Shown: piece after piece, positions 1 to 64,000 of the stretch
Layout of the letters: each line of letters begins with the position of its first letter
How positions within the stretch are numbered: the stretch's first letter is position 1
Source of the DNA: Ascidia mentula
Lineage: Eukaryota > Chordata > Ascidiacea > Phlebobranchia > Ascidiidae
NCBI GenBank assembly: GCA_947561715.1
Contig: OX387200.1
Location: 1,800,501-1,864,500 of the forward strand
DNA: 64,000 nt
Direction: 5' to 3'
Translations under genes and position numbers: made by a program
Notes under the pieces: generated by a model
The model's database searches: none
Told to the model about the DNA's origin: nothing
Seen by the model: the letters and a program-made list of their open reading frames with translations, nothing else

Positions 1-453
1 AGTGGAAGCCATTCGACGAGTGCGAAGCTTTTGTATTGTTTTACTGTGCTGTGAGCTGCTGAAAAAATAACGAAAACAAACCACTGCCTGATAGTCGTGT
101 AAGAAGTAGTTGATGCCAGAATCAAAACCCACTTTAACTTTATGAATATGCAATGCAGTGTGTGACCTAATTGGACCGAGCCACAAACCTTGACCAAAAT
201 GTGTAAATGTTCAAGGTTTTGTTGCATGGCAGTTGTGTGCAACCGTTTTTGGCGCGGGGAGTGTTTACACTTAAGTTTTATGAAATTCTGCAGTTATTTC
301 TTAATACGAAGCGATTCCATTTAAAACGCAACACCTATATGACGTCACGCGTCACTGCAGTAAACAAAGCAACGTGCTCATTATTATATCCACACGCTGC
401 GTTTGCGAATCCCACGCACATCCTGTTTTCATTGAACAGGTTGAATATAGTCA
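1..453. other. upstream non-coding sequence
   Basis: No coding exon is supported here. It is the 5' flank, and possibly the 5' UTR, of the EF-hand gene that starts at about 454. A CRE-like ACGTCA core is present near 340-347, but nothing shows that it is used. Confidence 0.4.
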
Positions 454-1525
454 ATGTATAGTGCTGGTAAGTCTGTTGTTGCTGATATGAGAGGCAACAC
501 AAGGTCTGCTGTAATGGATTTAGACAAGGCACTGAGGGGAGCCTACAGGATTTTTCGAAAGTATGACGAAGACAAAAGTGGAACTTTAGATCACAATGAA
601 ATCCTGAATCTACTCCAGGCAAGCTGGTTGCAAATTAGTTGGCGTATAAATAATGTGTAGAAACCACGTAGAGTTTGTTAGATTGGTGCTTAATCGGAAT
701 GCTTGGCAATATTGAAGCTGCTAACTGTTTGACTCCCATTATAGTGTTGCAAAGCAAATGCCTAATGCAAGAAATCAGCATACTCACTAAATTTAGCTTG
801 TGGATATATTACCTTCTACGTTTTATAACTGTATGCATGTAAATTCCCACTTCAAGTGATATAAATACGTCCGTATTGTTTATAGAAAAAATGCTAATTA
901 GTTTATAAAAACACGAAACTCTTTTTGTTTCAGACTTGTAACATCGCAGTGACGGAGCAAGAATGCCGAGAATGTTTGAGGGAACTTGACACGAATGGAG
1001 ACGGTGGGATGAACTTTATTAATATTTTGTTGTGAAAATTATTTCTATGGCAACCACGGCTTCCGTTTATGATGTTGTGGTTTAACGTGGGAACGCTGCT
1101 AACTTATGTAAAACCCGCCTATGTGAATTAAAAATTTATATATTGTTCCCACCTATAAATATTTTATGGTGGATGCTTAAGGTATTGTGAAGATTTGCAT
1201 ACACACTATTTATGGTTTGCAACATTCGAACATTCGTTACGTCTACGTGTTTTTACTTTGTGAAAGTGTAACGACTTTGAAGGCCAATTGTTACAGTCAA
1301 CACGCGAGCAAATGGGATTAGGGCTGTCTTGAAACACGTGCAATTTTTTAATCAACATGCAATAATGCTGTGTATAATTTAGTTTTTATTTAATATCATA
1401 CAGGGGTTTGGGACTTTACCGAATTCATGACGTTCTTGGGAATGATCTACAGCATCAAATTATCCGCGACTGCAGAGAAATTGGAGAGCAACGAGAAAAA
1501 AGAAGATTGTGTTGCAGCAGAGTAA
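454..1525 (+). CDS. small two-EF-hand calcium-binding protein (calmodulin-like)
   Basis: Three exons are modelled: 454-618, 934-1003 and 1404-1525 (357 nt, 118 residues). Phases agree: 0 at the first junction, 1 at the second. Exon 1 holds an EF-hand loop beginning D-E-D-K-S-G-T-L-D. The junction of exons 2 and 3 makes a second, near-perfect loop, D-T-N-G-D-G-V-W-D-F-T-E, with the bidentate Glu at position 12. The protein should bind Ca2+ and act as a sensor or buffer; the partner is unknown. Intron 1 uses a GC donor (CAG|GCAAGC) rather than GT. A poly(A) signal AATAAA lies at 1643-1648, about 120 bp past the stop. The ATG at 454 is the most upstream in frame; Met codons at 487 and 512 are alternatives, and the tail after hand 2 is Lys/Glu-rich. 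The calcyphosin/calmodulin-like class is likely but no orthologue was named. Confidence 0.75.
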
Positions 1526-2504
1526 AACTTTAATCGGTCTTAAAGACCGCTTGTTGAGAAAACAACTTAGCAACTTTAATATATTCCTGTTTGTTTTTCA
1601 TTAATTTGTGAGATTTACTGGAACTAAATACTCACGCAACAAAATAAAATGAACTGAATGAACAGAGAACTTTGAAAAATATAATATAGCCCTTTAATTG
1701 CAAGGTACATATTTTTCAAACTTCGCGTGATTAAATGATTCACAACAACCCTATGTGTTTATATATTTGTTTGTTACCTTTATTCGTTTTGCATGTGATT
1801 TGTGGAGTATCAAATAAAAGTCTGTGAAAAGGCCGCTTCCAAAATGAAAATATAGGAACCACGCATGTTACGCTACTGCACATGGTTCCCCTTGGCGTGA
1901 TTTCTTGCGGTCTGCTGAGCAAATCAGAGTTTTCCTAGTTCATCAAATTTTTGATTAAAACTTTTCGGTTAAATTTTTTTAATTTTAGGGAGATAATGTA
2001 ACCTAACAGGTAAATTGTTCTGGCTTCCATTGACTTTTAGATATTCAGTTAGTCAAAGTTGCATGCTTGCGGCCTACAATTCTAATATTGTTGGAAAGCT
2101 TGTTTTACGTGCTTTTAATGATAAAAAAGTTAGCAACAGGTAATGTCATCATAATTTTCTTCATAGAGTAAAACTATGCAAAATCAAGGATCAGCTGAAC
2201 TGATCGGAGTTTCTGAATACCAACTTGATCCGATCCTTGATCACGGATCAATTGTTCCAGGATCGTGGATCAATCTTGATTGGGGATTGTGAATATACCA
2301 CCCTTTAAAGTTGTGTAAAAATCATCAATGTTGTTTTTCCTAATTTGTTGTGATTCGATTTAAAATTTCTTGATCTGATTCTTGCAATCGTTGCTCTTTA
2401 AACAACATTCAGTTGAATTTTAACCAAACTTTTTACCCATTTTAACGATCATTTGCATGTAACGTTATGAAAATAAAAAGCCATATGGTCGAACAAAACA
2501 ACAT
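1526..2504. other. intergenic, AT-rich
   Basis: It holds the poly(A) signal of the EF-hand gene at 1643-1648 and the GATC-dense block at 2189-2270. I see nothing else with coding support; short open frames here lack homology and splice structure. Confidence 0.4.
2189..2270. repeat. GATC-dense partly palindromic block
   Basis: Eight GATC tetranucleotides occur in about 80 bp, several as GGATCA/TGATCC pairs in both orientations. The block could be the core of an old MITE or a set of clustered binding sites. No flanking target duplication was found. Confidence 0.4.
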
Positions 2505-2512
2505 GTTGTGAA

Positions 2513-2991
2513 CAGGGTTGCCATTTGGCCGTCTTCACGGCCAAATTCCAGAAATTTGGCCGTTTGAAAATCGGCCTGGCCGCGAAAAAATCGTTTGGCC
2601 GTAAGGCAGATATTTGGCCGAATTTGGCCGAATTTCACTTGGTACTATGTAAATCCACAAAAGGCATGCTGGTTTCAGGTTATCCATAGATTTGTGGACG
2701 ATTGTGTTGTCATAAATATGTCTCAGAAAAATTGTTACGTCATAAACTAATCTTGACTGAGTTGGCAAAGAATTATGCTGCAATCGTAATGTTTTAGCAA
2801 CATAACCGGTTTTGAAACCACTGATAAGCATATAGATAACAGTGTTTTAAACATACAATTTACGAATTTATTTCCGGCTATATAGTCGTTTCTAAAGGAA
2901 ATCATCAAACTTATAACGTAATTTGGCCGAATTTTGGCCGTAAGAGAAAAAAAATTTGGCCGTCAAGTGTTTTGACCATCTGGCAGCCCTG
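2513..2991. mobile_element. hAT-type MITE with 8-bp target site duplication
   Basis: The element is 479 bp. It begins CAGGGTTGCCA and ends TGGCAGCCCTG, imperfect terminal inverted repeats. It is flanked by a perfect 8-bp direct repeat, GTTGTGAA, at 2505-2512 and 2992-2999. An 8-bp duplication is the hallmark of the hAT superfamily. Both subterminal regions are packed with the motif TTTGGCCG, at least eight copies in both orientations, which are candidate transposase-binding repeats. No transposase frame is present, so it is non-autonomous. The perfect duplication suggests a fairly recent insertion. Confidence 0.85.
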
Positions 2992-3384
2992 GTTGTGAAA
3001 TAAGGTTTGCTCATAAGTTCGTGATATTTATAAATTTCGTAATGGATTCGATTGATTTTATGAATTTTTTGGATTTTGCCAAATAGTTTTCGTCATGTGC
3101 TGCTGTCATTATTCTAGAAAGTTCGCCTTCGCGTCTTCCCTCATTTCTGTATAGCATTTGGTGTGATGTCATGACTGACACTGTGACACATACATACCTA
3201 TGCAACCGAAACTGCATACTAGTACTGTCACCCTTTCCATTATGTGCGTTTTTTTGTGTATCATCGGGTTGTATTTTTTTTTTACAATTTGTACATGCAA
3301 CAAATTCATAATTGTGGCATTATCCATAAAAAATAAAGCAAAAGCTAAATATGTAACATCCAGGGTTTTTGTTGCAGGTTGGTC

Positions 3385-4726
3385 ATGGCTTTAGTTTTTT
3401 TCCTTTGTTTGCTAGCTTTTGTGAATAATGTTAGCACATGTAATGTCTCGTTTACTATTCATCCAAATGAATGTAAAGAACTCGATGGCTCTGCTGGGAT
3501 GTCTGTAGACATATCATTTCAAGGTCAATCTGTGATATGCCACGAGAATACTGTGGGGAATTTGACTATTGGAGGTTTTATCTTCGACTGGTAAGTACTA
3601 TAAACTGCAATACAGGAAACTGTGATGTAATACAGGAAGGTATTGGTGCAATTAAGTGTTTAGCAACGCAATTGTTTGACTCTACCTAATATCTGTCACA
3701 TCAATATTATGAAAAATATTATGTGCATCAAATAATTGAGTGATTATTTTAGATATATGTATACCAGTAACCTATTTTTTTTAAAGCAGTGTAGATGACT
3801 TCAAGGATGGGACATGAACTGAAAAAAATCTGTGTAACAAATCATTTGGGCGGTTACAATTTCACTATAACCAGTTTATACATTGACCAAGAACAAACTC
3901 TGTGCATTGAAGTGAAAGCAAAAGGTAAACACTACCCTATGCTTAATTTCCCTCCGAAACTTTTGAAATATAGAGTAAAACTCTGCGCAATAATTTTTGC
4001 GTTAAAAACAATTAACAACTACAGTCTTAGGAACACAACTTACGGATTTCCTCATAATTCCGAGAGTAAAGAGACTGGCCCATATTCTTATTAACATTGT
4101 CATGTTTAACAGTAAACGTTTCGGCAAAAACTTATGCCATCTTCAGTTTGAATGACGCGGTTGGTGTAGCTCTATTATTATAAGGAGCTGACCTGACCGA
4201 CGTCACAGATAAGGCTCACAAGGTTGGTGACGTCATTTTGCTATTGGCCACACACCACTAAGAGGCGGAAAATGCGCAGTATGCGACGCAAAATGCTAAA
4301 TACACAATAAACAGCATAAAATGCAAAAAACACAATAAATAGAAATAGTGGTGCAGCAGTGCCGTCCACATTAAGTTGTGGTTGTGGTTGTTGCTGTAGT
4401 ATGGACAGTGACTCCATCAGCAGGAGACGATACCTGTCTCGCCAGCCCAAGGATTTGTGGCGCACTAAAGTTAACCTTGTGAGTCGGGTGGTCAAGCAGG
4501 TGTTTGCACACCTCCCACATTTTCTTTTAAACATGACAATGTTAATGACAATATGGGCCAGTCTCTTTATACTTAGAACTACAGTCTTAATGTTACACAA
4601 TTTTGTTGATAGTTTCCTTTATATTTTTTTGGTTAGGTAAACAAGGGAACTGCTTTGACTTTGATTGGAACTGCTTTGACTTTGACCTCGACTGTATTTT
4701 TTGTTGGTTTTGTTATAAACAAGAAG
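3385..4726 (+). CDS. possible secreted Cys-containing protein of unknown function (5' part)
   Basis: I do not recognise this gene. A plausible first coding exon runs 3385-3590: Met-Ala-Leu-Val followed by a hydrophobic signal peptide of about 18 residues, then a Cys-rich ectodomain with N-glycosylation sites. A splice acceptor (TTGTTGCAG) lies just upstream of the ATG, so a 5' UTR exon or a spliced leader is likely. The donor at 3591 (GTAAGT) is phase 2. A compatible exon 3806-3924 encodes a two-Cys segment with another NxT site. A third, more doubtful exon at 4637-4726 matches in phase and holds a 21-bp tandem duplication encoding two near-identical Cys-Phe-Asp blocks. Intron 2 contains an inverted-repeat element, and a Penelope-like element follows downstream, so the gene may be decaying. 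No stop was assigned. Confidence 0.35.
4067..4569. repeat. inverted-repeat element (Penelope-terminus-like)
   Basis: Terminal inverted repeats of about 38 bp run inwards from 4067 (TAAAGAGACTGGCCCATATT) and from 4569. The left arm continues into a stretch that reads on the minus strand CTGAAGA...GCCGAAACG, a degenerate hammerhead-like core as found in Penelope terminal repeats. A related single copy lies at 24311-24390. There is no reverse transcriptase inside. The middle holds CRE-like GACGTCA sites near 4200 and 4230. Confidence 0.5.
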
Positions 4727-5079
4727 GTAAATTTCCTTTTGTTAAAAATAAAATTTGGTGGAGACCAAGTAATAAAATAGAGCTCTCTTGGCTCTGGAGC
4801 CACATGTCTGTTTTAAATTCATTGGGCCAAAAAGAAACTGTGTTTTTGTATCGTCGCACTATTTTCATGAAATTTACATATAACAGGCATTTTTTGTGAT
4901 GTTGGCAGATATGCTAAGGTATATTTATCTTCTATTTTAGTGCAACAAAACGATGAAAGCAAACAACAATTGAAATGCTGGAAAACATCATAATCTGATG
5001 CTTGATGACCCATAACTGCTATTCTTTGTACTGGAACATCTTACCATTGCATGTGTAGTAACTTGCACTTCACTTTTTT

Positions 5080-5116
5080 TGCTGTTTTTTATATATATAT
5101 ATATATATATATATTG
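5080..5116. repeat. (AT)n microsatellite
   Basis: A simple TA/AT dinucleotide run of roughly 30 bp. Similar short runs occur near 27432 and 33667. Confidence 0.8.
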
Positions 5117-5277
5117 GTAGTTTTCCTTTGTGCAGTACATGTATTGCAATACTATATAAACACCATGCTTTTTATGAATCAAATCTTATGCTGTTACCAA
5201 AACAATTTGATTTGTATGTTTTGCACAATAACAAAAATTAATATGAAATTCCTGTTGCTGCCAGGCATATTGCAATT

Positions 5278-7098
5278 TACTGCTCTTCTGGCATAAACGT
5301 ACTGTATTTTACGACGTTTCGTCTGCCATGCGGCGAGACTTCATCAGGTATAACGCAACAAAAACAAGAACTTACAAAAAGTTGAAGAGAAGCCCAACCC
5401 TGTCCTTAGAACGGAAGTAAATCGATTTGTCGGGTACTTGCACAGGGAGCGTGAGGCTTTGATAGTGAGCGAATTTAGGCAGTTGCACTGCACAGACGGC
5501 AGAACGCCCCATTTGTATGGTCTTCCTAAAGTGCACAAGCCAGGCGTACCCTTAAGACCTGTTGTGTCGTTTACCGGTTCCCGGGCTACATGCTTGCAAA
5601 GTTTCTTGCGAAAATAATCGCTCCTTTGGTGGGCAATAGTCCGCACCATGTGAAAAACTCACTCGAGTTTGCAGTCGAGGTACGGAGCTTACGAGTGGCG
5701 CAACATGAAAGCATGGTATCCTTTGATGTGGTGTCATTGTTCACCAATGTACCGGTATCCCTAGCAATCAACACCGTTATGGCACGCTTAGAAGCAGACG
5801 ATTATCTCGAGGATCGAACGCTTTTGTCCCGGGAAGTCATTGCAGAGGGACTTAAATTGTGTTTAAACGCGACCTATTTCTCGTTTCTGGGCGAGTTTTA
5901 CCAACAGGTGTTCGGGACGGCGATGGGTTCCCCCATATCCGTTGTAGTGGCTAATATTGTTATGGAAACTATCGAGGAGAGAGCCCTTACCACTTTTGCG
6001 CACCCTCCGCGTTACTGGAGACGATATGTGGATGATACGTTTACCATTCTTGATGCAGCAAAAGTGCAAGACTTCCTGACCTACATTAACAGCATCGAGG
6101 ATTCCATCAAGTTACGTTGGAAGAGGAGAGTGGTGGCAAAATACCCTTCTTGGATGTAGAAGTTTACCGGGACAAAGATGGAGTTATCAATACTCGTGTT
6201 CATCGAAAACCAACACACACGAATCGCTACCTTTCGTTTCTTTCGGCACACCCAATAGAACATAAAAGGGCGGTTGTAAGATCGCTTATGGATACAGCCA
6301 AGACCCACATTTCAAGGCTAGAAGACCAAGCAAAAGAGATTAGTGTCGTAAAAAATGCGCTGCGAACAAACCAATATCCTGCCTGGATGTTAAGCGCGAG
6401 AACGGCATTTACCCAGAAGCATGAAACGCTCACTAGCGGAACAGTTGTAATTCCCTACGTCCCTGGCCTTACCGAAACATTGCGAAGATTGATGTCGGAT
6501 TACGGCATAAAAGTTTACACGAAGCCTCATACAACGCTTGGCAATCTAATTTCACGACCCATTGCTACGGAGGCTTTCGAGCCAAAGGGGGTGGTCTATT
6601 CGATACCATGCAAGGATTGCAGTGGTGTATACATCGGCGAAACCGGGAGGGCCTTCAAGACGCGACTGAAAGAGCATCGCCGTGATGTCTCATCGTAAGA
6701 TGCCAGCAAGACTGCGTTGGCCAATCATGCGGTGACATTGCGACATAAAGTTGACTTCGATAGAGCCCAAGTCCTGGAAATGGAGTTGGACCACGCCAAG
6801 CGGCTATTTCTTGAGTCGTTGCACATCCACAAAAATAGTGGTTGCGTCAATAACAAAGAACAATGTGTTTTGTTTCCGGCAGTTTACAACAATTTGTTGT
6901 AATTGTTGTATCTTCTGCAATGTTTGGTGCCTCTGCCTCTAGCACGTGAGTTGACAAGCGGTGTCAACGTTCCCCTTTTTTCTTTTTCTCCATGCGTGTT
7001 TCAGTGTGATGCAATTGTTGCGTTATACCTGATGAAATCTCGCCGCATGGCAGACGAAACGTCGTAAAATACAGTACGTTTATGCCAGAAGAGCAGTA
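5278..7098 (+). mobile_element. Penelope-like retroelement with GIY-YIG endonuclease and inverted terminal repeats
   Basis: The element is about 1.8 kb. Inverted terminal repeats of about 80 bp begin TACTGCTCTTCTGGCATAAA at 5278 and end with the complement at 7098. Between them lie reverse transcriptase blocks (5460-6160), including a finger/palm region with a Gly-Leu-Pro-Lys-x-His-Lys motif and the catalytic Tyr-Val-Asp-Asp box near 6025. A GIY-YIG endonuclease follows at 6590-6700 (Tyr-Ser-Ile-Pro-Cys ... Tyr-Ile-Gly-Glu-Thr). RT followed by GIY-YIG defines the Penelope-like class. The coding region is not in one frame and looks broken in about two places. Each terminal repeat contains a hammerhead-like core (minus strand 5316-5347, plus strand from 7029), a known Penelope trait. 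The good match between the two ends suggests moderate age. Confidence 0.85.
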
Positions 7099-7333
7099 CA
7101 TTTTTAATAACAAAAATTAAGGTACTGTTTTATTCTTTCTCCAAAAATATTATAATACTTTTACCTTTTGTTTTAACTGAGACTTGCCCAATTTCTTTTT
7201 GTAAAAGCGCTTTGCTAACAAACACCAGTCGGCATGTTTCGAAGAATCAAAACTAGTAAATGCTGATAAAATCTGTCACTTTGTTGAATTTCTCGTTATT
7301 ATGAAAAGGCGCATTAAAAGGCGTTTCTTCAAT

Positions 7334-7450
7334 AATTTCAATTGGAGTGCTACAAGACGTTTCATCGTTAATTTCAACACGAGCGTCATCAACAACGGGC
7401 AAATTATTGAAAGGGTTTTCAGTACGTCTTGTAGCACTCCAATTGAAATT
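7334..7450. repeat. 27-bp perfect inverted repeat
   Basis: The arms at 7334-7360 and 7424-7450 are exact reverse complements around a 63-bp loop. The sequence would fold as a strong hairpin. It lies between the Penelope-like element and the Gypsy fossil and has no coding explanation. Confidence 0.7.
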
Positions 7451-7499
7451 TGGGTTTTCAGTAAAAACACCACGAAGAACCATGTTGCCTCCAAATTTG

Positions 7500-8085
7500 T
7501 TTGGCATGGGTTAAAGAAAAAAGTAGCGTTGTGGGCCAAGCAATGTGTAGCTTTCCAGCGCGCCAAGGTTCAGCAGCATGTTGGAGCTCCACTTGTCGAG
7601 AACAGCTCTCCGACATTTCGTTTCAATAGATAAAAAACGACATCGTTGATCCACTTTCACTTTGTCGAGATCAAAGATATTTTTTGACCATGGTCGACCG
7701 CTTCACCCGATGGCCGGAAGGGTTACCAATCAATGATTCCACCACCATCACTTGTGCACGTGCTTTTGTTTTTCATTGGGTTGCGAGGTTCGGCATTCCC
7801 AGTAACGTTTCGTCGGACCGTGGCCCTCAGTTCATTTCCGAACTGTGTACAACCATTGGTCAACTGCTGGGTATCAGTCTTCGCCACACGACAGCGTTTC
7901 ACCCGCAGGCGAACGGCCTGTTGAAGCGCTTTCATCGCCATTTAAAGAGCACGTAAATGGCGCGTGTAACTGACTCCAATTGGTTGGAGTCACGGTGGGT
8001 GCTACTTGGTGTTCGGACCGCCCCCAAAGATGACGAGCAAGCCCCTTTTTTTAGTGCCATTGTCAGGTTTTGCCGTCATTGCGGG
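7500..8085 (+). mobile_element. fossil Ty3/Gypsy pol fragment (integrase)
   Basis: Translation shows the end of an integrase zinc-binding region and part of the catalytic core, with a Met-Val-Asp-Arg-Phe-Thr-Arg-Trp-Pro signature near 7684 and an Asp-Arg-Gly-Pro-Gln-Phe box near 7820. No LTR, gag or reverse transcriptase accompanies it. It is a broken, old fragment. Confidence 0.75.
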
Positions 8086-8598
8086 ACACCTTGCAACGAA
8101 TTTTGCAGCATGTGATGTCACGTCACGCCAGCCTTCGCTGTCTTTTGGATTCTGCGCGACTCACGCAATAAAGTATCAACCACCTAAATTTTTCTTTCAA
8201 CAAATAACCTCGCAACAAGATGACATTGTTATACATCGTTAAGGGAAATCCAGGTCGTGTTTATAAGTTTGCAGAAAACAGTAGTGTTCGTGATGTGGCT
8301 ACACTATTGCGTCAACCTTGCATAACCTTGATTAACCTTGTAACGCCGTGGGTTGAAACAGTGCGTGTGACCACGTACGTACCTCTTAGTCTGTCTGATC
8401 TTTTGTCTTTGTTCGTTCTTCGCTTTACGTTACACGTAACACTACATAAAAGATCATGATTCCTTTGAACCCGTCTTGTTTTCGTGACGCCAAACAACAT
8501 GGTGAAAGGTAAGGAGCTATATATTGTATATTTTACGTACGCGTAACAGTATTCAATGACAAATCCTTTGCCACAGCATTGGTAACACAGTGGTAATA
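8086..8598. other. 5' flank of the small helical-protein gene
   Basis: It contains CCACGTACGT at 8369-8378, repeated at about 10680, and a short ATG-containing stretch near 8500 followed by GTAAGG. A phase-compatible splice from there to an acceptor CACAG at 8586-8590 could add a few N-terminal residues to the next gene. That is unproven. Confidence 0.3.
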
Positions 8599-8826
8599 AT
8601 GCAAGCCCAAGAAGTCATTTCGAATTTGAAAAAGTTAACTGAAGATTCCGTGATAGAACAACATGGAGGAATAGTTAACAGCCAAACAATCAGATCACTT
8701 GCTGAAGACATAGCGGAAGCTAAAAAAATTAACGACTTCGAGTACCTGCAAAAAGTAAACCGGGAAAGTCAACTCGAGAGACAGAGGATTACCAAGGATG
8801 CATTGAAAATGAACATAACTGTTTAG
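8599..8826 (+). CDS. small helical protein, channel-linked family (copy 1)
   Basis: A 75-residue protein without signal peptide or membrane segment, rich in Lys/Glu/Gln and predicted largely alpha-helical and cytosolic. It shares a pattern with the products at 17546-17776 (minus) and 33869-34108: L-x-K-L-T-E near the N terminus, an acidic helix, then E-Y-[LI]-x-K...E-S and the C-terminal box Q-R-I-T-K-x-A. Each complete copy sits next to a four-TM channel-like gene; here both genes are on the plus strand, small gene first, with 278 bp between stop and the next ATG. The shared pattern loosely resembles the linker helices between TM4 and the leucine-rich repeats of LRRC8, which is inference only. 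The ATG at 8599 matches the start position of the relatives. Confidence 0.7.
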   Translation: MQAQEVISNLKKLTEDSVIEQHGGIVNSQTIRSLAEDIAEAKKINDFEYLQKVNRESQLERQRITKDALKMNITV

Positions 8827-9104
8827 GATTATAAATGTATTGAATTCAGTGTTGCCTTAGAAATAAATGGTTTCTTCCGACTTCTGATTAAGTGTTCTGC
8901 TTTGTTATGTTGATCACTGTTGTGTTTGTTTATCATGGTGAATGTCATGCCATACCAAAAAAGTATACGTTGACTTCAACAAAAGCAATTTTGCCTCAAA
9001 AGCCTGATTATTGTGAACTGAAATAAAACCTGTTCAGATGTCTTCAACTGTTTCCTATTTGCCTTTCTAGTTTTGCAGTGTAGTAAGCATTGAAAGCCTA
9101 AATA

Positions 9105-10061
9105 ATGTCCACCCTCCAAAATCCTTTACTTAAATTATATGACCATATTGTTGGCACAATAGTGCCCTGGTGGGATACAGTTTTGATGGTTGGATCTTTT
9201 TTCCTTTTTTGGATCGGACAGACAACGAGCAATTACAAGCCAGGATTAGAAGGAAATCTAATTTTTTGCCACAACAATGCCTCAGGTATAAACAGATGTA
9301 TTATTGAGAATTTGTTTTTGTTAAATTGTTTATCACTCTAATTTGGTAAAGTTTCCGTTTAGTTTTCTAAAAAATGGCACTTTATTATAGAGTTAACGGA
9401 ACTGAAGTATCTGACAAAATGCGTCTTTGAACTATATTGGATCGAACGAAACTTCGGATATTTTTGTACAATTCTGTCTGTTTCGTTCGGTTTAAGTATC
9501 ATCGCTTGGAGGTTGCATCCAGAGGCAAGAGCTGTCATGGCTGAATGGCGATTTATTTCCGAAGAAATTCCTAACGTACAGCGGCACGAAATTGATAAAT
9601 ATCACAAATTAATGAGCAAACCTAGAGCAGATAGAGATACGGAGTCGAATAACTTTAGGTTAATTCATAAAATGAAGGAGATCGTTGACAGGAAGATAGA
9701 AATAACTCCAGGCCTTCGTATATTCACTTCATACTTCAGTAAGATTGTATTTACCATTTTCTGCTTTATATTCCTAATTATTGGTAAAATATTTATTCGA
9801 GAATCTTATCATTGTAACCTGTTCCATTGCAGAAAATCCGTAACATTCCAATGTATTTTGAAATCTCACGAAACTTATTTCACAACATATTGTTTGTTTT
9901 ATTGGATCATATGGCTTTCTATTTACATAATGTTACATGCAAATAATCGTTTAAATGGAAACAAGTTTGGTTCAAATGAATATATGTTGATACTGTTGTT
10001 TAAAGAGCAACGATTACAAGAATCGGACAATGAAAATGTAAAACGAATCACAACAACTTAG
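9105..10061 (+). CDS. LRRC8-like pannexin-domain four-TM protein without LRRs (copy 1)
   Basis: Two exons, 9105-9285 and 9391-10061 (852 nt, 283 residues), with a phase 1 junction. Exon 1 carries an N-terminal helix, P-W-W-D, TM1 and one extracellular Cys. Exon 2 carries Cys-Val-Phe-Glu-Leu-x-Trp-Ile-Glu-Arg, TM2, the motif W-R-L-H-P-E-A-R-A, a charged cytoplasmic loop of about 65 residues, TM3, a Cys pair in the second extracellular loop, TM4 and a tail of about 40 residues with K-F-G-S-N-E-Y-M. Motif order and cysteines match the pannexin-like domain of LRRC8, suggesting an anion or small-molecule channel subunit at the plasma membrane. No leucine-rich repeats follow. Pyrimidine tracts with acceptors CTAG and GCAG at about 9067-9078 precede the ATG, so the mRNA may be trans-spliced or have a 5' UTR intron. 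Confidence 0.8.
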
Positions 10062-11255
10062 GAAAAACAATATTGATGTTTTTACGTCAAGTTAACACAA
10101 CCTAAACCGTTTGTACGTTTTAACACTATACGCGTGCATTTTCAAAACCTTTCATGTCGACTTCCTATTCGTTTTTGCCATTACAGTAACTGTAGATTAC
10201 ACTGTACTTGGTTTGAAAAATTGAATCGTTGACAGAATAAAATTCATTCAGATTTTATGGTTCGAGTTGGCACAAGTATAGTAAACTGGTCGTGTTTAGT
10301 GACAATATATTATGTTGTACAATGCGTATTGCAAGACATACATGACAGGTGAGAATACCGGAGACAAATGGACGTTAAATTTTTTGTGGTGCTTGGTGTC
10401 TGTTATCGTTAAATGGAAGATGCACTCTTATGAACTTGGATTCCTAATTTACCTTTTGTTTACGTTGAGCAATATGTGACTGGCCAAAAAGGCTACGGCA
10501 GATTTGGGCCAAAAACGTTTTTTAATGATTGTTTGGTGATCTTTCAGTTAAATTGGCTCTCTTCAAACTAATGACCAACAAGATGACGTTCAGTTTCTGT
10601 TTGCAAGCTTATTTGGCGCCACTAGTGTCAGCTCTCTTGATTTACCTTGTTTTAAGCTGTTGTTTTTAAATAGTGTGTGTGACCACGTACGTCCCTCTCG
10701 TTCTCTTGCGAGTTTATTGTTCGCAAAAGGTTATTTCGCAATGACCTAATATCATTCAAATAAAACATAGAAAGCAAGTCTCTTTTACCGTGTATAGGTT
10801 TGGCAAGGATACTTAGATACATATGTCAGGTTTTGCTAAATCTTGTTTATGAGATTTTTCGCCAGATCTTATAATGTGTATGTTTCGGTGAGATCACATT
10901 TGAAATACAAATAGTGCTGAATCTCGAGTTACGTTGACATCATTGTTTCAACAATGGAGCTTTTTCCTACGTGTGCATTCGTTGCGATTACTCCAGCGAG
11001 AGCAAGTTTTCGCCTGTGCATCGAAGCGTGACATTACCTTTTTTGTGCCCCATTGCCCTTTATAAAAGCTTGCTTTGGATTACACCAGCTATGAAGAGCT
11101 TTGCTTGGTGCTTCAATTGGCCGCCAATGAATCTGGCGAAATATCTCCCATAAGTAGAAATGTATCAGAAAAATCTATATATGTATCCAAACAATTTTAC
11201 CAAACCTATGCATTCAAAGAGGCAAAAATCTTTTGTTATTTGTGTTGTGCGTTCT
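10062..11255. other. intergenic
   Basis: No exon is supported. The only notable item is a repeat of the CCACGTACGT-containing motif near 10680, also found upstream of the small gene at 8369. Confidence 0.35.
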
Positions 11256-11570
11256 GCGACATTTACCTATTTACCCAAAGAGGATTGCAGCAAATATTGT
11301 GCATTCTGTAACCAACACCACAGTAATCATTTGCAATTGTATAATTTTGCATATATTTATTTGCAATAAACTAATAGTTCGCAATGTTGAAAAAAGTACT
11401 CAACACTGATTCTGTAAAAAAATCAAATGTAAAATATAATTCATACGTGCTCACTGAAATATTGCAGTGGGTACAAAACATACAAAAGTTTTCTCTGTAA
11501 ATTGTAACAATATGTAGCACTACGACATTCCAAGAAAACAAAGCTGTGTCACGAAGGTGCTGGGACCGTT

Positions 11571-11635
11571 AATCGTGCATTTTCGACCGAAAATTTTTCC
11601 AGACTTTTTAGTGATTTCTTGTTTCGCTTTCCACT
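11571..11635 (-). pseudogene. remnant of the small helical-protein gene (C-terminal codons)
   Basis: This stretch matches the last ~20 codons of the gene at 17546-17776 on the same strand, including the Ile-Thr-Lys-Lys box. The rest of the gene is deleted. Confidence 0.65.
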
Positions 11636-11836
11636 ATATAAAAAGGTTGGTTTGATGCATAAAGTCTCTTGCACATCCCTTGCTGAGGGCATCTATCAAG
11701 ATATAACACGAAGCAGCAAACTTACTGGAATACTCAGCTACAGAAACTAAAACCCGGAACAATAATTTAGACGTGAAAACAAAAGTAAGAGTGTAGTCGT
11801 GTTAATTTCGCATCCAATCGACAAAGATTTGTTAAA

Positions 11837-12140
11837 ATGGCTTCCGTTCAATAACCACTCTTAAAATTGTTGGGAACAATAGTGCCCTGGTGGGACACGC
11901 TGCTGTTTCTCAATGCATTGTTTCTCCTAATTATTGGAGAGTCAATTGATGGTTGCGACCCAGGATCAGAAGACATGTTTGTGTTCTGTTACAACCCCTC
12001 CACTGGTGAGAAATAATTTGGTTTCATTCCAGAGGCTAATTAAGGCTGTATTAATATAGACACTTCCGTTGTCTGTTTATTTTTTATCTTACATTTATCC
12101 AAAATGATGAAGGCAAATAATTGCGTAGTTCTGGATGAAC
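11837..12140 (+). pseudogene. LRRC8-like channel pseudogene
   Basis: It is a close copy of exon 1 and the start of exon 2 of the gene at 18765. Codon 6 is a stop, four codons are missing in the Tyr-Asp-His-Ile region just before Pro-Trp-Trp-Asp, and exon 2 is cut off after about five codons. The sequence is otherwise so similar to the parent that the duplication must be recent. Confidence 0.85.
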
Positions 12141-12865
12141 AATCCCTTTAAATTTGACGATCTCTGCTCTCTTATCTCTATTGTGAGGTTCACGGGCATC
12201 GCAGCCAAGCAGGATTTTTTTCCCGGTCAGGTTTCTCTTTGATTTGTTGGTCGGGCGCTTGGCCTTTAGCGACTTCTAGTGTGCACTAAATCCACACAGA
12301 CATATCCACTTCATGGTGTAAATGATTCGTTAAAGAAGTCTGTTTCAAGAGCCTGTTTGTTTACCTAACCACATGTGAGATTATTGGAATGTACGCGTTT
12401 AGGGACAATTTTCTCGGTCACGTAAAAATTCAACCATTCACAAAGAGTACTTATTGACAAACTCAAAGTTGAAATAAATAACCCTCGTTACTCAAGAGCT
12501 TATTTCTCCACGCCTCGTCATCTTTACAATGACACATACATCTCCGCTTAGTGGTTTACGACTCAATATCATTTACACCAGTGTTTCTCATTCCGATTAT
12601 TTAACAGACTGTTGTTTGCTGCTAAAACGACTGATTTGTGCGTTTTTGCGTTTCGTACTTCAACATAATTACGTCGTAATAAAGGCAAGAAGCTCTACTG
12701 CCAACACTTTTCTATATACGTTCGGTTAATTCTGTTATGAAAACGCAATAACACAAAAACTTAAACAACTCTACTATGTTATTCGACTTGAACATTAAAA
12801 AATATATTATTACAACGCCAACAGTGAACTAAAGACACAATACTCGAAAATCAAATAAGACATAG

Positions 12866-12893
12866 GGAGGGGGGGGGGGGTGTTGGGGGAGAA
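12866..12893 (+). repeat. G-rich tract, potential G-quadruplex
   Basis: It contains a run of G residues longer than ten, flanked by GGG and GGGGG groups, in an otherwise AT-rich segment just upstream of a small-gene remnant. Several G-tracts in close succession are enough for a quadruplex. Confidence 0.6.
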
Positions 12894-12906
12894 AGGTAAT
12901 TGTAAT

Positions 12907-12996
12907 TGCTTGTCAGAGATATAGCGAAAGCTAAAATGATTGACAATTTAGCGTACCTGCAAAAAGTAATTCCTCAGAGTCATCTCAAGAGACTAT
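12907..12996 (+). pseudogene. remnant of the small helical-protein gene
   Basis: It aligns with about 8697-8785 of the intact gene (Ala-Glu-Asp-Ile-Ala-Glu-Ala-Lys and Tyr-Leu-Gln-Lys-Val codons). There is no start codon and no intact frame. It stands upstream of a channel exon 1 remnant, so order and orientation match the 8.6-10.1 kb module. Confidence 0.7.
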
Positions 12997-13261
12997 CTGA
13001 ACCCTAATTTCCAAATTACGTCCCATTTTTTATTATTTTACGTTGGTAATGATGTTTCTACGAAGTGCAATGGAGAAGTTTTACAAAATGTAAACACGAT
13101 TTTTTACGTACCCTGTAATTATCCATAAAGCCTACAGTCAACTTATTTATTAAATTTCTAATGATGTCATATTTCATATTTCTTGTGCAAACAATCGTAA
13201 TAATTCAGTATAAACTGCCTTCCTTTTTAGCTATATTAATTACCAAAAACAAGCTTCTGTA

Positions 13262-13442
13262 ATGACGACTTTTCAAAATCCCTTGCTTAAATTATACGAA
13301 CACATTACTGGCATTATATTGCCTTGATGGGACACAGTTTTAATCTTAAGTTCCTTTTTTCTGTCGTTAATCGGACAGACAACTTACAATTATCAGCCAG
13401 GTTCGGAAGGAAACCATATTTTTTGCCATCATGTCTCCTCAG
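13262..13442 (+). pseudogene. LRRC8-like channel exon 1 pseudogene
   Basis: It is exactly 181 nt, as in intact exon 1 copies. The first Trp codon of the Pro-Trp-Trp-Asp motif is TGA and the donor is GC instead of GT. No exon 2 was found downstream. It is most similar to the copy at 9105. Confidence 0.85.
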
Positions 13443-13595
13443 GCAAGATTAAAGTTGTTAAGAGAAATAAAATAAACTCTTGTGCGCGTTCATCTCAATG
13501 ACGGGCATAGAACAAAGTAACCCCGTGGAGCAATAGTGTTTTTTCCCTGTGGCGTGATAAAGGTTTCCCCGTATCGCCCGTCCGTGAGGTGGTTA

Positions 13596-13735
13596 AGCGA
13601 TATGGGGGAACTCCGGCGCTTATTTCAGGTTGTTCTCGGAATGTCGTAAGGTGATTTTCCAAAGCATTTCTGCACATTACGCCAATAAAGTCCAACAACA
13701 AGTTGACGACATTTTACAATCCGTCCGACAATTAT
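13596..13735. repeat. dispersed repeat, copy A
   Basis: A stretch starting near GGAACTCCGGCGCTTATTT and ending near ACAAGTTGACGACATTT is repeated at 14745-14835 with small gaps. The nature of the repeat is unknown. Confidence 0.5.
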
Positions 13736-14744
13736 ACGAGCCCAGTCACAGCACTTCACAGTTCACACGCACATGTACGTGTTTAAGTTTGCTGTATGCA
13801 AGATGGGAATTATTCGATACTCCTACTATTGTAATTTATTTCAATCACCTTTTAATCATGCTGCTTTGCATATTCATAATTTTTCATGTGTTTTACCGTT
13901 AAAAAGGAAAGATATATGGGCCTGAAGAGTATATGCAAAGTGGAGCCAATAATATGAATTGTGCGTAAGCTGAAGAGTATATGTTGTTTTGCTGTTTAGA
14001 CAACGACGTTTGCAGAACTGACCAAACAAATCCTATTTTAAAGGATGCTGTTAACCACAAAATACTCAGAAAAACTGGTATTTCAATTGTGTCAGATCTT
14101 AAAAGCAATGCAAGCTGTTGTCATAATGAGTGCGACAGTGTTACATTAACGGCAATATAACGTGCGACGCTAGACCTCGAACTTGAGTCCAAACGGTTCG
14201 TCGTGCTTAAACATACCATAGCATGGCGGGTGATTGGTAACATCGGTCAAGCGCAAAGGATTGTAATGGTGACCTAACACGGGAATATATTTTTAAACAA
14301 TTATTAAACACGCGTCCATGCAACAAATTGACGTTTCTTCATATTTCTTTGGGAAATCAAGATGCAAGAATTTTCAAGTAAACAGAATGGCGCAAATTCT
14401 TTAGTTGGTGGGTTTTGTACAACAGCACCAAAGCTTTTTGCGTCGTATTGTAAAATGAAAAGTTGTTTTGGCATGTTACCGGTCGATGTGTGCAAAGTAA
14501 ATTCAGCACCCCGGCTAAAAAAGGGCTGCAGATCAAATTACAAAAACACAGTTTCAAATTCGGCGTCGGATGCTTTTAAACAACGTCCTTTTTTCATTGG
14601 TTTCAAGCGATGTATGCTGTGGGATAAGTTTCGACGCTATGTTGTAAAACAGTTTCGACGCTGTGTTGTAATTAAGTCGTATTGTATCACGTGGTGACGA
14701 AGAAAGGGAACAATAAATGAATAAGTAACTTGTGACGTCGTTTA

Positions 14745-14835
14745 CCGAACTCCCGCACTTATTTGTTCAGGTTTGTTCGCTGACTGTCGTAAGGGGATAT
14801 TTTCCATAAACAAGTTGACGACATTTCCCCTCACA
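14745..14835. repeat. dispersed repeat, copy B
   Basis: Same order of words as copy A at 13596-13735, about 25-30 nt shorter because of an internal gap. No coding potential is evident. Confidence 0.5.
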
Positions 14836-16985
14836 ATGACCCACGCTATCTCCAACCAGGTACACACATCAAAACGAAACAAGTAATTATAATCATAAAA
14901 CAAAGCGTTGACCAAGCCAAATCCATGGCCCCTTTGGCCCACTGCGCTGCTAACCCTAACATTTCTCAAAATTTTTGTGATAACTGATCTTGCATTAAGT
15001 TCAATACAGCGACAAGTAAAAAGCATTCACAGTACAGCTGAGTTACTTTATTGTCCGCCTTTGACATATTATTAATTTGCCTGAGAAGTTATAGCGAAGA
15101 AAAATGCATAGGATCGGGAGTTCCAACCCCATCCGAACTTATTTTTCGTATATCGCTGCTATAATTGTCAATAAAAGTAGCCTTGAAACCATCTTGGCTT
15201 CGAAGGGTGGTGTGATATAAGTTTTGACCGCTTGCTACTCCAGTGAGAGCTATACCAATGAACGTGGTTTATGGCCAATTTTCAAAGCATGCTTTGTTGA
15301 GTAAAAATAATTTCGACAGCACAATATTGAAAACCTTCTGTTTTGTTGGATACCGTTGGATTCTAGAGGCTCGATAAAGTTTTGGTACACATTTTTTTGC
15401 CGTGTAATTAAACCACAAATAACAACTCTAAACACAAAGACGAAAACATTTAAGGAATTTAAGTTAATATGTATAAGACTTACGTAAAAACATGGATCAA
15501 TCAAAGCATTGAAAAAGTTCTATAATTGTTTGAAACGCAATTGCAAACCACGAATGTTTTCCCTTTTTTACTATGAATTGGCGCAAAACTAAAATGCAAA
15601 TTCAAAGGTTTATTTACTAAATTTTCGCACTTTGCGTTTTGCACTTGGCAACATCTGCTTTTGGATTGAATGCATCTGTTATCATGTGGTCCTTTGAACT
15701 AAAGGGATTGTCATCCAATGTAATGTAAACACTCTGTTGTATTTGTGTTTATGTTGTGAAAAATGGTATGAACCGCGATAAAACTATGAGGCTTTCTTGT
15801 AAAGGTGATTTCCTCACGTCTGTCGTAGGATCGCAGCCAGTCGCACTGGGAGGTGATGGGTTGCGACAGGTTGCATTTGACGGAAGGTGGCCAGCCGGCC
15901 CTGCTGGCCAAAGCAAAACCCATCAAAACGAAAATTCGATTCTCATAACGGTTCCTTTGATCCGTATCGACAGACTTAGTCGTTATGAGGACTTTCTTTT
16001 TTAGTGATAGTGCAATTCGTGGTGGGTCGGGATCAGTCATAAGTTGCGGTTGTCGCATTATCGTAGATCTTGTTAATGACCAATCGCATTTGTTGATGGA
16101 CAATAAGAAGAGAAAATGAATTAAACTGCATAAGCGGAGTGATGACGTTGATATTTATTTTGTAATGTTTGATATCTGCACAATTGTATTTGAAGGGTGA
16201 CCTGGTCGAAGGATCTATTCCCTCTCAGTTTTTAACACTTATCATCTTAACATGTGTAAAGCGAGGTTGGTGTTAACCCTTGGGTGTAATAAATTCTTTT
16301 CCGGGTTTCAGATTATAAAAAAAATTATATCTCTGCGAAGGACATTCCTTCGTCAAGCAAGTCCATCATAAACAGAACCATTGAGCAAATGTTGGTTTGC
16401 ACTTTCACAAAACGTGCAGTTTGGGATTTTTTGATTTTTTTGAGCACAAGAAGGCGAAGGTTACAATATTTGTTCGTAAAAACTGTACTTAAGTTCAATA
16501 TTCATAAAATTCGTAAAAACTGTAATTGCATTACAGACCAGAGCAATGAAACGCTTGTGTTTACACTAAGACAATACACTATAAACTAAAAAAGTGGATT
16601 TCGAAAATCTTTCCACCTTTGGTGGGTAGAAAATTGATTTTCCACCTTTTTATAGATTTGGACGAAATTTCCACCCTATTTCCCGAAACCATGGGAGGAA
16701 AAGTCCATATCCACCTTTTCGGTAAAAGTGACGGGTGGGATTTTTCCATCTTGAAGGTGGATTGTTATGTTAATTGTGAAAATACACTGAAATGTTCATA
16801 AATAATAATAAGAAGTGCGTGTAGTTACGTTCATTAAGTTGTTGCATGACCTTTTTTATGTATTTTTGCAAAATGAAAAACATTTTGCATCCGGGAATTT
16901 ACTTTATTACGTCACTCCTTCGAAAGCGCACGAGTCAATCAGCAATATTTAGGTTAAAGTAAACGTAGCGTGGTAATTGCCGGTA
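14836..16985. other. intergenic, no gene supported
   Basis: I see no credible exon. At 16590-16760 several TTTCCACC and GGTGG words alternate in both orientations and may be an old MITE. No target duplication was recognised. Confidence 0.35.
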
Positions 16986-17003
16986 ACTAACCTTGCGGAG
17001 CAG

Positions 17004-17172
17004 ACGGTGATTGTATAGTCACCACAAAGTGGAAGTCTTTGCTTGGCCGTTTGGTCAGCAAAGTCGTCTGATAGTCACACCAGCTGCACTGATGAGACCT
17101 TTTAGATCGAAACAGTGGCCATCTGTCTGCAGCTTATACACAAATTCATATTATTGGCTCCACATTGCTTAT
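17004..17172 (+). mobile_element. hammerhead-ribozyme repeat (retrozyme-like), copy 1
   Basis: It shares a body beginning TGTATAGTCACCACAAAGTGG with copies at 32430-32720 (minus), 35694-35823 and fragments near 34811, 35322 and 62290. The hammerhead lies inside at 17082-17134, and the sequence continues about 45 nt past the predicted cleavage site into the start of a further unit. No protein is encoded. Confidence 0.75.
17082..17134 (+). ncRNA. type I hammerhead ribozyme
   Basis: In order: stem I 5' strand AGCTGCA, core CTGATGA, stem II with a TTTTA loop, core GAAA, stem III CAG/CTG around a 7-nt loop, cleavage-site nucleotides TC, and stem I 3' strand TGCAGCT. Stem I is a perfect 7-bp match. 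Stem II has one mismatch here (GACC against GATC). All catalytic core nucleotides are present. Cleavage is expected after C17127. Confidence 0.85.
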
Positions 17173-17545
17173 CATATGACTTTTCTTTTGTTCAATGTTT
17201 CTTTTATTCATAAAAGAATCAGTTCAAAAATATACGAATGAATGAATGAGACGTGTCAACAACAAGTGGAACCAGTACAATATGTGCCTAGTTGCTACCT
17301 GACTTAGAGCAAATATTGTACATTTTGTACAACACAATGATCAATTGTATATGTACATAAAAATTTTTTATTTTTTAATTTATAATTTTTTAGTAGAAAA
17401 ATAAAATGTGGAAAGAAGTTAAAAAAAGTGCTTACTATCATTCTGTAGTGGTGTAAGATACATATAAAATTGCTCACCGTAAATTATTTGCACTACAATA
17501 ATACAGCATACAAAAAGGAAAACCGGTCACTCGGATGCGGTACTG

Positions 17546-17776
17546 TCATTCTTTCACTTTCAATTGAAAATTTTGCCAGGCTTTCTTAGTGATTTTTTGT
17601 TTGTCACTTTCGCTTTCCAGGTATACTTGACGGAGGTACTCTAAATCCTTGTATTGATAAGCTTGCCACAAGTCGTCTGTCAGCGATTTCATGGCGTCTG
17701 ACTTGGTTTTGTATTCCTTCAATTTGTACTCCTCAGTAAGTCTTTGCAAAAGTCGGACCGTTTGTTCAACCTCCAT
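17546..17776 (-). CDS. small helical protein, channel-linked family (copy 2)
   Basis: A 76-residue, single-exon, charged and helical product with no signal peptide or TM segment. It has the family pattern: R-L-L-Q-R-L-T-E-E near the start, D-L-E-Y-L-R-Q in the middle and Q-K-I-T-K-K-A-W near the C terminus. The ATG at 17776 aligns with Met-Glu of the 33.9 kb copy. It is divergent from the channel gene at 18765, with 988 bp between the two start codons, the same head-to-head arrangement as at 31.7-34.1 kb. Function is unknown; a cytosolic accessory or linker role for the neighbouring channel is inference from linkage and weak resemblance to the LRRC8 linker. Confidence 0.7.
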   Translation of the reverse strand: MEVEQTVRLLQRLTEEYKLKEYKTKSDAMKSLTDDLWQAYQYKDLEYLRQVYLESESDKQKITKKAWQNFQLKVKE

Positions 17777-18764
17777 TGCGAGAAACAACTTTAGTAAACT
17801 ACAGAACTGTATTTAAAATGTAAAGAGAGTAAACTAATTAGGCATGTTTTATATATAGGCTAACCTTCAACTATAGTATTTAACCATCAACGATTTTTAC
17901 TTACTGAAGATTCACCCAAGTGTTATATGCCCTGTTGCATCTTCACTGACAACAGAACAATGTTCCTTGAAACTTTCTGGTTGCACAATAAATTCGCTTT
18001 GCTTGTAAAGTCAACATTCATCACACAGAGAGAGTTTGTGATGCCCACAGAAATGAAAGATAACTTTTCAGGCAAGTTAAGACAAGCCGCCGTATGATTC
18101 AAAACCGCGACGCGGAACTTCAGTTACTATTTACAAACTTACTTATAGTAAAAACAAATAAAAAGAGGCGTTGAATAAGGATCGGCAACAGACGGACAGA
18201 CAAGGAGTCAGACATAGTCACAAGCTGTAGGCTACTTGAGTGAGTCGGTTTTTACCATTTAGGTTTGTTTCAGAAAAAGTAATTGCGATGCGGTTTATTG
18301 CACACAGGAAACAATTATCTCAGTTTTAAAAATATATTGCATGATTAAAATCTTCTGATTTAGTACCTTCAAAATTTAGCGACCAGTTTTTTTGCCACAT
18401 CAGGGCAAAATATAATTTAGATTTATTAATGGTGGATGGTTAATTTACATGTACTGAACTTTGTTTGTTTAATTTGCGTGAGAACAGTATTTGCCATTCC
18501 TGTTTAACGCAAATTAGAACTATATTAAAATGATTGGTTTGTTTTTAATTCTCTTGCACATCTCTTGCTAAGGTCACTTATCAAGATATCACGAAACTGC
18601 AAAGCTTGCAGAAGACTCTCCGATAGAAATCAAAGCCCGGAAGAATAATTTCAATGTGAGCACAAAAGTAAAGGGATAAGCACCATTTTTAAATTAAAAC
18701 TTGTTGTTATTTGGTTTGATATAGTTGCGTTGATTTCGCATTCAATCAACATCCATTTGCAAAA
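17777..18764. promoter_or_regulatory. candidate bidirectional promoter region
   Basis: It is the shared upstream region of the divergent small gene and channel gene. The part nearest the channel gene (about 18530-18764) is conserved in the truncated module at 11640-11836. No TATA box or defined operator could be assigned. Confidence 0.4.
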
Positions 18765-19734
18765 ATGGCATCCATTCAAGAACCACTCCTAAAATTGTAC
18801 GACCACATATTGGGGACAATAGTGCCCTGGTGGGATACACTGTTGTTTCTCAATGCATTTTTTCTCCTAATTATTGGACAGTCAATTGATGATTACGACC
18901 CAGGATCAGAAGACAAGTTTGTGTTCTGTTACAACCCCTCCACAGGTAAGAAATAATTTGGTTTTATTCCAAAGACTAATTAAGGCAGTAATAATATAAA
19001 CACTTCAGTTGTCTGTTTTTTTTATCTTACATTTATCCAAAATAATGAAGGCAAATAATTGCGTAGTTTTGGATGAACTTAATGCAACAACAAATTGCAT
19101 TTACGAACTTTCGTGGATTGAACGCAATTACGGATCGTTGGCAACGATATTGGCTGTTTTGTTTGGATTCATCATCGTTATCTGGAGATTACATCCCGAG
19201 GCAAGAGCAACCATGAGCGGATGGAAGTTCGTGTATGAACACTCGTCCAGTATTACGATTGCTGACGTCGAGGAATTTTGGGAAAAACTTAGAAAACCTC
19301 AAATGGAAAGAAAGTTTAGCGGAAAAGCAACTGTTATCTTAAAAATGAAAGAAATTGTAAATAAAAAAATACAGAGTACGTGGTTTCTTCAATTAATTAC
19401 ATCTAATTTTGCAAAAAGTATATGCACGTTCGCATTGGGTCTTATTTTAGGATTAAGTTGGTATTCTTTGCGATTTTCTTATCAATGTGTTGTCTTTCAC
19501 CATCGACCCAGATTGTTTGATTGTGTTTTAAAACCTTATGGAAGTTTTTGCACAAAGTCATTTGTACTTATTTTCCTTCTAACTGTCTCAATATTTATTA
19601 CACATGATGCAAACAAGCGTTTAGGAGGTAAAAGGTTTGGTTCAATCGAATACATGAAGGAATTCATGATAAAACAAAAAGGTTTGCCTGGTGGAGTCAC
19701 AGATATCTGGCACAGAATCCGCGAAGATAACTGA
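18765..19734 (+). CDS. LRRC8-like pannexin-domain four-TM protein without LRRs (copy 2)
   Basis: Exons 18765-18945 and 19067-19734 (849 nt, 282 residues), phase 1. Residues 21-24 are P-W-W-D; TM1 about 25-42; Cys55; Cys71 followed by I-Y-E-L-S-W-I-E-R; TM2 about 84-100; W-R-L-H-P-E-A-R at 100-107; cytoplasmic loop 108-165; TM3 about 176-194; Cys201 and Cys213; TM4 about 223-240; R-F-G-S-I-E-Y at 250-256. In LRRC8A the corresponding cysteines are C54, C115, C295 and C310, which form C54-C310 and C115-C295 bonds. The cytoplasmic loop is much shorter than in LRRC8, and the protein ends about 40 residues after TM4. A channel-forming role is inferred from this architecture. This is the parent-like copy of the 11.8 kb pseudogene. 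Confidence 0.82.
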
Positions 19735-20220
19735 TATTTAAAAAGAATCCCCTTGTTTCAATTTTGTTAATTTTCTATCGGTCCACGGCGGCCTTGATAT
19801 TTTTATTCCTCTATTCTTTTAGACGTGGTTAGTTGTTTCGCCAATTTAGCTTTTTCTTGCCCTTAATTGTGCTGTGAGAAGCGCAAATTTACTTTTGTCT
19901 TTTTCTTGTATTATTATCTGTAGTCTTAGTGGTGTGTTTCATTCCTTCGTGTTTAAAAATCGTAATTAAACATGGTTTTATTATTTGTTGGTATCTTGGA
20001 CCCCCTTCTTTGCTATTAAATCAGAGATTGTTTTTAATGTGGGATTAACACGTGTTTAGTTTATATGTGTGATAGTATTCCCAGACTGACACTACTTTGG
20101 TGATTTATTGACAACTTATAACGTTATTCAAACAGAAGTAGGTGAAACATGAAAAACATAGGATTACCTAACCGCCACCTGTATGTGTTTTGCTTCAAAC
20201 ATCTGTTATTACTTAATAAT
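19735..20220. other. intergenic
   Basis: 3' flank of the channel gene. No exon or repeat is recognised. Confidence 0.35.
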
Positions 20221-20424
20221 CTGTTCTTCTGGCATATATAAAAAACGTAACTTTATTCCGACATTTCGCCTGTTATCCAACAAGGCTTCCTCAGGTTTTC
20301 GTGTTGGTACGTTTTTGGCGTTAGTTGTGTGCTGTACCTGTCTCATTACCCTGAGGAAGCCTTGTTGCATAACAGGCGAAACGTCGGAATAAAGATACGT
20401 TTTTTGTATGTGCCAGAAGAACAG
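20221..20424. repeat. pair of inverted Penelope-type terminal repeats without coding region
   Basis: The ends CTGTTCTTCTGGCA and TGCCAGAAGAACAG are inverted, as is most of each half, with only a short spacer. The right half reads CTGAGGA...GGCGAAACGTCGG, a degenerate hammerhead-like core in the same place as in the 5.3-7.1 kb element. It is a relative of that element without reverse transcriptase. Confidence 0.6.
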
Positions 20425-20819
20425 ATTATTAAGTTACAATATGCCTGGCAGCAACAAAAACATTATATCGATTATTACTGTTATTTTGTCAAAAATATAT
20501 TTTCTCTTGCACGTAAATAGTAGGCTACAGAAAGCAATTAAATCTTACAAGTATCAAACAATATATACAAATACTGGTACTGTGTCTGCAAGTAGATCAA
20601 ATATGCATGTGATGAAACCAAAATCTCGTTGCTGACAAAAGGCATACCAATGTTTAAGTCTGTCAAAAGTAATCTCATACTAAGATTTTGTTCATCAAAA
20701 GTAAAGCTTTTCGTAGATTCCGCTATCTCGAATTTTGTTTTGTACTAATTATATCTACAACAGTCAACTGTTTGGAAAACCTTTTTTATTGATGTTTGTC
20801 GGTAGGTGACGCTAAAGGT

Positions 20820-20935
20820 CAAACACGAATGGTGGTGATATCGGTGAAGCACCCGACCCATACGCCGAGAAGAAAACTCTATCGAGATTCGTAGCCAGGA
20901 TGTCATGGGTTCAAATCCCGGTGTAGTAAAAATGA
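20820..20935 (+). repeat. tRNA-like SINE fragment (B box)
   Basis: GGGTTCAAATCCC at about 20909-20921 is a perfect RNA polymerase III B box in a tRNA T-arm context. No intact A box or acceptor stem was found at the right distance, so this is more likely a SINE remnant than a tRNA gene. Confidence 0.4.
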
Positions 20936-21043
20936 CAAGCAAGGAAAAATTACAGCACTTTCAAAAAATACACAAAAATGTCGAAATTTGGGAGTTATTG
21001 GTCAAAATATTTGATACACTACATTTACACAACTAAAATGGCT

Positions 21044-21061
21044 AGAGAGAGAGAGAGAGAC
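21044..21061 (+). repeat. (GA)n microsatellite
   Basis: A short GA dinucleotide run. Confidence 0.8.
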
Positions 21062-21167
21062 TTACATTACCAGACGTTAGCAATCGGTGTTTATTTAATT
21101 AAACATAAACAAAGACGTAATTAAAGAAAACTAAGCGTTTGCAGGCAAAATGTGCAGAACAAGCATA

Positions 21168-21847
21168 TCAATGACCAATAACATTGTAAAAATTTCTTTG
21201 GTCACTTCTATGCAAACGTTGTTGAGTACGCAACATTGCAATCATGTAGTCAGGGGATCCAAACTTCTTACCTTTTAAGTGCCAACTTGCGTGTAACATA
21301 GTTAAAAGGGAAGCACCAAAAATAAATGTAAACAAAACAAAGTATGGTTTCAAAATACATTGATAATATATATGTAATTTGACGCATTGATTGTGTTGCG
21401 AAAGATATTGACCAAGGACACAACGATATTCAAATCTTATATTGAACCAAATGCAGCGGTGTAAAATAAAACATGCCAATGTCCACGCAGGTCTAAATAA
21501 GTAAGACGTCATTATTGATAATGAGAAACTTAACTCTTTTACCAGAGAATCAATAATTTCTTTCATTTTTGCGATAATAGCAAAATTACCGATAACATTG
21601 TTTCTGTTTTCTACAGGAGTGCTTATTTCTTGGTTATAATTTTCAATCTCACTTTGTTGTATGTCTGTTATATGATTATATATATACCGCCATTCATTCA
21701 TTAAAGCTCTTGCTTCGGGGTGTATCCTCCACACAACAACACTGAGTCCATAAACTGCAGCTAGAATGGTAGAAAAAAATCCAAAATTCCGTTCAAACCA
21801 GGAAAGCTCATAAACGCACGGTGTCAGGTACTCTAGTTCTTCTAAGT
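21168..21847 (-). CDS. LRRC8-like channel exon 2 without a recognisable exon 1 (partial)
   Basis: An open exon 2 of 680 nt begins after a good acceptor (TTTTTATGCAG) in phase 1, as in the complete copies. It encodes Cys-Val-Tyr-Glu-Leu-Ser-Trp-Phe-Glu-Arg-Asn-Phe-Gly, TM2, W-R-I-H-P-E-A-R-A, the cytoplasmic loop, TM3, a longer second extracellular loop with Cys residues, TM4 and K-F-G-S-P-D-Y. No Pro-Trp-Trp exon was found between here and the MAPK7-like exon at 22540. It may be a truncated gene whose exon 2 has stayed open, or it may use a distant exon 1; the exon at 24065-24239 is on the same strand with the same phase. Confidence 0.6.
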
Positions 21848-22539
21848 CTGCATAAAAACATATGTTTAAATATAGAAAGGTGTGAAAATTATGAATGATT
21901 GTTACATCAGGGCAAGTTACAAATCAGTGTTAGAATGGCATTGGAGAATACGGTAAGGAGACCTGCTTTGTTTTTCTTGGTCAGGATACCCATGAAATAT
22001 TACTGTTTAAAAACTACTGTGCATGGAAGTGTTTTTCACGATGCTTAAATTAATAGTGGTAATTTTTGTCTGATATATTTTTTATTTAAAATAAACAGCC
22101 CAGGTTCAAAAATTTCTCTCAAGCACACTTCGAATGCACATAGCGAACCAAAAACTTGGAAACCTAGATTTCAACGATTTGCCCTTAAAAAGTCTGCGAA
22201 TTCTCGATCACATGTTGAACAGGTTTACATAACAAAACATGACACATTGAATTTATGGACGTCAAGAGACCAGAATAAAAGACTATTTTAACCCACATTA
22301 CTCAAAAAAAATTAAATTAAACATACGCTATGCAGGTTAAGCAAAGTATGTAGTTTCTTGTCGTAAACCTGAAAGACAGATTTCAAAATTTTAGCTTCGA
22401 ATTTAAAATAAAGACGGGATTGCTGTAACAGCTATCTTTTATTTGGCTTTTGTTTTGGCTGGAACTTGCAATGAAAGAAAACATTCAACTGAGCTCAGGC
22501 CACAAGGCACAGATCGGACAAGAAAGTTTTACAAAAACG

Positions 22540-22671
22540 GTACTAATAAGCATGGTGGACATACACAGGATGGTTTTGTTACATTCGATGTCGGAAACCG
22601 CTACAAGTTGCTGGAAAATATAGGAACTGGAGCTTATGGAGTTGTTTGTTCCGCAATCGATACAAAATTAA
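22540..22671 (+). pseudogene. extra copy of the first MAPK7 kinase exon (duplicate or alternative exon)
   Basis: It is nearly identical over 132 nt to 37015-37146 of MAPK7, encoding the glycine-rich loop region (Asn-Ile-Gly-Thr-Gly-Ala-Tyr-Gly-Val-Val). Most differences are synonymous. The reading frame is open and the donor (A|GTAAGT) is in the same phase as the genuine exon. Similarity stops at both exon boundaries. It lies 14.4 kb upstream of MAPK7 on the same strand, with channel genes on the opposite strand in between. It could be spliced to the exon at 37315 as an alternative, or be a dead duplicate. No ATG was found in frame immediately upstream. Confidence 0.75.
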
Positions 22672-22984
22672 GTAAGTTTTAGTGTTAAATTACTTAATTG
22701 CAGGTATATTTGTGTCAGATTGGAAAGTTTGTTATTTGTGCTTAGTAGTTTTTTTCGGCGATCGTTAATTGCATTGACGATCACAATGCTTTTCATATGT
22801 TGATGCATTAGCTAATTTATATTGCGTGTATTATCGGTAAATTTCGCGAAAGTGCACGACATTTTTTCCAATATGTGGAACGATTTTTTAATTGTTTTCC
22901 TTGCAAGCATTCCTTTACTTCTGCGCATCTTTTGTAACAGCATCCATTAGAGCCACAATGCCCCGTATTGTAAACAAGGTACAA

Positions 22985-23215
22985 TATTAAAAAAAATTTT
23001 ATATATGCATATATGATGCATTAAATAAGCATTGCATAAAATGAAAATACAAGAACATGCCATATAATTACATTTTTTATTCATAACATATCATAACGTA
23101 TCCAAAACGTTTCCGTATTACAATTATGACTATATACGCAATTGTAACATCTATAACAACTAGCACATTTCGGTGTATAGTGTCTTGTAGGTGTTTAAGG
23201 CAACCTCATGTAACA
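22985..23215. repeat. segmental duplication unit A, 3' flank (pairs with 29460-29672)
   Basis: Long near-identical match to 29460-29672, in direct orientation, immediately downstream of the channel gene at 23234-24239. At the second site the similarity breaks off where the gene should begin. Confidence 0.85.
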
Positions 23216-23233
23216 TAAACACCGCAAAGTTTT

Positions 23234-24239
23234 TTATTGGGTTAGGTTTTGTATTGTATTTTGTTGTTGTTGTGATAACTGCTTTTCCATTGAATGTAGC
23301 AATAGCATATACTTAACAGAACCGAACCGCAAAAATTTAAGTTGCCTTAAAGTATATTCCATAACTGCAATCGCCATGACAAATATGGCTGAACAAAGAT
23401 ACGTATTTCTCTTGTAAATTCCGTAAGGCTTTAGAATGCAGTGAAATTCTTGATTATTTATAAAGCAGATGTGGTTTAAATCTATACACATAGAAGATAT
23501 AAGTATGACTATCCATATACCAATGGCACACCTACATTTAAACACGTAAGATGACAATTTCTGTGTTGTCCAGTGCTTTTCTTTTTCAGCAGACAGAAAA
23601 ATTTCTTTGAATTGATGTAGAGTCGCAAAGCAAGGTTTTTTTGTCAAAAAAAATTCATGTCTTTTGTCACCCGGCCGAACGTATTGCCGCTTGAAATCTT
23701 CAATGTCGTGCTTTGAAATATTTTTAATATTTTCAAATACGTAAGACCACTGTGCCAACACACCCCTTGCTTCAGGATGCAACCGCCACACAACAAGGAT
23801 TATATTCAGTGCAGTAATTAGGACTGTAGTGAAATATCCAAAATTGCGTTCCATCCAGTTTGTTTGGTAAACACAGTTTGAGACTGCATACACCTCATTA
23901 GCTGTGTGAGTATCACAAGTGCTATCATTTTTCACTGTTTCATAAAATTCGTACTCCGTGTATTTGTTTTCTTCTGTCTGAAAATGATTGTGTGTAAAAG
24001 TACTGTAACCTAATCAAAGTCATCAACCAAACACAAAGTATGAAACAAACAAAGCAAATCTTACCATTATGTATTTTGCAATAAACCAATAAGCTATTTT
24101 CATATCCCGGAACATAGTTGTCAGTGGATTGTGTTGTTACAAACTGCAGGAATGCCAAAAAATACGAAGCCGTTTCCCACCATGGCACCATTGTTCCAAA
24201 ATTATAACCAAACAAGCTTTTTATTAAATGTTCTATCAT
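23234..24239 (-). CDS. LRRC8-like four-TM protein, PWWE subfamily (copy 3)
   Basis: Exons 24239-24065 and 23973-23234 on the minus strand (915 nt, 304 residues), phase 1 junction. The acceptor chosen is the ACAG at 23974-23977, because the CAG three bases upstream gives a stop. It has Pro-Trp-Trp-Glu instead of Pro-Trp-Trp-Asp, TM1, Cys-Lys-Ile, Cys-Val-Tyr-Gln-Thr-Asn-Trp-Met-Glu-Arg, W-R-L-H-P-E-A-R, TM3, two Cys in the second loop and TM4. Exon 2 starts with an extra acidic, Thr-rich stretch that makes the first extracellular loop longer than in other copies. It is closest to copy 4. No small-protein partner was found beside it, although Met-Glu-Glu codons start a short frame at about 24531. 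Confidence 0.78.
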
Positions 24240-24310
24240 GTTGCTACTAACTATATCGTATCTTGATCTGCGAACATTTTACATTTTAACGAAACAAAAC
24301 ATGTAAAAAG

Positions 24311-24390
24311 TGACTGGCCCATATTGTTATTAACACTGACATGGTAAAATAAGACGTTTCGACAAAAACTTATGTCATCATCACTGAAAA
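24311..24390. repeat. single copy of the 4.07-4.57 kb inverted-repeat terminus
   Basis: It shares the word order GACTGGCCCATATTNTTATT ... CGTTTCG ... AAAAACTTATG with the left arm of the element at 4067. It lies just upstream of channel copy 3. Confidence 0.6.
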
Positions 24391-24577
24391 GTTTTGCTCT
24401 TGATCAGAATAAAAGCATACTTTAAGTTGCGAATTTTCATCAAAAAATAATAACTTGATCACTAAAGAATACAATTAAAATGGCCATAGAAAATTGATAA
24501 AACCAACGAAGAAAGCGCTTCGCATAAACATGGAAGAATTCAAACTTATGGTTGGATTGCAAAAGATAAAACAACTA

Positions 24578-26150
24578 CATTGAAACTACGAACAGTACAC
24601 ATAGGTTTAATAATTGAAAGTTTGAAGCAAAAGTCTTGTGTTTTAGAACGAGTAAATAATTCGAACACATGTTGTTTCAAGTAGTTTTAGTGTGGAATAT
24701 ATGATCCTGAAAGTTTCACACCAACATAAATAAAGGAAACCAATCCGACAAAGACTTTCAGAACTGGAGATAACTCCTCTTCAGCCTTTATCTAAAACGT
24801 ACCAGGTATTTTGTACACGAATAGCGGTAGTTACATCAGACAAAAATGCACGCTATTCGTACATTAAAGCGACTTGTTAGTTTGGCTGTTTTAACTTGGC
24901 ACTCAGCTTGGTATCGTGCTTGGGTTTTGTGGTGGAGTTATAACGTATTCTGTAAAAGTTAGTTTATGAGTGACTTTTTCGGCCGATTGGTTATTACAAC
25001 GGATATTAGATTCAGTAAGTTGTAATTAGTGCATAGCACAAGCGTGGTTTACGATTTCGTCTTTGACAATTGTCTACGGCAGTCGCCGTTAAACTTTTTT
25101 GGTCGCATCCCATGACATTATTTTTTAAATCTTGTGCCCTTCATTCCTCGAAAAACAGCCAGCATTCAAAAACAGTGTTTTATTTATTTTTAATATCCAC
25201 TCATCAAACCCGTGTTTAAAAAAGTGTTTAATGCTCAGTTTTGTGGATGACAATTCAACAACGCACATCACAGGAAGACTGCTCAGTCGAGTTCGTATTT
25301 ACTAACGAAAAACAACTAGTCCGTAATCCAAAACCACTGTAGTCATAATAAACATTATTGGGTCACAGTTACATTGTGACCAATTGACAATATGCCCTCG
25401 TATAGTCCCGGTTTACCAACAAACGGCAAAGATTTACACAGAAATAATAAACAACAGATCACTGATTTGTCGTTAGACAGTTATTCTCTGTGCTCTCCCT
25501 AAAGGTGAGTACCCCCAGTTTAAGAATCCCGGTGTTGGTTTACACAGTTATGTTAAAATGAGGTTGTCTATGCTGTTGCATCGTTTATTGCGGCTATTTT
25601 GTTTATTTCCTGTTACGGCGTTTTGCTCTGGCATATGTTTGATGTTTGTTTTTTGGCATTTTTTTATGAACAAAATACCATTTGCATTTTTGTCGTCACA
25701 TGCCTCACTTCCAATATACAAAGATGTTACGTTTTTACTCGTTTTCTTCTTATTTGCGCAGAATTTCGATGCATATTTTCTCGTCTGATCTGGGAGTTTG
25801 TACAGAGGGCTTACGAGCAGATACCAGTTGTAACACCAGTAATAAAAAAATGGCAACACGAAGTTAAACGTTCAGTCTTGTAAAGCAACTCTGCAACTGC
25901 ACTCGTCCAAAGTATTGCGATACGATAAAGGCGAAGCTGGATATAGCAAATGATTGTGGATCAGTTTACGCATGTGTGTGTGTGTTGCCATGAGCACCGT
26001 TATAACACAATGGTACGCAGAGGGAAACTTGTTGTGTGTTTTTTTGGAAGGAAACCTTGACGACGAGTTCTTCAGTATCTAGTTTCAAGTATGCAATGTG
26101 CCTACGTGCTTCCTGACTCAGGATCGCTGGCGTGCTATATTTGGTAGGAT
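24578..26150. repeat. segmental duplication unit B (pairs with 29822-31210)
   Basis: Over 1 kb of nearly uninterrupted high identity with 29822-30870, then patchier similarity to about 31210. It contains a short shared open stretch starting Met-Arg-Leu-Ser-Met-Leu-Leu-His (25558 and 30776) that diverges after some 25 codons, so coding is doubtful. Confidence 0.85.
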
Positions 26151-26613
26151 TGATCGTGCTATATTTAGCCTATCATCATATTCCAGTTGCAAAACATGAT
26201 ATTCCAAAAAATCGCAATCATCACGCTTTTCGAATATAGTAAAGTGATACATTGGCCCGGGTACCTTAGTAAATAAACAAAATGTTTGATGACGCTGCTG
26301 TCAATGCCCCTTTTGCAAAACCTAACTTTTTTTTATCAGTGAACAAAGAAATGTACGTCTGAAGGAAACTTATTGTAATTTAATAAAGACACCAATGAAT
26401 TGGCGCAACATGTACGAAAATCTACATGTTTTCACAACACAACCTTATTTGGACAACTGCGTGTTAAACATGTAAAATAGCACAAAAATACTCAAAAACC
26501 ACGAATGTTTTACTAAACGTATATCATATACAGTATGCCACACGATAGATGGTAGTACCCCGTTAATGATTCCCCGTCGCAGGACATGAAATTCATATCA
26601 ATATTACTTTTTG

Positions 26614-27684
26614 TTAAAATAGTTCTTGTATTTTTTGTCGCTTTTTTTCTGAAAAATGGCTTTGCATCGAATGCATTAATACCATATATTTAACCGAACC
26701 AAACTCTGAAGGTTTAAGCAGCCAATAAGCAGTCAATGTTACAAATGCCGCCACTGCGAATATGAGAGTACAAAGACAAGTACTTCTTTGATAAACTTGG
26801 TATGACTTGAGAATGCAGTGAAGTTCTTGATTATTGACAAAACATGTGTGGTTTATATCTATATATGTATAACACACAAATAATACAAACCATATAGCAT
26901 ATGTACATTTGAATTTAAAACTGTAGGAAGACAACCACAATGTTGTCCAATGCTTTCTTTTTTTCGCCGAATTTATTGCTTCTCTGAATTTTTCCATAGA
27001 CGCAAAGGGTGAAGTTGACGTTAAAAATGTAACGTAATCTTTTGTTTCTGTCAGCAACTTAAACTCGTCAATATCGCGCTGAGACAAAGTATCAATGTTT
27101 TCAAATACAAAAGTCCACTGTGCCATCGCAGCCCTTGCCTCAGGATGCAACCGCCACAGTATAAGGGTTATGCTCAACGCGCTAATTAGGACTGTAATAA
27201 TATATCCAAAATTGCGTTCCATGTAGTTTGTTTGGAAAGCACAACTTGTTGCTTCATAGGCACCTGCATGCCAAGAATCACCATTGTAAAATTTTATTTA
27301 AGGCTCATGCTAATCTAATTTGAAATTCAACCTACTTGGTGCTTGCATATTGCAATGGCTAGAATTTTTTACTACTTTAAAAAACGAATAATTCATGGTT
27401 GATTCCGCATGACCGTGGCCTGCAATTGTATTTATATATATATAGGTTACGTGTTATAGCAAAAATATAAGTTACGAGTAACTTTTACTGTAAAACCAAA
27501 GAATCTCACCACTTTGAACTTTGCAACAATCCAAAAAACTTTTTTCATTACCCGGGACGTAGTCGACTGTGGATTGTGCGATTAAAAACAGTGGAAGTAC
27601 CAAAACCAACAAAACCATTTCCCACCATGGCACCGTTGTTCCAAAAATATAATTATACAAGCTTTTTATAAAATGGTCTATCAT
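26614..27684 (-). CDS. LRRC8-like four-TM protein, PWWE subfamily (copy 4)
   Basis: Exons 27684-27510 and 27263-26614 on the minus strand (825 nt, 274 residues), phase 1. It has Pro-Trp-Trp-Glu, TM1, Cys-Cys-Lys at the end of exon 1, Cys-Ala-Phe-Gln-Thr-Asn-Tyr-Met-Glu-Arg-Asn-Phe-Gly, W-R-L-H-P-E-A-R-A, a short cytoplasmic loop, TM3, two Cys in loop 2, TM4 and E-F-G-S-V-K-Y-M. The shared exon lengths (175 nt for exon 1) and sequence make it the sister of copy 3. The start at 27684 aligns with that of copy 3; an upstream in-frame extension without support was ignored. No small-protein partner was found. Confidence 0.8.
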
Positions 27685-29459
27685 TTTGGTGAGAAAGGAA
27701 ATCCTGTCTTGATCTTTATACAAAACAAACATTAATGCTCAGAAAAATACATCGCCTGACGGAAATCGAGTCGAAAAAGATAAAACAACAAAAGATATGA
27801 CGGTAATTAGAAACACTCTGTTTCAAACATTTTCTATCCGCTAATTGATGTCGCGAGTTTTAAGACAGCGCCACATCAGGGGATATAGATTCTGTCCACT
27901 TTAGAGATCAAGATGTGTATACAAGGTAACACAAGAAACGTTTGCGCATGTAATAAACGTTTGCATGATTATAGACATCGACCTGAGCCAGAAAATAAGC
28001 AAGCTGGAAAAAATAAGGAAATGTTCAATAATTTCTGTAAGGCTTGTTTTCGACTTATAAGCACGTTAAAATTAAAAAATTAAAATAAGAGCATTTTTCA
28101 GAAATACGTCTTTTGCAATCTGTAATACACAGCTCACAAAAATAAGCACAAATCTTAGAAATATACATAGCATGGCAACGTTAAAAGTAAGTACGGTATA
28201 TATTTACAAGCAAGTTTAAATGATTTCGACGTGATTGTTGTTCCAAAATAAACAATCAGTTTAGAAAAAAATTCTGAGCAATGTAAAATATCGACAACAA
28301 AAATAAAACAAATCCCAGGAAATCCGATCGCATCAGAGTATCACTAGGCTTGTTCTAAGTGAAAACATAAAGCTAAATTACGATTAAACCAGCAAGAGAA
28401 TACTCAGACTTTACCTTTCCATTTTCTTGGCTTTGTTTGCCCTCGTTGTTCGCATGATTTGCGCAAATCTCTTTAAAACAAGCAATTTTTTTGTAGGTTT
28501 CAAATCCCATAGCTACCTTTACGTGTCACTAAACTTTATGGGGATATGGTTTCACGCTTTGGTCAAAATCTTGCACAAAACCTTCCACTGAAATCTCTTA
28601 TATATTAAACCGAATATTTGTTTCGCTTGTGTGACAAGCACAATTGTTCTGTCAAACAACAAAATCTTTCACCGCAGTTGGTCAAGGAAAAAATGAACAT
28701 AAATAAGAGGTGGTTCTACGGAAGACAAAGGCAATAGGGACAATAGCGACGTTGCGAATGTTGCGCAACATTGTTACAATAGGTGTGATCACATTTCAAA
28801 GGGTATGCTTGTGTATTTTGTAGTCAGGCCCAACGCTCTACCAACTGAGCTACAGGAGATCAGCAGTTTCACGGGTATATTGTGGCCACGGTACATTGGT
28901 GCTCAAGCGCACAACTTGCCAGGCAACCTTCACATATACGTAGGGGATCTCTACCACCATATCAGACAACGCAGTAATATTTTATGCAATGTCATGATTG
29001 GCCACTGGACCTGTGAAGTGGTTGATCCAGTTAGGGTGAATTTCCTGGGCTGCCAAGCCTGCAAACCTAGGTTAAATTAAATGTTAACTGCAATGTAAAA
29101 AAAAACTGTTTACCGAACGTTCTGTGTCAATACCCATTGCGCTCGTACGTTTCTGGGCGCTATGTTACACCACGTATCAGTTGGTCTACAAATTCGACAC
29201 ATCACAGTTCGTATTGTCTGGCACGTATGTCACCATCAGAGGGTCCGGCTATTTTAATGACAAAAAAGTTTAATATGTATGTTACAACCTTGGTGTAATT
29301 ACAAACCTTCATGAAACGACCCGCTCGTCGCGTGTGCGTGCGGTGGAAAATCAAATAAATTCCATTAAGGTAACGAAAGGTTAGGACCTCATGGCTTCCC
29401 TATTGGTATTACAGACTTGTTGTTTGCTGCCGGACCAAAAAGTACTAAGGTGTCAGCAT
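27685..29459. other. intergenic
   Basis: No exon is supported. On the minus strand, 28824-28852 reads TAGCTCAGTTGGTAGAGC, a perfect polymerase III A box of a tRNA D-arm. No B box or tRNA fold follows, so it is a tRNA-derived fragment or SINE head. Confidence 0.35.
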
Positions 29460-31210
29460 ATATTATTCATTAAATAAGCATTGCATAAAATGAAAATACA
29501 AGAACATACCATATCATTACATTTTTTATTCATAACATATCATAACGTATCCAAAACGTTTCCGTATTACAATTATGACTATATACGCAATTGTAACATC
29601 TATAACAACCAGCACATTTCGGTGTATAGTGTCTTGTAGGTGTTTAAGGCAACCTTATGTAATATAAACATATAATACATTTTATAATACATTATAAAAT
29701 CAGAAGCGTGGACACAAAGTTGTTCTAGTAACATTTAAAAAAAGAAGAAGGTTAACCTGTGTCACGTGAAAGAAGTGCTGCTGGTTAGGTAGATTTCATG
29801 AAGTAAAAACATTTTATTGCAACATTAAAACTACGAACAGTACACATAGGTTTAATGATTGAAAGTTTGAAGCAAAAGTCTTGTGTTTTAGAACGAGTAA
29901 ATAATTCGAACACATGTTGTTTCAAGAAGTTTTAGTGTTGAATATATGATCCAGAAAGTTTCACACCAACATAAATAAAGGAAATCAATCCGACAAACAC
30001 TTTCAGAACTGGAGATAACTCCTCTTTAGCCTTTATCTAAAACAAACCAGGTATTTTGTACACGAATAGAGGTAGTTACATCAGACAAAAATGCACGCTA
30101 TTTGTACATTAAAGCGACTTGTTAGTTTGGCTGTTTTAACTTGGCTCTCAGCTTGGTATCGTGCTTGGGTTTTGTGGTGGAGTTATAACGTATTCTGTAA
30201 CAGTTAGTTTATGAGTGACTTTTTCGGCCGATTGGTTATTACAACGGATATTAGATTCAGTAAGTTGTAATTAGTACGTAGCACAAGCGTGGTTTTCGAT
30301 TTCGTTTTGACAATTGTCTACGGCAGTGGCTGTTAAACTTATTTGGTCGCACCCCATGACATTATTTTTTAAATCTTGTGCCCTTCATCCTCGAAAAACA
30401 GCCAGCATTCAAAAACAGTGTTTTATTTATTTTTAATATCCACTCATCAAACCCGTGTTTAAAAAAGTGTTTAATGCTCAGTTTTGTGGATGACAATTCG
30501 ACAACGCACATCACAGGAAGACTGCTCAGTCGGGTTCGTACTTACTAACGAAAAACAACTAGTCCGTAATCCAAAACCACTGTTGTCAACATAATAAACA
30601 TTATTGGGTCACAGTCTTGTATAGTCCCGTTTTACCTACAAACGGCAAAGATTTACACAGAAATCATAAACATGAACAGATCACTGATTGGTCGTTAGAC
30701 AGTTATTCATGCTCCCCCTAAAGGTGAGTACCCCCAGTTTAAGAACCCGGTATTGGTTTACACAGTTATGTTAAAATGAGGTTGTCTATGTTGCTGCATC
30801 GTTTATTGCGGCTATTTTGTTTATTTCCTGTTACGGCGTTTTTGCTCTGGCATATGTTTGATGTTTGTTTTTTGGCATTGTTCAAATCTGCAATTTTCAT
30901 GCAGGTGTCAATAACGATGCTCCGGAAAGTTAAAACAAATGAAAAGTGGCTACACTAAGTTAAACATTCAGTCCTGTTGAACAGGATGGAAACAACACTC
31001 GTCCAAAGTATTGTGACTCGATAAAGGTGAAGCTGGATATAACAATTGATTGTGTATCAGTTTCTGTATAGGGTGTGTGAGCATGAGCACCGTTTTAACA
31101 AGACAAATCAAAACTTGACGACGGGATGTTTTATCCCGTATCAAGTATCCAGTTACCTGTCTACGTGCTTCCTGCGACTCAGGATTGCTGGTTTGCTCTA
31201 TAAACGCTAT
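29460..31210. repeat. second copy of the channel-gene segment, lacking the gene
   Basis: 29460-29672 matches the 3' flank (22985-23215) and 29822-31210 matches the 5' side (24578-26150) of the segment that holds channel copy 3. The gene itself is missing between them and replaced by about 150 bp of unrelated sequence. Confidence 0.8.
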
Positions 31211-31721
31211 GCAAAAATGGCGAAAACATGATTCTAAGCCGAAATAAATTCCAACGTATTTCATATAGCGTCAAACCTGGCATTTCAAATACCTAGAGTT
31301 TATACAACTTTGCAAAGTGCGGTGTACAATGATGCTTCCTTGAAACACGACGTCAAGCACTGCAAAGCTCATGTTTTCATCAAGTGTATCGGAGTAAAAA
31401 TAATTTTGAGTTAATTCCAACTAAATTATCGTCAAACGGACTTGGAAAAAGGTTACGCAAATCTTGCATAGCATCACATGCTACTTGTGGCAAGTAAAGG
31501 TTAACTTTTTCTCATACAAAAACTCAGCAAAGCTTTCCACATTTATTCCGTGACCCAAGGTCTAATATTTAGCAAACATGGTTCCGCTCAAAGGTATATC
31601 AGGCATTGTAATTTTCAAACACTTGCACACTTGGTTAAACCAATAAATGAAAGCTATTGTATAGCTATAAATACACAACAGAGCTTCCTATCTATTTTAC
31701 CCTTTTTTGATTACTTTTTGG

Positions 31722-32963
31722 TCATAGCGACCTTAATATTTCCCTGTCACTGTTGTTCAAGGGCTTTTGCTCGAATAACATTTCATGCATATACTTATAT
31801 GAACCAAATGGTTTTTCACGTAAACGTGAATGTGCATAAAACATTATTGCTTCACAACCAACAATAATGATAACAAACAATAAAAATGATGTGGTATAAT
31901 TGTCATATACTTTTAGGGTGCATTTAAAAAGTGTTGGACGCCGGTGTATAATCCAACAATCATACGTGTACCTAACAGAATACCAACAGGCAATGTTTAA
32001 AAGCAAAAGCAATGAAGTTAACAACATTTTAAGACCGTACGAAGTCAGATTTTCAAGGCCCTTCGTCATTTGCACGGGACAAGCAACGATTTGTTTCAGT
32101 TTTCCTATTAAGGCGAAGTTTCTTTTTCGTATATTCCTTCTTTTTTTAGGTGCGCTCATTTCATGGTCGTACTCATCAACTTCCGATTTCTGTACTCGTG
32201 GAATATGTTCCAATACAAAAAGCCATTTGGTCATGACAGCCCTGGCCTCGGGATGCAATCTCCAGATATGGACAACAATTCCGAACAAAACGACAACGAT
32301 TATGGAAATATAACCGAAGTTTCGTTCAATCCAAGAAAGTTCGTAAACGCATTTTGTAAGATTGAACAGTTCTCCCAGATCTGCAATGAAGGATAAATTG
32401 ATAAATTTGTTTGACAAAAAAAAAAAAAAAATTTTATTTGTGTATAAGGTGCAGACAGATGGCCACTGTTTCGACCTAAAAGGTCTCATCAGTGCAGCTG
32501 ATGTGACTATCAGAAGACTTTGCTGACCAAACGGCCAAGCAAAGACTTCCACTTTGTGGTGACTATACAGTCACCGTCATCCGTTGGGCACCAAACTAAG
32601 CAAGCTCAACCAATAGTGCCGTCAGGCCCCGTGTCACAATAATCATAAGATAAGCAATGTGGAGCCAATAAGTCTGCAGCTTATACACAAATTCATATTA
32701 TTAGCTCCACATTGCTTATCATAAATTTTATTTGTTTTTGATCTTTTACGATAATTCCAAGACAAAATTTCAAACGTCTAACCTGAGGAGACATTGTGGC
32801 AGGAGATAAGGTTTTTCTCCGAACCTGGCTTGTAGACGTCCGTAGCCTGGGCTATATAGAAAAGCAGAAACACACTAAACAGCAAAACAGTATCCCACCA
32901 TGGTATGATGGTACCCAAAACGTGATCATAGAGCTTTATAAAGGGGTATTCAAGTCGAGACAT
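31722..32963 (-). CDS. LRRC8-like pannexin-domain four-TM protein without LRRs (copy 5)
   Basis: Exons 32963-32783 and 32380-31722 on the minus strand (840 nt, 279 residues), phase 1. It has I-I-P-W-W-D, TM1, Cys-His-Asn, Cys-Val-Tyr-Glu-Leu-Ser-Trp-Ile-Glu-Arg-Asn-Phe-Gly, W-R-L-H-P-E-A-R-A, TM3, a Cys pair in loop 2 (Tyr-Asp-Cys ... Lys-Cys-Thr-Leu-Lys), TM4 and P-F-G-S-Y-K-Y-M. The 402-bp intron, longer than in its relatives, holds a hammerhead-bearing repeat in the same orientation as the gene. It is divergent from the small gene at 33869, with 905 bp between start codons. Assignment as a channel subunit is by homology of the membrane domain. Confidence 0.82.
32430..32725 (-). mobile_element. 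hammerhead-ribozyme repeat (retrozyme-like), copy 2, intronic
   Basis: On the minus strand it carries the most complete body of the family (GTGACACGGGGCCTGACGG ... TTTGGTGCCCAACGGATGACGG ... TGTATAGTCACC ... hammerhead). At its upstream end a reversed partial unit makes inverted 23-bp arms (32652-32674 and 32697-32719). A 16-bp poly(A) run lies just outside at about 32416-32431. Confidence 0.75.
32447..32499 (-). ncRNA. type I hammerhead ribozyme (sense in channel intron)
   Basis: Core CTGATGA and GAAA, stem II GACC/GGTC with TTTTA loop, stem III CAG/CTG and cleavage nucleotides TC are all intact. Stem I pairs AGCTGCA with TGCACCT, one internal mismatch. It lies in the intron of copy 5 and is transcribed with it. 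Confidence 0.85.
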
Positions 32964-33868
32964 TTTTTTTACGTCTTATGAATCCTAAAAGACTAAAATT
33001 AATCTGTCATTGACCCTGTCAGGCATAGTGACGAAAGCCTTTTTTTACATAGGTTTGAATATAGTTCAAAACTAATCAGAAACGACAATCTGCAAGGTAA
33101 ATCTTTCCTTTTATAATTACTTATATCGTATTTCAGTAACATTTTAACGCTCTTGGCCGACCATCGCCCATGCGAAGAGTGCTATATTCTGTTTCATGTC
33201 GCAAGCCTTATGTCAATCGCATTAGATGAATAATATTTACTGCATCATATTTACGGGGAATTACGCTAAGATTTTATTTAAGATTTTAACGACAAATTTT
33301 GAATTAAACTTCTGCATTACGGTAAAATATATGTAATTTCCACCAAACACGTGATAAACAAGATTTGTCCAAAGGCTATCCCCAAATGTTACTTTTTACC
33401 GACATCATTCTTATTCCCTACCCATCAGCTGTTAATCAAAATATATTTAGCACGATGTTTCTCAAACATAAAATCTTCTGTCAAATATAAATGGTTTGCT
33501 GAAACACTATTTTACTGCACTATTGCTGGTGAGGCTTTACCTGTAAATATTATTCTTGTACGTCATGGACAAAAGCTATAATGAGACCTTAGCCTTTTGT
33601 CAAACTCTACATTCTTTGTTGCAATTGAGCAACACACAGGTGCGCGTTTCGGGAACCGAATTTATTATATATATATACGTCACATCTAGCGGAACGGTGA
33701 AAGAAACACTAATATTTGATTGATTTAATTGTCACGAAGGAAACCGTTACCAATGTTTCAGGCCATAGTTTGGCGGAGGTTTAAAGTAAGATAGGTGTTT
33801 TAAATAGTTGTACAAGTTATCGCATACAAACTCGTATTGCGTACACATACAACAAACATCAGAGAAGA
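32964..33868. promoter_or_regulatory. candidate bidirectional promoter region
   Basis: Shared upstream region of channel copy 5 and small gene copy 3. It mirrors 17777-18764. No specific element was assigned; an (AT)n run lies at about 33665. Confidence 0.4.
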
Positions 33869-34108
33869 ATGGAGTTCCAAGATGCTGCTTCATATTTGTT
33901 AAAACTGACAGAGGACTTCGTACTTTCAAAGTACGAAAACCAGGATAAAGCCGTCGAAAAGTTGGTTGGAGACATTAAAATGGCCCATGAGTACAATGAT
34001 ACTGAATACATCAAAAAGTTGGAATGGGAATCACAACACGAAAATCAACGAATCACGAAAACGGCGTGGGAAAAATATCATTCGATGGCAGCTGCGGGAA
34101 AAGCTTAA
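33869..34108 (+). CDS. small helical protein, channel-linked family (copy 3)
   Basis: A 79-residue single-exon product, soluble and helical. Family pattern: Y-L-L-K-L-T-E-D near the N terminus, Y-N-D-T-E-Y-I-K-K-L in the middle, then Q-R-I-T-K-T-A-W. It is head-to-head with channel copy 5, as copy 2 is with channel copy 2. Its first helix (L-L-K-L-T-E-D-F) is the best match in the family to L-H-L-I-D-Q-Y of the LRRC8 linker after TM4, and R-I-T-K-x-A resembles R-L-T-K-N-A further on in that linker. These comparisons are from memory and weak on their own. No domain was recognised otherwise. Confidence 0.7.
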   Translation: MEFQDAASYLLKLTEDFVLSKYENQDKAVEKLVGDIKMAHEYNDTEYIKKLEWESQHENQRITKTAWEKYHSMAAAGKA

Positions 34109-34800
34109 TTACTACTTATAACATAAAATTGGTAGTGGTTTAGTGTGCAATAATTCCTTAGTGCGCATTTTTGTTGTTCCTATTTTTTCATCTAAATCGT
34201 TTACATCTTTGCCCACCAATAAGTAACGCAAAAGGATCGGCGGTAAAAAACCTAGATTGCGAGTCAACCAGCAAAAAACTTTTTTATAAATAAAATCATT
34301 TTTAGCCCCCGAGAATGGGCCATTGTTAAAAAGCTCTGCTCAAACTATTTTGTCGTTGCAGGTTTACACCCCGCAGTAATGTGCTTGTCCGTTTAAAAAT
34401 AGAGGAATGTAAATCCGTTTTGCTATGTGTTCACTATTGCACTATAGTTTTTATATGATACAAAACTTTGTAACTCAAGTAGACATCACATATGACTGTG
34501 CCACTATTTTTTGCTTCCAAACTTACACATGCACTTCATACGAAACTTGAAACGTCAGTGATGAATTGTAAACACAATGAATTTCTGTGAATGCAAAGTT
34601 TTGTAGTTTGTGACGTGCTTGTCGTTGACACAACCGTAGCAAATAAAATAGGTTGTTGCGTGCAAGATGTGAAAACCTCCGAGCGCTAAACATAAAGTTT
34701 GCAGTCACCAAAGAAGAAGTATATCCGACGCAATACAATTAACAAGTTGAACGCTAGCTGTAGCGGATCCGCCATACAGGACATCTTCAGATAATTGTAA
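34109..34800. other. intergenic
   Basis: No gene or repeat is recognised with confidence. Confidence 0.3.
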
Positions 34801-34810
34801 ACAATAACTT

Positions 34811-35470
34811 AACAGTGGCCATCTGTATGTAGCTCACAGAAATTATATTATTGGCTCCACTGAAGGGTCGCATGGGCGAAGACCCGACATCAAGCTTCCG
34901 ACACCATGTTGGCAGCAGGTCCCGACACCGATGGTCTGTTCTTGGAGCGAAGTTCGGTCTGAGATCAAAACAGAGATCTGGGACCGAACACCGTGGTCTG
35001 AGAGACCACATTGTGATCTGTTAGAGCGGAAACCATGATCTCATTATTTGTGGAAAGAGTCGCAAATGTATAGGGATACATCAAAGACGAGGCAGAAACA
35101 AACAGATAATTGCTGCTATTACGCGACAAAGGAGACTAAGAAGAAGTAGCGCAAGTTGAAAGACATAACGCAAGCGAGATAACTAGCGATGGCGCCAGAA
35201 AGACGGGTGTAAATGTAAGAGTGTAGAAAGCGGTTTTAAAAGACCACGTTTAAACAAAATATTGAGAATTATGACAAGCCGATTCCCTATACACCACACT
35301 TACTTATATACATGACTACTGTGACACAGGGCCTGACGGCACTAATGGTTTAGCATTTGCTTAGTCATAATGTTTACACCTTGTTATCCAAGTAGGATGC
35401 ACCTAGTTTGGTGCCCAAACGGATGACGGTGTACAAATAGTTACCACAAAGTGGAAGTTTTTGCCAGTTT
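34811..35470 (+). repeat. fragments of the hammerhead-ribozyme repeat
   Basis: 34811-34860 carries only the 3' half of a hammerhead and the following unit start. 35322-35465 carries the body (GTGACACAGGGCCTGACGGC ... TTTGGTGCCCAAACGGATGACGG ... CACAAAGTGGAAG) without ribozyme. About 460 bp of unrelated, more GC-rich sequence separates them, so this is a split or interrupted old copy. Confidence 0.6.
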
Positions 35471-35693
35471 TTGCTAAGAAATAGCGTAACCAATATCAAT
35501 GCATATACCGGAAGATGCAAAATCAAATTCTTATCGTGCATGAAGGTGTTTTACTTCCTTGCTTTAGGTTTAAAAAGAAGCATGTTGGTGTAAGGTGTTC
35601 ATGAACAATCGCTTAGTATATCCGAATATTACCAATAACATCTATCAAATACGTTTTTCCTTGTTTGCTCCAATGTTGAACAATAAGGTCGCT

Positions 35694-35823
35694 TGTATAG
35701 TCACCACAAAGTGGAAGTCTTTGCTTGGCCGTTTGGTCAGCAGAGTCGTCTTATAGTCACACCAGCTGCACTGATGAGACCTTTTAGGTCGAAACAGTGG
35801 CCATCTGTCTGCAGCTTATACAT
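35694..35823 (+). mobile_element. minimal hammerhead-ribozyme element with 12-13 bp target duplication
   Basis: A 130-bp insertion, TGTATAGTCACC ... CAGCTTATACAT, flanked by direct repeats AATAAGGTCGCT at 35682-35693 and 35824-35835 (13 bp if the following T is counted). It contains a fully paired hammerhead. The ends TGTATA and TATACA are complementary. This defines a complete, mobile short form of the family. Confidence 0.85.
35764..35816 (+). ncRNA. type I hammerhead ribozyme, fully paired
   Basis: Stem I AGCTGCA/TGCAGCT (7 bp), CTGATGA, stem II GACC/GGTC, GAAA, stem III CAG/CTG, cleavage nucleotides TC. Every conserved position is present. Predicted cleavage follows C35809. Confidence 0.9.
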
Positions 35824-35835
35824 AATAAGGTCGCT

Positions 35836-36965
35836 TTTTGAAACAACAAAAAATAATCAAAGTATTTGACTTTGTGCGAAGGATTACTACTACAAAAATA
35901 AACAAAATGCACAGTAGTAAAATGGAATGGAAAAACCTTTTCTAAATAGCTAAACTTCAGGCCACACGAGAAGTGGGTGCAACCGGTGCGGCGCATCAGG
36001 GCCCATGGATAACACAAGGGAGCAAACGAACACCATTGTTTGCCTCAAAATTAAAGGTCTTCTATCGCAAAGGCTGGAATCCACCTATAACTTCATGTGA
36101 TATCCAAAAGAAAAAGGTCCTCTCACCGGCACATCTTTTATTCTCTTGAAGGCCCTGAGCTAAATTCAAGATATTAGAACTATAGGTCCATACAGCATTT
36201 TGCGTTTAGTTTGACCGCGAGTAGTACTGTAGTTTGGAACTGCTCGGTAGGATTTAACCAAAGAAATACGATGATTAAAGGCAACAGGAATGAATTTTGT
36301 TGAGCACATTGCATTTTTCATGCGCCCTGTAACGCTAGGCGTCGCAACAATATGCATGTGAGTAAAAGACTAAAATTTGATTACGTTACACATGAGTGAT
36401 TACAGATAATATTAATTCACTGTTACAATACATGAAAATTATTAAACCTAAATTGTGCTACACTTTCTATTAACAAACACTGCAATACAAATCAAATGCC
36501 CCAAATGGGGGTGAAAACGTGGGGTTTACCGCCGAAACGAAGCAGGGTAATGTTCGGAAGTTCTGGGTTCACACGCATATAATTGCTTCCAAAAATTTGT
36601 TTTTTTCCCGAAAATAGAAAAATTCCTTGTTTTGAAGTCCAGCAGATGTAATTTCTACTCTTCTTGAACAGACAGAAGTGGTGTGTAAATTTGTGTTTGC
36701 ATTTATGCATTAACTTCTATGCACATCCACATCTGGATTGTTATGCAGATAGATCATATAGCCTAGACGAATAGAAGTTAAATCGGCAATGAACACCAAC
36801 GGGCAAATAAAATGTGTGTTCATGTTTCTTTTTAAGTTGTGTTAATGTTTTTTTATAAGGTGGTGTAAAATGATTGCATTTTTTTATTTTAATTAATTGT
36901 CTTTTTATTTAAAGGGTAATGGTTATGACAGTTTGTTATGAAAGTAAATGCACTGGGTCTTAAAC
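35836..36965. other. intergenic / MAPK7 5' flank
   Basis: No exon is supported. A 5' UTR exon of MAPK7 may be present but cannot be placed. Confidence 0.3.
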
Positions 36966-42738
<5,773 letters not shown>

Positions 42739-44856
42739 GTTGAGACATCAGTCACGATAAGAAACTCTCCACCAGACCTTACAAAATACTCATTTTAAAA
42801 CTTTTGATACCAACTGGGAGTAGACCTACCAACAGATATGTGTGGTTTGATTTAAACTGCGGTTTTTCATTGTTCACAAGCAATGGGATTTTTGGACTGT
42901 ACTAGTGCGGTGGTTCCCAACCTTTTAGTACTGGTGGATATTAGGTTTTGTCAACAAATATGTCATGTCACAATGCATTTAGTTACACAAAACGTTTGCA
43001 AATTGGGGTTTATGACTTACAAAGTGTGCATTTTGCCGCATAACCCCTAATTACCCTCTGCAGTCCCCTAGTTAAGAATCACTGCATTAGTGATTTGTTT
43101 TTAATTGCTATGAAATATTTCTGGGCTGAATTATTTGTGGGTTTTTGACCTGAGATAGAAAAGGTGTACAGCCACAGGTGTGTCCGCCTGGCAATCGTGC
43201 ACTTTGCATGTTTTAACTTACTAATATTGGTTAGTTTGCACAATTTCAGGTTCATATACTGCAGTTTCACATCATGTTCATTATTTTCAGTGTAATACTG
43301 GCATACAAATTATGCTGCTTATCTCAACTTATAGATAATAATTCCTCGCCTACTTGGAAATGTTGATATTTGAGTGTTTTAGATGTGATGTTTAATTAGC
43401 TTATGTTTATATTCAATAGACACACTTGTTTGTACAAACTGACCACAGAAGAATAGCTGCTTTCTGAGTGAAATTTAGGATTTTTTTGTTGATATGTGAA
43501 AGTCTTAATAGCACCCTGATATATAAAAGTTTTGGTATATCGTTCCCCTTTCGTATGCACGTTATACTTTTTGCCAAAAATGAAACTTGAACATTCCGAT
43601 TTTCTCTAATTGTTGTTGTTAAGTTCGCTAAATTGGTTATATTTGGTGCTGTAAGCTTCAAGCGAAATTGTCATAAACGCAGGTATTCAGCTAGGTATAT
43701 TCATTTAATGTCATTAACACAACCGATGAGTTCTCTATCTACATTCACCTTTCATTGTTATGTTTATTGTTCTAGTATTGTTTACCCATACATTAATTTT
43801 CTTTGTACAAACAAGTGACGATCAAGTATTCGTTTGTAATCAAGACGTCTTGTAACTTGTGTTTTTTTATATTTACCCCCAAATTTTTGAGTGATTTTCT
43901 TGTTTTCGCTTTTTACTGACCGTTCCACCACTGCTGCCGTCAAAGTGCTTTCACATATTCGTGACTCCCCGTGCCCCTTCAAAGTTGCACAACTTACTGT
44001 GCCTTACGTCACCGTATGACGTGTGCGTGTCGTCACGTGAAAGCTTGTTGAAATATGCACTTTTTGCGCGCGCTTTTCTATACACACACTGGCCACTTGG
44101 TGTCGTTGCTGACCATCGTTATTTTTACAACAAACATTAAAAATGCTGAAAATATTTTTGCTGGTTTTTGCTCAAGATTTTTATTTGTGACGTCACGTGA
44201 CGTCAGTCGGTTACTTCCCTAAGATGTGGTCGTTAGGCTTGAAACATGCGAAAAACTGGATGTTAGCGATGTATTTGTATTAATGAGGGTTGCGGTTGTA
44301 AATTTGGGCAACATTAGATTGTTCAGAGAATTGAATAGTTTCGCGTTTAATCTTCAACTTTAAATACCGACTTTTTTTAAGCAAACGTTTTGGTGACATT
44401 TTAATACCGGCTTTAAAGAACCCACAAAATGTTATGTGAGTTGGTAACTGATGGGGTAATATGACTTTATTGCTAGATATTGAAGCTGCCCTTACACTGA
44501 AGTTATAGGATGTGTTTCGTTGATCATTGTATAAACAACATTTGAGAAGCGTGGTGCTACACAACGAGGCATTGCTATTATTAAGTGGCGTTATGGCCGA
44601 CAAAGCGTTGTAACTTGATCAATACCGCTGGAGGTGGCTTCGGGAAACACCGGGTTGAGATTGAAACTCGAAAGAAGCGCGTTGCTGTTTGGACAAGGTA
44701 TCTCAATGTCATGCAGTGAAAGCCTGTGTAAGCACATGGTGGTTTCAATATGTTAAATAGCTGCTTTTTTAGTTGATATTTTAACTGTTGAAGTGACTTA
44801 ACTACGTGACGAGTTAAGTAATAAATCACAAGTGTCATGCAGGTGACGGAAACGCC
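42739..44856. other. intergenic between MAPK7 and CLCA
   Basis: MAPK7 3' UTR followed by the CLCA upstream region. The only structured feature is the ACGT-rich cluster at 44005-44205. Confidence 0.4.
44005..44205. promoter_or_regulatory. CRE/E-box cluster upstream of CLCA
   Basis: TGACGTCACGTGACGTCA at 44188-44205 is a perfect 18-bp palindrome of two full CRE sites overlapping a CACGTG E-box. 44005-44041 adds TTACGTCA, ATGACGT and CGTCACGTGA. The cluster is 650-850 bp before the CLCA start codon. Use by CREB/ATF or bHLH factors is inference. Confidence 0.5.
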
Positions 44857-47800
44857 ATGAGGTTTCTCGGTCGTTGTCGTTCCTTGGTGATTTTGTGCTT
44901 GTGTATTTTCCCGAATGTGTCAACTGCAAGGTTTGGAAGTGTTTCGTTCACAAATGGTTCTTACCACGGAATTGTGATTGCGATCAACCCGTCTGTTCCC
45001 GAAAACTTCACAATCGTCGAGAAAATCAAAGTAAGTGCAGCATTCTATGGAGATATTTTCCAATTGTTTAAGACAGGTGGCTTGAAGGGCATGAGAATAC
45101 TTCACCGATTCGCTTTCTAATAATTTCTTTTGTAATGCAACGCTGTAACAGGAGAAAGGTTATTATAAGTAGGCAACTTCCATTTGTTCAAAACGTCACA
45201 TCGTATTTTTGTTTTAGAATATTGTCACAGAGGCATCAGATTATTTGTGGCAAGCAACCAATCAGCGGGCAGCGATCGGTCATGTGACAATTCTTCTCCC
45301 CAAAACTTGGACAAATGGTTCGTGGCCAACAGCAGGAACAGTTAACTACTTGGAGGTGAAATATGTTCAGATCGCACAACGTTTAACTGTTACTTTACTG
45401 ACGTAATTGGTTTAGATTTATTCCTAATACAAGAGTTAAATTTAGCATTGGTTTGCCTCAACAGGCGGATGTTTTGGTCGCCAACCGGAACCCTGTGTAT
45501 GGAGACCTCCCGTATACTTTACAGTACGGTCAATGTGGAGAACGGGCAAGTTACATCCACTTAACCCCCGACTATGTTTTAAAAGATGGATTCGTTATAA
45601 ATGGGGCGAAAGGTGAATTTACAAACTACGCGCAATGTTTAAATGGTTATAATTTCCACAACCATAAAAACAATCACTGATTAGTTGTTTGTTTGTTGCA
45701 TTTGTGAGAAATATAATCATGACGATTTGGCAATATTTGTAGCTTGATGCATTTTTGTTGCATCGCAGGAAAAGTGTTTGTCCACGAGTGGGCGCACTTG
45801 CGATGGGGCGTTTTCGATGAAGCTCCGCGTTTCGGTTCGGATCAGTTTTACGTCGACAGTAACGGCAGTCGGCAGGCAATAAGGTATACAAAATATTAAA
45901 CATTTTGGATGAGTGACATCGCGCGTAATTCTAAAAACTTTGCAAATTCGGGCAATGTATTTGGATTATATCCGTATTTTGTACCATAAAGAACACCACA
46001 TAATTACTACAATTTGTACTGGGTCGGATGTCTTTATTGGACTTGCCGGATGTGGCCCACGGGCCCTCGCTTTAAGCGCAGTATTTGTTGTCTTTGTCAT
46101 AGAACGACCTTCATCAACTATTTGCCATTGATGGCAAGGGTCACACGTTCCACTGCTATGTCACTCTCAAAATCGACGCCATTAGTGTAATATTATATAT
46201 TTAAAGGACAACGGTGAACATCTCGAGCCATTCTACCGCACCGCTGGGGCATGTTGACGGCGCGTCAGTGTCTGTTTCGTCATAAACAATGTGTAAATGT
46301 TCGCAGCACGCGCGTACCGGTAACAAATGTCACATGTTTTCACCCTTTTATAATACGCGAGAATACTCCTGGGGATTCGACACCACTAAAAAGATTCGGT
46401 TCCGGATCCGAATAATTTTGACATATTTTTCAGATGTCCTTTATCACTTACGGGGAAAAACCTCATTACAGTAAACACACCGTGTGCAACAACGCCTGAT
46501 GGTCCCAGTCCGTATCAAGAGGGCTGCGAATTTATTCCCGACCCAACGCAACCGACGGGCGTGACAGCTTCGTTGATGGGTCACCAACAAATTGAAAATG
46601 TAAATGTCTAAATAACTATAGTGTACAGTTGGGTAATCGCTTTGAGTGAAAAATTTGAATGTGCTTTTGTTGATCAACAATGTGTATTTCCTGCCGTACT
46701 ACACATGGAATTTATGAAATAAATAAATTTGTGTTCCAGATACTTTCTGCCTGAATCTCTGCATTTATTTCACAGGTTACGCATTTTTGTCACAATAATC
46801 AATCTGACCCGGGTAATGTTCATAACCCGGAGGCTCCCAATGAACAGAACAGGTTGTGTGACAGACGAAGCACTTGGGAGGTTATCATGACGTCACCAGA
46901 CTTCCTAAACAAACCTACACCAACCAATGTGAATATTACTCCCACTTTTGAAGTGTTTCGGACACGCTTGGTTGATACTTACGTCTTGGTCCTCGATGTA
47001 TCTGGAAGCATGGGGGTGAGTTTAATGTAATGCATTTTCGCGTCAAACTTTTTATGAGCAAAATGCACAAGCATGCAAATGGACGTTACTTTGTTGCAAA
47101 TGTAAATTGATGTTGAAGACAAATGTGTTCGTAACGTGTGTATGTCAGTCAGCGACATCTTAAACTTTGGAATTTCCGTTCATAGGATTACGGTCCTTTG
47201 TACCTAAGTAAATTACTTTATGTACACGATTTACCCAAGATTGTATTGTATGGTTTGCTTGTACGAATTTCCATTTCCAAAAATAACACACACATTATAG
47301 TGAATTACGGTTTCAGTTGTAAATGTTTGTTTAGGACGACAACAAACTGACTGACATGATAAGAGCTGCGACAATTCTCCTCTCGCACATTCTTCCTAAC
47401 GGCAGTGAAGTTGGCATTGTGACGTTTTCTTCCTCGGCAACAACACTTGCGAATATTCAGATGGTTGATGGAAACCGAGCGTCGTTACAGATGGTCTTGT
47501 CCACGTTAAATGCCGGTGGCGGTACTTGTATCGGATGCGGCATCAATCAAGCAATTTCAGTAAGCAGTGTTGCTTAAAATAAGGCTAAATTTTGATATTG
47601 ATTTTGTTGTAAGTTGTTGGAAAGTGGTTCTGGCACAGCTGGGGGAAGGTTGATTATTTTAACCGATGGAGAAGAAACTGCAGGACCTTACGTTTCCGAT
47701 ACGCGATTGAATGTTCTAGACAAGGTAAACTGTTTTCATATAAATTTGTGTAGCAGCTGTAACGCTACCATCCCAAAATAAACTCAAATGTGGTAATCTG

Positions 47801-50800
47801 CATATTTGCTTTAGAAAGTATGCGTGAGCGCCATTTTCTTTGGCTCTGGGGTTTCAAATCAAAACATAGATCTACAAAGACTTACAGACGAAGCTTGCGG
47901 CCAGTGGTTTTTCAACCAAGAAAGAAACCTTCAGCAACTCGTGGCTTCTTTTTCTGCATCAACCCAATCTAATGATGGAGATATTTTCGCTACAGTTTTT
48001 CAGGTTGAACCGGATAAAACATAATTATTGAATAGAACGTTTTCCTATTTATTTACATGTTGGTTACTTGCATGTTTGGTTCATTTTAAAAGTTTGGCGG
48101 CAAAGTTGTATAACTGAAACAACCTAAATACACCCTTTGAAACTTCAAGGTTGTACGCCGGAAATGCACCTTGGTGCCGTTTGGTTGTTATTAGTATCGA
48201 TAGAAGGATTCGCAGTTTCGCTGTTAACACTTGGTGACTTATTTGAATCACATAATTATGATATAATTATGTCGTAAGATTGTCAACGAAGTGTATGAAC
48301 TGACAAGTGGACTCGTTCTACAAAACTCCGTGGCAATCGACTCCACGATTGGCAACAATACAGCATTCGTGTTTAGTTATGAAATAAATCCACCCGTGAT
48401 CGTCTTAACATCTCCCTCACGTGAAACCTACTGCTCAAATTTAATACCTGGGTGCACTAGTGCTGGATTAATTGACAACGTGACAAAAACGATTGTCTTT
48501 AGCATTCCAGGGACAGCAGAGGTAATGAAATTATTGTGTGTGCATGTTTTGTTTTAGCGTGGAATGAATCTAAGTTATGTATTAGTGAGTTAATGTCCCA
48601 GAGCTAATGACTCGTGTTGTCGATTTTGAATACGATTGTCGCTTTATTGTTTTATTCCGTATAAATTGCTACGTTTTGTTCAATACATTTTTGACATTGT
48701 TGTGCTTTTTACCATTGCAAACCAACTTCAACAGCAACGTTTAAATCTTATTTGTCTGCTGTTTAAAACTTCGTTTGACATATCGTGGTTATTTTCGGCC
48801 ATTAAAAAATGTATCTCGCACAGCCATCTCACGCCATTTTTACATTCACTTAGACTGGTATATGGACTTACACCCTTAACTCAACGACAAATGAAACAAC
48901 GTCTCTAACTGTGACGTCGTCAGCTGCCAGTGGCTTGGTGGAGCCAGTGGTCGTCAATGGAGGTTACAACCCAGTGAATGACACCACTCAAGACGTGTTT
49001 GTGGTTAACGCAGAGGTGAGGACTTGACTAATGTGAAAATTGTCATTTACAAACCCGTTATAAACCAACATAACCCGTTAATCACAGTGTTTGTAACAAC
49101 AGTAAATATTTTTTTAATTTTTATTTTTTTCATGCAAGCTCATTTTAACAAATAAAGTTAGAAAGTAATTACATATTTTTAACTTTTGTATTTTTAACAT
49201 TCATTCAGATTTTTGTTGGGTTTTTGCCGGTCCTGGGAGTTAAAGTGGAAGCAATCATTACCTCATCTAGTGGAAGCATAACTACGCTTGAACTGTTGGA
49301 CAGAGGATCAGGTGCGTTTGAAAATATGCCACTTAACTATCGTTTGTAAATTTAGGCAAACCATCTTTAATTTACAACAAAATTACCGTAAAAAAATTAA
49401 TAACCTTTAACACCTAAATTACTCTTGAGCTTCGTGCTAAGATTTACCTACCATGCACTGAAACACCGAGGGAATGTCGATGTATGGTAGGCAAACACTT
49501 TGCCGAAAAACCCTGTTGAGCAGAAAACATGTAACATAGCCAAGTAATTATAGATTATATTCTTTTTTAGTTCCAGATGTTCGAGCCAACGATGGAGTTT
49601 ACTCTCGATATTTCATTCCCACAGAAATGAACAGACATTCGCTTCGTGTGAGTGTGTATATAACCAGATGTTTATAACGATCGAATCCACTATGTTGCCA
49701 TTCATATCTCCAATTTTTAAGGCTCTTCTAACCTTTCTATAACTTGAGTTACGGTAAGGATACTTACCTAAAGATTTTCTCATCTGAAAAAACCTGTTGC
49801 AATGCTCTTCTGAAATTCGTTTGGATGTAAAGGAATAAAAATAATTTTGTAAAATAAAATTATCATAGAAATAAAATAAAATAATCTTGCATTTTCTACA
49901 TGAGTCAGTATCCTCATAATAAAAATAAACTTGCACTGCGAGATTAAATATCTCAAATCAACGCTTGTTGCTATAGTTCACAAAACAAATGCTGTTTTAC
50001 AGATTGTGGTCAGAGGGAACGTGAGCTCATCATCCAACACAACAGAAGGTTCCTCAGCCGCAAGTTCAGCATTTGTTTACCAGGGAGGTAAGTTAACGTA
50101 ATCAGGCAACAACATCATGCTTGATTCAAAAATATCCTGATTATTAGAAATCTCAAATGTACAGATTGGTTACTGTATAATGTTTATTAAACTGTATACG
50201 ATCCTTGTAAATCGTATACGACCTTTTTTAAACAAAATGTGTTTATTTATTGCATTTTCACCGGAAGACCGAACAGTTTATTAATTCGTCGCTTTACCTA
50301 TTTTCAGTGTAATGTTCACGTTGTGTTGGCACTTTCTGGTATAAGATTTACTCCCACAAGAATCCAATATCATTTCAAACAACTTGAGTAATAGACAAAT
50401 AACGTAGTTAAAGAACGCCATGGATTGGTTTCTATCAAAAAATGTGAAGGCAAGATTCCTTTTCCGGGATATTTTGCTTCTGTACAGATTGCAGTTAGCG
50501 AGTCATGCAGAGAAAATGTTTGAAACACACCCAGAAAAAAATGCAGACGAGTGTACACACTATTTCCACCTGTGACGTCTTATCAGTGCAGCTGGTGATT
50601 GTGCCACTGTGCTAGCTGGTAGACTAGCAGCCCACATACCTTTCGGTCCACGTTGATCCGTTAGGTGCCAAACTCGGCACCCAATCAACTCAACAATTGT
50701 TATTGGAATTTACAGGCGTTTTGGTTCCCAACAATGTTGGAGTCAGGCCATCGCAAACCACTGGAATTTCATTTGAGGAAATTGGTTCCTTCTCCAGAAC

Positions 50801-52449
50801 GGTTTCCCCAGGGGGAATCCCCGTTTCCAGGTGAGTAAAGTAATTTTCTAACACATGTAACAACATTACGAACAGTTTTTACTGTTAAAGGGTTTCCGGG
50901 CCTGGATCAGACATCTTTCCCCCCAGCAGAATTCTGAACCTGAACGTGAAACGATTTATTGTTTACGAATCAGGTCTAGGTTTTGAGTTAACTTTTACAT
51001 CACCCGGTGACGACTTAGACATGGGAACAGGTTTGAAAAATTCCCTTAAATTGTAGCCGAGAGTATTTTAGGCATCTATGGATGCAGGTAAAAATAAAAA
51101 TGAGTCTGCTATTCCTCATCACCACAAAGTCACTCACGACGTTGCTACGACGTTCAACAACATTATAATTGTTGTCCCTCTTGCCAAATTATAATTTTTA
51201 CATATATTATATAATCATTAGGTTCACAGACATACGGTAGCTGTGATAGCCAAGTAAGGACTGCGCAGAGGGCGATCCTGCCAATCATGCGAAAGCATGA
51301 AACACTTCCGCGTCGTTTAATATCTTAACAATATTATTTTCAGCCTCTGGATATAATATTCAGTATAGTGTGGGCGGTTCTGCATGCTTTACGAGCGACA
51401 AGGAAACTTGCATGCTCGCCACAAACCAAAGTGTGGTATCGGGCGACATCTACCGGCCGAAAACTGCCGGAGAAGATGAGAGTTTTATTCTCAAGATACC
51501 GGATTCCTCTTCAAACAGTTTAATAAGGTTACCACCAATGTGTAAAGCAACTGATACTAACCTGTCTTTAAGGCAATCCTTTTATTCGTTACCAAAAGTA
51601 TGGAAGTCGTGTAGTGAATTTGAAGTAACAAAGAACACAAAGCATTAATATTTAAATGTTCGTAATTATTCGCTTTACTTACAAGAAATGACGCAAAAAA
51701 ACTTTTGATGAAGTCATTTCGTGTAACAACCCACAGGTTGGGAAACACTATTGTATAGTAATGTGTACATTTAATCTTGACGTACATGGCGATGAGGGTT
51801 AATACGCAATGAGGAACGTTATGTTTAAATTGCCACACGCCTTATATACTTATCTAATAATATGTTAGAAACATTCCAATTCGTTTCAATGTCAGTGAAA
51901 CATAACCTAAGCATTCTTTTCGTAGCGTCTGGTTCGCCATACAAGCTTTCGACGAGGTTGGAAATCAGGCAGAATTTTCTAATATTGCGTCTAAAACCGT
52001 AGTCAGGACACCACCAACAACAACAACAACAACTTCCAAAACAACCACCGTTACCAGCCCATCTTCCACTACCACCACAACCACCACTGTCGCCTCTACA
52101 ACTTCAACTTCCTTCAGTAAGCCATGTGACAAACGGATACTGACAACAAGTGTTAACCATGTTATGTTATAGGTTTTGGTCCTTATCAAATTTCCACATT
52201 TGCTCTGGGATGTGCGTTAGTGGTATCGATTCTCGCAGGTAAGCAGCTATGATAACTTGGATTTATGAGCACTAAAATGTTGCGACTGTCACTAAATACA
52301 CGTAAGGCTGCTCTTTGTAAATATTAGGGGTGACCGGTTGTGTTCTGTGCCGGAAGCGAAATACGAAGACATCAGGGAACGTGTACGAGAATGTACGTGG
52401 AACGACTCGCTACGCCAACAACACATACCACGTTACTGATACTGTGTGA
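44857..52449 (+). CDS. CLCA family protein (calcium-activated chloride channel regulator)
   Basis: Twenty exons: 44857-45030, 45218-45355, 45465-45612, 45769-45883, 46434-46599, 46776-47015, 47335-47559, 47614-47724, 47815-48003, 48279-48521, 48854-49015, 49209-49311, 49571-49647, 50003-50087, 50716-50830, 50891-51030, 51344-51527, 51926-52116, 52173-52238, 52328-52449 (2994 nt, 997 residues, in phase throughout). Order: signal peptide; CLCA N-terminal domain with the HEXXH zinc-protease box H-E-W-A-H-L-R-W-G (exon 4) and Cys-rich continuation; VWA domain with MIDAS D-V-S-G-S (exon 6-7); beta-sandwich and fibronectin-like regions; Thr-rich mucin-like linker (exon 18); one TM helix (exon 19); short tail with Y-E-N-V. 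CLCA proteins self-cleave and modulate TMEM16A-type chloride channels; membrane anchoring here predicts a cell-surface rather than fully shed form. Confidence 0.93.
50541..50593 (-). ncRNA. degenerate hammerhead ribozyme copy in CLCA intron 14
   Basis: On the minus strand: AGCTGCA, CTGATAA (one core change from CTGATGA), a long stem II region, GAAA, a hairpin, GTC and TGCA. The sequence upstream on that strand (to about 50700) still shows the family body. It is antisense to the CLCA gene and probably inactive. Confidence 0.6.
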
Positions 52450-53618
52450 TGTTTGTGATGTAGCATACGAGTGTTTGCTGAAAGTTTTCAAAATTGGTTT
52501 AATTGTTTTGTTATTGTGTGTTTGTATTCGTTATTTGCGTTGAACTTAATGGTGCTTGGGAAGGAATTTGCCTTTTTAAATTATTGTGAACGATTGCGAA
52601 TCAATATACGTAAAAATGATGTATCTTCTCAACGGTCTAGTTTTAATTAGTGATACCAACTTTATGTTCCGCAGCATAAACTTGTTTCTCATATTTTATT
52701 GCGTATCTATTGATGTTTTGTTTTATTTACCTGAACAAACCTAAAATATCCTTGTGCAGAAAAAAAATATTACAGCAAATTAAATAACACTGGATGCCTT
52801 ATTCATTGAACAAGGAAGGAAGGAAGGCCCAGTCAGAAATTATAGCTGTCGTATTACCGGGCCTTGCCAGAATTAATCGACAAATACCCGGGCTTTCCTT
52901 GACATTCGTAACACAGAGATATTTGTCAAAATTAGCATAGAAACTTGCGTGATAAACAAAATTCGCTTTTGGTGTATCAAAAACACCGCTGGAATTCGTG
53001 TCAACTACAGTTGAGTTACCAGAGGCGTATGATAGAAATGGCCGTATCTGCATAAATCGATGATGTATGATAGATTGGGTTGATAACCCCAAATATAATG
53101 CGGGTAAGTGGATTTATGCCGTCCTAGGTACGCAATTTGGTTATAGCAAAACTATGATCGACTTAACAGAAAAATAACTGAGAACGGCTTTTATTACACT
53201 GTATTTGCAATTTCAAGGTAATTACGTTAGCAAAACTGCTTTTGCTTTGCCGCAAAGAGTTTTTAAAAAACTTTCTACGTCCGAAGAAGTATACATTTCA
53301 CATATTTTTTTTTGTCTAAAAAAACACATGCATTTTCTTTCACAATTCGTAAAACAACGTTTACGAAATAATGAAAGAATAATATTGATGTTGGAGGACA
53401 CCATGTAGGTACGGATTATTAGAACGACGGCCAAAACGACAAGGAGGGAGATCATTCATGCGCAAAATCGGTCTTTTTCGAATGCGTGGCCTGCAGAAGA
53501 CTGTAGGCGACTTATATCTAAGGCAACCCAACTAGTATTTGGTGACAAGCATTAATCAATAACAGTAAGTGATATAAATGTGTGTATAAATGTATGTTTA
53601 TTAATTAGGAGGTCGTTA
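52450..53618. other. CLCA 3' region and transposon flank
   Basis: No further exon is recognised. The left end of the downstream DNA transposon should lie here, but I could not define an inverted repeat. Confidence 0.35.
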
Positions 53619-53682
53619 TGGGACGCACCAAAACAAAACGTTCGTTTTACAAACCATACCATAAACTTGCAAGAACACAGCA

Positions 53683-55770
53683 ATGGAAGTGGCACACAAT
53701 GTATGTGAGACATCGATGACTTCTGTCAGTTCAAATGAAGAAGTTGATGATATTTCCTTAGATAGTAATGACAATAAATCTGTTTGTAATACTTCGTCTA
53801 CTAGTAGTTCTGCACTTCATGACCACTCACAGTTGGAATTTTTGGAAAATCATTTTAGTGATGATGAATGTGACACCGGCATCCCTGCTATGTTAGATAA
53901 TTCCATTGATTGTGCAGAAAATTATGGTGTTGTTAGTGCATTGACCACATGGGCTCTTTCTGAAACAAATGTCCCTAAAGATTCAATTTCAAGACTTTTG
54001 CAAGCTTTGCACCATTTTCATAAAGAACTACCTCGATCATACAAAACTCTCATACCCAATCCCAACCTTACATATAGACCTATGAATGGTGGAAACTATG
54101 TACATCTCACCAACTGGATGTCTGGTTTGAAAGATCTCTTGAAATATTCATTTCAAGGCATTTCAGGAAATATTAGTTACTGTTTGCTCATTAATATAGA
54201 TGGCCTTCCTCTTTTTCAGCACACACCAGATTATAAATTATATCCTATTTTATGCTCCATATACAAGACTGTATCAAGGCCCCTTTGTGCTGGGATTTAT
54301 TGCACAGAGAAGTCTACCAATCGTGAAATGCCTGAAGGCGATGTATTTCTCAGGGAATTTTTAAAGGACATTGATTTTCTCTTTACTCACCCCATTTCAA
54401 CAGGCAGCCAAGTTTTCCAAATGGTAAACAAAGGTATTTACATTTGCGATGCACCTGCAAGGTCTTCACTCAAGAAAATAAAGGCCCACAGTGGATATAA
54501 TTCTTGTGAGAGGTGTCAAATCACTGGTCATTATGACTCAGTCTCACATCATGTATGCCTGCTAGGTTGTGAAAAGACTCCAAGAAAAAATGAAGATTTC
54601 ATTTCTCAAATTGATAAAAATCATCACCGTGGAACATCAATATTAGCTGAATTTGGAGTAAATATGGTGCATGGTTTTGTATTAGATTATATGCACTTAT
54701 GTTGTCTTGGAGTTACAAAACGATTGCTTAATTGGTGGAAAGGTGTCAGAAGGTATAATAAATTGGTAACTTTTCCAATGAATATTCCTCAATTTTTAAA
54801 CTTCTTCAGACAAAACCAAGCAAAGCTGTCAGCGACTGCTGTACAAAAGATGGATCAGCACATTAAACAATTCAAAGATTTCATTCCTGTAGAATTTAAT
54901 CGCAAAATGCGAAAACTATCTGAAGTGGCATACTGGAAGGCATCAGAGTTCAGACTTTTTTTGTTGTACACTGGATTTGTAATATTAAGGCACAAACATG
55001 TTATATCACCTACAAAATATAATCATTTTCTTAAATTCTGCATTTCTTTACGATTCCTTGTATATTCACAGACAAGTGATCGTAACTTAAATTTATGCAC
55101 ACAGTTGTTAAAAAGTTTTGTCACTGAGTGTCCAACTTTGTATGGAAAAGGTTTTGTGTCTTATAATGTCCACAGTCTTGTGCATTTGGTTGATGATTAT
55201 AAAATGTATGGTTCACTTGATTTAGTAAATAGCTTTATGTTTGAGAGTTTTCTTGGGGTGTTAAAAAACTATGTAAAATCTGGCTTTAAGCCATTACAAC
55301 AAGTTGCTTCTTACTCTCACCATGCAAATAGTAATGCTGTAACATTCACCCAGGCTAAATATAATAAGTTAAAAAAGGGTGGAGTTAGTTCTGTTTTAAA
55401 AACAATTACTACTATACCGATGCCTTATTTTGAAAATGCTGTTTATTATAAAAAGGCAAGACTGTACAGTGATTGTTTAATTGTGCCAAAATCCTGTGGA
55501 AATTCCACCATTAAAGTTGGAAGTGTGATTGCACATGTAGTTAATATTTGTGTCAAATCTTCATGCAAATATTTCATAGTGAGAAAATATGAGAGTGTCC
55601 AACCATTTTTTACGTCACCTGTTTGCTCGACCCATGTTGGAATTTTTGAAGTTGATCACTTAAGCTCACAATTGGAGTCATTTGTATTTGACTGTTGTGT
55701 TACAAAATGTGTTCTACTACCGTACAAGAAGAAGTTTGTTGCAATAGAAATGGTTCACACCACTTGTTAA
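53683..55770 (+). CDS. TNP2-like transposase of EnSpm/CACTA-type element
   Basis: An intact 695-residue frame. The Ser/Asp-rich N-terminal part is followed by a region typical of the animal TNP2-like family: Cys-Asp-Ala-Pro-Ala-Arg-Ser near residue 264, a His-Ser-Gly-Tyr-x-Ser-Cys-x-Arg-Cys zinc-binding pair shortly after, Asp-x-Met-His-Leu-x-Cys-Leu-Gly-Val, and a helical segment with Asn-Val-His-Ser-Leu-Val-His-Leu in the second half. The predicted role is DNA cleavage and strand transfer for transposition. An intact frame of this length suggests recent activity. Confidence 0.75.
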   Translation: MEVAHNVCETSMTSVSSNEEVDDISLDSNDNKSVCNTSSTSSSALHDHSQLEFLENHFSDDECDTGIPAMLDNSIDCAENYGVVSALTTWALSETNVPKDSISRLLQALHHFHKELPRSYKTLIPNPNLTYRPMNGGNYVHLTNWMSGLKDLLKYSFQGISGNISYCLLINIDGLPLFQHTPDYKLYPILCSIYKTVSRPLCAGIYCTEKSTNREMPEGDVFLREFLKDIDFLFTHPISTGSQVFQMVNKGIYICDAPARSSLKKIKAHSGYNSCERCQITGHYDSVSHHVCLLGCEKTPRKNEDFISQIDKNHHRGTSILAEFGVNMVHGFVLDYMHLCCLGVTKRLLNWWKGVRRYNKLVTFPMNIPQFLNFFRQNQAKLSATAVQKMDQHIKQFKDFIPVEFNRKMRKLSEVAYWKASEFRLFLLYTGFVILRHKHVISPTKYNHFLKFCISLRFLVYSQTSDRNLNLCTQLLKSFVTECPTLYGKGFVSYNVHSLVHLVDDYKMYGSLDLVNSFMFESFLGVLKNYVKSGFKPLQQVASYSHHANSNAVTFTQAKYNKLKKGGVSSVLKTITTIPMPYFENAVYYKKARLYSDCLIVPKSCGNSTIKVGSVIAHVVNICVKSSCKYFIVRKYESVQPFFTSPVCSTHVGIFEVDHLSSQLESFVFDCCVTKCVLLPYKKKFVAIEMVHTTC

Positions 55771-55839
55771 GCATAACGTTATGCTGCAACCTTTATCTTA
55801 CCAAAATTGTTTTTTTACAGGAATAAGCAAATTTTAACA

Positions 55840-57349
55840 ATGAAAAAGTACTTGTGTGTACAGTTTGCAAAAGGAGGGAAGACTGATATTGTTTATAAAA
55901 ATTGGATGTTGAACGACAACCTTTGCAAGTGGCCAAATGAGGGTCAAGTAGAAGAGCTTGCAAGAAGTAAAGCTCCTTGTATGGATGACTGGAAGACATA
56001 CAGCTGCAGCATTTTATGTGCATCTAGTAATGATTTTTTATGCTTGCTAAAATTCTGGACATATGGTGCTCTAACCATATTTTTTTCAGATTCATACGAT
56101 CGCTGTGCAACAAAAGCGTACACTACAAAAGAGGTAGAGTCTTCATTTTCAGAGAGTGACGACAATGAAATGGTGGCACCTCTCCTTAGAACAGACAGTT
56201 TTTCAATTCCTTCAAATGTGCCAAAAATCTTTACCAGTTCACCACCAAGGTATGCCCAAATAAAAAATAAAACGAAAGCTGCTATTAATACAAACTCTGT
56301 TTCAGCCCATTTGCTATTCCGAAAAAGATGTCACCTTGAAAAAAAAGAAGAGTGGAACAAGACCATTTAGCCAACATTTTTCATATGGTCATAAAAAACT
56401 CAAATGAGTTACAATCCATTCAAGTGAAGCTCATTGCAATGGAAAATCAACTGGTTAAGCTAGTAAACAAGGAAACAAAAGCTGCACCCTTGGTAATTAA
56501 TTTCAAATCAGCTAAAGAAGAACAGGAATTGGAAGTTATCATGGAGAGCATCAAGGTAGTTAAAAAAATGTTACTTAACGGCAGTGCATCCCAAACTTTA
56601 TTGGCTTACAGCACAACACAAAATAAAAACATTTTATATTTTGTGTTGTGCTGTAAGCCAATAAAGTTTCAAAAAACATTTAGCATTCAGTGGCACATCG
56701 AGGAGCATTTACATTACAATGTTACCATGAATATAACAAACTTGCATACTGAATACATAGGAAAAAGCTTGCAGTACCCTTTTGAATGGCACCCTGGTTG
56801 GGAATTACTTGTTGTTGTCTATAAAATCTACAAGGTATTTTGTGTTATAGAACCATGGTCGAATTGCTGAGATTGTTGAACGAGATTCTTTACGTGGGAC
56901 TATACGTTGTTTTTTGAAGCTGTTTCTGCACCGTGAACTTGCAATGAAATTTTCTTGGACGGGCATGGGAGAAAAAAGAAAGCCAAATTTAAAGATTTCT
57001 TTCAAGGAGCACAAGCTCTACTTGTTTCTGTTAAGTAAGTATTTCATATGTGACTATTAATTGCTACTGCATGTTGCTTTTAGCTAATTATTGTGAAATC
57101 TTATTTTGAGAAAGTTGTGCTCAAGTTCTTTATTTTTAGCATTGCATTTTGTTCAAAAAATTGTTTTTAAACTTAGATGTTCTACATCACACCAAACACG
57201 AAAACTTCGGGCATCAGCTGCCAAAGGAAATTCAAATTTGTTTGGCCAGTGCCGCAGATTGGGACGGAGGCAGGGAGCGGCGACGAAAGATCAGTTACAG
57301 CAGTAGTTCAAGCAGTGACACAATTCCTGTGACTGATGTGTTTGTGTAA
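55840..57349 (+). CDS. second transposon protein with DUF4806-like domain (multi-exon)
   Basis: The first frame, 55840-56370, opens with a segment typical of these accessory proteins (Lys-Asn-Trp-Met-Leu ... Cys-Lys-Trp-Pro-Asn). A coiled, charged part at 56352-56580 follows in another frame. A DUF4806-like region lies at 56850-57035 (Leu-Arg-Gly-Thr-Ile-Arg ... Glu-Leu-Ala-Met-Lys-Phe-Ser-Trp-Thr-Gly), then a basic/Ser-rich C-terminal exon ends at 57349. Exon borders are not certain: the frames must be spliced or the gene is damaged. A 32-bp inverted repeat interrupts it at 56593-56669. The role in transposition is unknown. Confidence 0.5.
56593..56669. repeat. 32-bp perfect inverted repeat with 13-nt loop
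   Basis: The arms AAACTTTATTGGCTTACAGC... and its exact complement face each other across a 13-nt A/T loop. Such a tight, perfect hairpin is typical of a recent template-switch event or a foldback insertion. Confidence 0.85.
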
Positions 57350-57844
57350 ACACAATAAATATTCGTTAAAACATATTGTGGTGGTGATGTTCCTGTTACC
57401 AAACATAGATATATATATGGGACATGTAAAACATTCAAGCAAGGTACATCACTGACGGTCGAAGTTAGGCCGGATGTTCACTTTCGTGTCATACCCCATA
57501 TATAGAAGTACGGGCAATCAATGGGAAGCATTTCTTGGGCCAAGCATAATGCTTTGAAAATTCGATTGTGGCCCGTACATAAATTTCTGACTGGGGGAAG
57601 AACCTCATGTTTGGACCATATATAAACTCGGTCGGAACGGAAAAAATCAATAGGTCACGGAACGCAACCTCGAGCAAACTTTACCCGTGTGGTTTTACAG
57701 CACTTAATCACAAGGCAGTATTTCCTTGCAACAATTGCTGTTCTGGTAATCAACTTTTTTAGTGTCAGTTGATGGAAAGTGTTTTAACCAAATATTTTCA
57801 TGTGTTCTCAAAAAACTGTGCATACGGACTTTACTTTATAGTAC
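57350..57844. other. intergenic between mobile elements
   Basis: No gene is seen. It probably includes the right end of the DNA transposon. Confidence 0.35.
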
Positions 57845-58487
57845 TGTAACGAATTTTATTTCCTTCACGTCACCTTTCACTTTTGTTAAGTATTGTATGT
57901 ATTTCATTGTTTTCACCTTTCTTGCTGGCACCTTGTAATTTCACTGTTTTCTTTCGTTGTTACCACCTTATTTATTATATTGTTTTACGCACGTATATTG
58001 CTTTTAAGTCTCGCATTTCACCTATTCTCACCACACTAGTTTATTACATTCGTCTCCCCTTTCCTATTATTTTACGCTCCGTTTATTTTTGTATGCCCCG
58101 GATGTGCCGCGTGTCGGAAAGGCGCATCCTGATTGGTTGGCGATTGCATGTAACGAACGATTTCCCTAAAAGGAGGAGTCTTCTTCTGGGCGTCGTGTAG
58201 TGAGCACCTCTGTTACGGTGTTGTGGATAATTGTGATCTTGGCCAGTGTCATTTGTACTGTTTTTATTCGTTTTATAGTTGAACACGACGTCCAATAAGT
58301 TAAATCAGCCTGGGTTACTTTGGCTTCGTGGTGAGCCGTTATTGCAGGGTTCTGGACAGTATCAGAATTAGGGAGGCAGTTTTGTGCAAAGTACCAAATT
58401 AGGTAGAAGGGTTAATTGGGGGATAACATCGCCACCCAAAAACATCTAACCGCTTAATTGCAAAGCTGCCGAAATAATTCCGTAACA
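57845..58487 (+). repeat. 5' LTR
   Basis: 643 bp, starts TG and ends CA, nearly identical to the 3' LTR. Confidence 0.9.
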
Positions 58488-60535
58488 ACTTGGCGAGCAC
58501 GCCAGGACCCTGTCACCACACCCGGCTGGTTTTACTGGGAAGACTCCCACGTGTATTTTGGTTTTATGATATTTTAAAGGTTGGTTTTTCTTAACAATGG
58601 CTTTTAATGTTTTAATGCAACCTCCGCCTTTACGGCCGGGAGCTGACCTAGGACAGTATTTTAATGTATTTGAGTCATATTGTACGACCGTCGAGGCCTC
58701 AGAAGAAATGAAACGACACCTGTTCCTGGCAAGCATTGACAACGACTTGAAATGGACAATACAAGAAAAAGACGCAAACTTGTTCGAGGTTTCCTACAAG
58801 GACCTCAAACAACGCGCATTGCGCCAAAGGGCTACTGGTCAACACGCAGAGCGTCAACGCGCCGAGCTGATAAGGCGCGTGCAATTACCTGGCGAATCAG
58901 CACGTGAATTCGTTTACGCCCTACAGGCACTGGGCGATGGCGCCTACAGCAACTCCGCTGAAGCTGCCCTTAAAAATGAGGTTCTGTACATTACCTTATT
59001 GCGAGGCTTGCAAGACCGGCGCCTCGCGGACACTATCCCGATCACCATCAAGTATGAGCGATCATTCAGAGCCGCAGCTCAAGTCGTTGTCAATACGCAA
59101 ACACCGAGCTTTGTCCAAGTCGCTGCGGTAAACACCAAAGCATCAGAGATGGAATTAGTACTAAAAATGTTAGAAGACATGGAGAAACGTTCCAAGGAAA
59201 AGAACACACAACTCGAGGACGCCTTAGCGACGTTACAAGCTCAAGTGGATGACATAAAGCGCGAACGACCACAGTACAACAACGTGCGAGCACGGACTTG
59301 CTATGGTTGCGGTGGACTGGGCCATATGCGGCGCGACTGCCCGCATACGGATATACACACAAGGGATGTCGACACGAGACGTCAAAACATACCATGTACA
59401 CCTTCGTTTTCCAGGTCGATTCGTCGCGCATCGGAGATAAAATGTCACTTCGACCAAAAACGTATAGCTCGAGATACATCCGAATATTTGGCGCCAAAGT
59501 CGGTGCAAAAACTCGCTACACCCCGCCGCATGCCCCACCACAACAAGGCGAAAGTGGAAGGGATTTTGGCAGAAATGGACAAACAAGGACTGATTCGGCC
59601 GTCTAAATCGCCGTGGAGCAGTCCGATCGTGTTGGTTCGGAAGAAATCCGACTCCCTGGAGGATGATCCAGAATGTCCATACAAAAGAGCGGATGAAGGC
59701 CGAGGGATTGAACAGGTTAACGCAGTGGACTTCAAAGCAACCATCGGATATGAACCGGACGAGCTGCTAGAGCGGCAGAGTAACGACCCAGAGCTAGCTG
59801 CTAAAGACGAACGACGATGGGACGAGGCGTTGCCAGGAGTAGTCGCAGCTTACAACGCAAGCGCCCATGAAGCAACAGGGGAAGCTCCGCACACCCTTTT
59901 GATCGGCCGACCGTTGCGCCTTCCGGCAGATTTATTGGGATCCCTCCGAGAAGATTCAAGACGATCTTACGGAGTGGAGATCGACCAGTTACGCGACGGC
60001 CTAGAGCTGGCCGAAGAAATTGTCAGGGGAAGTCTTATGACACAGCGCAAGCGTATGGAAGACCGCTACAACTTGCGACAACGGGAAAAGCCATACTCGA
60101 TGGGAGACTATGTGCTGTTAACGAACCCGGTCATTCCCGTAGGTCGGTGCAAGAAATTGCAGTATCCCTACAAAGGTCCGTACCGAGTGGTCGAAGTACG
60201 CGGGCCTGTGAACTATGTCATTGAAGATGGGACTGGTAAACAACAGACTGTCCATTTCAATCGACTGAAACCGACCACAGATACATTCCCAATGCCCGCT
60301 GAGCAAACGGCAGAACCTCCGCAGGCCGAAGATCAACAACCTACGTTGGTGTATGTATTTAGGCCACATACAACCAATGGAGAGTGGACAATGGAGAGGT
60401 ATCGAATTCACCGGATAATTCGGGCGGATGCAGAAGGTCTACATGGACCCGACGCCGGCCAGTTCGATTCTCGTCGGAGACACACGTGTAGACCAATGTC
60501 CAACAGGAGTAGGACAATTCTTGGGTTGGGGGGAG

Positions 60536-61178
60536 TGTAACGAATTTTATTTCCTTCACGTCACCTTTCACTTTTGTTAAGTATTGTATGTATTTCATTG
60601 TTTTCACCTTTCTTGCTGGCACCTTGTAATTTCACTGTTTTCTTTCGTTGTTACCACCTTATTTATTATATTGTTTTACGCACGTATATTGCTTTTAAGT
60701 CTCGCATTTCACCTATTCTCACCACACTAGTTTATTACATTCGTCTCCCCTTTCCTATTATTTTACGCTCCGTTTATTTTTGTATGCCCCGGATGTGCCG
60801 CGTGTCGGAAAGGCGCATCCTGATTGGTTGGCGATTGCATGTAACGAACGATTTCCCTAAAAGGAGGAGTCTTCTTCTGGGCGTCGTGTAGTGAGCACCT
60901 CTGTTACGGTGTTGTGGATAATTGTGATCTTGGCCAGTGTCATTTGTACTGTTTTTATTCGTTTTATAGTTGAACACGACGTCCAATAAGTTAAATCAGC
61001 CTGGGTTACTTTGGCTTCGTGGTGAGCCGTTATTGCAGGGTTCTGGACAGTATCAGAATTAGGGAGGCAGTTTTGTGCAAAGTACCAAATTAGGTAGAAG
61101 GGTTAATTGGGGGATAACATCGCCACCCAAAAACATTTAACCGCTTAATTGCAAAGCTGCCGAAATAATTCCGTAACA
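60536..61178 (+). repeat. 3' LTR
   Basis: 643 bp, preceded by a G-rich polypurine tract and followed by the GTAC target duplication. Confidence 0.9.
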
Positions 61179-61955
61179 GTACCATTTGCACGCGGAAAGA
61201 GTGACAATGTTTCAAATGGGAGGATTACAAAACCTAAGCAATGCCATAATACCCGAGAACTTCATGTGATATTACTGTAAATGATTAAATAAAGGCGAGT
61301 GCGTTGTCTGCACTCCGAGAAATCTGTATAAACTTTACCCCCACCTGGGATCAACGTCCACAGTTTGTTCAACTGGCTGCAGAGTTTGTCACAAAAACCA
61401 TGAACGTTGAAGTGAAAACAAATATTGGCAATACCTCACTCGAGTAATACCCAGGCGTGTGGGTATACAAGTAAACATATTTTCAAGAGCGTTTTTCTTT
61501 TCATTTTTTTATTGTTCAAAGACGTAGGTGTCGGTATATAATTATTAACTGCAGGGCTCTAGAATTTCGCTAATGTTTTGAGGTTCGCTTTGTGATACTC
61601 ATGGTGGATGGAAGGAGCTTCAGAAGGTCGAGGTTATGCAGCGGCAACTTGTCAAAAACTCGCATTATAGATTAGAAGTACGCGTCAAGAACAGTTCAGG
61701 TTGGCGTTTTTGATACACTTTTGCAAAACATTAAAGCATTAATCATGCAAGCACAATTTTAGACAGTTTTAGATTTAGTAATTTGTGTTAGTATGAGAAG
61801 GCTGCTAAAATCTTTTTGCAGATATTTGGAAACCATTACAAGCATTTCTTTTTCCTTTTTGCAATAATAAAGGTTAAAGTGCAAAAAACTACTACACCTA
61901 AACAAGCAACACCTTCACCGTTGCGGATATTGGTGTTGCATAAATGCAGTAAAGC
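61179..61955. other. 5' flank of the second CLCA gene
   Basis: No exon is supported before the ATG at 61956. Confidence 0.4.
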
Positions 61956-63232
61956 ATGCAACATTATTTCATATTGTCTGTTGTCTTTCTGGGTTTTGCT
62001 CTCGGGTGTTCGGCGGTTTTCAGCAAAGTTTCTCTTGTCAACAATAGGTTCGATGGTCTGCTGATAGCAATTAACCCAGATGTGCCAGAGGACCCTTTAA
62101 TTATCGAAACTCTTAAGGTGAAAAATGGATAAAGTACATAAGCATGAAATCTATACTATGAATTCTGTATGCTGCATATGTTACTTATAAATGCTTATGT
62201 ATATGACATACTGTCGCACAGAGTCTGGCGGCACTTTTGATTTCGCTTTTGCTTGGCCGTAGTGTTTCTACCTTGTTTTATCTGTACGGTTACATCTAGT
62301 TTGGTGCCCAACGGATGACTGCGATTGTATAGTCACCACAAAGTTAAAGGGCATTGCCTGGCATGCAGCTTACTCTCTTTTAATTTAATTCTTTCTGTAC
62401 TGGTACTGGTGTATTATTTGTGGCAGTCATCAAAACTCAAAGTTCTCAACTCACATAAACTGAGAGAAGAAAAGGCAAATTTTGCATTGCAGAAATTGAA
62501 TTATGTAAATCTGTTTCCCTTTATCCAGGAAATGATCACGGAGGCTTCCAGCGTCTTATTCACTGCGACCAAGAAGCGAGCTTACTTCGGTGACGTCACT
62601 ATTCTAGTTCCGAAAACATGGAACGGAAGTTACGACTCGGCGCACGGTCAAAGTTACGATCTGGTATTGGCATTGTTACCTTCCACATCAAACAGGGGAA
62701 AATTTTTAGAAGGTTTTGTTGTAACTGATATCACGTGATTTCAGGCTGACGTCGTGGTCGTCGATTCCAACCCTGTGTACGGTGATTCCCCGTACACGCT
62801 ACAGTATGGTCAGTGTGGAGAACCTGGAACCTACATTCACTTGACTCCTGAATATTTGAGGAACGAATCGTTTGTAACTGACTTCGGTCCTCGAGGTACA
62901 AATTGTTCCATCGATGATTTTGGCAAGGCTCATCTTTCTGTGCTGCTACTTTTAGCCAAAGTTCAAAACAATCCTATCGAAATTTGGCGTTGTAATATAT
63001 GCTTCTATTAATGTTAAACCACCTCCAAATAAGTTTGCCGAGAGAACTTAAATTTCTATGCAATAGTACGCTGTCACAAGATAACCAATGCAACAATTAC
63101 AATAATTTTCTTGACAGGCAAAGCATTTGTGCATGAATGGGCGCATTTACGTTGGGGAGTTTATGACGAAGCATCGACTGAAAACTACGCAGATTTTTAC
63201 TTTGACAGCAAGCAAGATGTTCAGGCTACCAG
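61956..63232 (+). CDS. second CLCA family gene, 5' part (continues beyond the window)
   Basis: Four exons: 61956-62117, 62529-62663, 62745-62895 and 63118-63232. The first encodes a signal peptide (M-Q-H-Y-F-I-L-S-V-V-F-L-G) and the start of the CLCA domain. Exon 3 has Asn-Pro-Val-Tyr-Gly-Asp and Tyr-Thr-Leu-Gln-Tyr-Gly-Gln-Cys-Gly, as in the upstream paralogue. Exon 4 has the zinc-protease box [13 protein letters not shown]. Exon phases match those of the first CLCA gene exactly, so the two are tandem duplicates. The protein diverges clearly, so the duplication is old. The VWA and later parts are not in the window. Intron 1 carries a fragment of the hammerhead-repeat body at about 62290-62345. 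Confidence 0.9.
62290..62345 (+). repeat. body fragment of the hammerhead-ribozyme repeat
   Basis: Contains TTTGGTGCCCAACGGATGAC and TTGTATAGTCACCACAAAG in family order. The ribozyme part is missing. Confidence 0.6.
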
Positions 63233-64000
63233 GTAGTTACCTAATAAATCTTGAGCATACAACAGCGGATTTACAATCTTTAAACCGTTTTATGACCGTT
63301 CAGTATGGTTGATCACGGGCATTCAGAAGCGTCACGTTCATTGCATTTACGTTACCCAACGAACTTTGTCATGACACATTTAGTTCAATTCAACACAGAG
63401 GGTAATACACAGCTTGTTGCCTTAAAAGCTAATTGCCAGATCGTTTTATACATCGCTTGAGAAGGAAGTGAGAGGTGGGGGGTAAGCCATTATAGCGGAT
63501 CCCCCACCTTCAAAGCAACATTGATATTCATGGCCGCACGATACAGGCCCTAGTTCACCGCCACCCATTTTGGTGTAGCGTAATATTGCAACATTCGCCA
63601 AGTGAGGTACTTTCCAATCAGTTTACAATTACCGCTGAGTGACGCGAGTAGCGGTTCCTGGCTACTCTTATCTAGAATACAAATATCCCCAGCGGTTTTG
63701 CAAACAATAATGTTGGTTTGTATATATTCTGTTGCCTGGTGACAATCTGCTTGCTTTGTGTCGCAACTCTTTGCTCTTCGTCGGGCTGCAAATTGATTGT
63801 TTGTCAAGATATGTTGAAACATTTTGCCGCCGCAATGCAATGTTTCTCGGCGATATTTCTGCTCACAACACGCCAAGTAAAGTTTTGCATCCGAATGACC
63901 TTTGTCAACTTTCTGCAGTAGACAGCATCAGTATCTGGTTTCTTAACTGCTATTGTTTCCAGTGCACTCCTTGTTGTCAACTTAGGTGCACTCCTTGTTG
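63233..64000. other. intron of the second CLCA gene
   Basis: No further CLCA exon was recognised before the end of the window. The next exon should start with the Arg-Cys-Pro segment seen in exon 5 of the first gene. Confidence 0.45.

What the first reader, a model, noticed from the sequence alone, without database searches (positions are those of the whole stretch)
8599..34108. Tandem family of LRR-less, LRRC8-like four-TM channel proteins
Five complete two-exon genes share Pro-Trp-Trp-Asp/Glu before TM1, one Cys in loop 1, Cys then an aromatic stretch before TM2, a Cys pair in loop 2 and an F-G-S-x-x-Y motif after TM4. Human LRRC8A (recalled, not searched) has K-P-W-W-D before TM1, C54, C115, C295/C310 and Y-S-F-E-S after TM4. 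The window proteins end about 40 residues past TM4 and have no leucine-rich repeats. They may represent the pre-fusion pannexin-like module or a secondary loss of the LRR half.
Basis: partly seen in the sequence, partly recalled or inferred. Interest (0 to 1): 0.88.

Follow-up and report, generated by a model that had tools for sequence, protein, structure and literature searches.

The report
Sea squirt LRRC8-like channels lacking repeats
A sea squirt chromosome carries a cluster of genes for small four-helix membrane proteins that look like the pore half of the vertebrate cell-volume channel LRRC8 without its leucine-rich sensor half; searches of the same genome found dozens of larger relatives but no recognisable LRRC8.

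Summary
The window, from a tunicate (mitochondrial AGR read as glycine), holds five intact spliced genes of 279-318 residues plus broken copies. None of the five matches PF12534, innexin, CALHM or connexin in Pfam, and direct comparison with LRRC8 is not significant. Two lines tie them to LRRC8. (1) An AlphaFold2 model of gene A, made from window sequence only, has LRRC8 as all 50 listed of 267 hits among 350,542 PDB chains (best E 1e-4); a poorer model of gene D lists 35 LRRC8 and 15 pannexin 1. (2) A sequence bridge: the genome holds a large, apparently unnamed family (49 loci with an N-terminus) of KPWWE four-helix proteins. A profile of ten has LRRC8 as its 25 best PDB hits (2.8e-6; the other four 0.16 or worse), 3 of 10 hit PF12534, and the window profile aligns with it from PWW to loop 2 (1e-6), mostly through TM1-TM2. 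Searches found no canonical LRRC8 in this genome. Best reading: an LRR-less pore-module family sharing ancestry with LRRC8, probably glycosylated large-pore anion/osmolyte channels. Pre-fusion state versus loss of the LRR half is undecided.

The parts
9105..10061 (+). Gene A, exons 9105-9285 and 9391-10061, 283 aa, LRR-less LRRC8-like four-TM protein
   Evidence: gene model; fold, PDB hits; profile links
11837..12004 (+). Orphan exon 1 (stop inside), pseudogene fragment; 214 bases around it (11870-12083) are 91% identical to the gene B exon 1 region
13262..13444 (+). Orphan exon 1 with an in-frame TGA, pseudogene fragment
18765..19734 (+). Gene B, exons 18765-18945 and 19067-19734, 282 aa
   Evidence: gene model; alignment
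21186..21851 (-). Orphan exon 2 (open frame 21168-21923), no exon 1 recognised upstream
23234..24239 (-). Gene C, exons 24239-24065 and 24009-23234, 316 aa; acceptor of the intron not certain
   Evidence: alignment
26614..27732 (-). Gene D, three exons 27732-27510, 27419-27336, 27263-26614, 318 aa from the first ATG (second ATG 27684-27682)
   Evidence: fold; link to long family
31722..32963 (-). Gene E, exons 32963-32783 and 32380-31722, 279 aa
   Evidence: scored by the long-family HMM
2346..2501 (-). C-terminal remnant of a further copy (three stops)
   Evidence: G000:C67:1802846-1803001

Best explanation
The cluster is a tandem family of tunicate four-transmembrane proteins that share ancestry with the pore ('pannexin-like') module of LRRC8 volume-regulated anion channels and have no leucine-rich repeats. 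Gene models and predicted fold show TM1-TM2 joined by a loop with two or more cysteines, a loop of roughly 70-80 residues between TM2 and TM3, TM3-TM4 joined by a two-cysteine beta hairpin (in part of low confidence), and a tail of 30-40 residues. Orientation (both ends cytoplasmic) is inferred from LRRC8. Subunits most likely oligomerise around a central pore and act as glycosylated, non-junctional large-pore channels for anions or small osmolytes (inferred from the fold relatives and from loop-1 N-glycosylation sequons in 5 of 5 genes). Without LRRs, gating cannot use the LRRC8 cytoplasmic sensor; it would depend on the N-terminus, the cytoplasmic loop, or partner subunits such as the co-occurring long-loop family (inference).
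For: Fold of gene A, without templates, from window sequence only: pTM 0.62; Foldseek against 350,542 PDB chains: 50 of 267 hits listed, 50 of 50 LRRC8, best E 9.6e-5, prob 1.00, 31 hits with E<=0.001. Gene D model (pTM 0.53): 35 LRRC8 and 15 pannexin 1 of 50 listed, best E 4.8e-3. Long-family N-terminal profile against 177,635 PDB sequences: 25 best of 29 hits are LRRC8 (D 2.8e-6, C 5.9e-5, A 0.0028-0.046), next 0.16; PF12534 in 3 of 10 long members, best 1e-4. Window profile against long-family TM module: hhalign 91%, E 1e-6 (81%, 1.2e-5 with query and target exchanged), score 53.3 against a maximum of 31.6 in 100 column shuffles. Long-family HMM: genes E and D 23.2 and 17.3 bits, best of 2000 local shuffles 10.9. 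Loop-1 sequons in 5 of 5 window genes and 10 of 10 long proteins.
Against: 0 of 5 window proteins hit PF12534 and the window profile finds no LRRC8 in the PDB by sequence at E<=10. Window against an LRRC8 profile: 2.9%, score 25.2, inside the shuffle range (max 26.5); as single sequences LRRC8A 1.9% is no better than PANX1 2.3%. The window-long link rests on TM1-TM2 (75% alone); TM3-TM4 alone gives 0.9%. In the best PDB profile hit the two matched stretches are each weak (0.15 and 0.55); their sum gives 2.8e-6. Only 2 of 5 genes stand clearly above decoys with the long-family HMM. TM-scores are modest (0.46-0.55), on a model with 35 intron codons, a low-confidence loop 1 and a shallow alignment. 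No expression, oligomer or transport data.
Confidence: 0.72

Rival explanations
1. They are diverged pannexins/innexins (the chordate innexin lineage), not specifically LRRC8 relatives.
For: LRRC8 and pannexins share a fold; the gene D model also matches pannexin 1 (15 of 50 listed). The window profile compared directly scores PANX1 (2.3%) and LRRC8A (1.9%) alike. Published work gives most tunicates one innexin (passage of PMC8769644) and lists a pannexin in Ciona (passage of PMC6391747), and none was recognised here.
Against: Gene A model: 0 of 50 listed hits are pannexin. The long-family profile finds LRRC8 and no pannexin among 29 PDB hits. hhalign of the long N-part, all as single sequences: LRRC8A 72%, LRRC8C 86%, LRRC8D 50%, PANX1 2.1%, INX6 5.9%. 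P-W-W before TM1 is in LRRC8A, C and D and not in the PANX1 and INX6 sequences used.
Confidence: 0.14
2. Secondary loss (a sub-case of the best explanation): tunicates once had a full LRRC8, and the window and long families descend from it after loss of the LRR half.
For: LRRC8 is held to have arisen with chordates (passages of PMC9399500 and PMC5064130), and tunicates are chordates; no TM+LRR gene was found here.
Against: No LRR domain was recognised in the 5 window or 10 long proteins, and no trace of the LRRC8 post-TM4 linker. The tree only shows window+long apart from LRRC8+PANX1+INX6 (99/98).
Confidence: 0.4
3. Pre-fusion (a sub-case of the best explanation): the family descends from the pannexin-like module before it joined an LRR domain.
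For: The same data; the LRR-less form is found in 5 of 5 window and 10 of 10 long proteins examined.
Against: LRRC8-like genes are said to exist in Nematostella (review passage of PMC9399500), which could make the fusion older than tunicates.
Confidence: 0.3
4. The similarity is convergence plus AlphaFold memory of LRRC8: an unrelated four-TM family with a PWW motif.
For: Direct window-LRRC8 sequence similarity is not significant; the alignment given to the predictor had only 12 rows of window sequence.
Against: Two sequence steps that use no structure prediction (window-long, long-LRRC8) are each significant against controls; a second paralogue gives the same fold class.
Confidence: 0.13

Closest known systems
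LRRC8A-E (VRAC subunits), Pfam PF12534 Pannexin_like region
   Same: Predicted four-TM fold, PWW(D/E) before TM1, loop-1 cysteine, cysteine shortly before TM2, two loop-2 cysteines
   Different: No LRRs, tail of 30-40 residues, no PF12534 match, V/I instead of K before PWW; residue at the LRRC8A R103 place is E, V, D in genes A, B, E by ungapped reading back from the pre-TM2 cysteine
Pannexins / innexins (PF00876)
   Same: Fold class; LRR-less; loop sequons as in chordate innexins
   Different: No Pfam hit, no PWW motif in the pannexin and innexin sequences used, worse structural scores; worse profile scores for the long family
Long KPWWE family of the same genome (contigs C73, C67, C52), not named in any source seen
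   Same: PWWE before TM1, loop-1 and loop-2 cysteines, loop-1 sequon, no LRRs recognised
   Different: Single open frames of 641-802 residues in 9 of the 10 aligned (one of 361), TM2-TM3 loop of roughly 340-460 residues (about 110 in the short one), longer tail
CALHM, connexin, tetraspanin, claudin (four-TM controls, recalled sequences)
   Same: Four TM helices
   Different: hhalign probability 0.5% or less with the window profile

Membership tests
LRRC8 | PF12534 Pannexin_like match | tested here: not met
   0 of 5 window proteins at E<=1; 3 of 10 long-family proteins, best E 1e-4, cut-off status not shown
LRRC8 | C-terminal leucine-rich repeats | tested here: not met
   proteins end 30-40 residues after TM4; no LRR repeat family in hmmscan (gene E has only a sub-cutoff LRR19-TM match to a TM helix, E 0.062)
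LRRC8 | PWW(D/E) directly before TM1 | tested here: met
   5 of 5; LRRC8A, C and D have KPWWD
LRRC8 | loop cysteines equivalent to C54, C113, C295, C310 of LRRC8A | tested here: met
   counterparts by position in 5 of 5; LRRC8A C57/C65 have no counterpart in A, B, E; disulfide pairing not tested
LRRC8 | LRRC8 pore-domain fold | tested here: met
   gene A: 50 of 50 listed PDB hits LRRC8, TM-score 0.46-0.55; gene D weaker and shared with pannexin 1; B, C, E not folded
LRRC8 | hexameric swelling-activated anion channel | not testable with these tools
   needs expression, structure and electrophysiology
Pannexin/innexin | PF00876 match | tested here: not met
   no hit at E<=1 for 5 of 5; recalled PANX1 and INX6 do hit it
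CALHM | PF14798 match | tested here: not met
   no hit at E<=1 for 5 of 5; recalled CALHM1 hits it at 3.7e-88
Connexin | PF00029 match | tested here: not met
   no hit at E<=1 for 5 of 5; the own genome rings 48 times with this family

The most novel reading that the evidence does not exclude
This tunicate lineage has no LRR-bearing LRRC8 and instead runs cell-volume and osmolyte release through a radiation of dozens of sensor-swapped LRRC8-like pore subunits: bare pore modules (window family) and long-loop versions whose 340-460 residue cytoplasmic loop replaces the LRR sensor. They would carry the volume-sensitive chloride current of ascidian embryos, whose gene I have not seen named.
Probability: 0.2. 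Interest if true: 0.82.

Novelty: new variant of a known kind. Interest (0 to 1): 0.62.

Why it matters
LRRC8 is thought to have arisen by joining a pannexin-like pore to a leucine-rich sensor around the origin of chordates (passages). A chordate genome with many LRRC8-like pores and no recognised LRR-bearing LRRC8 would bear on when and how that fusion happened, and offers natural LRR-free pores to test what the LRR half does in gating. It also names candidate genes for the volume-modulated chloride channel reported in ascidian embryos (Villaz, Cinniger and Moody 1995; only the title was seen, in a reference list).

Tried and rejected
Pfam and PDB sequence searches with the window family: best Pfam E 0.0022 (Fijivirus_P9-2, under its cut-off), nothing relevant. 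Whole-length long-family profile against the PDB: four chance-like hits, no LRRC8; LRRC8 appears only with the N-terminal segment. Post-TM4 segments: no signal in any of nine comparisons, so the FGSxxY/YSFES resemblance is dropped. Innexin in the own genome: best E 0.34; its neighbourhood shows nothing like a pannexin to the eye. Canonical LRRC8: PF12534 over the genome gave nothing, but its 14 control genomes do not ring either; the LRRC8A TM region gave nothing at E<=10; full LRRC8A gave 46 matches, all within residues 448-806, i.e. in the LRR part. Connexins as a positive control gave 48 matches. These are six-frame, exon-by-exon searches with a loose first look; that first look with LRRC8A also missed the long family, so a strongly diverged LRRC8 could be hidden. 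Viral structure library: 0 of 64 matches with E<=0.001. Literature: in the listings (titles and abstract starts only, 3 to 20 papers each) of ten searches I saw no paper on tunicate LRRC8 or on an LRR-less LRRC8 family; the library holds only part of the literature, and Abascal and Zardoya 2012 was not read.
Full report
WHAT WAS CHECKED. The window is G000:C67:1800501-1864500 of a 195.8 Mb, 79-contig genome. Its COX1 (contig C79) gives expected glycines only if AGA/AGG are read as Gly: MIGGFGNW (MISGFSNW by the invertebrate code) and GAGTGWTV (what is expected is recalled). That code is reported for all tunicates studied (abstract of PMC7047913). The organism is therefore taken to be a tunicate; the species is not known.

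THE GENES. Five intact genes can be spliced. The first intron sits in phase 1 at the same codon in all five. Thirty-eight columns are invariant in the five proteins, among them G-T, P-W-W, the cysteine before TM2, E-R-N, W-R-L-H-P-E-A-R, both loop-2 cysteines and F-G-S. In exon 2, dN/dS is 0.23-0.46 for the 12 of 21 pairs where dS could be computed, but dS is below 1 in only two of them (A with the copy outside the window, and C with D); exon 1 of C and D gives 0.77. Constraint is thus suggested, mainly by the open frames and invariant motifs. The cluster is turning over: two orphan first exons with stops, one orphan second exon, a remnant at 2346-2501, and a frameshifted copy of A outside the window.

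DIRECT TESTS FAIL. No window protein reaches a Pfam cut-off; the best E is 0.0022 to an unrelated viral family, and none of the hits at E<=1 is PF12534, innexin, CALHM or connexin. The five-sequence profile finds no LRRC8 among 177,635 PDB sequences at E<=10.

THE BRIDGE. Gene D as query found a second set of genes on contig C73 at E 0.001-0.01; gene A did not list them. They encode proteins with [KT]-P-W-W-E before TM1. One of them as query gave 85 matches, of which 49, counted by eye from the table, begin at query residue 10 or earlier (45 on C73, 3 on C52, 1 on C67); 34 of the 49 are listed with an open frame of 600 residues or more. Only 66 of 125 candidates were scored, so this is a lower bound, and some loci are broken. 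I aligned ten: two fetched early and eight chosen for diversity. The profile of their first 168 positions returned 29 PDB sequences at E<=10; the best 25 are LRRC8 (D 2.8e-6, C 5.9e-5, A 0.0028-0.046), the next is 0.16. These are many constructs of three proteins. In the best hit the two matched stretches, KPWW-TM1-first cysteine and the V/I-N-x-x-C stretch with TM2, are each weak (0.15 and 0.55); collinear, they sum to 2.8e-6. PF12534 was hit by 3 of 10 (best 1e-4); the next family, a phage domain, was hit by 1 of 10 at 0.0028. With the whole 724-position profile LRRC8 is not found, so the signal lies in TM1-TM2.

LINK OF WINDOW TO BRIDGE. hhalign of the window profile with the long family's TM module (loop omitted): 91%, E 1e-6, aligned from PWW to loop 2, window positions 19-224; 100 column shuffles reach at most 31.6 against 53.3. 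With query and target exchanged it is 81%, E 1.2e-5. The N-part alone gives 75% and 66% in the two directions, the TM3-to-tail part alone 0.9% and 0.6%. Long N-part with an LRRC8A/C/D profile: 90%, E 1.5e-6. Controls with the long N-part: PANX1 2.1%, INX6 5.9%, connexin 26, CALHM1, CD81 and claudin-4 0.4% or less; reversed profiles reach at most 5.3%. Window with LRRC8 directly: 2.9% with the profile; as single sequences LRRC8A 1.9% and PANX1 2.3%, so the window family alone cannot tell the two apart. With the long N-profile as an HMM, genes E and D score 23.2 and 17.3 bits, C 12.1, the best of 2000 locally shuffled decoys 10.9, B 6.1 (among the decoys), and A is not in the 25 rows printed; with the N+C profile D and E score 22.4 and 20.8, best decoy 12.3, and A, B, C are not in the rows printed. 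A TM1-TM2 tree of 20 rows separates window+long from LRRC8+PANX1+INX6 (99/98); the window genes are one group (100/100) on a very long stem inside the long family, and the program warns of long branches, so I do not rely on the position.

STRUCTURE. The model (pLDDT 66.7, pTM 0.62) has helices at 22-40, 117-137, 210-229 and 255-283 taken as TM1-TM4 and a loop-2 beta hairpin; residues 1-17, 44-102 (loop 1 with the intron codons) and 239-245 are under pLDDT 50. Foldseek lists 50 of 267 matches: 50 of 50 are LRRC8 chains, E 9.6e-5 to 2.4e-3, probability 1.00, TM-score by query length 0.46-0.55. Gene D (54 intron codons, pLDDT 58.6, pTM 0.53) is weaker: no match below 0.001; the 50 listed of 338 are 35 LRRC8 (ranks 1-7 among them) and 15 pannexin 1.

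WHAT THE GENOME LACKS. Human LRRC8A found no TM-region match, and the full protein only matches in its LRR part, in 46 places. PF12534 over the genome found nothing, with no positive control. Connexins rang 48 times, showing that exon-by-exon search works for a four-TM family when similarity is moderate. A strongly diverged LRRC8 cannot be excluded.

MECHANISM. In LRRC8A, loops 1 and 2 form an extracellular cap with three disulfides, helix EH1 carries R103 at the selectivity filter, and cytoplasmic LRRs are coupled to the N-terminal region and pore (passages of PMC6395065). The window proteins keep four of the loop cysteines but no LRRs. By ungapped reading back ten residues from the pre-TM2 cysteine, the R103 place is E, V and D in A, B and E (my inference), so selectivity may differ. 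All five have an N-X-S/T sequon in loop 1, as do all ten long proteins; in chordate innexins such glycosylation is held to prevent gap junctions (start of the abstract of PMC8769644; passages), so I expect plasma-membrane channels rather than junctions. Orientation, oligomer, permeant ions and gating are inferred, not shown. A volume-modulated chloride channel was reported in ascidian embryos in 1995 (title only, in the reference list of PMC5064130); whether these genes carry it is open.

STATUS. Not LRRC8 family members: two defining features (PF12534 match, LRRs) were tested and not met. They most likely descend with, and may work like, the LRRC8 pore module: a new variant of a known kind. 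Papers seen in passages place LRRC8 at the origin of chordates and mention LRRC8-like genes in Nematostella (PMC9399500; PMC5064130), so the direction of change, pre-fusion or loss, needs other genomes that I could not search.

Noticed in passing
G000:C73:2583000-3800000 (L038-L045, L050, L053, L054, L056, L057), also C67:14163192-14165264 (L051), C52:10004887-10006929 (L052), C52:17828090-17828578 (L055): Large, apparently unnamed family of KPWWE four-TM proteins, 49 loci with an N-terminus, LRRC8-related, no LRRs recognised, with a 340-460 residue loop between TM2 and TM3; L055 is a short 361-residue form.
   Followed up: yes
G000:C73:2818416-2866048: Six matches with identical score to the query, the first five spaced exactly 8,566 bp apart: probably a very recent tandem amplification of one long-family gene.
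   Followed up: no
window 8599-8826 (+) and 33869-34108 (+): Two similar small protein genes (75 and 79 aa; only sub-cutoff Pfam matches) flank the channel cluster; the first ends 278 bases before the start codon of gene A.
   Followed up: partly
window 24577-25351 and 29822-30594; 23007-23221 and 29456-29670: Blocks 96-97% identical, 5.2 and 6.4 kb apart: a recent duplication or copies of a mobile element.
   Followed up: no
window 5530-6698, 7630-7956, 53665-55770, 58570-60540: Mobile-element remains: reverse transcriptase and weak GIY-YIG (Penelope-like by recall), integrase core, a DUF4218 frame (sub-cutoff; transposase-like by recall), and a CCHC/integrase-p58-C retroelement frame.
   Followed up: partly
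L038, L040, L043 (C73:2583097-2584389, 2604326-2607145, 2632925-2635840): Three long-family frames carry an in-frame array of the unit SSSGGAAIGQGGQ near the C-terminus, of different length in each.
   Followed up: no
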